The notes under the pieces were generated by a model. That model had not been told where the DNA came from. It saw nothing but the letters and a program-made list of their open reading frames with translations, and made no database searches. From the NCBI GenBank assembly GCA_009760855.2, contig WPIO01000138.1, positions 806,001-870,000 of the forward strand: DNA of 64,000 bases, read 5' to 3'. Position numbers and translations under genes: made by a program. The number at the start of each line of letters is the position of its first letter. The stretch's first letter is position 1. Source of the stretch: Cristatella mucedo. Its lineage: Eukaryota; Bryozoa; Phylactolaemata; Cristatellidae. Positions 1-64,000 of the stretch are shown here, in pieces.

Positions 1-2307
1 TTTTTGAGATCTGTTTGTGATGCAGGCCTTCTTGGTCTGCATTCAGACTCGACCGGCAGCCTCGATACTCTCACTGATGCGATGAAAATGACACTCAGGA
101 GTGCTCTTGACGAGCATGCTCCCGTTTGCTCTATCCGTTTTCAAAGTCGTCGAGATTGCTTTCAATTTTCAAAAGAAATTCTTAAAATGCGCCTTGGTAA
201 GCGCAGGCTGGAACGTCGTTTCAAGAAATCGGGGTCTGAGGCAGACCTAGTCAATTTTAAAGACTTCCTTCGAGTTTACACCCGAAAGCTTAAAAAAGCC
301 AGGGCTTCTTTTTTCATTAGAAAACTGAATTCCAGCCAGTCGGACACTAAACAGATTTATACGACAGTAAACCTTTTACTGGCCAATGCTGTGAGGTCTG
401 ACTTTCCAGATATTAAGGGCTCAGCCGAAACGTTTTCAGCCTTCTTTACTGAAAAAACTGTGCACGTTCGTGCCTCCATTAAGCCCCCTCCGACCAAATC
501 AATAGCCGTTCCTCAACCTGTGACCTTTCTTAGAAGGTTCTCCGATGTTTCTGCCTGTGATGTGGCTGCCTTAATAAGGTCTAGCAAAAAGAGCTCGTCT
601 CCTGAAGACCCTATACCTTCATCTCTGTGGTCTTCACTTACTTTCCAACTTAGCCCTGCCATAACCAAGATTTGTAATGCTTCTTTGGGAAAAGGGGTCG
701 TGCCCAAATCCTTCAAATCGGCAATCGTTAGACCTATTCTTAAAAAGCCTGGATTAGACACAGAGGTCCTAGCCATCTATCGTCCAGTTTCCCTTCTTCC
801 GTTCTTATCAAAGATTCTTGAAAAATTGTTGCTAAGCAGCTAGTTGAACATATTGAAAATAATGGAATGTCAGAAACATTTTAATCAGGTTTCAAGAGGT
901 AGCACTCTACTGAAACTGCTCTACTCCGTGTTAGCAGTGACATTCTACGTGGCAACGACGACGGGAATGTCACTGCCCTAGCTCTGCTAGATCTGTCTGC
1001 TGCCTTCGACACCATTGATCATGAAGTTCTGCTTGAACGATTGAGAACAACGATCGGTCTGGCAGACGAAGCACTGGCGTGGTTTAAATCATACTTGTCT
1101 GATCGTGTTCAATCCTTGTCGTGTGGGGCTCAGGTCTCAGGCATGAGAAGGGTCACCTGTGGAGTCCCTCAAGGGTCTGTACTTGGTCCGTTGCTGTTCT
1201 CTATTTATACACAACCTCTGGGAAAAGTGATTAAGGCCCATGGAATTGGATGTCACTTCTATGCTGACGATACTCAGTTGTATTTGTCGTTTAAACCGTC
1301 GGAATCTGCAGCAGCAACTGAGAAACTGAATGCTAGCCTTGCCGATATTCGATCCTGGATGTCGGAAAACTTCCTGAAATTGAATGACGATAAAACCGAA
1401 CTGCTTCTCATAGGACACCCTGAGCGTGTGGCTGGATTAAAAGGCTTCGCCGTTCTAATAGGTGATGCTACTGAGCGACCTTCACCACGTGCTCGTAATC
1501 TAGGTGTCGTGTTCGACAGCTGCCTCAATTTCAAAAGCTTCATTCAGAAGACTGCCTCGACAGCTAGCCATCACATCCGATCCCTCTCCGAGATTAGAAG
1601 CCGACTCCCACAGTGGCTTGTAAAAAATGTAACTAGCTCTTTAGTTCTGTCTCGGCTTGATTATTGTAATTCCCTTTTGGCTGGGCTACCAAAGAAAGCT
1701 ATAATGCCACTACAGCGGAATATGAAAATGGCTACAAGGCTGGTCTTCAAGTCCCAGCGGTTTGAGCACGTGTCACCTTTGCTGGAAGAGCTAGGATGGT
1801 TGCCGGTTGGGCAAAGGATACAGAGCAAAGTTCTTAGGCTGATCCACAAGGCCCGCCACGGCTTGGCTCCTTCGTACCTAGCTGAACCGCTGCATCAGTT
1901 TCAGCCTGTTGGCGGCCTCAGGTCATGTGTGGAAAATAAATTAGCTGTCCCATTCCTCCGCTTATAGACAGTTGGCGACAGATGCTTTGGCTCTGCAGGT
2001 CCTAGACTGTGGAACTCGCGTCCACAATTCTTACGCAACGACATCTACTCTCCGACTGCCGACTATGGCACATCTTTTTCAGCGGTCCTGAACTGCTACT
2101 TCCATGCTACTTTTTACCTCAACTGCTCTCCTAACTCTGCTATACTTCCCACTTTCTCTTAGTGGCGCGAGACGAAGTCTGTTAACTACCGAATGCGTAC
2201 CGAAATCCGTACGGCTGTGAGTGCGCTATACAAGACCCTCCTGAGTAACACCCACATGGTCTATATGACTTTGTGGGGTTACTGACGGAGATATATTACA
2301 TTACAAC
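1..2307 (+). mobile_element. CR1-like non-LTR retrotransposon, copy A1 (truncated by window start)
   Basis: The 3' part of a CR1/L2-like LINE. It covers the region between endonuclease and reverse transcriptase, the reverse transcriptase itself and a 3' end with a (TTACA)-type tail near 2290-2307. The same 3' tail occurs, inverted, at 52566 and 57635. The 5' part with the endonuclease lies outside the window. The element is dead: it has a 1-base deletion, in-frame stops and a damaged C-terminus. Family assignment rests on the RT motifs and the short repeat tail. Confidence 0.9.
4..1967 (+). pseudogene. Reverse transcriptase ORF of LINE copy A1, frameshifted and interrupted
   Basis: Frame 4-843 codes for the linker and the start of the RT, with the fingers motif RPVSLLPFLSKILEK near 781-828. 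Compared with copy A2, one A is missing from the A-run near 828, so the frame shifts and stops at 843. The next frame has TAA at 882-884 and TAG at 900-902, then runs on. From 1041 to 1967 it codes for the palm: GVPQGSVLGPLLF near 1160-1198, the catalytic YADD at 1260-1271, then the thumb region with SRLDYCNSLLAGLP. It ends at a TAG where copy A2 has a Lys codon. The element would have needed this enzyme for target-primed reverse transcription; this copy cannot make it. Confidence 0.88.
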
Positions 2308-3650
2308 AGCAAGCATCTTCTGTCGAGCGTCATGAATTTGTACCATGCAGGCAGGTGGTGCACGTACTTCATCCGACCCTACGTCCATCATCTTTTATTC
2401 ACTGTGACACAGTTTAGGACGTCCGCAAGCTCACACGACATAATTTTTGTCTCGCATTGAGTAACTGTCTATCAAATTATGAGAAGAAATTGCATTCACC
2501 GCGAGGCTAGATGGCTGACCTAACAAGGCCTAATGAGGCAGCTATTGGGGCTGTGAAAGTCATTTTCCATGAAAGAGATGACAAATAACAGTAATTACCA
2601 GCACAAGAATCGACAACCCAAAATGCGACAGCATACAAAGCAGCCCATGACGGTTAAATTGAACACTGACGCTTTAACGATGGCTCGTTGGGGAGCCTGT
2701 TTGCATCACCAACGGCGGTGACGAGAGCATTCGTATGGAAATGTGCATATCATTATGCGAAAAAACCCGCAACGGCGAGCAGAGCGGCTCAAATGATCGC
2801 ATTCTTTTAGAGTACCTTGACACCCTCATCCTTTCTAGGCTTTAGCTGCGTTGGTTTGCTTACAAGTCTCACTGTACGTTACGTCGTTGGGATAATCATG
2901 TCCAAGTAAGCTGTGCTTCAACTACAACGGGCTTTGTTGGCCACGTGCTTAATAATCTTGCATTGAAGGCCTTAACACTCGCAATTAAACTTAACGGTCG
3001 CCTTTCCTATAAGCCGCACGTCGTTATCGTGCTCAATATTGCTTACATATCATTGCAGCGGGAAGGTGGGAATTTATCTGACAGATACATTTGGCACTCA
3101 ACATTACCATATTACAAAGTCCAACGCTTGAAGGCTTTACTGAATTTCTAGGGAAAGACCTTTCCGCGTCTTGGCAAGTATTCACGCCCGCTTTACAGAC
3201 TAGTCGTACGTATCGGTGTGGTTCCAGGTTACACGCCATATACGTAATATGACGGCGAAAATATAACTTATCAGAAGGTAATGGATGCATAGCTTTCGGT
3301 TAGGTATGCTTTTCTGCTTGTATTGAGTCGAGCGCATGCACAGGCTGGATGGGATGAGACGCAACTGCATCGATTCACAATGTGGCCGTCGGCTACCTGA
3401 CACGGCAAGTGCACGCTTTTTAAGAAAATGAACAGGAGAGATACACGAATCTAGTTCAAATACTGATCGGGTGCATCATTAGCTCAGACGTGAGCGATAG
3501 TTTTTCGTTTGAAACGAGTCTATTACTGGATGATTGCAGGATGTAGCTGCAGCATTTACCAGCCCAGGCCAGAGGTTCAAAGCGTCTTTGAACCCAAATC
3601 AGTCGTTTAGGCGTGCTGCCCGGTGCCTATATGCATGGTAGACATTGCCG

Positions 3651-3814
3651 TATATAGCTTTAAAAACGTCGGAAATGAAGATCTTTCCTGGAATGTTATT
3701 CTGGAGCGACAGTGTGCACATGTGTAGTGAAAGCGTCCACCCGTATACTGAGTACTACGTAGACTGCAATTAGAGCCAAGCATTACTACTGTCAAACGTG
3801 GAATTCTAGCCAAG
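3651..3814 (+). promoter_or_regulatory. TATA-like box and non-coding first exon of peptide gene copy P1
   Basis: A TATATA box lies at 3651-3656. The 5' exon would begin some 30 bases downstream and end at CCAAG 3814, before a GTGAAC donor. The donor position matches those in units 2 and 3. The first intron would run 3815-4412 and end in a TTTTAG acceptor. The start of transcription is inferred only from the TATA box. Confidence 0.45.
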
Positions 3815-4412
3815 GTGAACGGCGCCATCGGTTAAAGCCCTGGTGTAGTCACTGAGCTGCTTAGTTGAATTTCTATATACCCTCCGCAATGGCTAGTAGC
3901 CTCAGAGCTGTGATAAGGTCCGCTAGGTACGGAAGACATTTCATGTTGCCAAGTAATCCTTCAAGAAAACTACAGCAAGCTCCTCAAGCAACGTCACTTC
4001 ATTACCTGGCCATCAGATAATTCCTCGAAATTAGCTTTCTTTTGATTGTGATAATACTTTTCCATAATCTTAAGATTGGATGTAAACTAATCAAGGTAAC
4101 TTAAACTAAAACAAAATTGTTTCAGTGTGCTGTTCCTTGACGGTTACTCAAGCGGTTCTCTGGGATCGGCGATGGAGGCCAAGTCTAAATCGAGTATGAT
4201 CGGAATGGTCGTCTTTTAGTTTTATCACGTTACCGCAAAAATGTATTACCTGTGCTTCCTCACAAACTTGAAGCGCCGTGACCGGCCGTTTAATCGTTGC
4301 GTCTGGGATTCACGTGGATCGAAAAATCGAACCCGTCAGGCTGTTAATGCAATTACCACTTTGACAGCTTGGCGGCCGCAAATGGTCTTCATTTATCGTG
4401 AAATACTTTTAG

Positions 4413-4968
4413 AACAATGAAGACTCTCGTGTATTCCCACGCCGTATGTGTAATGGAGGACCAGGTGTCGGCAGGTGTCAGTAAAGCTGTCCTCTGTCAA
4501 TCTTTGATGATCCCTTAGAGAAGCTTGACTAATCGACTGGCACCGGCGAGATTGTTTTAGCGAAGCTAGCAAAACGTTTAAGGATCTAAAAACTTACGGA
4601 AACTCAATTCAAACCTAATTATAAAATATTTGTAAGGCTCGCCATGTTGCCAAAACCTTCAGCTCGTCATCTGGGATTCAGTGTTTAGAGGAACCGCGTG
4701 ACCACAGCACTGAGGTGGAAAATGAAGTTGAACGGGTTTTCAGAGGTAATGCCCTCTATTGCTACACTAGTTACAATGCCTATTGCTCTCTTCGTCTTAA
4801 GTAGATTCCCGTGGTTCCTAACAGATCAGCTCATATAACATCGCTCTTTGCCCCGTTTCAGAACACGATGAAGCGAAGAGTAGTTTTTGGTCGGAACTAC
4901 TAACGGTTGTTTTCACGAAAGCTCCAGTTACACTCAAGGCAGCACAAGCAGTTAGTTCAGCAATTTAA
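4413..4968 (+). pseudogene. Secreted peptide family, copy P1 (decaying)
   Basis: Exon 2 is 4413-4476, with ATG at 4417. The 20 codons of the signal peptide hold Glu, Asp, Gln and His where copy P2 is hydrophobic, so secretion is doubtful. Its donor is GTCAGT rather than GTAAGT. Exon 3 is 4682-4745 (64 bp, acceptor GGGATTCAG) and codes for an acidic pro-segment containing STEVENEVERVF, with donor GTAATG. Exon 4 is 4862-4968 (acceptor GTTTCAG). It starts with the linker EHDEAKS, in which the Lys-Arg site has become Lys-Ser, and continues with 28 mostly hydrophobic or amphipathic residues to TAA. Introns 1, 2 and 3 are 598, 205 and 116 bp. The frame is open throughout, but the signal peptide, donor and cleavage site all look damaged. 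Confidence 0.6.
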
Positions 4969-6244
4969 GAATAGACGGCAGAACCGTAACGGATGTGAGT
5001 GCGAAGCGGATTAAATTATTTGCTTGACTCTAATGGGCTATTCATCGAAATACAGTGTAGTGAGTGAATTCAGATTCCACGTTTGTATCGCTTTTTCGCA
5101 CGGTATTTTGACCGACCTACCAAGGCCTAATGGCGCAGCATTTTCGTCTAGGAAAGCCATTTTCCGTGATAGAGATGCTAATTAGCGATGATTACCATCA
5201 CGAGAACAGACAACTCAACATGCGACAGCATACAAAGCTGCCCAAGAGGGTTAAATTGAATACTGATGCTTTATGGGAGGCACCCCAGTTAGGCTGTCTG
5301 CATCACCACCGGCGGTGACCTAAGTATTTAGACGGAAATATGCATGTGATTACACGAAAAAACCCGCAACAGAGAGATGAGTGGCTCCAATGATCGCAAT
5401 TTTCAAGAATACCTTGACACCTACACCCTATCCAGGCTTTCGCCGAGTCGGCTCGCTTACAAGTCTCGCAGGACGTTACGTCATTGTATAATTCATGTCT
5501 AAGGAAGCTTTGCTTCAACTGAAATGGGCCTAGCTGGCAAGTTGCATCGCACTGCATTACTGAAGGACTGGATACTCGCAATCTAATTCAACGGTGACGT
5601 TTTCTTCAACCCGCTTGTCGCTGTCGTACTTTAATCGGTTAATTAGTATTTCAGCTGGTAAGCGACAATTTTCCTGATAGATAAAGTTTGCCCTTAACAC
5701 TAACATGTTTCAAAGTCCGATGCTCAAGCGCTTTACTGACTTTTAAGAACGGACATTTCTGATTTTTGGCAACTATACACGCCCGCTTCACAGACTCGTC
5801 GTATGTATAGGTGCGGTTCCTGGTTAAATGGCGTGGACATAATATGACGGCAAAAACATCACGTTACCGAAAGTGAACGACGCATAACTTTCTGTTCGGA
5901 ATTACCTTTCTGCTAAGATTAAGTCGACCGCATGCACAGGCTGCATGGGATGAGAGGCAACTGCACCGGTTCACGAAACGGCCGTCGCCTACGTGACACA
6001 GTGCCTGCGCCCGTTTAACGAAATGGAACACGAGGGATACACGAATCTAGATCAACTACTGATCGAGCACATTAATTATTCTTCCTCGAGCGATAATCGG
6101 CCATATGAAACTATTCCGTTACTGGATGATTGCAGGATTGGGTGTGGCATTTACCAGAGCTGGCCAGCGTCTCGAAGCGTCTTGGTAAATGAATCATCGC
6201 TCAGACGTGCCGCCCGGTGTTGATATGCACGGTAGACTATGCCG

Positions 6245-6408
6245 TATATAGCTGTAGAAATCTCGGAACTCAAGATCTTTCCTGGCATGTTACCATATAG
6301 CAAAGGTTTTCACGAAGGTATTGAAAGCGTCCACCCGTATATTTGGAACTACATAAACTGCAACTTTAGAGCAGCATTACTACTGTAAACCTTGCGATTC
6401 CAGCCAAG
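6245..6408 (+). promoter_or_regulatory. TATA-like box and non-coding first exon of peptide gene P2
   Basis: TATATA is at 6245-6250. The exon ends CCAGCCAAG at 6408, followed by a good GTGAGT donor. The first intron, 6409-7005 (597 bp), ends TATTTTTAG one triplet before the ATG of the signal exon. Its length is within one base of the same intron in copy P1, which supports the model. Confidence 0.5.
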
Positions 6409-7005
6409 GTGAGTTGCCCTATCGGTCGAACCCCTGGTAAAGTCACTAAGCTTGTGATTCGGATTTTTCTTCTGCCTTCCGTATGGGCTAGTAGCCTCGT
6501 AGCTGTGATACGGTTAGCTATGTACAGAAGAGACTTAAATTAGCCGACCGATCCTACGAGAACTATTCGGCAGGTTCGTCAATAAACCTTTCTTTATAAT
6601 CTGGCCATCAGATACTAGGTCAAAATTAGATTTTCGTGATTGCCCCAATGGTCCCGCAGCTTTGAGAATGCACGTAAATTCATCGAGGCAACTTATCCTT
6701 AGACAAAAGCGTTTAGGTGTGCTTACCTTTGGAGCTTAGTCAGGCGCGTCTCTGGGATTGGCCATGGAGCCGAGTTTCTAAATCAATTTGATCGAAATGG
6801 TCGTTTTTCAGTTTCATACCATTCTCGCAAAAACCTATTACCTCTGCTTTTTTACCAACTTGTAGCACCGTGAGTTGTCATTTAACCGTAGCGCCTGCGA
6901 TTCACCTTATACTAAATAATTAAACCAGGCCGCCTAATAAATCAATTACCGCTTCTTTAGCTTTGCTGGCACAAATGTTCTTAATTTATTGGGAACTATT
7001 TTTAG

Positions 7006-7513
7006 AAAATGAAGACAGTCGCATTCACCCTCGTCTTATGTTTGATGGTGTACCTGGCGGCGGCAGGCGTAAGTAAAGCCGTGCTTTGTTAAACTACGTG
7101 GATCCATTTTGGAAAGCTAACCACTTGACAGCTTACGGCAAGCTTTTCTTAGAGCGACTAGCCAAACGTTAATGAATCTGAAAACAAACGCTAACTTACT
7201 ATTTGCTTAATTATTAAGTAATTGTGATGCACGACATGTCGCTTCGAGTTTCGGCACATCATCTGGGTTTCAGCCTTTAGAAGACACGTCTGATCTAAGC
7301 TCTGACGTGGAAACCAGAGTTGAAAAGGTTTTCAGAGGTAATTCCCTCGATTGCTGTACTAGTTACACTGCCTTTTGCTCTCTTCGTCTTAAGTAAATTC
7401 TCAATACTTCCTAATAGATCACCTCTTATGATCTCGTTCTTTTCTTCGTTTTAGAATACTATGAAACGAAGAGGAATTTTTTTGCGGACATAATCCGCCA
7501 ACTTAGCGGGTAG
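7006..7513 (+). CDS. Secreted peptide precursor P2 (3 coding exons, new family)
   Basis: Exon 2, 7006-7068, has ATG at 7009 and codes for 20 residues: MKT, then the hydrophobic core VAFTLVLCLMVYL and a small-residue AAAG end, a typical cleavable signal. Donor GTAAGT is at 7069. Exon 3, 7274-7337 (64 bp, acceptor GGGTTTCAG), codes for an acidic pro-segment (EDTSDLSSDVE). Donor GTAATT is at 7338. Exon 4, 7455-7513 (acceptor CGTTTTAG), codes for the linker EYYETKR with its Lys-Arg site, then a 12-residue peptide starting NFFADII and a TAG. Total 60 aa. Compared with P1, exon 4 lacks about 30 bp before the stop, so the mature peptide may be shortened. A candidate AATAAA is at 7716-7721. If intron 3 is kept, the frame instead runs to TAA at 7394 and adds a CC..C tail. 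The role is unknown; a defence or signalling peptide is inference from layout. Confidence 0.6.
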
Positions 7514-8518
7514 GCCGAGCGGTTTTTTCAGCAATTTCAAAATGGACGGCAGCACCGTAATGCAATTGGGTGTGGAGCGCATGAAAGTATTTGCTTGACT
7601 CTAATTGACTACTCATCGAAATATACTGTCGTCAGCGAATTAAGATTCTACTTTTGCAATGCTTTTCGCACGGTACTGACCCGCTTTGCTATAACTGACA
7701 CATTTTAAGAACGCGAATAAACCTTCTGAAAGTCACTATGGTTTTCTGGAATGACACTTGTTGACGAATGCAGGGTAGTCAGGATTCAGGAGCTATCCAA
7801 ATCAGTTTTATCAATGTGCTTCATAGTCTTCTACTGATTGTCTAAACACTCGCAATTAAACTTAACGGTCACCTTTTCTTTAAGCCGCTCGTCGCTATCG
7901 TGCTTAATATGGTTCCCATAGCATTGCAGCTAGAAGGTTGAAATTTACCTGACAGATACATTTGGCACTCAACATTACCATATTACAAAGTCCAACGCTT
8001 GAACGCTTTACTGAATTTCTAGGGAAAGACCTTTCCGCGTCTTGGTAAGTATTCATGCCAGCTTTACAGACTAGTCGTACGTATTGGTGTGGTTCCAGGT
8101 TACACGCCTTATACGTATAACGACGGCAAAAATATAACTTATCAGAAGGTAATGGACGTACAGCTTTCGGTTAGGTATGCTTTTCTGCTCGTATTAAGTC
8201 GAGCGCATGCACAGGCTGGGTGGGATGAGACGCAACTGCATTGATTCACAATATGGCCGTCGACTACCTGACACGGAAGTGCACGCTTTTTACGAAATTG
8301 AGCAGGAGAGACAAGACTCTAGTTTAAATACTGATCGAGTGCGTCATTAGCCCCGACGCGAGCGATAGTTTGTCGTTTGAAACGAGTCTATTACCGGATG
8401 ATTGCACGATTTAGCAGTAATATTTACCTGCCCTGGCCGGAGTTTCAAAGCGTCTTTGAACATGAATCATTCGGTTAGACGTTCTGCCCGGTGCTTACAT
8501 GTACGGTAGACATCGCCG

Positions 8519-8681
8519 TATATAGCTTTACAAATGTCGGAACTGAAGATCTTTCCTGAAATGTTATCCTGGAGTGACAGTGTGCGCATGTGTATTGAAC
8601 GCGTCCACCAGTATATTGAGTACTACGTAGGCTGCAATTAGAGCAAGCATTACTACTGTCAAACTTACAATTCCAGCCAAG
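8519..8681 (+). promoter_or_regulatory. Orphan promoter and first exon (third tandem unit)
   Basis: TATATA is at 8519-8524 and the exon ends CCAGCCAAG at 8681 before a perfect GTAAGT donor, matching units 1 and 2. The unit ends at 8911, before the signal exon should appear, so nothing is left to splice to. It is a promoter relic, unless it drives sequence further downstream. Confidence 0.4.
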
Positions 8682-8911
8682 GTAAGTGGCGCTATCGGTC
8701 ACATCCCTGGTGTAGTCACTGAGCTGCTTAGTTGAATTTGTTTCTGCCTTCCGCCAAGGCTAGTAGCCTCATAGCTGTGATAGGGTCCGCTAGGTACGGA
8801 AGACCCTTTATGCTTCCTAGTAATCCTATAAGAAAAATAGAGCAAGCTCTTTGAGCAACGTATCTTTATCATCTGGCCATCAGATATCGGCTCAAAATTA
8901 GCTTTATTTTG

Positions 8912-8976
8912 GGTTACCGGCCTGTGTCCATGCTACATCACAGGCTCATCAGAGGAGCCGGCATACGCTCAAACTA
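8912..8976 (-). mobile_element. Fragment of the same LTR as at 10517-10796
   Basis: About 65 bases match the end of the full LTRs at 10517-10796 and 49732-50011 with a single visible difference (GCATACGCTC for GCATACACTC). It sits exactly where the third tandem unit is cut off. Confidence 0.75.
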
Positions 8977-9399
8977 CACAAAAGCTAAGCTAAGCCGCGA
9001 TAATTACCATTGATGTCGCGTCCATGACACGACATAAATTACATCCACTGCCCATTTAGCTGGCCCTGCAATCCCACCAGTCGCCTCTACAAATTTCTTC
9101 CACTTTAGTGTACAGCTCACGACTGAAATCAGCATTATTTCTCAAAACTTGTTAACAAAGCTAAGGGCTGTGCTTGTTTGCCGCGTTCGAAACTTTTGAT
9201 GCTCAGGCAACAATTTAGTGGGAAATTATGGCCTAGGCAACATATCATTTAGCTTGTTAAGATTATTTCCATATTTGTAATTAGAACTAGTCGAGATCGC
9301 ACAACACTTAGTCCATTGACACATCATACATGTTTTACAGTTTACGGTTTACCGATTTAAGATGTAAAATATTTCCGACGCATTTTACTATCCGGATAC
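8977..9399. other. No recognisable feature
   Basis: AT-rich sequence with no long frame, no repeat shared with the rest of the window that I could see, and no splice-flanked exon candidate. Confidence 0.5.
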
Positions 9400-10030
9400 T
9401 ACTAAAAATAAAGAGCTACTCTTTTCGCATTCAGAAAACGCAGTGAACGTGATCGACCACTGAATTACTAAGACACAATGTGCACTGAAATTGGTTAACG
9501 TCGCTGTTAAACCCTGGTTATATATTCTACTCCCCACGAGGTGCATTTATGAAGAAAAACCTCACAAGCGTTCTTTATATCCAATTTTCATTGTCCAAGC
9601 CGTAAATTGTTAAGAGCTTAGCCCGTTCGACCTCGATCTCATCGAGCCACACCAGGCTAAAGGCATGAAACCGTGTCGTTGAGTTAAAGAGTCGCTAACA
9701 TTTGAGAAACAGTTAAAGTCTGAAACTTTTTGTCTGTGACCCTTATTGTGATGGCGAAGCTCTAGAAACGCCATATAAAATTAAATGTTCAGGACGATAT
9801 TGCTCTCCGTGATATTATATTATTCTTAACCTGCTTTAAAATTGTGCCAACGCAATTCTATTTTAGTCTTAGCCTAACATGCCTGCTTCGTAATGGGCTT
9901 TAAACTATTAGGATCCTAGACTTTAAGTAAACCTCATCATTATGAGCCAGTAAAGTATAAACTAAACTTAAAAAGTTCAATTTTCACATTTGGTCATATC
10001 TGTGCCATAATTTCCCGCTTCGACAATCAG

Positions 10031-10153
10031 ATTTGTCAATGCTGACGACAATGAACAAGTGTCAAAGCTCAACAATTGTGCTCTATCGTCTGCATCCTTT
10101 TGTAGGAGTGATATCATCACATATTGGGCCATCTTCAACCTGTGAACAAACAA
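10031..10153 (+). CDS. Possible signal-bearing exon, D2 copy A (hypothetical)
   Basis: An acceptor (CGACAATCAG) precedes 10031, a GTAACA donor follows 10153, and both positions are kept in copies B and C. The frame from ATG 10039 is open for 38 codons and has a moderately hydrophobic middle (STIVLYRLHPFVGV). In copy C the same frame has a much better signal core but no ATG. No partner exon was found, so this is a candidate only. The minus strand here is also open and shows a conserved SLSSAL-NLI stretch in all three copies, so the coding strand is not settled. Confidence 0.25.
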
Positions 10154-10516
10154 GTAACACTACTACAATTTTTGTAATTTTCCCGTTGGTGGAGAAAGCA
10201 CCTTTTTGTGTAGGCGGTTGATGCGACACGGAATGGCGACTTACGTCAATCTCAGAGTGTCGCTTTGTTTATCACAGACACTGAGCTTTTTCATCCGACC
10301 AAATCGTTCTCTCAAGCCATATGTGCCTAGTTTTTATTCAAACTTTACGCGCCAAAATGCAATAAAAAGCCTTAGGAATCTGTGTAAACCGGTACACTCT
10401 CTTAAAAGGTGCTAGTAACCTACAGCTCTGTCAAGCTTGTTAGTCCCATTGCTTAGCATCATGCTTACATATACCCATTTATTTGTCCTCGCTCCTTATA
10501 ATTTGTCTAAACACAC

Positions 10517-10796
10517 TGTTGTTTGGCATACAGAACGCTGGCCCAGAACAATGCCAACGGTTTATTGTAAAGGGCACGAAGCAGCAAGACGCACGACTGC
10601 CTTCGCCCCCTTCTCACACTAGAGTCTCCTTCCACTCCTCCAGTCCCCTGGTTGACCCCGATGATTAATCGAGGACCACAACTGTGCAGTGGCCGACCCT
10701 GGTGGTGAATCCAACATCCGGCCACCAGCGGTTACCGGCCTGTGTCCATGCTACATCACAGGCTCATCAGAGGAGCCGGCATACACTCAAACTACA
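10517..10796 (-). mobile_element. Solo LTR, 280 bp, with 5-bp target duplication
   Basis: Read on the minus strand it starts TGTAGTTTGAGTG and ends CCAAACAACA, with AATAAA about 50 bases before the end as expected of an R/U5 polyadenylation site. It is flanked by CACAC at 10512-10516 and 10797-10801, the direct target duplication of an LTR-element insertion. No internal coding region is present, so it is a solo LTR left by recombination between the two ends. Confidence 0.85.
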
Positions 10797-11399
10797 CACA
10801 CCAATTTCGATTATTTCTTCACCAGTTACCACATTTTGCTAGTTGTGTTGACTGTTCATAAAGGATTTAATGGAAAAATCGATACCACTAATAAATCTTG
10901 TAATGAGTCAAATAATTGTTTGACTATTAGCGATAAAGTTATCGCATGCAAATTTACGCCTAAAGGCTAGCAGTTTCCTGATTATGATTAGCAAGCCTGA
11001 CACGGCATTAGCTTTGCCAACTGTAAGTAACTGACCTATTAGGTATGCTACCGCCTCCCTATTACTCACGTTCGTGCCTAATGTAAATGCTTTAATTGAT
11101 CCATCAGCTTTTCATCAGGCCCAATCTTCCTTAAGCTCTGTTGTGAATCCCTCTCAATCGGTGCTAATCATTTAACTGTGTCCCAACCGTTATGACATTT
11201 TTCTTTAGAATGCTCACTCAGTTTGCCGCAAACCCATTGAAATTCTAGCCGAGTTCATGCGTTCAAGTGTATTCCCCCTAGGGTCTCCCTATTATCAATG
11301 TCTGCTCTTGGTCGTTACGCGGGCCCTCCGACAGCCGTGGTTCACGGGTGATCGACCGGGCGTGCAACACTTTGCATAATGAACACACATGCACTATAC

Positions 11400-11558
11400 A
11401 TGGGTAAACTAAGCAAGTCTACAGAGGAAGGTCCGATACAAGGTAAACAAACTACTGGGGCGCGAGGTGATGCTGCAAGCGCGAACGAATGTGTTAGTTC
11501 TCAGTCGGCTTCCACAGTCACCCCGTCGCCGGCCTCCGTCCCAGCAGTACAAGCGTAG
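11400..11558 (+). pseudogene. Gag-like N-terminal fragment (uncertain)
   Basis: A frame opening at ATG 11400 (MGKLSKSTEEG) becomes rich in Ala, Ser, Thr and Pro (ASTVTPSPASVPAV) and stops at TAG. Low complexity and its place ahead of the pol remnant suggest gag, but there is no zinc knuckle. In copy B the ATG is CTG and there are small indels. Confidence 0.35.
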
Positions 11559-11743
11559 GCTATCCAAGACCCAGCTAGCTGTCCTAGGCCTCAGCATTGA
11601 CAGTAAACACAATGACTTTGTATGGCTCCGAGATTATGCCATAGGGTCTGCAATGTCGTCAGTGGAAAATTGTGGTGCGATGCGAGCAGCATCGCTATTG
11701 GAACGTACCTTAAGATTGACGGTAAAGTGGTTGAGGATGCCTC

Positions 11744-12076
11744 GTGGCTTCGAAAGCGATAAGCCGAAAAGCCGGCGATACCTTGCATACCAACACCACC
11801 GAGCTAGAAGCCATCATCAAAGGCCTTAATATCGCTATTGCTTGGGGACTTCAGAAAGTCCTAATTGTGATTGATTCGACTTCGGTGTTCGGTTGGCTTA
11901 ATTCATTGATCAATGGGGATAAACCCGTGAGAACGCTTGGCATGGGAGTGGCAATAATTCGACAATTGGGCCTACTCCGAGATATTGCAACGGAGTGCAA
12001 TCTGGAGACGACTGTAAGCCTAGGAGGGTCGCCAGAGAACAAAGCGGACCAGCTGACGCGAGTACTGCAAAGGTAG
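11744..12076 (+). pseudogene. RNase H domain of gypsy-type pol
   Basis: The frame holds NTTELEAIIKGLNIAIAWG, IVIDSTSVFGWLN and ENKADQLTRVLQR. These correspond to the Glu-bearing helix, the Asp-Ser strand and the ENKAD-LTR motif of retroelement RNase H, in order. The domain would remove the RNA template during reverse transcription. The start of the frame is not a real protein start; the domain is entered from a deletion. Confidence 0.75.
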
Positions 12077-13227
12077 TTGAAGCTCACGACTTGCCGTACC
12101 CATGCCATCGCTCCTGTGGTCAGTTTGGCGCTCCCAATATCGACCTCAAGCAATTCCAAAATCTGCACCACATGGATGTCGACAGGACGCTATACCTAGC
12201 GAGGCTACTTCACCCTAATATGAACATCCACAAAACCGATGTAGAACTAATTGTTCGTTCCTGACTTCGCTGCAGATCAGTGGATATGTCGCCGATTTCA
12301 GGGCAGCGAGGCAGTCTTTAAGTCACCGAACCCTGGTCTCGTCTTGCATTCGACGTCACACAATACTGCAACGAGAAATATGTGAAGCTGGTGGATTGTG
12401 GGCCCAGCAAATTTACGCTGTGGCGGCACATTCCTAGCAAAGATGTGTACCTTATCACCAGAGTGCTGGAGAAAATATTTTGAGAGAGAGGCCCACCCAC
12501 GCAGCTTCTGATGGACAAAAGTGCCTCTTTGATCTGAGGCAGTTCGGTGTCTCTGCAAACGCTGGAGCGTTGAAACCATCTACCAGTGTGCTTACCGATC
12601 TGAAGGCAGCAGCATAGTCGAAATCATGCATCGGATTATCAAGGGCATGGCAGCTCGCACCGGTAGAGGAGTACTAGATATGGTGTACTGGTACAATTCC
12701 ACGCTGACTGAGGGGATAAAGGGCGAAACCATGCCTCACAGGCGGTTGTTTACGTATGAATGGCGGTGCCCGCTCCAGCCAAAGAAGGGACAGTACTGCA
12801 ACACCCAATCTCCCGTTAACTACATAGCCGGATAAAGGGTTTTTGTGAAACCAGCCGATGAGCAGTGTACGTCAGAATGGCCGAAATGGATTTGAAACCT
12901 CGAGGACTCACTGTCTTGGTGTCGAGGTGACCGTAATCCGAAGACAAGTGTTGGACGTGGGGCTAGTTCCGGACACTAAGCCAGTATTACGAGCTCAGCT
13001 GCCAGCACCCTCCCAGATAAGAGACGAAGATGATGAGTATGACCGGACAGAGGAAAGGGGTGGCCACCAACTTCGCATGCGGTCGGAACTGCAGAGCCCT
13101 GTTGGTTCTCTGACCACGTCGTGGACTGATCTGTACGTCAGGGGGTTAGGGAGTTTGCTTAAACGATGGTACAGTGCAGCTACTTGCATTGCAGCTCGAA
13201 AATTGCGACCTTAAGGTCAAGGGGGCG
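12077..13227 (+). pseudogene. Degenerate integrase region of gypsy-type pol
   Basis: Scattered over several frames with many stops: MDVDRTLYLARLLHP (12171-12216, the zinc-binding N-terminal part), DCGPSKFTLWR (near 12399-12431, catalytic core), ERGPPTQLLMD (near 12484-12516), then basic C-terminal sequence up to the purine tract. Order and spacing fit an integrase joined to RNase H as in gypsy-type pol. Not functional. Confidence 0.6.
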
Positions 13228-13608
13228 TGTGGTCGGAGTATATGCAGGCCGGTACTGCTCCTCTTCTAAACAGCAGGTGGTAGCATCCTCGAGAGGGGCC
13301 TGTGCACAGCTTTGGTAGGCTTCTAATGAGGCGTTGAAACAGGCTGGTAACTCGCTGGTAAATAGATGGGAATTCACCATCGGGGTCGGCCAAGGCATAG
13401 CCGAAGTCGAGGAGAGGAGACTAGAGAGGGAGACAGGGGCGAGTGATGTCTTGCTCCCTCTGTGTGAGTAGTGTAATAGTATAGTATAATATAATAGTAT
13501 AACAGTATAGTATAGTATAATAGTATTTAATAGTAGTACAATAAATTATTGGTGTTGGTTCTGTGCGGGTATTCTTTGTGCGAGGAGAATCTAAGCACAT
13601 TTAGCACA
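13228..13608 (+). mobile_element. 3' LTR of the gypsy-type element, ~381 bp
   Basis: Begins TGTGGTCGG directly after the purine tract and ends TTAGCACA, giving the usual TG...CA ends. It contains a (TAGTA)-rich stretch at 13466-13533 and AATAAA near 13540. The matching 5' LTR was not found in the window. Confidence 0.65.
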
Positions 13609-13879
13609 CAAAACATGGTATGCAGATAGTCGCCAACCGAATTGCATTTTACAATAAGGAATTTCAAGACTGGCAAGACCTTGGCTTTTACAGATGTAAG
13701 TAATCATTCAAGTAAAAATGATTTTGCTTTCTAATTAAAAAATGCATGCCTAATATAATCGCCTTGATTGTTGAAGTAGCTGCTGGCCTTGCCCAATCTT
13801 TCTACAGTTCGGTTATGAGTCTCTGTCACATAGTAGCATTCAGTTATGAAAGATAACCGACTGCCAAGCATAACTCTTT

Positions 13880-14060
13880 CCTTCAAAATGGTTGCTCAGT
13901 TCCCACTAACTCAGCCAGAATTTGTGAAATAAGTATTCGGGGCCAAACTGTTGTCTTATCTATCACCGAGACCTGGCTACAACTGCTGAATGGGATGATA
14001 CTGACCCAGCCCCGACTGGTCTTACCCACTTCCCTGCTTCTGATTCACCAAACAATATGA
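13880..14060 (+). pseudogene. Possible LINE endonuclease scrap
   Basis: One frame reads TVVLSITETWLQ around 13940-13985, which resembles the ITETWL motif of CR1/L2 apurinic-type endonucleases. Too short and too broken for a firm call. Confidence 0.3.
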
Positions 14061-16629
14061 GGTAGTCACTATTTTTCAATATGTATTCTTTAATTGCAAA
14101 CCAGTTCAATTCGTTTCAACATTTTTGTTTTGAAGACAATAGTTAATGTTCTTGTAAAAACCAAGCTATCGTTGACGCCATCATCTAATTTACTTACCGT
14201 GTGTTACTTAAGATTTCGGTTGGACACATCAACACCGATCCTATTTACCAAAGTAGGCACGTCGAATAACTTATTTCTTTTCTGGCTCGTTTGCTTCGCC
14301 CTATCCTTACTAAGCCTGCAAACTGACTTAAATATTATCGTGACTATTACAAAAGTCATTATTTATTATAGCCAAATTCTACTCATGTAAAAACATGCGG
14401 GTCTCATTTATTAGACAGTGCATCCAACACACCTTTTCTCATATCTTCTGGGTATTGCCTGTCGTCACGACCAATTTTAATTATGCTTTCTTCAAAAATA
14501 ATATTTAATGACACTGCTTCTTATGCCCAATTAACAGCTGTCGTCATAATCAGATAGTAAATTGAAACACTGGCTCTCATGTGCCGAGGTTTGAAGTGTA
14601 GATGAGGTGACCGTGCAGCCCCCAAAGATGGTCGTTTGATTACAAAAGGTAATGAGTCTGCTAGTTTTACTAAGGGCAAACTTGCAAAAGCATTCGAGAA
14701 ATCAGAACCAACTGTCCAGTGTCTTTATTAGCACCGATTGATCCTAGCAAACGGAACGGGTAACGTTCGCCACAACTGTTGCAAAATGTCAGGTGGGCTT
14801 TCTGAAGCGTTATTAACCAAGATCAGCCGTCTTCTCAACTTTCACTTCTGACCAGCTTATAGTAAAAGTTGTATTCATAACAGTAACTTAGACACGATCC
14901 TAGAGTACGTCTCAAATGTAGAAGCTCTTTGTTCGGACTCCTGTATCTCAAAATTCATTCGACATAATTTCCTGTCTTACTTTTGTAGAGCTTATTTATG
15001 CTTAGGTCGAAAGGGTAGACGAGTGACCTGATCAAAGAAACGTATTCCCAATTCATAAAAATAATGATAATATCTCATCTAAGACGCTCAAGTCCATATT
15101 AAATGCACATTTGCATTCAATTAGTTACATTGTGAATTGCTGAAACGAGTAGTTGGAATGTTTCGTCAAAACCTGAAGCCACGAATGCTCTATTGCTCGG
15201 GTAGTTGTTTGAAACACCGATAGACAATCTGCTGGATGGTAATGAATAAGCTTCATACCTCTCTTTACTTCTAAGGGTGATGCAGTTTCATGTAGTACGT
15301 ATCTTCGTTGCTAGGCTATGGAACCATAGATTCTTCAAACTTCCGTCTGGCTAGTACGCCGGCTACCCTTTGCCATTCCCCAACTTTAAGAAAGGCAGAG
15401 CCCGTGTGTGGTCGACAATCAGATAAGTATGCATGTACACGCGAGCACCGTTTGTCGTTTATGCGTCTCGAACTTTTATATTACGAAACAGAATTATGGT
15501 GGCCTGGCCCGTCTAAGAAATTGGCTTTTAGAGCTTAAATTCAGAGTTTCCCAATCGTTCTTTCTTTCTGTGAGAACACATTTCTTGAACAAAGTATTAG
15601 AAAACGCATGAACGATTTGCTTTGGAAGAGCTATGCATTTTGAAAAGGAATTATGTACCCTTAAAATAAGGCTAATCTGTCCAAAAACTAACTGCAGATG
15701 TAAAACGACTAAAGTAGGTCTATATGTTCATACATACTTTAACCAATCCGCACAACCACAGACTAATATATGCAACTAGTCTACGGGAAATCAATTCAAT
15801 ACCATCACATGATTTGTGATTGTGTGGAAAGGATCCTTGTACGATGTTCGTTGCCACGCTAGTCAACAGTCTTGTATATAGAATGTTTTTGTGCTATGCA
15901 CTAGCTCTTGTTAGAAGTATTATTGAAACCGAAGGTGATCGTATGAGTCCGATTTAGAAATGCTTCTTCTCCGCCCGTGCATGTTAGTAGGCCATACATT
16001 AACCTTTCTGTAACTTATTTTTGACCGAGGGGCTTTGTCCGATTCGTCCAAAAATGATAAACTGTGTTGTTAGTGGCTTCAAGTACGTGAATAAATTTTT
16101 TGTGGAGCTGGTAAATTGCTCAGTTATTAAGGTCACCACATCTTGCTTGTAACCCTTCACGTACACAAGCAATTACGAATAACTAAGATCGGGTTTACAT
16201 TATTCAAAGCTAGCGCCAATTGCTATCACAGCTCATTAAAAATTGAAACTATTGTAGACAAAAGAAACACGCAAAAAATATTACATGTACATTAAAAGTT
16301 TGGGTATTGGAAAGCCAACTGGGATTTACAAGCTTAAGATTAAACTACAATGGTTCTAGGAGGGTCGAAAACAAATGCCAGCATGAGGTCTGATTCTTTA
16401 AATAATTTACTAATGCTGCTATTTAAAGAAGCCCTGATCAGGTAATGTTGGCCTTACCTATATTAGGATTCAAAAGTAAGAATGTTGATGCACAATGATA
16501 GAAGATTGTGGTGATGATAAGGCTAAACTGATAGCATCGGTTTTAAAGCTGAGGGTTGATGACCATGCCTGTTTCACGTATACTGCACGTGATAACATGT
16601 AATCATTAAAATAAAAAGTCGACACAAGT

Positions 16630-17560
16630 ATAAATTAGCTCTCCAAGCAGCTTCGTGTATGTTTCAGTTGATAAATCAGAAAAAAGGCGTGCTTTTTGAA
16701 GTGGTAGCTAAATTGATGAAATTGTTGCCATAGTGACAAGACATGATGTCCACATGCAAGAAACGCTTCTCTAGACGAAGTTAAGGAGTAGGAAAGAGAA
16801 ATAGTCTTTAGCCCTATGTTGCCCTAAATAATGTCGATGACCTAATGTGCTAAGAAAACAGTTGATATTTGATTTTCGACATTATAAATACAAAATTTAT
16901 ACAGCCACTCTACAAAATAGTCTGCCGCGGTTTGCTAGACCTAATTTGCCAAAAGTGGCATAGCCGACGTTATCGTAGGCACCAGATACTTTGTTAGTCA
17001 TGTCATAGCTAAAAAAAGGTTCTGTACGGAAGGTGAGCAATACGTGCTATAAAAATAAAAAAAATTACTAAACTGTTGCTTAAATTACACAAAGTTACGA
17101 CTGCACGAAAGAAACCCTTCTCTAGACGTAATTTAGGAGAAAGAAAAGAGAATAGTCTGTTGACATTTATGGCCCTGATTGCTTTCAATGACCGCCCTCA
17201 CCAACCCAACAAGTGCCTACTCGATCGTCACCATTATCAAGATAAAACTAATATAATCACTCGTAAACACAATCTGCAATGGCTTTCTGGGCTTTAATGG
17301 CTCCCTTTAGCATGCCCGGTGCTGTTACCGCACTGGACACTTCGTTAGGCATATTGTCACATAAATGCAGGTTCAATTGGCAAGGTGAACAATAAGTGCT
17401 ATGAAAATCGAATTTGTTGCTAAAATGCTGCTGTATGCACGAGATAAACCAGTTAACCCTTTATAGATAGTACTGCGGCATACAGGTGGCTCCTAAAGAT
17501 AGAGCTGCACAACGTCTACTGGTTTTGCTATCATATACCACCTGGTCTGTCACATAAATG
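16630..17560 (+). repeat. Diverged tandem repeat, about three units of 200-360 bp
   Basis: GAAAC(G/C)CTTCTCTAGACG recurs at 16761 and 17109 (348 bp apart), and GTGA(G/A)CAATA(C/A)GTGCTAT at 17032 and 17384 (352 bp apart). A third partial unit with the GTC(A)CATAAATG.AG segment ends near 17560. Identity between units is moderate. No coding content. Confidence 0.6.
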
Positions 17561-17929
17561 AAGACTCCGGGTACGATTCTTTCATGCATTGTACTATGAA
17601 TGGTCGCCTTTAAAAAACAGAAGTTGTGCATAGGAAATATGTTCGTTATTTGTGTGAGCTTTGAAAGAAAACTCGCTCTCTATTCGGGTGTTCACACATG
17701 CCTCGGGGCGTGAGTCCTCTACCTCAGCCAGACCTTGATCGGTGCGAGCACGTATCCCGCTGGACTAAACCAGCTAGGCAGCATCGTTGTTTATTGTATT
17801 ACCAATTGCGTGGAGTCAACTCTCTCAAAATGACCAGCTTTTCACTTCACATAGTATAATTGATTTTTTTAAGGCATCTTAGAAAACTCTGAAGCTAAAC
17901 TTGATATTAACAAAGACACCTAATGCGTT

Positions 17930-17977
17930 TTGCAGCTGCCGTTGCACCTTTGCCGTGCAACAGGACGCCAGCTGCAA
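17930..17977. other. Strong nested inverted repeat (hairpin)
   Basis: TTGCAGCTG (17930-17938) pairs with CAGCTGCAA (17969-17977). Inside it GTTGCAC (17941-17947) pairs with GTGCAAC (17955-17961) around a 7-base loop. Both arms are perfect. Confidence 0.6.
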
Positions 17978-20235
17978 GTTTGATTGCAATCAAAGATATT
18001 TTTGGAATTTTTTATATAGGAACGTAACCATCATATTAGGAAGAACTTTGCGTTATCACGAATACTAACCAATCATAACCATCTTAAACATGTCTAGTTC
18101 TTAACCTTGCATTAGGTTATAGTCGAACCACAACGTTTGTTAATTTCGCTAGGTGTCCATCAAAACGTTTCTAAACCATTTTTGAGTTTACTACAAAAGC
18201 ATTCACATTCCTTTTTTCTATGAGGTAACAACATTTTCTTAAGCTACCTCACCAAAGTGAAGCATTCTAAAAAGCTTTCTAGATACAGCTTTCCGAATTT
18301 CTTGGCGTCTTTTGTCGCATTCTTGCCCCTTAAAATTGCTTGTGAAAAACACTGAGGAGTTTTGCTTACTACATATTTTCATTGTGAGTGCACTGCAATT
18401 TATATTGCATTTAAATTCTCAACTCAATCGCTTTTAGGCTGATTTGCATGTTGTATTGGTGAAATATCGCGGTAAGTTACTTTTACTATGTAACAAAAAG
18501 AATAAGCAAACAGCGAGTCAAAATTTATGATTGATCATCGTCTCTTTTCTCTTGGTTAAATGATAATTTTCAATCAATGCAATGGTAAACATGCAAAGCC
18601 TTAGTTTAGTAATCCTCAATTACATTTGTGACTGATAAAGAAATGGGACTTGTATTGGTGCATGCACCCTATTGACTTCCCGGTACCCATTAGGCGAAGC
18701 TCAGCTTGAAAACCAGATTTATCCGTTTTTTCTTCTTGCAAGCTCAAGTGCTATTGCATGATTGTAATTTATCTATTTTAGCTCAGAGAGGACTAGCTTC
18801 GGACTATGTACGATATTCAAAGACAGGCTTTACATGGATTTGTGATTAGTAGCCTTCTATGGTTCAGCCAAATTTCTTGACGTTAAGAAATTAGAAATAT
18901 CGTCAATTTTTACGATTCTTTCATGAAACTGGAGCCTTTCAGTGAATTTCACATACCTCGATTTAGTCTCATTGCAGCAGACCAAAAAAGTCCTGCATGT
19001 ATTTTTAAAAGTTTCGGTCCACAGTTGACTGCCAAGTTATTGACCCCTGAGATTACATTGCGGAGCGTAGATGTCACGCTCCTCTTAGCTTCGTCGTATT
19101 TCAAAATGATGAAATTAATCAGCGTTCATAATCGTTCAATTGGTTCTCACAACTTGACTTTGATCACAGCTACAGCCTATCCAGCTTGTCCTGCTCTCCC
19201 GTTAGTTACCTCTCAGAACCTAAGCCACTTCAGAATTGAGTGCAAGGCCGAAGTAGGTTGTCTAACCCAGATTCTGCAATACATACTTGCAATAATGAGG
19301 TCTTTGACCACAATTCATACGAGACTGTTGATACTTAGCCAATTATTTAGTGCCAACTCATGGTACAGGCATTGGTGGAACGTTGATAAGACGCTCCTCT
19401 TTGCTTTGCCGTATTCTGAAACGCTGCAATTGATCAGAAATCATTATCGTTCAAGTAGATGTCACGAATCAATCATAATGGCAGATCCAGCTTATTTCGC
19501 TGGCCATGCTCTCCGGCTACTTACGTCTCTAAACCTTGTCCACTTCAGCATCGAGATCACAGCTGAATTCAGCATGTACCTCCTAATTCTGCATTATATT
19601 TTCAAAATAATACACTCTTTCATAACGACACACACGATGCTCCAGATTTGAAGCAAATACGTCAGCCTCGATTCTAGGTACAGGTAATCTGTAATTGTTT
19701 TTGTTCGTTGATTCAAACCAACTAAATGTCCGGCTTAGAGTTTTCATAAGGTGAGTTCATTTCAAGCTAAGGCTAAATAAAACTTACCACTGTCATCACC
19801 GGGTTAAACACGATAAGAGCTCAAACCAGGCCTGTGAGTTTCTTTAATTGCATTGAAAAAAATTAGACGAAACCTAACGACCATCTTGTTTTTACACACT
19901 GAGAAATTAACCGGTCCATCACGTTGTAATTCAAATGCATAGCTTTGTTCATTGTAATTTTAATCTCATGAGTGTCCAACCAATTTGAGGCAATAAGTAC
20001 CACAGTTAAATCAAATTTTTCAAGCGACGCCATTCCCGTCGGCTCATTGGGATTTCACAATGACGTAAACATTTCAGTACAAAGCCTGCGAGACTGGGCA
20101 ATGCATTCAAATTGAATGAGGTGCGTACACTATAATATTGCTCTTCCAAGCAGAACAAGTGTCGTGATTTTTGTATGAAAATATTTATGATGATGCAAAT
20201 CCATTCCTAATAAATCTGTTTATAAGTTATAATTA

Positions 20236-21300
20236 TAATGCAGTTGATAAAGCACCTTCAGGGAATTTAATCTGTCTCAGGGCACTTTACATTTAATGCA
20301 AATGGAAATGCGATTGAATGGTAAGTAAAATCATGTTTGATATATGAAAGAATGAATAACATTGTTTGGGGTGACATGCACAGGGTCAGCATGCAAATGT
20401 GGTTAGAGGCAGCATGCACAGTGTCAGTACCCGTGAGCACATCAAGGACGAATCACAGGGACCCACTAAATGCTGTCCTAAATAGGTGTGTTTGTAAATT
20501 CTTTTTAAATGTGGTCAGGTCTGGGGATTTTCTGACGCTGGTCGGTACGGAGCTCCAGGCTTTGAGAGCGTACGACCTAAATGCACAGTCTTCACAGGAT
20601 TTAAGGTTTGTACAAGGTATTTCTAGAATGTCGGATTCCAAAAAGCGGGTGGTACGATGCTTGGCCTGATGGGGGAGTCTGTCGGAGAGATAGGCTGGAG
20701 CCATCGAATGAAGAGACCTACAAGTGAGCGACAAAACCTTGAAGTCAATCCGTTGCTTGACTGGTAGCCAGTGCAGGTCGGCGAGAAGTGGAGTAATGTG
20801 GCAACTGCGATGCTCACAACAGACAATCCTAGCTGAGGAGGTTTGCACCAGCTGCAATCGCCTGATCAGGCAAGCCGGTAGGCCAGCGAGCAGTGAGTTG
20901 CAGAAGTCGAGACAGGATGTCATGAATGTATGGACCTACTTAGATGCGGTATCCTTATCTAAACAAGCCCGAATTTTAGCAATGTTATGAAGCTCAAAAT
21001 AGGCAGATTTACTGTGGAGCTTATATTGTCGTCTAAGAAAAGATCGCTTTGGAATATGACTCCTAGACTTCGAGCTGATTCAACTAGAGATATGCTGGCA
21101 GAGCCAATATTGAGTTTTAGCCTTTCCAATTTCTGAATTACACTGGGTTTGCCTATAACTAGTAAGTTAGTTTTATCTTCATTTAGTTTTATAAAATTTG
21201 CTGCAGTCTGTGTGTGGATGTCATCAATACATGCAGCAAGTGAGTTGAAAGAATTTGAGGTGCTCGAAGGCTGGGAGGGATCGAAGCAAAGGTACAACTA
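20236..21300 (-). mobile_element. L2-like LINE, copy B1, 5'-truncated
   Basis: The 3' end at 20236-20290 carries the stem-like tail (GATAAAGC...GGGCACTTTAC) seen in all family B copies. The 5' end falls just inside the RT catalytic site. It lies within intron 1 of peptide pseudogene M1 and accounts for most of that intron's extra length compared with other copies. Confidence 0.85.
20453..21297 (-). pseudogene. RT palm/thumb remnant of LINE copy B1
   Basis: Frame 20959-21297 codes for the segment just after the catalytic aspartates (YLCFDPSQPSS, LNEDKTNLLVIG, ARSLGVIFQSD). Frame 20453-20923 codes for the C-terminal part (SCLDFCNSLLAGLP, LLADLHWLPVKQRIDFKVL, HLFRTAFSGSL) and ends at its own stop. 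A frameshift lies between them near 20930-20960. Confidence 0.85.
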
Positions 21301-22469
21301 TAAAAACCATAAGTATTTTAAATCTTTTAGAAGAACAGATGCGATATGACATTAATTTTCGAACAATGTTCATTGGTAGTTTTTAATTTTAGTTTCAAAC
21401 TAACTAACGTGCAGCAATCGGCAAAGGCAGCTGGCAGCACACCAACAATACAACGACCGTTTCATTTATAAGGCAGTAACAATGGCCAAAACGTGGTTCC
21501 ATCAAATTAAGCCCCACTACTAGTGTCAAGCTGAACCTCAAGCTAGGGTTAATAGATCTGTAGAAGCCTTTTAGCTGAAGGAAGAACAATGTGGTGAATA
21601 ACCATTTGAGAAATCGACTTAAATGTTGAATATTTAACGCGTTACCTTACATTCGACGTTTTAAAGTACCGAGAAATAGATTACGTAACAGTATACAACT
21701 TAAAAACAAAGTTTATTGGTTTTCTGTGAAAAAAGGTTCGCTTCCAAATACTAAAAATCATAGAGCTGACAACTAGAAGACTGCTGCGAGATTTAGCATA
21801 TCAGAATTATATTTTAACGCTTTCTGAGTGCCACCAGTACGAGTTTGTAAAGATAACACAAAAGAAGCGACGGAACCAGTAGTATCGTTACTATTAGCAT
21901 ATTAAGCAATTTGAGATAACCAGGCATAAGATCAATAAATTACCTTTGATATTACTTATTTGAAATTTAAAAACTCTACAGTTTAGTCAAAGCTATACAT
22001 GCACTTGTGTTTTATGTTGACTACTTCAAATATTTAAACTTAGAACGTATACATACAGACAAGCACTAATACGGATTCGAATCAAATTTTCAGCAATCCA
22101 ATAATAAAATGCTTTTTCGTATACATACGGGACTGCTGAACAATTAAAAATAAAGTTGTGAGCAGAAGTAGTTTTACTTCTTATTAGTTTCATTTTTAAT
22201 TGGCGATGAATATACTTTTGAAGTGTAAGCCCAGAGTCTAATATGTCTGAGCTGTGCCTAATGTCCTAGCAAAGAAGTGACAGCTTTTGCCGTCGTTTTA
22301 CAGACAATATTTCTTTGGTGGGACTAAGTGTCACGATATCGTCGAAAGTTTGGAACGTGGATGGTGACGTTTTAAGGATAAGTTTATTTTATTACCTGCA
22401 TTACACAAGTAAGGGTAAGTGTTGCAATTTCTTTAATGTATCATGAATTTTCGTTGAAGCAGGAAATCT

Positions 22470-23012
22470 TTAGCGAATAATAGTTGCAATTTTTAGAGCA
22501 TGCTTGTGAGTGCGCTTTTTTCTTTGGTAGTGTAAAGCCTTTAGTAGATCCTTTAAAAATTGTCTCGTCTCTCCATCACATCCTATAACGTAGCACTCAA
22601 AGCATATTTACAGCGATTTAAGCGGTGCTCACAAATCAATTTAATCAGCGGTTCAGCCTGTTGGACTGGCACAGCTCTCTGGTTAGTTTCCCTTGAAAAT
22701 TGTGTCCTCGGCAGCTTTCAGCTGAGTGCTCAAATCGGACTTTGTCTGCACAGTCTGCAATAACGTCTACCACGGGATGATTACATTGTTCTATTTAGTA
22801 TGCAAAGCAAATAGCATGCAGCAGCTAATAAAAAAATCAGCTTCAATTTATCGCTTTGGTAAAACTGTATTGCTGATCTCTAATAAACATATCCTCAAGT
22901 AGTGAGAAGCCCATTTTAATTAAATTGTTAAACTTGATCTGACTTACCGCAGCCATCATGCGATTGAACAGCTGTACATAAAATACAGCCGTAGTGAGAG
23001 ACTTCATTCTCC
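22470..23012 (-). pseudogene. Secreted peptide family, copy M2 (intact exons, broken splice donor)
   Basis: Exon 2 is 22948-23012 (acceptor ATTGACCAG) with ATG at 23007-23005. It codes for a 20-residue signal-like segment beginning MKSLTTAVFYVQLF, with donor GTAAGT. Exon 3 is 22691-22754 (64 bp, acceptor GTTATTGCAG), a pro-segment with SDLSTQLKAAEDTIF. Exon 4 is 22470-22582 (acceptor CGTTATAG). It codes for linker CDGETR, then a strongly basic peptide starting QFLKDLLKAL with a later RKKR run, and ends at TAA. AATAAA-type signals lie at 22383-22393. The only visible lesion is the exon 3 donor, which is GAAACT where GT is expected; read through, the frame stops after two more residues (GN, then TAA at 22685-22683). 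Intron 2 is 193 bp, exactly as in copy M3. It could be a recent pseudogene, or could be spliced in an unusual way. Confidence 0.6.
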
Positions 23013-25308
23013 CTGGTCAATAAAAAAACCTGTTGGAGCGATGTACATGAAAATGCGAAGATGAAGCTGATTGTGTTTACAGATTCTGGTCTAATGTATC
23101 GTACATTAGCAGTCGCATCGAATTTCACGGCGGAAATAGTAACTTTGTACCAAAGAGTTGCTTAGGTAAAATCACTCGCTAAAAAGCAAATCTATTTGAG
23201 TAAAATCATTGGGATTTTGCTAAGAAATACGCGCTCTAATAAATAGTTTGTAAAAATTCAGACTGAATTTGGACTGCAGGAGTTGCTTGATTCCTGAATC
23301 AAGTACATGTAAGAATCCAGTTACTTACGAAGGTTGTTAAACATTGTTTAGAGAACGAGAATTCAGGTATAGGGAAATCGTATTAATGGAATATGCATGT
23401 TCAATAGCTTTCAATAAACTGAAGGCGAATCAAAACAGACAGTTCTAATGAGGACCACGTTAGAATACTTTTAACAGTCGACGCAATTAGCATGTTGCAG
23501 TTAGGTGATGCAGCAAACAGCAAATCAAACGCAACGAAAGCCTTACAAATTAAAGAAAAATGTCATCCCCGGGAATACTCGCCACATTTACCAAATTGAG
23601 CTAGTAGGGTCTACCATGCCGATAGCCAGTTTGGCTACAAGTTAAAAATCTACCTAGCTCACTCACTCTCTTACTATCCTGCGGTTTTAATGAGGTAGTG
23701 CACGGTTGCCCAACTGACAGCGAAAAGGCTTATACTCGCACAACTGAAAACTTTCAAAGGTTAGGAGTCCAATTAATTGTCGCTGCTCACCGTTTAGTGC
23801 AATACAATGCAGGAGCCCATGAAAGGCACTTAGCAAGTCAAAGTTTAAGCATCTTGGAAAAATGCTCGTACTAGCCATGAACACGAATCAACAATAGTCA
23901 AAAGATTAGTCCAAGCGGTGAGTAGGCTAAGCAGAGATTGATATGAAAGCGCCAGCAGAAAGAACAAAGCAAGCATAGACTGCCAGGTCCATGTCTGATG
24001 AAAGATCTTCCACGTCTGAAATGCCGGAAACAAGCAGCTTCCTGTGAAAGGCGTGTCACTTGACAAACATCTGCACCACGATGCTGAGAGGCAAAGTTTG
24101 CTACGAGCTTCAGCAATATGTCCGTATCAGCTATAACCACTGAGTGATTTAGCATTTGGTCATTGTTTCCAGAGAGCAGCCCAAGGCGTGTGGATCAGAC
24201 ATGTGACTTGAAGGAACGTTGTCAGCCGCCCATGCTGCCTCTGCCCTGAGTAAGTTGAGATGGCTTCAAGCTATCGATCTACACTTTCCGGCCATGCCAG
24301 TGCTGAAGACCAGACAGGACCTAGCTCTATATCTCTTAGTTACGGCCACCGAAAATAAAATAAAGCAGCCGGAAACTATTAATGAGTACCTTAGGGAAAA
24401 TACTGCTTTTGCGACATTACTGAGTTGTTTACTACCAGACAACTGGAACGACAGCTAATATTATCGAAGCGTCCAAAATATTGAAATCGGCATTGATGCC
24501 ATGGAAAAAAACTTTATCATTTTCAAATGTGCTTCGAGTGTTTGCGAACATTTTCTTATTTTTTGCTATATGGTCTCCCATCTTTTTTTCCTAACGCTGT
24601 CGGCGAGCTTTAATAAAATAATCACTCAGGTGTTCTTGAGTATGTGTCATGACACTGGGCACCTCTAGAATAAGCATTGAAGGCATTTAGCAACGTATAA
24701 TCAAATGTAGTCAATGGCCAAACTTATTGGCTAGAGTATAGAAGCTTTTTGAACCTCAGCACTGATAAACCCAACATATATTTAGTTCTCCTATGTCAAA
24801 CTGTAAATAATAATTTAAGAACTTGTAATAAATTTTATGTTAATGGGCAACCGCCAACCGGGGATTGTAATTAGTACTAGCTACTCAGACGATCTGCATT
24901 TTATGTCAATACTTTAACAGGGTGCACTGTCTCTGACTCTTCCGATATCATCTATAAGTAAATATTAGGATTTGTTTGTTTATTTTTAAGATGATTTACA
25001 CTTCTGCTCTTGCTTTGGTCAACCATTTACTAGCCTATTTGTTGAACTACATTACCACCCTGGTTGTATGTGTTGCACTAGAATGGTAGAAAATGCATTC
25101 GCATTCAGTGAAGAATGAATCAAGCCGTAAGTTAAGAAAAGATCCAACATGTATTTAGTTCCCAAAAATTCGAATGCACACACCTTTAATTTGGACAGCC
25201 ATATCTTTCAATAAACTTAAGTACGACGGCTGAAAGGGTTCTTCCGACTTTTCACTAGGCAGTCGTATTATTAATGTTAAGCCTGCTCGATACTAGTTAA
25301 TAAATGGT
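23013..25308. other. Non-coding; weak relics of another peptide-gene unit
   Basis: 23460-23680 resembles the promoter and 5' exon region of copy M3 (54500-54720) at low identity. Around 23990-24030 on the minus strand, a TTTCAG acceptor is followed by a stretch that, after a frameshift, reads VEDLSSDMDLAVY, similar to the propeptide exon. The frame at 24219-24458 (+) has no supporting signal. From 24460 to 25308 I see nothing. Confidence 0.35.
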
Positions 25309-25758
25309 GGATACGTTGCTGATATGCCCAGCTAACATTGCAGATATTTCGCTTCACCAGGGCCCGGTTCCGGCACCTTTGAAAGCTACATCCACTCATA
25401 TTACCTTCTATTTGGACTATCAAAGACGCTGGAGCGAGTCATGACTGTCCAGCTTACCACATATATGGTGTCATTGAGCTTAGCTATTAGGCTTCCATCT
25501 GTCGTTCGTTCCAATCACTCCATGAGTCAACATTGATTCGCCTGAATAACTATATTTTTTAGGAATTCAGACTTAAGTAAAGTATCTCTGCTTGTTTTTC
25601 TATACCTTATGGAAGTTGTATACACTATCAATCCCCAAACACTCACCGAACCTCTTGTATTCCTCCTGGGCTTTACTGCAGTGGTTAATGTCTAATCTAT
25701 GTGGAATATTTCAAAGTGTTGCTGGGAACGGACATGAATCATCTGAAAAAAACTGTAC

Positions 25759-25857
25759 TTTACAGCAAATGTAAAGCGCCTAGAGAGAGATTAAGTTCTC
25801 TGAGGGCGCTTTATCAAGTGAATTTTTATTAATATTATTATTATTATTATTATTATT
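25759..25857 (+). mobile_element. Short L2-type 3' tail with (ATT)n
   Basis: GTAAAGCGCC...GGGCGCTTTA forms a hairpin with an inner AGAGA/TCTCT stem, followed by (ATT)n. It is the same tail as LINE family B and is found alone at 25759, 37016, 41544 and 55066. Such isolated tails are either extreme 5' truncations or SINEs that borrow the LINE tail. Confidence 0.7.
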
Positions 25858-26992
25858 GGAGTGGGGTTCTTCGATCTGCTCTCAGGTCAGTTGGGTTCTT
25901 TTCACGGGTAATATTCAATTTCCTGCTGATTGAATTGACACTCACACCTGGGCTTTAACATTTATGGTGAGGAGACCGTCTTTTTCACGTTTTCATAGAT
26001 CCTTCCCAGTCCTCCAGCAATTCAAGTTTAATTCAACTACATTCCTGCACGTGTTGATGATCTCCGAACAGCGATGGCCGCAAGAATCTTTAAGTTTATT
26101 GACGATAATATCAGCCGACTATTTAAAGGCGAAGTGATTTAAATTCAGAAATTAGAAAACCTTACGATCCATATCAGCTATGCCAGAATTTCTCTCATTC
26201 CATCTAGCTGTTTCGAAAAGAAATATTTTGATTACAGATCTCATGCAATCTCTTACCAAGCATTGTCGTGAAGCGACTTGGCTATATTAGTTGGTATCTA
26301 CATAGGGTGCTTTTAGAGTACTACCTTTAAAGCGAAAGACACACGAATCATTTCAAGTGTTCTACTATCAGTGAAACTTGCTTGCAGCTTGCCTAAATCC
26401 TTCCGATTAGATAACATCCACCGGCTCAAGCCTCTGCTCTTTGAACAGTGATAACGGTGTAGGTATCACGAACCCACTCACCGTTGGATATATACCCAGT
26501 GTTCAACTTACAGGTCTAAATGCAGGCTCAAGTGAATTGCCTCGCATTATCCAGTGCATTTTCCGCATCAATGAATTAATTCATAGAGTCCAGCTTAGAG
26601 CTCTTTCTCACTGCAAGAAACGCTAGACCAACGGCTAGTAACGATTCGTGGGTAGTGCACTTTGAAGCAGCTGGTTGCTCACTGCCTTGATTTCCTTGTA
26701 TCCCAGCAAGGCTGTTTGCCCATCAAGCAGACTTTTCATACAGAAAATACCATGCATGTAGTGCTGATGAGATAGCCTGCAGCTGGTGCCAACTACTTAC
26801 AGCACTGCATTGAACTAAAAGAGGCTAGTAGTAGCAAATAGCAACAATTGCATACAGTATTGCTAAGGGATTTATTAATCCGTTATTAATGTTCACACTT
26901 ATTTGCATGGTAGGTATATTAAAGACACTGAAAGTCTGTAATTTAAATATTTTATTATATATGCCCATACACACACTAACACATGCGAGCCA

Positions 26993-27023
<31 letters not shown>

Positions 27024-27042
27024 CACATATATAAATATATAC

Positions 27043-27120
<78 letters not shown>
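26993..27120. repeat. Compound microsatellite (TA)n-(GT)35
   Basis: An AT-rich run at 26993-27050, then a pure GT run at 27051-27120. The copy at 42791-42912 has a shorter GT run, so the array has changed length since duplication. Frames of repeated Tyr-Ile or Cys-Val across it are artefacts. Confidence 0.95.
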
Positions 27121-27122
<2 letters not shown>

Positions 27123-28709
27123 GCGGGTGCTTAGGAGCGTGTGCCTGCATGTGTGTGTGTTAGTGCCTGCCTGTGGGTGACTGACACCAGTGCTTCTGTA
27201 TTACTGTATTTCAGCTACATCTCGATCCAGGCGACTAAGTCAAGGTCTCAGTGAGAAACCGGGTCGCATTTAATTTATTAGGGTTTGCGTACGTTGCTAA
27301 TGCAAATTAAACAGTCACAATTTCAGAGTGGTTATTTAGTCTCTCCTAAATCCTCCATTCTCTTGCCCCCGGACGCCTCTAAAGGAGGACTGTGAAAACA
27401 AAATTATTCATTGATGAGTTTCTAACGGAATGTCCATTGACCCTACAAATTTGCCTCGAAGGCATTGGTGTGAGCTGACATGGTGGATGGAATAATTAAA
27501 TAAACGGGAAAACTTCTTTCGCTGCGATAGAAAGGTGACTAGAAAGTGAGTTAGTTTTCTTGTAGCACTATGCAATCTTTCTGTTAATTTTTTCAGTACC
27601 TTGATTGCGTGTTATTAATGTTAATAAATAGCCGGTCAGACAAGAACCCCGGTGATTCTTAGTCGTTGAGAGACTTTGCGAAACAAAACTTTCGGCTTCT
27701 TACATTTCCCTCGAGACGCAAAGACTTTCGTCTATGGTGTTTGAGGAGTGCGACTAGCTGGTTGGCGTCTGTGACGTACTTTGATGGAGGCAGACGTGAG
27801 CGTCGTTGGCCTTTAAGGGTTTTATTAACTATAATTTCGGTTATGCAGTTGATACCGCTTCAGTCGTGTATAAGTCAATTGCTGAGATCACAATTCGCCA
27901 CAATCCTCCTATCCAGCCGTTTAAGAGAGTTCATTCCGCCGTCTCACTTTCGCCCGACGCGTTTTTCTCAGTACTCAGAGTAGCTGATTAGCAACGATCG
28001 CTAGATATTGGAATACCTTGAACTGATACCAAAACTGAGAATATAATGACTCGCTCACAAGGAAAGAAAGCGACCATGGCAGCAAATATTCCTTCGGGAG
28101 CATGTCGCCTTAATGGCAACATACAATTCTGGTACATGTTTGCTAGTGATAGTAAACCAGGTGCTGTTTTGAAAACCAACAGCAAGCAGTGTCTTTTTAT
28201 AACTACTTAATTATTTATAAAACTAAAAATATTTTGACAGAGAAAATACTAAAACTGAATCTTCATTCTTCATTTTAGATATCAAATGAGCAACGGAAAA
28301 ATATTTCTAACATTACACTTGATTTAGTGGCTGTAAAAGTGATTTTATAAAATAGGCAAAAACTAAAACTTAAATGCAATTTCTGCAAAAATTAAAATTA
28401 ATTAGTCACAATTTGTTCACTTAAGCTTTCTTCTGGTATCCTCCTTTTAATAGGTATTCATTTATATGCTAGTATTACAACAGGATAAAAATTGTGGCAG
28501 ACTAGGGTTATTGCCTTTCAACGGGAAGACGTAAGGATTTAGCATCACGGAAAATTTTATTGTTGGTTACTTAGTAATGCCAATTAGGACTTTGTTGAAA
28601 ACCATTTGAAGTTAAACACATTTCACCATAGAGGTAAAAAGCTACAGCTTCGTGATAATCTGGATTGATGATAACAGACATCATTTTCATTTGCTCAACA
28701 CTGCTAGCG

Positions 28710-28711
<2 letters not shown>

Positions 28712-28784
<73 letters not shown>
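28712..28784. repeat. (TA)n microsatellite
   Basis: TA dinucleotides with a short TGTGTGTATG interruption. The D1 copy at 44504-44611 is longer. Confidence 0.95.
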
Positions 28785-28787
<3 letters not shown>

Positions 28788-31161
28788 GAAATAGCTCTAA
28801 GCCATAATATAAATTAGGTCTCCATTTCTTTAACTGCATCTCATATCCCCGGATTGCCTAAACTCAGGGTCTTCGTCTCTCAAATTTCGGTAAAAGGAAC
28901 CACGATGCCTTAAGCTATGTTGTCAGGAATGAATGCTAATCACCAAAAGAAATGAACACATGCGACCAAGCTATTCTCGCCTCTAAGCGCCTATTACTAC
29001 TGATATTTAAATTCAGTTGTAGAATTCACTCCTTAAAATTGAAATTCTCACAAACGTTGAACCCGGAAACCGATATAAGTTAGACTTGTTTAAAGCGTTG
29101 CTGTTAGCCGTTCGATCACAGGGTCCATGAACTTACAAGCCCTTGGGCAGTAGAACGTTAACTACTGACGGCTAGGGGGCCTTTCCCTTTGCCAGCGGCC
29201 GCGATGGATTGGTCGGTGGCTAGTAACCAGTGTCTTACTTATGATCGTATGTACCTATAGTTGCTTCGTTGTTTTCGTCAAATTGGATTCCTGGATGTGA
29301 CTTTTATTTATAAGGTCCGTGAATTGGGCTTTAGCAAACAAAAAGCGGTATACCCTTTGCCTGGGCTGGTCACTTGGGACCAAGGTCATTTGATATTTCC
29401 AGCAGGATCTCGAACCACCCTGAGCAATCACTCTCATGTGCTCCTGTAAATATCATTCAGCTAGTGGTCATTAGGCCAGTTATAACCGGCAGATAGCGTA
29501 AATAAGTTCAAGGGATGTGATGGCTATATCTCTCGACACTGGCAGCCGTCTGGCGTGTGGACTGGGCACTGCCGGTTTCGTATAAAACAAAGGTTTCCGT
29601 GTCGGAGCCAGCAGAATTGTTGCTTGGTCGGGCTATCAAGCCGACGCCAGGTCGTACGGAGGGCTGTCGCAAGATGAAAGAAAATCTCCTTATATTGAAC
29701 CATGATGAAAGCCCACCTACTACCTATAGGCAAACCGAACAATAATTAAGAAAATTGGGAAACTTTGCACCTAACATCGGTCCTGTGAGCCGGCCTCGCT
29801 TAGAATCTATACGCAATTCAGTTTTTTCAGTTCACGTCGTGTACATGCATTTAACGATCACAGCTCTCATCACATTCTCACCAATGATTGCCTATATGCG
29901 AAACAACTCTATTCATGTGAGCCTACGTTCGGAGAGTCCATGATACTACCCTTTGACGTGTAAGACAGGATGCGTGCAATTGAACGCACTCTACTTCTAG
30001 TGAATTCGACAATTATCGAACATGCTGGACATCTCAGAAATTTTAGCAGTAACTCAAATGATGCAATCATCTTTACTTTAAGCTGGTCTCCAGCTTTTAA
30101 AAACACCACCCTTTTGGAAATGACGACGTTGAGTCACATTGACTCTAGACAAAACTGCAAAGGCAGAACGTCCCTAGAGAAACAGTCTTAAAGAAGAAAT
30201 AACTCTGCACATCAATAAACAACGGTACACAAGGAAAATCAATCGCTATATTGCCCGACGCTGCAAAAATTCTTCCTGTTGCGAAGCTTAGTGCACTGCT
30301 TTCAAAAGCCTGTGACACTTAACTGGCGTCTATGAACCAATTTCGCACCAGCCCATCGAAAGACCCGAGATTGATATTTTACTTTTCAACAACTGCAAGC
30401 TTTGTCATGGACACGGTGCTCGGTGTACTGCTTATGTGGGCTTTGGTATAATACAGACATCTAAGGTCACTCATCAAAGATTTGAGAATTTAGGTCGTCT
30501 GAGACAGCGGAACGGTAAATAATGACTCCGAAGACCTTGTTAGAAGATCTTTCCCATCTCGCACAAACTCAAAGTTCCTTGTTATGCACTTCACACAATA
30601 GGAGGTGCATTGTTTCTTTTGTCCATTGATTAAGAACTTGCACAATGCGGCACATGTGAGCACAAAAATAATAATAACACCAAAACATCTTTCGGTGCAT
30701 GCAATGTCGGTGAGATACGTATAGCACTGATTGACCTTGACTTTCACAATTACAACCAGAGGTCATACGTTTAGGTCGACGATCCATCAAGGCCCAGAGC
30801 AACAAAGTTGAGAACACAGAATGATGCAGAGGATGCAGGCTTAATATTAAACATTACATTCTGCAGTCAAGCTCACGAGCTAAGAAGGCTTGCACCTACC
30901 TAGCACTACACTGAAACACCGTAGCTCAACACCAGCCTGGTTTGATTTACAGGCACATCAGAACTTCTCGGCGAAAAATCGTCTTCGTACCGGGCAGTGA
31001 AGATATTGCTCTGCTCACTGACTGGCTCGGTACACAGCAATAACGGTAAAAACACCCGATAGCAGAGATAACTTTTAGAGTATTTGTACTTTTAAACGTG
31101 CCTAACTCAGTCTGTGAGGCACTTCCAGAATTTATTTGTCGAATAGCACGTGTAGGTAGTC

Positions 31162-31935
31162 TTGGTGGGCTATCACACAGAAAGTGAGCCGAGCCTACTG
31201 ACCTTAGCCACAGCTGGCAGACCGCATCAATACGAGAGTGTCCTACTAGCAGCTGCGGCTAGGGGAGGTCGTCTTACTGATATTTTCCAGGCTAATCTAC
31301 GGTCTAAACATCTAGAGCAGATTGGCAACCATGAGATAGCTCGGACGCTGACAATAAGCAAGAAACGTTTACGAAATAACATTCAAAACACAGCTGTGAT
31401 GGATACGGTGAAGGACCAGCATGTGTCCGGCTGCACTCGGGCTTTGACTAGATGGTGTGATCGGCTCCTTAAAACAGAGTTCAAGGAGGCCAGCTTTTCC
31501 CCTACATGTATCTGTGCCAAATCACTCGAGCTAACCATCAGCTAGATACTTAGTGAGTGGACGGGAATGCGATGGCTCTCGGAACCAGTGCTTGTGGCAA
31601 AGGTGGAAAAGAAAGCTTTCCTACTGCCGAAAGCCCATACAGAACAGCTTCGCTTTTGTCCATGGCAGCATAGACACCGGAGTTTACACGATTTGAAATT
31701 GTACGAGAAACAATTACGTGTCCTCAATGTTGTCCTCAAAAATGTAACTATAAAGCATCTTGGATTACAGCATACAATTCTGCCAAGTTCAAGCTGTGAT
31801 TCAATCTGTGTGCAAGAAATTGCAACTCTTGTATTCGTGGTGAGTTCGCGAAAATTAACCTACCACTCCCAGTGCGTCCATGAAGATCTTAAGATGTTGA
31901 TCTGTAATGTCCCTCTTTCGTTACTAATCACGTGA
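31162..31935 (+). pseudogene. Unknown ~258-codon frame with one internal stop (D1 copy 1)
   Basis: Two open frames in the same phase, 31162-31545 and 31567-31935, are separated by a single TAG at 31543-31545. Together they span about 258 codons, long for this AT-rich sequence. There is no ATG at 31162 (it is TTG), so the true start is unknown and it may be an inner exon or a transposon fragment. No recognised motif; the C-terminal half has five Cys (FCPW, SSSCDSIC, SQCVHE, ICNVP). The D1 copy at 46603-47376 keeps the same stop and frame. Confidence 0.3.
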
Positions 31936-32592
31936 CTTGGGCTACATGCTTTCCTTAAGACATGAAATGAGCCATATGGCCATGATTACTGTTACTTACG
32001 ACAGTTCTTTGTGCTTCGGTGATTGCTGACTGAGATGACGAATATCTAGATCCTAATTTCGGCAACCTAAGCCGTTTGTAACTGTGTCCCTATTTCATTT
32101 CGGTGAACTCTTCGTCTGCCCTCTGAGTAGCTGCTTAGCACTGATCACTTCATATTTGAACGATTCAACCCAGTAATTAAACTAGAGAGTGCTATTTGCT
32201 GCTGACTCGATAGCGGAAAGACCTTGAAAGTCAATGTTTCCATGAGAGCATAGCCAAAATATGGCAAACGTGTTAGGTATTCGGACATTCAAGCTAACTC
32301 AATTCATTCAGCACACCCTTGATGCCAGTGCACTGAGAAAATGGTTAAATGAGGTTTTTCTTAACACAGCTAAACCTTCAATAGCACAAAATGTTACTCG
32401 TGGCTCTTGAAGCTTCGCAAGGATCAGCATAGCTACTTTTGATTGGCGATCTCACAGCAGGAGCCACTTCATGCAATGGACGGCTGCGACTCTCAACAAG
32501 ACCCGCACTGCCATGCAGGCCAGAAGAAGCGCAACACATCAAGAAATGTGCGAATATTGTCTGAAGAGTAACCCCACGTTGGTGAACGAAAC

Positions 32593-32598
32593 TTTATT
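32593..32598 (-). terminator. Polyadenylation signal AATAAA of peptide pseudogene at 32.6-33.2 kb
   Basis: AATAAA on the minus strand, about 40 bases after the last stop. The surrounding ATTCAATAAAGTTT matches the signal of the intact gene at 38249-38254. Confidence 0.55.
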
Positions 32599-32639
32599 GA
32601 ATGGACTAAAATATTTCTGAAGAGCACGAAGCTTTCACT

Positions 32640-33241
32640 CTAAGTTATTGCAGGACAGTTTTCCATATTATTAGAACATTGAGTTCCAATCTGTGCAGGT
32701 CCTCCGATCATGGCCTTGCCAATGCTTTAGCCACAGAACTCGTTCCCGTCTGTACGGAGCTCGATGTTGTGGTCGTTATTATACCCTTAAAGAAATGCTT
32801 CTCTGCCTGGAGAGCTTAAAATACCGAAGGATGCGGTTAGAATCCTGTATATGAAAGCCCAGGTACAAAATCTCGTTAGCGACTAAGCCGTTTGACTCGA
32901 GGTGATGCTCCGTCCTAAGCCAAAGCGGTCGGCCCAATTTCCGCAGGTCCACTTTCGCAGCTTTCTTTTTGCTGGTGCAGGCCCGGGCTTACCGTCAAAC
33001 AGATTCTCGAGCTCAGCTTCAACCTTGCCACTAACTTCGTCATCGCTCTGGGTTGCCTAAGGAAAAAAATCATCAGCTTCGTTCAACAGGTGATGGCATT
33101 AACACGAGTGTGAAGCAACGAAAAGAACCTTTTCATTGTTCGGTCGACGGCAACGAGTGGTTCTCGTAACCGTGCCTCGGATCCTAATAATTCCGTCAGA
33201 ATGGCGGCAGCTACCTTGATGAACAGCGAGTTCATGTTTAC
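32640..33241 (-). pseudogene. Secreted peptide family copy in D1 copy 1 (frameshifted)
   Basis: Exon 2 is 33176-33241 with ATG at 33235-33233 and a 20-residue signal starting MNSLFIKVAAAIL. Its donor is GCACGG, with GC in place of GT. Exon 3 is 32993-33056 (64 bp, acceptor TTTCCTTAG), pro-segment QSDDEVSGKVEAELENLF, donor GTAAGC. Exon 4 starts at 32814 after ATTTTAAG. The linker reads LQAEKH (Lys-His for Lys-Arg), then FFKGII. A frameshift near 32730 follows, after which the frame matching the intact gene resumes and ends CSNNMENCPAIT and a TAG at 32642-32640. The two Cys keep the same six-residue spacing as in the 38-kb gene. If intron 3 is retained, exon 3 runs on with a basic tail (KRKLRKWTCGNW) to a stop at about 32888. 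It is the nearest relative of the intact gene. Confidence 0.65.
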
Positions 33242-33933
33242 CTGTAAATCAAAGTAGGCGAATGGTTTTCCAATAGCTGAGCTCGATTCACCTTCCCATA
33301 AAGCTGGCTCCGTGCCGACTCTAGTGACAAGGCCAAACGCCATCGGAGGAAACTACTTCGGATGAACGGCTCACAAGGAAATTGTGCACCTATTCAAGGT
33401 TAGTGCGAAGCTTCCTAAGAGACCCAAATCCTTGTAGGGCCGCTCATCTTTGAGGTGCTGTGCAACATTAGAAAGCAAAAGGTGAAGCCCGATACAGTGA
33501 AAGCTAATGCATCAGCTTTACAGGTTGTTTGAGGCTTTCTAGCAAGCCTGCTTGCCACGCAAGCTAGGATTTTCTTAGTAGCAACATGCGAATGAAGGCT
33601 TAATTACAGAATAGATCTGCCTCTTAGAGAAAACAACAACCCACGCACCTAAATGTATTCACTGCTTCAATTCCACGTTACAGGTTAACTCGAAACAATA
33701 AATTCGAAAGGCAGCCTCACAGAAATACCAAGAGATATCACATCAAATGATAAACTCGAGATTACGGCGACTGCTCTTTAATACTCTTCCTTAACCGACT
33801 TCTCTTTAATGCTTGAGGCGAAGTCTGTTGGCAACCGAATGCTCACTGAAAGCCGCTTAGGTTGTGAAAGCTCTTAGCTAAACTCTCTGGCGTAACACTG
33901 TCCTGGTATCAATGGCTTGGTCAAGTTGCAGAC

Positions 33934-34824
33934 GGAGATACATTATTATGCTTGCAAGCATAAAAATTCATTATCGAGTAGCTTTGCGTATTACGAAATA
34001 ATACGACGCGATATTATTGATAGTGATATATGATATAGTGCTATATGATTTGTAGTGATTGTGATATATCATATAATTCACTACTCTCCATGCCCATTAT
34101 TTGCTGCAGATGCGAACTTGTTTATATTCATCCACAAACTAGACGTTTTACTAATGACAACAGGCGTCTTCCCCACGCAGTTAATGCTTGTAGGCAATTA
34201 GGCCGGTAAGGATGCCAGCCAAGAGAAGCATTATTTCCCGAGCTGTCACATTCCACGTACGAGCGACAGAGCCGACGTGGCATTCAGTGCCTTCATGCTA
34301 ACGGTCTCCAAACATGCTACTTGTTAGCAGGCGGCCAGACGACCGATACCCAAATACCGATCGGTACTACTGGGTAGTCAGTTGACCGAGCAACAGAAAG
34401 TCTTGTCACTTTCGAGATGAGAATGACTTTTCAGTCACTTGAAAGTCACTTGAAAGTGCATTCACACAAGGCTAGGTCTGCATATGTTGAGATTTGCTAA
34501 TGGATAACTAGTTGACTAGTTAGAACGTTGGCTTACGAAGCTCTGAATACTGGACTAACACAAGAACGAAACGACAGGAATGTTAGTGAAAGAACCCTTT
34601 AAAGTCGACATTCTGTTAGATTGGGTGCCATTGCTGATCGAAGACAAATGGTGTCAAGTTCCAACTGCGATGCTCCAAGCTAGAGAAAGAAAGATCTTGG
34701 CTCGTCGTGTGCATCGCCATTAGGTGCCATGTTGCTAGGCCCGGCAAACTGCTAACCTGTGAATTACTGAAGTCGAGGCTGAATCTTACAAGCAAGCAAA
34801 ACCTTTAGCATTTACAACCGAGCG

Positions 34825-34874
<50 letters not shown>

Positions 34875-35240
34875 GTGTATATATATATGTATATATATAT
34901 TTATATGCAGACATATAAATATATAGATATAGATATATATATATATGTATATATATATACATATATTTATATTCATATACAGATATATATATCTATATTC
35001 AGATGTATGTATTTATTCAATGAGGTTTTCAGTTGGTCTTGGGAACGCAGATCAACCGAATACTGTGTTGTGCGACATAAAGTTGTAGTAATTATGGTAG
35101 CATTAAGCTTACTTCATAACCGTAGGATGACTTACATGTAGGTACACACTCCGGCCTACGTTTCCACTAGGTTTCTGTCAAGCAGCCTTTTCAATTTATT
35201 GTTTCGAGTTATCCTGTAACGCGGAACCCACTGTGAGAGT
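33934..35240. other. Upstream flank of the peptide pseudogene, shared with 39300-40090
   Basis: 33934-34600 matches 39310-39830 at moderate identity, for example TTCCACGTACGAG and TTGGCTTACGAAGCTC. 34600-34820 is a decayed scrap of LINE family B (minus). 34829-35000 is (TA)n. No coding exon is seen; a non-coding 5' exon of the gene may lie here, but I could not place it. Confidence 0.45.
34829..35005. repeat. (TA)n-rich microsatellite
   Basis: TA dinucleotides with GTGTA and GATATAG interruptions. Confidence 0.9.
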
Positions 35241-36170
35241 GACAAACCAGCAAGAGAACATGAACATCATCCCCTCATACAGTGACTTCTACTGTGACTA
35301 GCAAAGACACTGGATAGCATTGTGGTTTTCCAGCTTACGATGTATTTGGTAATTTGACCTGAGCTACTAAGCTTCCGTCTGTAGTTTTTGCCAATCGCTC
35401 GGCAGAGTCAAAATTGATTCGGGTGAATAACGAACTACTTAGGATAGTAGTCTTAGGGAAAGGATGTTTGCTTGGTTTTCTTTGTCGTTTGGAAGGTTTA
35501 TGTACTACCTATAACCAAGTACTCATCGAGCACTTATATTCTGCTTCGGCCTCACTGATGCTTCACTGCAACGGTTAAGGTCCATTCTATGTGGGATACT
35601 CCAAAGTGCAGCTGTGAATGGGCTTTGATCGTCTGAAAAACTAATATTAGTGTGGGTTTCGTCGAACTGCTTACGGAACGGATTGGTTCCTCTCCCATGT
35701 AATACTCCTACTGCTGCCGATGGGATTGACAAGAGCGCCTGGGCTTTGCTTTCATGGAGACGACACTCACATTCCCGATCATTTACACCGCTCTCAGTTT
35801 TGCAGCCATTTAATATTCATTCGAATACATTCCAGTAAGTGTTGATGACATCAACTCAGGGATGGCAGATAAAATCCTTAAACTTTATTACGATAATATC
35901 AGCCTACTAATTATAGGCAAACCGATTTCAATTCGGAAATTTGTAAACCTTGCGATACAAATCGGCTCTGCAAGAAAATCATACATTCAATAAAGTTTTA
36001 GTTTTCTTGTAACTACATTTTGTTATTATAAATAACGTGCAATCTCATACCAAGCATCGTCTTCATGTGAATTAACTATACTAGTTGGTATCTTAATTTG
36101 GGGCTTTCACAGGGCTGCCTTTGTATCGTGAGAAGGCATATGAGTTATTGCAAGTTCCATGCTGGTGGTA

Positions 36171-36945
36171 AAATAATAATAATAAAAATAATAATTCACT
36201 TGATAAAGCGCCCTCAGAGAACTTGATCTCTCTCAAAGCGCTTTACATTTGCTTTAAAGTGAAATGCAATTGAATGGTATGTAAAATCATGCTTGAAAAA
36301 ACAAACGAAATGAATAATATGGTTAGGGGTGACATGCACAAGGTCAGCATGCAAATGTGGTTAGTGGCAGCATGCACAGTGTCAGCACGCATAAGCACAT
36401 CAAGGACGAATCACAGGGACCCACTAAATGCTGTCCTAAGTAGGTGTGTATTTAGGTTCCTTTTAAATGTGGTCAGGTCAAGGGATGTTCTGACGCAGGT
36501 CGGGAGGAAGTTCTAGGCTTTGGGAGCATATGAACTAAATGCACGGTCTCCAAAGGATTTAAGGTTTGTATGAGGTATTTCCAGACTGTTGGATTCCGAA
36601 AAGCGAGTGGTACGATGCTTAGCCTGATAGGGTAGTATATCTGACAGATAGGCTGGAGCCATAGAATGAAGGGACCTAAAAGTGAGGGACAAAACCTTGA
36701 AGTCAATCCGTTGCTTGACTGGTAGCCAGTGCAGGTCGGCGAGAAGTGGAGTAATGTGGCAACTGCGCCGCTCACGACAGACAAGCCTAGCTGCAGAGTT
36801 TTGCACCAGCTGCAATCGCCTGATCGCACATGCTGGTAGGCCAGTAAGCAGTGAGTTGCAGAAGTCGAGACGAGATGTCACGAATGCATGGACCAACTTG
36901 GACGAGTTATCTTTATCTAAACAAGCCCGAATTGTGCTCGCATGA
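36171..36945 (-). mobile_element. L2-like LINE, copy B2, 5'-truncated
   Basis: The tail at 36171-36255 has (ATT)n then GATAAAGCGCCCTCAGAG...AAAGCGCTTTAC. Frame 36513-36896 codes for the RT C-terminal region (SRLDFCNSLLTGLP, HWLPVKQRIDFKVLSL, YLSDILPYQAKHRTTRF). It has a TAG in place of the Trp codon at 36515-36513. About 90% like copy B1 by eye. Confidence 0.85.
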
Positions 36946-37015
36946 TGCCGTAATCATTACGACTAGTTAATATCTACGTGTTAATGCTGCTGCTTTTGGA
37001 ACCATGATTTCAGCA

Positions 37016-37080
37016 CATGCAGAGCGCCTAGAAAGAGATTGAGTTCTCTGAGGGCACTTTATTGGGTGCATTATTATTGT
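37016..37080 (+). mobile_element. Isolated L2-type 3' tail
   Basis: GAGCGCCTAGAAAGAGATT...CTGAGGGCACTTTATT followed by ATTATTATT. Homologous in position and sequence to the tail at 25759. Confidence 0.6.
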
Positions 37081-37649
37081 TGTAACGGTGTACGTATCAT
37101 GTACCAACTCACTTTTGGTATTATACCGAGTTTTAAACCCACAGGTATTTATACGGGGTCAAGTAATTAGCCTCGCACCATTCAGTGCATTCTCTACACC
37201 AATTGATTATTCGTTATAGCCCAGCTACGAGATCTTTCGCACTGCATTGGAGCCCCATATCAAAGGGGAACAACACTATGTGGCAACTGCCCTTTGCAGC
37301 CTCAGTTATCGCGCTGCTGTACATTTCTTGAACCTATGCCAGGCTGCATGCTTATAGAGCAGCGTTGCCTGCAGAAAATACCAAGCACGTTATGCTTATT
37401 ACATAGCCGATAGCTGATGGCAAGTAATTCAAGCACTGCCTTGTACTATAAGAGGATAGTAGCAGTACAAAAGAGCGATTGCAAGTGTATGGCTAAGACA
37501 CTTACCTGTTCGTTCCGTATTTTCACACATTTTCGCATGGTATGTATATGAAAGGGACATACATTCAACGTTGAGAACGTTTGTTTACGTACGTTGGTAC
37601 CCAAACACACAGACACGCAGGCGCAAACACAGATGTGGGTATATATTTA

Positions 37650-37666
37650 CATATATATAAATGTGG

Positions 37667-37714
<48 letters not shown>

Positions 37715-37875
37715 GAATATATATATATATATATATATACGAATATATATATACCCATATATATACCCATATATATATATATATAAATATATATATATAT
37801 ACATTATGTATATATACATTATGTATATATACATATAAGTAAATTTGTTAACACGTATACAAATATGCAAATAAA

Positions 37876-37909
<34 letters not shown>

Positions 37910-38029
37910 TATATGTATATATGCATATGTATATATGCATATATATATGCATATATATATGCATATATATATATATATGTGTGTGTATTTAAATATATAC
38001 ATATTCCAGTATATATACATATATATAGG

Positions 38030-38060
<31 letters not shown>

Positions 38061-38180
38061 GTGTGTGTATGTGAGTGCGTGAGTGCGTGCGTGCGTGCGT
38101 GAGTGCGTGCGTGCGTGCGTGAGTGCGTGAGTGCGTGAGTGCGTGCGTGCGTGCGTGCGTACGTGAGTGCGTGCGTGAGC
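37650..38180. repeat. Long compound microsatellite (TA)n, (ATGC)n, (GTGC/GTGA)n
   Basis: About 400 bp of TA-rich repeats, then GTGAGTGCGTGC-type repeats at 38069-38178. It begins only about 70 bp beyond the polyadenylation signal of the intact peptide gene. Confidence 0.95.
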
Positions 38181-38248
38181 AAGTGTGTTAGTGTGCAAAC
38201 ATGAGTATGCAAGCGAGCACGTTTTAACCCAATGTAGGCCAACTAAAC

Positions 38249-38254
38249 TTTATT
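38249..38254 (-). terminator. Polyadenylation signal AATAAA of the intact peptide gene
   Basis: AATAAA on the minus strand, 40 bases after the stop codon. It is conserved in the related copy at 32593-32598. Confidence 0.65.
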
Positions 38255-38294
38255 GAATCAATTACATCAATAATGGAGAGCAGAAGCATTTGCT

Positions 38295-38895
38295 CTAACG
38301 TCCAAGAGGACAAGTTTCCGGGCTAAGAGCACATGAGACTCCAACTTCGACCACGGCATTGCCAGCTCCTGTTCCCAAAGATTTCAATACCTTCTTTATG
38401 ATGGTCTTATTCAGGGTCTTTCCTAAAAGGCTTTTAATGAACCGCTTCTCAGCATCGAGACCTGAAAAAACGAGTCATGTGCTTAGAATCCTGTAATTGC
38501 ATGCCAGGGTGAACAACGTCGTTAGCGAGACCACCGTTTGACTCGAGCTGATGCTTCGTCCTAAGCCAAAAGCTGCTGATAAAATTTCCACAGCAGTGAC
38601 TTTTACAGCATTGTGTTCGCTTGTGCAGGCCAAAACTTACCATCGAACAAACTCTCCAGCTCAGCTTCAGCTATGCGGCTAACTTCATCCTCGCTCTGGG
38701 TTGCCTATGATAACACAAATCATGAGCTTATTTTCAGTAGATGATTATGCCATTAACACGAGCCTGAAGCATGAAAAAGAGCCTTCTTTGGAACGGTCGG
38801 CAGCAAGCATTGGTTCTCGTAACCGTACCTCTGAAGCCACTAATCCCATTAGAAGGGCGAGTGCTACCGAGAGGAAGAGTGAGTTCATGGTTCAC
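38295..38895 (-). CDS. Intact secreted peptide precursor, 96 aa in 3 coding exons (new family)
   Basis: Exon 2 is 38829-38895 (acceptor TTTAATTTACAG), ATG at 38888-38886. It codes for 20 residues: MNS, hydrophobic LFLSVALALLMGLV, then ASE, a textbook signal peptide. Donor GTACGG. Exon 3 is 38641-38704 (64 bp, acceptor ATCATAG). The acidic pro-segment contains QSEDEV and EAELESLFD; donor GTAAGT. Exon 4 is 38295-38461 (acceptor CGTTTTTTCAG) and opens with linker LDAEKR, the Lys-Arg processing site. A Lys-rich amphipathic stretch (FIKSLLGK, IIKKVLKSL) follows, then a Gly/Ala/Val hinge and a C-terminal CALSPETC ring before TAG. Introns 2 and 3 are 124 and 179 bp, GT-AG, phases 0 and 1. Every frame is open and every signal is sound. 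Acidic pro, dibasic site and cationic helix suggest a secreted antimicrobial, cytolytic or signalling peptide; the function is inference. Confidence 0.8.
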
Positions 38896-41094
38896 CTGTA
38901 AATTAAAGTAGGTGAACTGGTTAAACAACGCTGAGCCCGATTCACCTTCTCGTAAAGCTGGTTCTGTGCTGACTTTAACGACAAGACCTAACACCATCAG
39001 AGATAACGTCTTTAGATAACCGGGTCACAAGGAAACTGTGCACCTATTCACGATTAGTATGAATCTTCTGGGCGATGTAAAACCTTGTGGGGAAGCTTGG
39101 CTTCGATGTATTGTGCAACGTTCCCAAGCAGAAGGTGAGGCCCGATGAACAGAATGCTACGGCAGTAGCCTTACAGGTTGATTGAGGCTTTCTAGCATGC
39201 ATGCTTGCGACCCAAGCTAGGAAATTCTTAGTCGCAATTTACGAATGAAGGCCTTATGGGAACATGATCTCCATCGTAGCGGAAAGAAATAACGACATAC
39301 CTGGTCGTATTCACGGTGATAGTCGGCTCCCTGCTATGTGTCAGCTGTAGTGACTGACTGTGTTTATATTCACTCACAAACCTGACGTTTCACCAATGAG
39401 ATTGGGCGTATTATCCACTCTATTGATGCTTGTAGACATTTATTGGGGTCAGGAGGCGAGCGAAAAGATGTCTTGAACCCCTAGAAGTCAAATTCCACGT
39501 ACGAGTGACATAGCTGATGTGGCAGTCAGCACCGGCATGCTAACGGGCTTCAAAGCAAGCGAATCGCCAGCAGGACTGGGAGCATGTGACTACCTGGATA
39601 TCTATAGGTACTGCTGGGTTTTCCTTCGACCAAGCATCAGGAAGTCATGTCACGTTTAGGACGTACGAAATACTTTTACTTAGTTAAAGTACCTTAAAAG
39701 TGCATCCACGAAAGGCAGGGTCTCTTAAGGTGAAGATTTGCATGGAATACTGAATTAATTTAGTTAGAACTTTGGCTTACGAAGCTCGGCATACTCGAGC
39801 AGTTTTTTAAAGTTAGGCTAGTAAAAAATCACAGACTAGCAAGACACTAAGTGAAAGAACAGATTAAAGTCGATACTCTAAGGGATTGTAGGGCCAGTCC
39901 TGATCGGCGAGAAGTGCTGTAATGTTACAACTGTGAAGCACCAAGCTTGCTGAAGAAAGTCTTGGAAACTTGTACTCACTGCATTAGGTGCTATGACGCT
40001 ACACCCGGTAGACAAGCAAGCTCTGAGTTACTGTAGTCGGGATGGAACGTTACGACCTAGACAATTGTTTTACGTTTCATAACCCAGTCAAAGAAAGCCC
40101 AGATTTTAGCGAGGTTTGGCAGCTGAAAGTAGGCAGATTTTGCAGTGAAGCTGAAAAGCTCACCGAGGAACAAAACACCGAGAATGTATGTATGTAAAAG
40201 GATAAGCAGGACGAGCAACACTTGAGCGATACTCTTTCCAGTCGCAGAGTCACCCTCGATTATCTTACAACTAGAAACTCAGATATATGGTCGTTATATT
40301 GGAGAAGGCTTGCTGCAATCTTTGTGCGGATTTCAGCACAACATGCAGCAAGGGTATGCAGATAATATAATTTAACATGCTAAAAAGCTAGTTGGGATCG
40401 AGCAAAAAGCAAACCACGTGTCATTCGCGTAGAATTGAAGGCCCAGATTATGCTTAGTTTTGCTATAAGCAAGACGAAGAGAGTACAAGCTGCTACAGTT
40501 AGCATGCTGAGCACAGAGCCTGATAGTCACCTGCTACGTAGAGGTTGATCGGGTGACTCATGTAAGCCCCCAATAATAATTTGAAATTTCCTACTTGAAA
40601 GGATTTACTCCCTCCCGTCGTAGAAGGTGTTATCTTTGAATAAGTACTAGGGTATATTTTATCAATACTTTGACGACAATTTATAGGCTACAGTTTTTTC
40701 CTTACATGGATACTTTTTCGATTGTCTTGATTGATCTTTTAGCTAATTCTCAGATCGTGTGTTATTATTTCTACTAACTGGGCTTGTAGTTTGGCCATAG
40801 GATCACAGATGAACAATATTGCGCCTTGCCACATGTCCTTGAAGTCATTAAGGAAGGATTACGCTCACAATAATAGTCTTGGATGACTGATGCATAAGTA
40901 TATTTTTGCTAGAATAGACCATCCTCAGGGGGAAGCATCCTCCTAGGAATCTCGTCTCCTTATTCCAAGCAGCTACTAGATGTCCGTATTCGAGGATATT
41001 ACGAGAGACTTCGTCCTCAAGTTCAGATCCCAATGTAACACGACAACTTTTTTCCTCTCGACCCAATCCCCACAGTCTTCTTCGTACTTTCTTT
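38896..41094. other. Upstream flank of the intact gene; decayed LINE B3
   Basis: 39300-39860 matches the flank at 33940-34600 and should hold the promoter. No clear TATA box or 5' exon could be placed. 39880-40440 is a strongly decayed, minus-strand family B LINE, recognised by GATCGGCGAGAAGTG..GTAATGTTACAACTG, CAGCTGAAAGTAGGCAGATTT and ACATGCAGCAAG. 40450-41094 shows nothing recognisable; the frames at 40848-41209 are overlapping chance frames. Confidence 0.5.
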
Positions 41095-41543
41095 GGATAC
41101 GTTGCTGATATGCCCAGCTAACATTGCAGATATTTCGCTTCACCAGGGCCCGGTTCCGGCACCTTTGAAAGCTACATCCACTCATATTACCTTCTATTTG
41201 GACTATCAAAGACGCTGGAGCGAGTCATGGCTGTCCAGCTTACCACATATATGGTGTCATTGAGCTTAGCTATTAGGCTTCCATCTGTCGTTCGTGCCAA
41301 TCACTCCATGAGTCAACATTGATTCGCCTGAATAACTATATTTTTTAGGAATTCAGACTTAAGTAAAGTATCTCTGCTTGTTTTTCTATACCTTATGGAA
41401 GTTGTATACACTATCAATCCCCAAACACTCACCGAGCCTCTTGTACTCCTCCTGGGCTTTACTGCAGTGGTTAATGTCTAATCTATGTGGAATACTTCAA
41501 AGTGTTGCTGGGAACGGACATAAATCATCTGAAAAAACCTGTA

Positions 41544-41608
41544 CTTTACAGCAAATGTAAAGCGCCTAGAGAGAGATTAAGTTCTCTGAGGGCGCTTTAT
41601 CAAGTGAA

Positions 41609-41655
<47 letters not shown>
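41544..41655 (+). mobile_element. Isolated L2-type 3' tail with longer (ATT)n
   Basis: The D1 copy of the tail at 25759-25857. Here the ATT run spans 41613-41655, longer than in copy 1, a length change since duplication. Confidence 0.7.
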
Positions 41656-42790
41656 GGAGTGGGGTTCTTCGATCTGCTCTCAGGTCAGTTGGGTTCTTTT
41701 CACGGGTAATATTCAATTTCCTGCTGATTGAATTGACACTCACACCTGGGCTTTAACATTTATGGTGAGGAGACCGTCTTTTTCACGTTTTCATAGATCC
41801 TTCCCAGTCCTCCTGCAATTCAAGTTTAATTCAACTACATTCCTTCACGTGTTGATGATCTCCCAACAGCGATGGCCGCAAGAATCTTTAAGTTTATTGA
41901 CGATAATATCAGCCGACTATTTAAAGGCGAAGTGATTTAAATTCAGAAATTAGAAAACCTTACGATCCATATCAGCTATGCCAGAATTTCTCTCATTCCA
42001 TCTAGCTGTTTCGAAAAGAAATATTTTGATTACAGATCTCATGCAATCTCTTATCAAGCATTGTCGTGAAGCAACTTGGCTATATTAGTTGGTATCTACA
42101 TAGGGTGCTTTTAGAGTACTACCTTTAAAGCGAAAGGCACACGAATCATTTCAAGTGTTCTACTATCAGTGAAACGTGCTTGCAGCTTGCCTAAATCCTT
42201 CCGATTAGTTAACATCCACCGGCTCAAGCCTCTGCACTTTGAACAGTGATAACGGTGTAGGTATCACGAACCCACTCACCGTTGGATATATACCCAGTGT
42301 TCAACTTACAGGTCTAAATGCAGGCTCAAGTGAATTGCCTCGCATTATCCAGTGCATTTTCCGCATCAATGAATTAATTCATAGAGTCCAGCTTAGAGCT
42401 CTTTCTCACTGCAAGAAACGCTAGACCAACGGCTAGTAACGATTCGTGGGTAGTGCACTTTGAAGCAGCTGGTTGCTCACTGCCTTGATTTCCTTGTATC
42501 CCAGCAAGGCTGTTTGCCCATCAAGCAGACTTTTCATACAGAAAATACCATGCATGTAGTGCTGATGAGATAGCCTGCAGCTGGTGCCAACTACTTACAG
42601 AACTGCATTGAACTAAAAGAGGCTAGTAGTAGCAAATAGCAACAACTGCATACAGTATTGCTAAGGGATTTATTAATCCGTTATTAATGTTCACACTTAT
42701 TTGCATGGTAGGTATATTAAAGACACTGAAAGTCTGTAATTTAAATATTTTATTATATATGCCCATACACACACTAACACATGCGAGCCA

Positions 42791-42839
<49 letters not shown>

Positions 42840-42855
42840 TAAATATATACATATA

Positions 42856-42912
<57 letters not shown>
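42791..42912. repeat. Compound microsatellite (TA)n-(GT)n
   Basis: The D1 copy of 26993-27120 with a shorter GT run (about 42859-42912). Confidence 0.95.
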
Positions 42913-42914
<2 letters not shown>

Positions 42915-44503
42915 GCGGGTGCTTAGGAGCGTGTGCCTGCATGTGTGTGTGTTAGTGCCTGCTTGTGGGTGACTGACACCAGTGCTTCTGTATTACTATA
43001 TTTCAGCTACATCTCGATCCAGGCGACTAAGTCAAGGTCTCAGTGAGAAACCGGGTCGCATTTAATTTATTAGGGTTTGCGTACGTTGCTAATGCAAATT
43101 AAACAGTCACAATTTCAGAGTGGTTATTTAGTCTCTCCTAAATCCTCCATTCTCTTGCCCCCGGACGCCTCTAAAGGAGGACTGTGAAAACAAAATTATT
43201 CATTGATGAGTTTCTAACGGAATGTCCATTGACCCTACAAATTTGCCTCGAAGGCATTGGTGTGAGCTGACATGGTGGATGGAATAATTAAATAAACGGA
43301 AAAACTTCTTTCGCTGCGATAGAAAAGTGACTCGAAAGTGAGTTAGTTTTCTTGTAGCACTATGCAATCTTTCTGTTAATTTTTTCAGTACCTTGATTGC
43401 GTGTTATTAATGTTAATAAATAGCCGGTCAGACAAGAACCCCGGTGATTCTTAGTCGTTGAGAGACTTTGCGAAACAAAACTTTCGGCTTCCTACATTTC
43501 CCTCGAGACGGAAAGACTTTCGTCTATGGTGTTTGAGGAGTGCGACTAGCTGGTTGGCGTCTGTGACGTACTTTGATGGAGGCAGACGTGAGCGTCGTTG
43601 GCCTTTAAGGGTTTTATTAACTATAATTTCGGTTATGCAGTTGATACCGCTTCAGTCGTGTATAAGTCAATTGCTGAGATCACAATTCGCCACAATCCTT
43701 CTATCCAGCCGTTTAAGCGAGTTCATTCCGCCGTCTCACTTTCGCCCGACGCGTTTTTCTCACCACTCAGAATAGCTGATTAGCAACGATCGCTAGATAT
43801 TGGAATACCTTGAACTGATGCCAAAACTGAGAATATAATGACTCGCTCACAAGGAAAGAAAGCGACCATGGCAGCAAATATTCCTTCGGGAGCATGTCGC
43901 CTTAATGGCAACTTACAATTCTGGTACATGTTTGCTAGTGATAGTAAACCAGGTGCTGTTTTGAAAACCAACAGCAAGCAGTGTCTTTTTATAACTACTT
44001 AATTATTTATAAAACTAAAAATATTTTGACAGAGAAAATACTAAAACTGAATCTTCATTCTTCATTTTAGATATCAAATGAGCAACGGAAAAATATTTCT
44101 AACATTACACTTGATTTAGTGGCGGTAAAAGTGATTTTATAAAATAGGCAAAAACTAAAACAATTAAATGCAATTTCTGCAAAAATTAAAATTAATTAGT
44201 CACAATTTGTTCACTTAAGCTTTCTTCTGGTATCCTCCTTTTAATAGGTATTCATTTATATGCTAGTATTACAACAGGATAAAAATTGTGGCAGACTAGG
44301 GTTATTGCCTTTCAACGGGAAGACGTAAGGATTTAGCATCACGGAAAATTTTATTGTTGGTTACTTAGTAATGCCAATTAGGACTTTGTTGAAAACCATT
44401 TGAAGTTAAACACATTTCACCATAGAGGTAAAAAGCTGCAGCTTCGTGATGATCTGGATTGATGATAACAGACATCATTTTCATTTGCTCAACACTGCTA
44501 GCG

Positions 44504-44615
<112 letters not shown>

Positions 44616-46602
44616 GAAATAGCTCTAAGCCATAATATAAATTAGGTCTCCATTTCTTTAACTGCATCTCATATCCCCGGAATGCCTAAACTCAGGGTCT
44701 TCGTCTCTCAAATTTCGGTAAAAGGAACCACGATGCCTTAAGCTATGTTGTCAGGAATGAATGCTAATCACCAAAAGAAATGAACACATGCGACCAAGCT
44801 ATTCTCGCCTCTAAGCGCCTATTACTACTGATATTTAAATTCAGTTGTAGAATTTACTCCTTAAAATTGAAATTCTCACAAACGTTGAACCCGGAAACCG
44901 ATATAAGTTAGACTTGTTTAAAGCGTTGCTGTTAGCCGTTCGATCACAGGGTCCATGAACTTACAAGCCCTTGGGCAGTAGAACGTTAACTACTGACGGC
45001 TAGGGGGCCTTTCCCTTTGCCAGCGGCCGCGATGGATTGGTCGGTGGCTAGTAACCAGTGTCTTACTTATGATCGTATGTACCTATAGTTGCTTCGTTGT
45101 TTTCGTCAAATTGGATTTCTGGATGTGACTTTTATTTATAAGGTCCGTGAATTGGGCTTTAGCAAACAAAAAGCGGTATACCCTTTGCCTGGGCTGGTCA
45201 CTTGGGACCAAGGTCATTTGATATTTCCAGCAGGATCTCGAACCACCCTGAGCAATCTCTCTCATTTGCTCCTGTAAATATCATTCAGCTAGTGGTCATT
45301 AGGCCAGTTATAACCGGCAGATAGCGTAAATAAGTTCAAGGGATGTGATGGCTATATCCCTCGACACGTTCGGAGAGTCCATGATACTACCCTTTGACGT
45401 GTAAGACAGGATGCGTGTAATTGAACGTACTCTACTTCTAGTGAATTCGACAATTATCGAACATGCTGGACATCTCAGAAATTTTAGCAGTAACTCAAAT
45501 GATGCAATCATCTTTACTTTAAGCTGGTCTCCAGCTTTTAAAAACACCACCCTTTTGGAAATGACGACGCTGAGTCACATTGACTCTAGACAAAACTGCA
45601 AAGGCAGAACGTCCCTAGAGAAACAGTCTTAAAGAAGAAATAACTCTGCACATCAATAAACAACGGTACACAAGGAAAATCAATCGCTATATTGCCCGAC
45701 GCTGCAAAAATTCTTCCTGTTGCGAAGCTTAGTGCACTGCTTTCAAAAGCCTGTGACACTTAACTGGCGTCTATGAACCAATTTCGCACCAGCCCATCGA
45801 AAGACCCGAGATTGATATTTTACTTTTCAACAACTGCAAGCTTTGTCATGGACACGGTGCTCGGTGTACTGCTTATGTGGGCTTTGGTATAATACAGACA
45901 TCTAAGGTCACTCATCAAAGATTTGAGAATTTAGGTCGTCTGAGACAGCGGAACGGTAAATAATGACTCCGAAGACCTTGTTAGAAGATCTTTCCCATCT
46001 CGCACAAACTCAAAGTTCCTTGTCATGCACTTCACACAATAGGAGGTGCATTATTTCTTTTGTCCATTGATTAAGAACTTGCACGATGCGGCACATGTGA
46101 GCACAAAAATAATAATGACACCAAAACATCTTTCGGTGCATGCAATGTCGGTGAGATACTTATAGCACTGATTGACCTTGACTTTCACAATTACAGCCAG
46201 AGGTCATACGTTTAGGTCGACGATCCGTCAAGGCCCAGAGCAACAAAGTTGAGAACACAGAATGATGCAGAGGATGCAGGCTTAATATTAAACATTACAT
46301 TCTGCAGTCAAGCTCACGAGCTAAGAAGGCTTGCACCTACCTAGCACTACACTGAAACACCGTAGCTCAACACCAGCCTGGTTTGATTTACAGGCACATC
46401 AGAACTTCTCGGCGAAAAATCGTCTTCGTACCGGGCAGTGAAGATATTGCTCTGCTCACTGACTGGCTCGGTACACAGCAATAACGGTAAAAACACCCGA
46501 TAGCAGAGATAACTTTTAGAGTATTCGTACTTTTAAACGTGCCTAACTCAGTCTGTGAGGCACTTCCAGAATTTATTTGTCGAATAGAACGTGTAGGTAG
46601 TC

Positions 46603-47376
46603 TTGGTGGGCTATCACACAGAAAGTGAGCCGAGCCTACTGACCTTAGCCGCAGCTGGCAGACCGCATCAATACGAGAGTGTCCTACTAGCAGCTGCGGC
46701 TAGGGGAGGTCGTCTTACTGATATTTTCCAGGCTAATCTACGGTCTAAACATCTAGAGCAGATTGGCAACCATGAGATAGCTCGGACGCTGACAATAAGC
46801 AAGAAACGTTTACGAAATAACATTCAAAACACAGCTGTGATGGATACGGTGAAGGACCAGCATGTGTCCGGCTGCACTCGGGCTTTGACTAGATGGTGTG
46901 ATCGGCTCCTGAAAACAGAGTTCAAGGAGGCCAGCTTTTCCCCTACATGTATCTGTGCCAAATCACTCGAGCTAACCATCAGCTAGATACTTAGTGAGTG
47001 GACGGGAATGCGATGGCTCTCGGAACCAGTGCTTGTGGCAAAGGTGGAAAAGAAAGCTTTCCTACTGCCGAAAGCCCATACAGAACAGCTTCGCTTTTGT
47101 CCATGGCAGCATAGACACCGGAGTTTACACGATTTGAAATTGTACGAGAAACAATTACGTGTCCTCAATGTTGTCCTCAAAAATGTAACTATAAAGCATC
47201 TTGGATTACAGCATGAAATTCTGCCAAGTTCAAGCTGTGATTCAATCTGTGTGCAAGAAATTGCAACTCTTGTATTCGTGGTGAGTTCGCGAAAATTAAC
47301 CTACCACTCCCAGTGCGTCCATGAAGATGTTAAGATGTTGATCTGTAATGTCCCTCTTTCGTTACTAATCACGTGA
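46603..47376 (+). pseudogene. Unknown ~258-codon frame with one internal stop (D1 copy 2)
   Basis: Nearly identical to 31162-31935, with the same TAG between the halves (46984-46986). Differences are few, for example Thr to Ala early and Thr-Ile to Glu-Ile near the end. No recognised domain. Confidence 0.3.
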
Positions 47377-47928
47377 CTTGGGCTACATGCTTTCCTTAAG
47401 ACATGAAATGAGCCATATGGCTATGATTACTGTTACTTACGACAGTTCTTTGTGCTTCGGTGATTGCTGACTGAGATGACGAATATCTAGATCCTAATTT
47501 CGGCAACCTAAGCCGTTTGTAACTGTGTCCCTATTTCATTTCGGTGAACTCTTCGTCTGCCCTCTGAGTAGCTGCTTAGCACTGATCACTTCATATTTGA
47601 ACGATTCAACCCAGTAATTAAACTAGAGAGTGCTATTTGCTGCTGACTCGATAGCGGAAAGACCTTGAAAGTCAATGTTTCCATGAGAGCATAGCCAAAT
47701 ATATGGCAAACGTGTTAGGTATTCGGACATTCAAGCTAACTCAATTCATTCAGCACACCCTTGATGCCAGTGCACTGAGAAAATGGTTAAATGAGGTTTT
47801 TCTTAACACAGCTAAACCTTCAATAGCAGCTTCGTTCAACAGGTGATGGCATTAACACGAGTGTGAAGCAACGAAAAGAACCTTTTCATTGTTCGGTCGA
47901 CGGCAACGAGTGGTTCTCGTAACCGTGC

Positions 47929-47994
47929 CTCGGATCCTAATAATTCCGTCAGAATGGCGGCAGCTACCTTGATGAACAGCGAGTTCATGTTTAC
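47929..47994 (-). pseudogene. Orphan signal exon of the secreted peptide family (D1 copy 2)
   Basis: Identical in reading to exon 2 at 33176-33241: acceptor GATTTACAG, ATG at 47988-47986, MNSLFIKV start, GC donor. The exons that should follow are deleted (junction 47828/47829), so no precursor can be made. Confidence 0.7.
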
Positions 47995-48833
47995 CTGTAA
48001 ATCAAAGTAGGCGAATGGTTTTCCAATAGCTGAGCTCGATTCACCTTCCCATAAAGCTGGCTCCGTGCCGACTCTAGTGACAAGGCCAAACGCCATCGGA
48101 GAAAACTACTTCGGATGAACGGCTCACAAGGAAATTGTGCACCTATTCAAGGTTAGTGCGAAGCTTCCTAAGAGACCCAAATCCTTGTAGGGCCGCTCAT
48201 CTTTGAGGTGCTGTGCAACATTAGAAAGCAAAAGGTGAAGCCCGATACAGTGAAAGCTAATGCATCAGCTTTACAGGTTGTTTGAGGCTTTCTAGCAAGC
48301 CTGCTTGCCACGCAAGCTAGGATTTTCTTAGTAGCAACATGCGAATGAAGGCTTAATTACAGAATAGATCTGCCTCTTAGAGAAAACAACAACCCACGCA
48401 CCTAGATGTATTCACAGCTTCAATTCCACGTTACAGGTTAACTCGAAACAATAAATTCGAAAGGCAGCCTCACAGAAATACCAAGAGATATCACATCAAA
48501 TGATAAACTCGAGATTACGGCGACTGCTCTTTAATACTCTTCCTTAACCGACTTCTCTTTAATGCTTGAGGCGAAGTCTGTTGGCAACCGAATGCTCACT
48601 GAAAGCCGCTTAGGTTGTGAAAGCTCTTAGCTAAACTCTCTGGCGTAACACTGTCCTGGTATCAATGGCTTGGTCAAGTTACAGACAGATAAAAAGGAAG
48701 GACTACTCTTTTAGCATTCCGGAAACGCAGCGAACATGATCGACCACCGAATTACTAAGACGCAATGTGCACTGAAACTGGTTAATGTCGGGGTTTATCC
48801 CTGTTTATATAGTCTACTCCCCAGTTCGGGTGG

Positions 48834-48893
48834 TAGATTGATTAGCCTGACGGGGGAGTATGTCGGAGAGATTGGCTGGAGCCATAGAATGAA
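48834..48893 (-). mobile_element. 60-bp scrap of L2-like LINE family B
   Basis: CCTGACGGGGGAGTATGTCG and GGCTGGAGCCATAGAATGA match 20665-20711 in LINE B1. It is present only in D2 copy B. Confidence 0.65.
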
Positions 48894-49246
48894 TTGAGTT
48901 AAAGAGTCACTAACAATTGAGTAACATTTAAAGTCTTACATTTTGTGTCTGCGACTCTAATTGTGATAACAAAGCTCTAGAAACGCCATATAAAAGTAGA
49001 TGTTCAGGACGATATTGCTCTCCAAGTTATTATACTATTCTTAGCCTGTTTCAAAATTGTGCCAGCACAATTCTAATTTAGTCTTAGCCTAACATGCCTG
49101 CTTCGTAATGGGCTTTAAACTATTAAGTATCCTAGACTTTAAGTAAACCTCATCGTTATGAGCCAGTAAAGTATAAACTAAACTTAGAAAGGTTTATTTT
49201 CACATTTTGTTATATCTGATCAATAATTTCCCGCTTTAATAATCAG

Positions 49247-49369
49247 ATTTGCCAATGCTGACGACAATGAACAAGTGTCAAAGCTCAAGAATTGTGCTCT
49301 ATTGTCTGCATCCTTTTGTAGAAGTGGTATCATCACATATTGGGCCATCTTCAATCTGTGAACAAACAA
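49247..49369 (+). CDS. Possible signal-bearing exon, D2 copy B (hypothetical)
   Basis: Same acceptor and GTAACA donor as 10031-10153, frame open for 38 codons from ATG 49255, with a hydrophobic middle (RIVLYCLHPFVEVV). Same doubts as copy A. Confidence 0.25.
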
Positions 49370-49731
49370 GTAACACTACTACAATTTTCGTAATCTTTCC
49401 GTTGCTGGAGAAAGCACCTTTTTGTTTAGGCGGCTGATGCGACACGGAAGGGCAATATACATCAATCTCAGAGTGTCACCTTGTCTACCACAGACAGTGA
49501 GTTTCTTTTATCCGACCAAATCGTTCTCTCAAGCCATATGTGACTATTTTTTCTTCGAACTTCGCGCCAAAATGCAATAAAAAGCCTTAGGAATCTGTGT
49601 AAACCGGTACACTCTCTTAAAAGGTGCTAGTAACCTACAGCTCTGTCAAGCTTGTTAGTCCCATTGCTTAGCATCATGCTTACATATACCCATTTATTTG
49701 TCCTCGCTCCTTATAATTTGTCTAAACACAC

Positions 49732-50011
49732 TGTTGTTTGGCATACAGAACGCTGGCCCAGAACAATGCCAACGGTTTATTGTAAAGGGCACGAAGCAGC
49801 AAGACGCACGACTGCCTTCGCCCCCTTCTCACACTAGAGTCTCCTTCCACTCCTCCAGTCCCCTGGTTGACCCCGATGATTAATCGAGGACCACAACTGT
49901 GCAGTGGCCGACCCTGGTGGTGAATCCAACATCCGGCCACCAGCGGTTACCGGCCTGTGTCCATGCTACATCACAGGCTCATCAGAGGAGCCGGCATACA
50001 CTCAAACTACA
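49732..50011 (-). mobile_element. Solo LTR, 280 bp (D2 copy B)
   Basis: Appears identical to 10517-10796, including the CACAC duplications at both ends, so the insertion came before the copying of this segment, or was carried over by conversion. Confidence 0.85.
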
Positions 50012-50790
50012 CACACCAATTTCGATTATTTCTTCACCAGTTACCACATTTTGCTAGTTGTGTTGACTGTTCATAAAGGATTTAATGGAAAAATCGATAC
50101 CACTAATAAATCTTGTAATGAGTCAAATAATTGTTTGACTATTAGCGATAAAGTTATCGCATGCAAATTTACGCCTAAAGGCTAGCAGTTTCCTGATTAT
50201 GATTAGCAAGCCTGACACGGCATTAGCTTTGCCAACTGTAAGTAACTGACCTATTAGGTATGCTACTGCCTTCCTATTATTCACGTTCGTGCCTAATGTA
50301 AATGCTTTAATTGATCCCGTAGCTGTTCATCAGGCCCAATCTTCTTTAAGCTCCGTTGTGAATCTCTCTCAATCGGTGCTAATCAGTTCACTGTGCGTCC
50401 CAACCGTTATGACCTTTTTCTTGAGAATGCTCACTCAGTTTGCCACAAACCCATTGGAATTCTAGCCGAGTTCATGGGTTCAAGCGTATTCCCACTAGGG
50501 TCTCCCTACTATATATGTCCGTTCTTGGTCGTCACGCGGGCCCTCCGACAGCCGTGGTTCACGGGTGATCGACCGGGTATGCAACACTTTACATAATAAA
50601 CACGCATGCACTATACACTGGTAAACTAAGCAAGTCTACAGGAAAAGGTCCTATACAAGGTAAACTACCGGGGCGCGAGGTGACGCAGCAAATGCGAACA
50701 GTTGTGTTAGTTCTCAGTCGGTTTCCACAGTCACGCCGTCGCCGGCCTCCGTCCCAGCATTACAAGCGTAGGCTGTCCAAGACCCGGCTA

Positions 50791-52565
50791 GCTGAGTACT
50801 CTGGGATAGACGGCGCATCGAGAGCTTTCTCCGAAAGAGCGGGAGCATGCTGTTCCACGTTACGGTCCTCGTTCCTCTGGGAGCCGACCCAAGGCTTTGC
50901 CCTTCCGAGGCAAGGCGACGCCCAGCCCGACATTTCGAATGTCAAGTGGGTCTGCCTATTCTAGGGTACAGAATTAGTGATAACTAGTTGAAGCCGAATA
51001 GTCCTGTTAACTTGAATCAAGGTGTGGGTTAAATTCATGAACGGTTCTACCAGAACAGTTACAGACGTGATAGGTTTCATCTATTTTTGTACCTGGACGC
51101 TAGCGAAAACTGGCTGCGGAGTCTCCACGGTCTCTCGCTCTGCCATTAATTTTCAACAACTTTTCATTGGCTATGAATGAGTCTTTCAAAGACGTGATTA
51201 AGGTCCTTACGACGTCCAGGCAATTGAATATGTAATCTACAGCCCATCGGACAGATTCTTTACAATTCTCTTAAACCTTTGACGTAAGTCATTGTTTGGT
51301 TCGACAAATCAAATCTTGACCTGTTAGATGTAATTGAAATTTAATTCAAAAGAGCTTCCTGACATCTTTAGTGTCAAAGTACGAGCAATATCTTACTCAG
51401 TTGGTCTGTGGCTCACGTACTTGACCTTGTCACTACAACACTTTAACACATATCTTGCCAGAGATACCATTTACATCCCTTAATCGGAATTATACCATAT
51501 AAGACATAATCATTTGAACACTTTCAAAGACTTTGCAGTGCCTTTATATCGCAGGAGGCTCAAACTTTTTCTTGCATGCTACAGAAGCATCGTATTTTTC
51601 TATAAACACATTTTGAGAGGATTGAAATTTCATTCTGTATATATTTAATTTTCAACACCAGGCATAAACAGCAGCATTCAAAAGGATTACTGCAGCTGTG
51701 AGTCGATGTAAAAATTAGCTTCACAGATAGTTTTCAATTAAATCGTGAAAGCAACTAACACGCAGCTATCAGCAGAGGCAGCAAGAAGCCGACTAACTTG
51801 ACCAAAGATACTCAACCAGCTAGTCCTACGTAATCAAGCTTGAGAAAGCGAATGAGATGTCATTTCTGACATTCTAGTGTAAAGCTTTCCAGGAGAACAG
51901 CGGAAATAACCAGTTGATCCAGGCGAATGCAGATGCGAGTTTGTGTACAGCTAATGTTAAATTTCCGGCTTGTGATTCAAAAACCCACTGGATACACCGT
52001 CACCCATCTCCTCGACCTCTCTCGTGATATTTTTCTACCCAGTGATCATTTTGGATATCCAAGTTATTATCGCTGATTTAGCTTTTTTGCCAGCAAGAGG
52101 GTCACATGTTCAGTCTATCCTAAACATAGCAGCTCCTACTCTGGACTCATGTATCTTTAAATCAATCCTTTAGTATTTCTCTGATCACTTACCTGCTACC
52201 TTCCTGTTCTGTGTCTCAAGTTGTCTGTCGCAGTGTTTTCGAATCCTATTCTGAATTCACGATACTAGCAGTATAGATCATTTCATTTATATAAGATGTA
52301 AAATTTTGACTTATCTAAGCCATGAAAAAAGGCTTCCATAAAGAGCTTTCAATCTCCAGATTCGGGATCCGTTTGCCTATGGTTTGCCTTCAAGCCCAAT
52401 GTACCTACAAGCCACGATAAAGTGATTGGTTTTGCTGACTAAATATTTCGGTTGTAAGTGTACCTCGCACTTTCCTATTTTGATCCCATTCTGAACAGCA
52501 GACTGAGATGCAAATATGCATTTCCATTGGTCGGAAATCTAAGAAAAGTAACCTTGAGCAAGTAA
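50791..52565. other. Diverged non-coding sequence; part of D2 and F units
   Basis: 50800-50955 is GC-richer and open (frame 50680-50964, ending SNVKWVCLF). It has no recognised motif and may be a retroelement scrap. 50990-51480 matches 57090-57500 at low identity. 51750-51800 resembles the 5' exon and donor region of the peptide genes (ACTAAC at 51754-51759 as the minus-strand GTTAGT donor). 52180-52560 matches 62660-63020. Confidence 0.4.
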
Positions 52566-52806
52566 TTTAATGTAATTTAATGTAATGTAATGTAATGTAT
52601 CTCAATCAGTAACTCCACAAAGTCATAAAGACCGTGTGGGTGTTACGCAGGAGACTTTTATATAGCGCACTCACAGCCTAAGCTGCTTTCGGTACGCATT
52701 CGGTAGCCAACAGACTTTGTCTCACGCAACAAAAAGAAAATGGGAAGCATAGCAGAGTTAGGAGAGCAGTTGCGGTAGTGAGTAGCATAGAAGTAGCAGT
52801 TCAGGA
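52566..52806 (-). mobile_element. CR1-like LINE family A, 241-bp 3' fragment (copy A3)
   Basis: Contains the family A 3' end: (TTACA)-type tail at 52566-52600, then the same sequence as 57650-57870. It is flanked by CAAGTAA at 52559-52565 and 52807-52813. The homologous sequence at 63024-63030 has a single CAAGTAA and no insert, so insertion and empty site are both visible. Confidence 0.85.
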
Positions 52807-53425
52807 CAAGTAAGAGTAAGAAAACTCGTAAAGGCAGTCGAAGGGAGTAATTTTGCCTTTCATCTTGTGCATTATATACGGCTAATAATAGTAGAGTAAA
52901 TCTCATGCAGGACAAGTGAAGCCTTAATTTTACAATGAATCAGATGGGTCATTGTCATTAAACTGCAAGTTGATAATGCATCCTATTCTCTCCTCCTCTG
53001 TAAATAGCCAGGGGTTACGGTGGAGTCAAGCTCGCTCGCCTAGGTTGTTGTCTTCTTCCAGCCTTAACTGGGAGACTGTACTTTGCTCTATTATTATAAT
53101 CCATGAGAATCCTGTTTGCTAACTATACAGGATATTTGAAAACCGATTTGAGAGTCTGCCCTTACTTTGCGAAGGCTATTGTTCTATTTTGGAGCCAAAT
53201 TTCTAAGTGTTAAGTGACGCCTAGAAACTGTTAACTGTTTTCTCAATGCTGTTTATTGCTTAGAATTGGCTACAAAAGTGAAGCCAAAATGTGACGATAT
53301 ATTTAACCAGTGAATGACTTCGATTGCAGCGGACTGAAGTGCTCCTGCGATAGTTTATATGAGTGTTGGTCCATACTTGATGGCCATAGCAGTTCCTGTT
53401 GATGTCACCTTCTGGAGCAACGACG

Positions 53426-54514
53426 CTAAGCTAACCTCTTGGCTTCGTCGTATTCTGAAAGGGAAAAAAGTGAGCAACGCATGGTAATCGTTTATATTAT
53501 TGGGCTCGTGACTCAATACAAATTACAGCTACAGCCTGTTCTGCTTGCCTTGATCTCCTGTTGTCTTCCTCTAAAAGGTTCCCCTACTTCAGCTATTAGC
53601 TCAGGGTTAAAGTCAGAATTCTCCTCCCGAGGCTGAAATAAAACTGCAATGATATAATATTTCGCCTCGTCGCGTGGAAAAATTTACGTTCTTAGCCAAT
53701 AAATTTGTATTGATTGATTGCAAAGAAGATTTGTGCTATTTCTTAGTATCACGAACCCTTTCAGAGCCAGGCATTAAACTTTCATAAGCAGAAGGCATTT
53801 AAAGTTTAGGCTAAATAAAACTTACCGCTGACATCACCAAGTGAAACAGGAGCTCAGCAAAAACAGCGATTGTAAGAGACTTCAATTTGACCTAAAAGAA
53901 ACAGCAAAGAACTAAATAAACGTTCTTGTTTCACAAACTAAACTACTGAACTCGGCTATACAGTTCTTCTTTAAATGAATTTCTTATTTCCTCATTCAAT
54001 TGATTTACTGCGCTATCATGTTTACGACCAGATGTAGCACATTTAAAAACGCATTTTGAGATTACAGTTCTCTGTATAGCTCCCTAAGATATCCTAATCT
54101 CTACTCAGGCACTTCACAGATAGCTCGAGGCTAGAGACCACAACCTGAATTAGATCATGGTCGGGTTAAGCACCAAAACTGCAGGACCAAACAAGTTCCG
54201 CGTAAACAGATGCCATTTATGACATTTAATCGGAATTTCGCAGTCAACCACACACTCAATGTAGCACTTTATAAGACTTAGCAATGCTGTCAGTTAGCAT
54301 GAGGTGCAACCTTCCCAAAGTTGTTCATGCAAGCAACATTCGAATCATAGCTTTCGTATATCATATTTTAAGAGTAAGAATTTCCATAGCTAATAAATTT
54401 CACCTTAAGAACACTACATAAATGCTATCACTTAAAATGACTGATGCTGAGATCATTCAACCTTTCAATGAGGCTCACATATTGTTTTCACCAAAATTTT
54501 CGAGGCAACTAACG
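53426..54514 (-). pseudogene. Secreted peptide family, copy M3
   Basis: The 5' exon ends at 54514 before a GTTAGT donor. Intron 1, 54513-53892 (622 bp), ends TTTCTTTTAG. Exon 2 is 53826-53891. The start codon is TTG (53885-53883) where copy M2 has ATG; the signal is hydrophobic (LTIAVFAELLFHLVM) and the donor GTAAGT. Exon 3 is 53569-53632 (acceptor TTTATTTCAG), an acidic pro-segment with EENSDFNPELIAEV. Its donor is GAAGAC, GA in place of GT. If it is read through, the frame stays open to a TGA at 53513 and adds a GCSC tail. Exon 4 begins at 53454 (acceptor CCTTTCAG) with linker EYDEAKR but stops after two more residues. Three separate lesions make it a pseudogene. Confidence 0.65.
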
Positions 54515-54703
54515 TGCAGCAATTATTAGAGGCAGCAAGCAGCCAACCAACTTTACTGTGACCGTTAAATGCAAGGCAATTACAATTGCCAAGAACACGT
54601 GTCAGTCAAACCATGCAACACGAGTGGTTTGTGGCGGGAAAGCCGGGTAGGTTGGTTAGAGCCGTAAAAGCAGTCTACCTCACCCACTAGCTCACGCGGG
54701 CAT

Positions 54704-54711
54704 CTTTATAA
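54704..54711 (-). promoter_or_regulatory. TATA-like box of copy M3
   Basis: TTATAAAG on the minus strand, about 190 bases before the first-exon donor. In the plus-strand units the TATA-like box lies about 160 bases before it, so spacing is similar. Confidence 0.35.
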
Positions 54712-54714
54712 CAG

Positions 54715-55399
54715 GAGCACACTTTCGCCCTGTTACCATTTCGGTGCAGTGTCGGTATACTATATACGGAGACTGTCAAATCTTAAAGGAAGCTGCCGAT
54801 TGCAAGTACTTAGCATTTGGAAGAGTAGAATGCAGGAGCTGGCGGAAGACACATAGTCCTTTGAGGTTTGCATGGATTGACGGATGATGATTGTACACGT
54901 GAGCAAGCCATCACTGTGGTCATTTGGTTAGTCCTATTCTAGGAATGTAACTAGTTTCCAACAAATTTAAGATGTTTTATTTAAAGATATGTCCTCAAAG
55001 GATTTGCTTAATTTGGTCCAAAACCGGTTACCTGTCGTTAGACTTTATGTACACTGTAATGTATAATATTAATAATAATAATGCACTTGATAAAGCGCCC
55101 TCAGAGAACTCAATCTCTTTCTAGGCACTTTACATTTGCTGCAAAGGTAATTACACTTAACGATAGAAAGGCCTTGACTACATAAAAGTCCGACAGCTTA
55201 GGTTTGGTTAGCTTAGGTTTGGTCGGAGAAAAGTACCGAACAAAAGGAGCTTAAAGTTAAACGACACATATTATAACGTTTGTCGTTTAAGGTTTATTTC
55301 TAGCTTCTCCGTATGCACTGGTAGAAGTCGCACGAAACTCAGAACATGGCCGATTCCTACTGGTTTTACAGTTTATGGTTAATCGGATGAAACTGATGA
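54715..55399. other. Non-coding; one isolated L2 tail
   Basis: 55066-55150 (minus) is another isolated L2-type tail with (ATT)n, GATAAAGCGCCCTCAGAG and TAGGCACTTTAC. Nothing else recognisable. Confidence 0.55.
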
Positions 55400-57560
55400 A
55401 TAATTTTTAAGTATTTACTCTCCGTCCTTGCCTCTACATAATTTCAAACCCAATTTTTTTAGTGTCTAAGGAAAGCAGCAAACGTTACCGATTGAATCAA
55501 TTATTTTGGATACATTTTGCATAGCACCACGTGAACGCCTCTGTTAAATTTGATATAACCGTCTACTGCCTATTAAATCCTTTAAAAAAATATCTCAGGT
55601 ATTCTTAAAATCCTACATCCATTGGCTTAGTCATCACTACTCAAGAGCTGATATAAGTTGAGGTCAATCTCATTGAGCAACGCGAGAGTGAAGACATGAC
55701 TTCGTGTCACTGAGTTCAGGAGCCAATTTAAGCTTTGGGTAACCTATGAGGTACAGCATTTTTTTCTGTCATTTATTGTGATTAAAAACTTCTGGAAATG
55801 CCATTTACACGCACATGTTCAGAACTATACCTTTCTATATGTTATTATATTATTTTTAACCCGTTTTAAAACTGTTTTAATACAATTATATTTCAGTCTT
55901 AGTCTAACCTACGTGCAATGCAATGTTTTTGAACTGGTAAGGATCATAGAATTAAACACAACCACATAGTTATGAGACGGAAAAGTATTCAATAAACTTA
56001 TAACACGTCAATTTCAACATCTGGTTTCGTCTTTGCAGTAATTACTGCTCCTACAATCAGATTTGCCAAGGCCGAAGACAACGAGTTGGCGTCTGAGTGC
56101 GATCATTGTGCTCTTTTGTCTACTTTATTTAGTACAGCCACATACGGGGCGGCAGGCATTGACCCGTGAACAAGCAAGTACCACTATTACACTCGTCGTA
56201 ATTTTCCAGTGGCTAGTAAAAGCACCTTTTTGTGTAGACGCTTTTTGCAAAACGTAATTGCAACTTGCATGAAACTCAGCCTTACCTACCATTGATTGTG
56301 AATCTAATTTATACCAGCCGTTTGTACTTGTAGCCATTTACGCCCGTTCTTACTTATAGCCATAACCTCACTAAAATCCAATACGTAGGCTTTAAAATCC
56401 GTGTAAGCGCGATAGACTCAATGAAAAACTATTGCCAGTGTGCGGTTTGTCAAGCTTGCTAATTCCCGATCTCTCTAGTATTTTGCTTACATGCACCGAT
56501 GTATTAGCCCTTCTTCAAAATTGACGCGTCAGGCTAATTTCAAGTTTTTCATCTCCTGCCGCCAAACCATGCCGGCTTTTGTGACTGTTCATTGAAAATA
56601 TTGTGTGAAGAAATGCAGCAAGGAGCTTCGTAAATGAACCTAAGTAAACTAATAATGATAAATGTATGAATGAACTAATAATGATAACTGTAAATGAATT
56701 GATTTAATTTGATTTGATTAATTTGATCATTGATTGACAATAGCGATTTAAGATGCGAAATACCAATGGGCAACTGATAACTAACAGTTTCCGGACTTTA
56801 TTCTTAAGCCTGACACGACACTGGCTTTGCCAAATCTAAGTGACTGTCCTATCAGGTAAGACAATGTCTTATTTCATTCATGGTTCGTGCCAAATATAAA
56901 TGCTTTCATTTGTGCAGTAACTGTAAACCCTGCCCGATCTTCCTCAGTCGCTGTCGCGACTCGCACTGAATTAGTGCAAACAGTTTACGAAATGTCCCGG
57001 GCCGTCGTAACTTTTTCTCAAGATTGCTCACTCAGTTTGCAAAGAATCCCTTAAAATTCGTTATAATTATTGAGTGCAGAATGGACCAGATAACTGTAAT
57101 CAAAGTCTGAGTGGAATGGATGAACGGTCCAACAATCACCTGACCACAACACGGCAGTTTTCACTTACTTTTGTACCTCAATGTTAACGAAAACTGGGTG
57201 TAAAGTCACCGATGTAGTATGCTGGCTTCACTGTGAATTTTAATAATTCTCTTTGGCATTGAAGCAATCTTTCAAATGTGTTGCTAAGGTCCTTATGACA
57301 CCAAGTCCGTTGTTTATGTAGTATATAGCCCATCGGCACTGTTTCCTCACGAATCGTTTACATCTTTTACCTGAGTCAATTATTCGGACAAAAAAATGAA
57401 TGAGTGAACTTGTTATTAGTGGCTCAAAGTTAATTCGGACAAGCTAATCACCATCTTAAGAGTCAAAGAACGAGCGAGGCATTCTCAGTCAGTTTTATAC
57501 CTGACGTGATCGACCTTTATACTACTAGGGTCACGCACTCAGTAAAATTGTGTCGCAATT
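55400..57560 (+). repeat. Dispersed duplicated unit D2, copy C (old)
   Basis: Matches 9600-11250 and 50990-51480 in order at clearly lower identity. The solo LTR is absent: the site near 56530-56560 is empty. So the LTR insertion is younger than the split of copy C from A and B. Confidence 0.75.
56061..56177 (+). pseudogene. Signal-bearing exon of D2 copy C, start codon lost
   Basis: The acceptor CTACAATCAG and donor GTACCA are at the same places as in copies A and B. The frame contains SWRLSAIIVLFCLLYLVQP, a convincing signal or membrane core, then HTGRQALTREQA. Both ATG codons of copies A and B are changed here (AGG and ACG). Either the start lies in an earlier exon or the copy is dead. 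Confidence 0.35.
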
Positions 57561-57634
57561 TAAAAATTGCCACTCCCTATTATTATTACCAAGTTCCACT
57601 CAAGCCGATACATGGCGATCTCAGTTAACGTGCA

Positions 57635-59470
57635 GTGTAATGTAATCTAATGTAATGTATATCCGTCAGTAACTCCACAAAGTCATAAAGACCATGTGGG
57701 TGTTATGTAGAGAGTTTTTTATAGCTCACTCACAGCCTAAGCGGCTTTCGGTATGCATTCGGTAGCCAACAGACTTCGTCTCACGCAACAAAGAGAAAGT
57801 GGGAAGCATAGCAGAGTCAGGAGAGCAGTTAAGGTAGTGAGTAGTATATAAGTAGCAGTTTAGGACCGCTGAAAAAGATGTGCCATAGTCGGCAGTAGGA
57901 GAGTAGTTGTCGTTGCGTAAGAATTGTGGAAGCGAGTTCCACAGTCTAGGACCTGCAGAGCTAAAGCTTCTGTCGCCAACTGTCTTTAAGCTGAGGAATG
58001 GGACAGCTAACTTATTGTCCACACAGGACCTGAGGGCGCGAACAGGCTGAAACTGATGCAGCAGTTCAGCTAGGTACGAAGGAGCCAAGCCGTGGCGGGC
58101 CTTGTGGATCAGCCTAAGAACTTTGCTGTGTATCCTTTGCTCAACCGGCAACCATTCTAGCTCTTTCAGCAGAGGTGACACGTGCTCAAACCGCTGGGAC
58201 TTGAAGACCAGCCTTGCAGCCATATTCATAGTCCGCTGTAGTGGCATAATAGCTTTCTTTGGCAGCCCAGTAAAAAGGGACTTACAATAATCAAGCCGAG
58301 ACAGAACTAAAGAGCTAGTTAAATTTTTTACAAGCCACTGTGGGAGACAGCTTCTAATCTTGGATAGGGATCGGATGTGATGGCTAGCTGTAGAGGAAGT
58401 CTTCTGAATGAAGCTTTTGAAATTGAGACAGCTGTCGAAAACGACACTTAGATTACGAGCACGCGGTGAAGGTCGCACAATAGCATCACCTATTAGAACA
58501 GCAAAGCCTTTTAATCCAGCCACACGCTTAGGGTGTCCTATGAGCAGCAGTTCGGTTTTATCGTCATTTGATTTCAGGAAGTTTTCCGACATCCAGGATC
58601 GAATATCGGCAAGGAAAGCATTCAGTTTCTCAGTTGCTGCAGCAGATTCCGACGGTTTAAATGACAAATACAACTGAGTATCGTCAGCATAGAAGTGATA
58701 ACCTATTTCGTGGGCCCTAATCACTTTTCCCAGAGGTTGCGTATAAATGGAGAACAGCATGGGACCAAGTACAGACCCTTGAGTGACTCCACAGGTGACC
58801 CTTCTCATGTCTGAGACCTGAGCCCCACACGACAAGGATTGAACACGATCAGACAAGTATGATTTAAACCACGCCAGTGCTTCGTCTGCCAGACCGATCG
58901 TTGTTCTCAATCGTTCAAGCAGAACTTCATGATCAATGGTGTCGAAGGCAGCAGACAGATCTAGCAGAGCTAGGGCAGTGACATTCCCGTCGTCGTTGCC
59001 ACGTAGAATGTCACTGCTAACACGGAGTAGAGCAGTTTCAGTAGAGTGCTACCTCTTGAAACCTGATTAAAATGTTTCTGACATTCCATTATTTTCAATA
59101 TGTTCAACTAGCTGCTTAGCATCAATTTGTTCAAGAATCTTTGATAAGAACGGAAGAAGGGAAACTGGACGATCGTTTTCTAGGACCTCTGCGTCTAATC
59201 CAGGCTTTTTAAGAATAGGTCTAACGATTGCCGATTTGAAGGACTTGGGGACGACCCCTTTTCCCAAAGAAGCATTAAAAATCTTGGTTATGGTAGGGCT
59301 AAGTTGGTCTGCAGGTGAAGACCACAGAGATGAAGGTATAGGGTCTTCAGGAGACGAGATCTTTTTGCTAGACCTTGTTAAGGCAGCCACATCACAGGCA
59401 GAAACATCGGAGAACCTTGTAAGAAAGGTCACAGGTTGATGAACGGCGATTGCTTTGGTGCCGTCATGCA
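57635..59470 (-). mobile_element. CR1-like LINE, copy A2, 5'-truncated
   Basis: Minus-strand partner of copy A1, roughly 95% alike by eye. The 3' tail is at 57635-57660, and the 5' end stops inside the linker before the RT, near 59470. No clear target duplication was identified. Confidence 0.9.
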
Positions 59471-59471
59471 C
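57726..59471 (-). pseudogene. Reverse transcriptase ORF of LINE copy A2
   Basis: Frame 59471-59067 codes for the RT fingers (RPILKKPGLD, RPVSLLPFLSKILEQ). It is stopped by TAA at 59069-59067 and then TAG at 59051-59049, the same two codons as in copy A1. Frame 58910-57726 (394 codons) then codes for palm and thumb: GVTQGSVLGPMLF (Pro to Thr against A1), HFYADDTQLYLSF, SRLDYCKSLFTGLP, ending GCE and TGA. Without the two stops it would be continuous, unlike A1, which also has a frameshift. Confidence 0.9.
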
Positions 59472-60531
59472 TCCTTAAATCTTTTGTAAATATCCTCACC
59501 TCAATAAACTTAACAACTTTGCGTTCCAGTACAAATTGTTTTTAATTTGTTGGCTCCTCAGCCAACTTCATAACTATCATCATTATTCGAAATGTACTAC
59601 AAGAACTTGCTATATTCGTCAAAGATTAAAACTTCAGATGAGAGAAACTTGGCTCTCTTTGACAAACGACCTACGGTTCACCGGAGATACTCAACCAGCA
59701 AGTAATGCTAACGGTTAAGAAAGCAATCCAAACATCTTCACTGACTTTCTACAGTTCGGCTATCTACGAGAACAGCAGATTAAACCGATTGATTCAAGCA
59801 TATGCAACGTCGCATAACCTTACAGCTGTCGTTTTATAACCTACGTTCCATCAATAAACGCTACTGGCTACGATCAGCCATCAGTCTTCGACCACTTAAA
59901 GAGACCTCTTTACCTTGAGATCATTGTACATATCCAGTTTATGGCTGATGCATCTTCTTTGCCAAGAAGATGGACACAATTTGAGAGCCTATTCCAAAGG
60001 TAGCAGCTCCAGCTCTGGACTCGTGTCTGGCAAAAATTACTTCCACATGATTTCTTCGCTCCGTCCCGAACAGTGGTTCAATGTTCAGGTTAAACAATGC
60101 CACACTTGAGCTCATCCTGAAATTGATTTCCCAGCCATATAAAGAATAACAATATCTCTCATGAGTAAGTCCTTGATAAATATTTAAATACGTAGGTTAG
60201 TAGGTGTGTGAGTGGCTGAAACCACGAACTTGGATAACTCTTTCAAACCTGAAGCTTTGATACTCCATTGCTGGTTTTACTCTATTTAACACCGTACGCA
60301 CACAATCGGCCGCAAAGTAATTCATCAGCCTAGAGGATTTCTGTTGTTCTATTGCGAATGCCGTTCCATGTAATAGTGCTTATCTTAGGCAGTAGGCAGC
60401 GGAGCCACATATCCTTGTAATTACCGTCTGGGTACGATACTGGCAACCTTTTTGGCGACTAAAATTGTGAAAATAGCAAAACCCATGCCGGAAAGACGAT
60501 CAGATATGTTTGCACGTATATGCGGGAACTG

Positions 60532-60617
<86 letters not shown>

Positions 60618-63600
60618 GATCTCTTACTTCTTCAATATGGCATACAAAAACCTGCAAATATGATCCTGTCTAAATGTTCGACTATCAAGGCTCGCATTAA
60701 GAGTAGTCCTAAAATCACATCCCGCCATTATTCCAAGCTTCTTGGACGAAATACATGACGATCGTTTAACCATTTACTGTGAAAGGGCTATGTATTTTGT
60801 TAATACACTAATTATTCCACAAGGAAACCCATTCAGTCTCAAACTTAACAGCAGATTTAAAGCGAGTAAATTAAGTAAAATTTCTGATTTAAATTAACCA
60901 AACTGCACCACCAGTCAAAAAATTCTGCAATTATTCACGGTAGATGACATTACAGCCACCTCATGACGTTTAAGCATGTGGAACGCGCTTCTGTTGAGTG
61001 GCTCCTGTTAAAGCTAGCCTACAGTGTTATAAATATAGCGTCCTCTTCGAGAATTTCCGAAACTAGGAAGAAACTTTACCCAACGCATTTGATGTGTGAG
61101 CCCTTGCTTACATTTATGCTTCTAGTCAAGCTAAGTTGTTCAATGAGCCGTACAGTAATCGATGCCGCTTTCTAAAATGGTACCCTGTGCGATTCCTTCA
61201 AAGACGACAGCTGTGGTGCTAGTCTCCTTAAGTATGTACAGGAATTCTTCGTATGGCTGGTAACTCAAGGATCTCGTCAGGTCGCTGAGACTTACTCTTA
61301 AAACTTGATTAATGTACACTAGTTTAGCGGATCTAACGCCTCAGTTACATTGCTGCTAAATAGCCTAAACGGCTAACGCTGTGCTTTAAAAGTTGCAATT
61401 AGGATGTGCTGCTGCAGGACTCAAAATTGTTGCCATCACAAATAACAATTTCAGTTCGACGAAGTTAGGCGATTTTGAAGCCTGCAGCTAAAACCTCAAC
61501 GTTTCAGCATGGGTAGTATGCAAGGATATAGACGACGTGGTCTTCTTCAAATTATTCGCTAATGATTCCATTAAAAATGCAGATTTCAAGGAGGTAATTT
61601 TACTTGAAATTGGATCACTGTCGTTGCATGGAATAGTTTGCCGTGAGATAATGTTGAATTGATAGAATCTGCTTTAGGGCCGAGGCTTGATTAAAAGGCT
61701 AATGTACTGCGTACATAACCAGCAACGTGCAACCGTTCAAGTTTAAAGTTGAAAACCTGAAAGATCAACCACCCAGGCAGCCTATGTATGTAGAACTAGT
61801 AGCGTTGTAACATCTTCGTGTGTTTTGCAGAGATGTTTAGCAATACAAAGCAGTATCATTAGTGACGTGACATGACGCGTTCCTGAAAGAAAGACCTCTC
61901 GTTGCGGTATTTTTTGAGTAAGAACAAAGAATAGCAAGCAGCTATTTGTGGTTTAAAAGGCTTTAAGTTATCGAAGTCAATTAAGAGACAAGTTGCTCTC
62001 CTCCTTTCAATAAATGTACAAGGAACAAAGGCGAATTAAGAGTAGTGAAACGTATTGATAAATGTGTGCTATGCCTAAAATACGCACTGGGACATACCTG
62101 CAAAAATGATTGCAGTGTTTCATCAACGTGCGTGTCAGCACTGAAATAAAGCTTTCATCGGTAAGTTAGGCGATTGGTGCTACCCGAACTTAATTTCTTT
62201 ACTATCGCACTCTTGTTTGCATGCGGTATACATTTTTTTAATTATAGAGGTTTGGCTTGTACATGCAGGTTGCAGCCTGAGGTAATGCTAAGGAACGTAT
62301 GGTGCATTTTTTACCAGAAGCCGAGTGCCAGGCCTTATCGTAGAGTACCCAGAGTACCATGCCTCTTGTTAATCTTCGGCAAAAATAATTTTGTACTGTT
62401 CTTACTTATTCTATTGGCGCATGCATTTGCAGGTTTCCTTTTTATGATGCACCTTGATTCGTGAATATGTGACTAAATTCGTCAGTCTAATTGAGAAATG
62501 GCTGAACCTAAATCGGCAAGCCTCACTAGCAGCCAATGCGTTCTGCGCCTGGTGTTTCGCTTACTACGTTTAATTAATCGCTACTAGCAAGCAGTATCGT
62601 GATCGTTGGCTAATTTAGAATTCTCGCTGTGCCGGCACACCCATCAGTAGTGAACGACTCGGGTGTCATCAGTACGTTCCCGTTATGTTTCTGAAGTTGT
62701 CCGTGGCATTGTTTTCAAATCCTTTTCCGAACTTACTAAAATAGCATTCAATATCGTCTCATTCTTAAAAGATATGTATTGACGTCCTACCTAGTCCATC
62801 AAAGTGTAGAGCTTCCAAAGAGCTTTTAGCTTGCAGATTGGAAACACGTTTGCCTACTTTTTCGCGTTCACGTCCAATACACTTACACCCTATTAAAAAC
62901 CAAAAATTCGCACCGACTAAATATTTCGATGCAATTCTACAATGATACGATTCTAATCAGCAGACTAAGATACAAATATAAATATTTTTCATCGGTCAAA
63001 AATTAAGGGAAAGTAACGCTGAACAAGTAAGAGTTAGAATACTCGAGAAGGCAGTCAAAATAAGTGATCAAATTTTATCTGGTGTATTGTATACGGCTAA
63101 TAAGAGGAAAATAAATTTAATGCAGGCAAGCAAAACCTTGATTATATGTTGAATCAGATGGGTCATTGTTAAAAATCTATAAGTTGAGAATGCATCCTGT
63201 TTAATACCTCTCAGCTAATAGCCAGGATTCAGGGTGGAGTCGGCACGCCTAGGTTTTTGTCTTCTTTCAGCCTTGAGTGGAAGACCTTATTGTGCTCTAT
63301 TATTGCAATTCAAATTCAAAGCTGTTATGACTATAGCAAGCTATTTCTTGCTTGCCAGTTTTTACGGATAGAAAGTGACTTCAGCTGCCATCATTTCTAA
63401 TAACCTTGTAGTATTTTGTGAAACTACAGAATTATATTAATTTTGGCCAATCGGGTTAAGCGAGACGGGATACCTAACATTGAGATTAGACATTAAATTT
63501 ATAGCATTGAGTTTATAGCATTTAACTTTGAGTTTATTTGATTCGCAATACTATTACAACTGATGAAAGTAAGGAAAGCCAAACATTTGTTTTCCTAGAC

Positions 63601-64000
63601 AGGGTAAATGAACTTACGACTCCAGAATAATTTTGAAAGAAGTTTTTGCGATAACTATACTATACTATCACGCAGTAGTATGTGATGGCGGTCATTTAAA
63701 ATTTTCTGTTATGGCTTTCACCTCACTTACTTGGTGCTTTTACAATCTGAATAGATACTGGGTCTGCACTGACATCGACAATAAGAGGACTAAAAATAAC
63801 CCCAAATCCATCCACGGAAGTCTTGGTCTCCCACCAACTACCAAAGGAGTTTTTAATCTTTCTCCTTACACTGCCCTGCATCAAATTTGATCGTAAAAGT
63901 TCAGAATAAAGCCACAATATTATAGTTCACGTTCGGCGTCATGTGACTGCCTCTTTGTAAATAAGGCCCTTAACCACAAAGCTGGCAGTTCACAGGAAAG
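59471..64000. other. Diverged duplicates of units F and 52-53.3 kb; no supported gene
   Basis: 59640-59870 resembles 51790-51960, 60205-60900 resembles 15130-15740, and 62640-63330 matches 52170-53110 clearly. At 62080-62165, splice-like signals surround a short stretch but give no convincing signal peptide. The frames at 62174-62464 and 63633-63890 are open and partly hydrophobic but show no family features. Confidence 0.4.
60537..60614. repeat. Pure (TA)39 microsatellite
   Basis: Uninterrupted TA dinucleotides, 78 bp. The Tyr-Ile frames across it are artefacts. Confidence 0.97.

Follow-up and report, generated by a model that had tools for sequence, protein, structure and literature searches.

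A fast-turnover family of small secreted peptide genes whose mature segments diverge beyond their own introns

Introduction

The window analysed here—64,000 nucleotides of contig C42 (positions 806001–870000), in a genome of which 572 Mb in 688 contigs were searched—had been predicted to hold a cluster of seven or eight members of one peptide gene family, evolving by birth and death and encoding fast-evolving, secreted peptides of a defence or venom type. This raises three questions: (i) is there such a family, (ii) how many of its copies in the window are still complete, and (iii) what might its peptides do?

Results

Two complete genes and six decayed copies

Family sequence is present at all eight of the places originally named. 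However, only two of these contain complete genes: P2 (7.0 kb, plus strand) and M38 (38.6 kb, minus strand). The remaining six (P1, M19, M22, M33, M48 and M53) are decayed or truncated copies (Table 1), and a count of seven or eight working members is not borne out.

Table 1. Positions of family genes, decayed copies and gene parts in the window.
Feature	Position	Strand	Remarks
P1, decayed P2 relative	4417..4968	+	exons 4417-4476, 4682-4745, 4862-4968
P2 signal exon, 20 codons	7009..7068	+	MKTVAFTLVLCLMVYLAAAG
P2 propeptide exon, 64 bp	7274..7337	+	acidic
P2 last exon	7455..7513	+	EYYETKR, then 12-aa region ending in Gly, stop
M19, decayed type-B copy	19040..19853	-	two propeptide/last-exon remnants
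M22, decayed type-B copy	22691..23007	-	signal and propeptide exons only
M33, decayed type-A copy	32640..33235	-	signal exon 33176-33235, 64-bp exon 32993-33056, degraded last exon
M38 AATAAA polyadenylation-like signal	38249..38254	-	read in sequence
M38 last exon	38295..38461	-	LDAEKR, then 48-aa mature region, stop; relatives in genome
M38 propeptide exon, 64 bp	38641..38704	-	acidic
M38 signal exon, coding part, 20 codons	38829..38888	-	MNSLFLSVALALLMGLVASE
M38 non-coding first exon, 3' end	39301..39306	-	donor GT next, conserved in four type-A genes
M38 TATA box	39363..39368	-	conserved in four type-A genes
M48, signal exon of truncated M33 twin	47929..47988	-	
M53, decayed type-B copy	53426..53885	-	exons 53826-53885, 53569-53632, 53426-53454

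Members of the family have in common (i) a signal exon of 20 codons, (ii) an acidic propeptide exon of 64 bp, and (iii) a last exon containing the dibasic pair KR. The layout is that of a secreted precursor: a hydrophobic 20-codon exon (a putative secretion signal) and an acidic 64-bp exon precede KR. In M38, a complete gene of what we call type A, the mature region ends in GR and has two cysteines close to this end.

The rigid exon skeleton that had been proposed, with a phase-0 signal exon of 60 nt and a phase-1 propeptide exon of 64 nt, is found with GT/AG splice sites in P2, P1 and M38, but not throughout. The 64-nt exon of M33 is properly flanked by AG and GT, but its signal exon ends at a GC donor; for M22 and M53, GA stands in place of GT at the end of the 64-nt exon, so its length in these two copies is a relic. 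Four exons are present in type A, where the non-coding first exon and TATA box are conserved in four aligned genes, and, by eye, in the C42:745 kb gene of type B; for P2, no first exon was found. For the P2 signal exon, the donor GTAAGT directly after codon 20 was preferred to the one chosen by our mechanical gene-model scan, which lies 12 nt further on. That scan gave two models in the window versus a total of three over 12 simulated windows, and is thus weak evidence when taken alone. Chance assembly of splice sites is ruled out by homology, in that the M38 protein matches other open last exons.

Each of the decayed copies carries its own damage. The exons of P1, which has a near-identical place on contig C122, are open, but the core of its signal contains charged residues and KS replaces KR, leaving no dibasic pair. 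M19 has a stop in the signal exon and, by eye, stops in both propeptide exons too. M22 has lost its donor, and a search by eye for its last exon found none. In M33, a region 74% identical to that of M38, KH replaces KR and no dibasic pair remains. M48 is 99.4% identical to M33 over 863 bases; the two are one gene doubled, lying in segments (25.3–33.9 and 41.1–48.7 kb) whose aligned pieces are 97–99% identical. Finally, M53 has TTG instead of ATG, a lost donor, and a last exon that stops two codons past KR.

With six of the eight places decayed or truncated, and a P2 coding region that is short, every copy in the window, M38 and P2 among them, could be an unexpressed relic of a formerly active family. 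We regard this as very improbable: M38 retains its TATA box, splice sites, open frame, cysteine pair and AATAAA, and both C233 and C42 carry intact arrays.

Copies elsewhere in the genome

A query of the genome with the M38 protein returned last exons with open frames, at three C233 places (E 5.6e-11, spacing 13.2 kb) and at five in an array on C42 (C42:108–152 kb, E about 3e-5); one at C42:134 kb is among the matches. Full gene models were read for the three tandem C233 copies and for those at C42:108, 117, 143, 151 and 433 kb, and all are intact. The 5' half of M38, used as a DNA query, gave 26 matches on C42, C233 and C592, with C592, C42:423 kb and C42:460 kb among the places matched. The C42 array consists of six repeats of a unit of ~8.6 kb, and every unit holds a relative of 86–87% and another of 74–75% identity; of the six 75%-type relatives, the one read (C42:115 kb) looks decayed.

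Type B is distinguished by the linker EY...KR. Its intact gene, at C42:744595–745133, comprises MKSFTVALIVGLLFHAVLSE together with a 64-bp exon and a mature region that is 27 aa long and ends in LLLGR, while its other two DNA matches (C42:882 and 766 kb) are both decayed. The P2 protein matched only identical copies of itself, and P2 DNA matched P1 as well. These identical copies occur twice on C42 (the second 8 kb upstream) and once on C122; the 10-kb stretch of C122 that was read matches C42 at 99.8%, and may therefore be the other haplotype.

Of six distinct intact genes, four have a signal ending in SE, whereas that of the C42:433 kb gene ends in PE and that of P2 in AG. The last residues of the protein are GR in four genes, G in P2 and Cys in the C42:433 kb gene. 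Identity to M38 is 28% for the C42:745 kb gene and 20% for P2. The common exon skeleton and KR suggest that types A and B are likely to be of one origin.

Birth and death, as originally predicted, is evident in the tandem near-identical arrays, in the many decayed copies, and in the occurrence of P2 once on C122 versus twice on C42. We conclude that this orphan, fast-turnover family of small secreted peptide genes is genuine, and live near-identical arrays beside dead copies make its birth and death directly measurable.

The mature segment diverges beyond its own introns

As a neutral yardstick for the mature segment, we used the introns of the same gene pairs; in type A, the mature comparison leaves out the last 14 residues. 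Mature versus intron differences in four type-A pairs are 36/102 versus 24/302 (Fisher p 4e-10), 40/99 versus 41/302 (p 4.5e-8), 32/111 versus 40/303 (p 4e-4) and, in the most diverged pair, 52/99 versus 119/300 (p 0.027). The pair C42_117/C42_170, compared over the 34 ungapped codons upstream of a frameshift in C42_170, gives 30/102 versus 41/302 (p 5e-4). In three ungapped type-B pairs, the mature segment is 54–59% identical, the introns 64–82% and the 3' ends 74–80% (p 9e-4 to 0.016). The mature segment is hence less conserved than the introns in all eight pairs, which share genes and so are not independent, and several of which include a decayed copy (two of the three type-B genes tested, and C42_170). 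Identical sites, given as raw counts, point in the same direction in P2/P1 (mature 21/39; introns 136/205 and 94/116) and in M38/M33 (mature 86/143; introns 87/118 and 127/177).

For signal plus propeptide, three close pairs show no difference from the introns (p 0.32–0.44). In the most diverged pair these two parts are more conserved than the introns (28/144 versus 119/300 differences, p 2e-5), as expected under constraint.

Fast evolution of the mature peptides was thus correctly predicted, and is seen in both subfamilies. The accompanying description of the mature regions as almost unalignable cannot be taken wholly as diversity: dead copies had been counted as members, and, because only P2 and M38 are complete in the window, part of the effect is decay.

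What drives the divergence is less simple. In the three type-B pairs, dN is 0.73–0.88 versus a dS of 0.27–0.34 (ratio 2.4–2.7), with weak Fisher tests of N against S (p 0.126, 0.064 and 0.040). The first 16 mature codons of M38 and its C233 relative give a dN of 0.90 and a dS of 0.15 (Fisher p 0.045). Over whole type-A mature regions dS is 0.53–1.5 or saturated, and in the mature part of C42_117/C42_170 dS (0.57) exceeds dN (0.32). Since mature dS is also high, selection on amino acids alone falls short as an explanation for type A. Part of the high type-A dS may stem from misalignment in gapped pairs, and segment exchange or local mutation could also lie behind it. Because introns and flanks still align, the family offers a natural test of mature hypervariability (selection, gene conversion, local mutation).

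Peptide properties and sequence relatives

Type-A mature peptides are 47–52 aa long. In M38, the C233 gene, C42_117 and C42_433, the mature part has a net charge of +5, +5, +6 and +7, versus -8, -6, -6 and -9 for the propeptide. The mature part is thus cationic in these four type-A genes, and also in the C42:745 kb type-B gene (+2); that of P2 has a net charge of 0. The last two values weaken a defence-peptide reading. Hydrophobic moments of type A are hardly above those of shuffled sequences (p 0.080, 0.349, 0.049 and 0.059); p is 0.022 for P2 and 0.002 for the C42:745 kb gene. A weak AlphaFold model (pLDDT 63) contains two helices, and a Foldseek search with it returned 0 matches.

Neither M38 (7 candidates) nor an alignment of six precursors (7,734 candidates) found a relative at E <= 10 among 5.8 billion proteins, in a search that needs shared five-residue words and can therefore miss distant relatives. 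Every match in Pfam and NCBIfam fell below the curated cut-offs, single family sequences gave no useful match in the PDB, and four Cys-loop octapeptides are absent from 5.39 million open-licence papers. A profile of the four type-A mature regions, run against 177,635 PDB sequences, matched cupiennin-1a best (E 2.8e-5, 30 residues), followed by gaegurin-4 (0.096), hylaseptin-4 (0.23), leucine dehydrogenase (0.39) and a capsid protein (0.47). Because the last two follow so closely, only the cupiennin-1a match is clear, and we take it as a likeness of kind, not of kinship.

Cupiennin-1a is a spider venom peptide, and venoms, too, are known for mature parts that evolve fast and for a KR that follows an acidic propeptide. 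The same precursor and membrane action could accordingly be directed against prey or predators, as venom-type offensive or deterrent peptides of mucus, skin or a gland. The next matches in the PDB are frog skin peptides, though at E above 0.09, and overall we think a venom-type role rather unlikely. The predicted "defence or venom-type" character is right as to a secreted, fast-evolving pattern; defence and venom are not separated by sequence.

Discussion

We consider it probable that the window contains part of a new, rapidly diversifying family of secreted host-defence (antimicrobial-type), membrane-active peptides. If the genes are expressed and spliced in vivo as modelled, the 20-residue signal would lead to secretion, and the acidic propeptide would hold the peptide harmless until a furin/PC-type convertase cleaves after KR. 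In five of the six distinct intact genes the peptide has GR or G at its end, and this glycine would be available for amidation; in type A the C-terminal Cys loop would be closed by a disulfide. The released, largely helical peptide may then disturb microbial membranes, in a putative antimicrobial role. Tandem duplication expands the family and copies soon decay into pseudogenes; the mature segment would be driven to change, with signal and propeptide retained.

Amidated signalling peptides, too, typically show KR cleavage and a terminal Gly or Gly-Arg, and P2 would yield a short, neutral peptide. A role in signalling or recognition (neuropeptide, pheromone or gamete recognition), rather than killing, nevertheless seems to us very doubtful: the mature part is the least conserved, unlike that of ordinary neuropeptides, whose precursors are characterized by a conserved mature part, and type A is long and strongly cationic. 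Fast-evolving recognition peptides would still be compatible with these observations.

How, then, would a host-defence family compare with known systems? Like the cupiennins (PDB 2k38), the type-A mature region is a predicted Gly/Ala/Lys-rich cationic helix; unlike them, it has a Cys loop, which the matched chain lacks, and the match is in mature composition only. The likeness is likely to be convergence. Piscidin precursors differ from the family in layout, and no match to piscidins was found. These fish peptides are cationic and reported to have been diversified by positive selection (PMC2830478), and resemble the family in being cationic peptides with a diversified sequence.

With gaegurin-4, type A shares a cationic helix and a C-terminal two-cysteine loop, which are aligned in the profile match (E 0.096). 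The C-terminal Cys loop of ranid peptides is called the "Rana box", and spans seven residues in gaegurin-4 versus eight here. Ranid frog skin peptides consist of a signal, an N-terminal propeptide and a mature part, with a conserved prepro region and a variable mature part (PMC6365531); the family shares this precursor order and this contrast. No significant sequence match was found between the signal or propeptide of the family and ranid frog peptides. The frogs belong to a different phylum, and ranatuerins have two or three exons (PMC6365531) versus four here. It is conceivable, if on balance doubtful, that an orphan, frog-skin-like arsenal arose independently in a lophotrochozoan, its mature segment diversified by a locus-specific process (exchange or raised substitution, plus selection). 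Were such a process at work, coding DNA would outpace the introns of the same gene, in type A at synonymous sites as well.

The myticalins of mussels are hyperdiverse linear peptides of a lophotrochozoan with a non-coding exon 1, a conserved phase-1 intron, many pseudogenes and presence/absence variation (PMC12294457), all of which recall the present family. Their genes have three exons, and the mature part is central, with a dibasic site and then an anionic C-terminal extension behind it (PMC12294457). Here, by contrast, a separate 64-bp exon encodes the acidic propeptide, which is N-terminal, and type-A peptides contain a pair of cysteines. None of the intact genes read has an anionic C-terminal extension: their acidic stretch lies ahead of KR, and the protein ends with the mature part. 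What is most likely new, judging from these comparisons, is a peptide family without relatives found outside this genome; its kind, that of cationic host-defence peptides, would be a known one. The linear defence peptides of lophotrochozoans would thereby gain a family that has no known relatives in sequence.

Placement of the host

The mitochondrial gene COX1, located on contig C688, is best translated with code 5, judged by its generally known conservation; mitochondrial codes other than table 5 were rejected on the same grounds. Among the best 120 of 7,999 matches scored, one is at 95% identity and the other 119 are at 77–82%. The matches listed include gastropods, cephalopods, chitons, nemerteans, a phoronid and annelids, and on account of these taxa the host is placed among the lophotrochozoans.

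Duplication in and around the peptide gene cluster

Two pairs of duplicated segments lie in the window (table below). The larger duplication is recent, and it has doubled the dead copy M33 (a decayed relative of the complete minus-strand gene M38). Elsewhere on the same contig (C42), a unit of ~8.6 kb is repeated six times, each unit carrying two M38 relatives, one close and one more distant. A stretch of another contig (C122), 99.8% identical to C42, holds one copy of the plus-strand peptide gene P2, versus two on C42; this represents either a haplotype copy-number difference or an assembly duplication.

Long arrays of TA and GTGC begin ~120 bases 3' of the M38 stop codon, and TA/GT-type microsatellites also lie immediately downstream of the M38-like (type-A) genes on contig C233 and at C42:151 kb. 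Such repeats could favour recombination.

Positions of features (window coordinates unless a contig is given)
Feature	Position	Second copy	Identity
Segmental duplication (three aligned pieces)	25308-33936	41094-48689	97.4-99.4%
Further duplicated segment (1.9 kb)	9679-11581	48894-50794	93.3%
Non-LTR retrotransposon (mutually inverted)	493-2303	57648-59459	93.7%
Reverse transcriptase domain (E 3e-13)	57726-58910		
TA and GTGC arrays	37640-38177		
Conserved blocks 5' of M38 TATA box	~39363-39510		
Repeated ~8.6 kb unit	C42:106380-152574		
Single-P2 stretch	C122:855001-865000	C42	99.8%
Open stretch, right flank	C42:931259-931831		

Flanking sequences and other elements

Blocks conserved 5' of the TATA box are common to four type-A genes, including M38; among them is TCGTACGTGGAAT. 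The non-LTR retrotransposon, presumably CR1-like, encodes the reverse transcriptase domain within its second listed copy, and similar pieces recur in both window flanks. We take the open stretch in the right flank to resemble an MLX-type bHLH protein.
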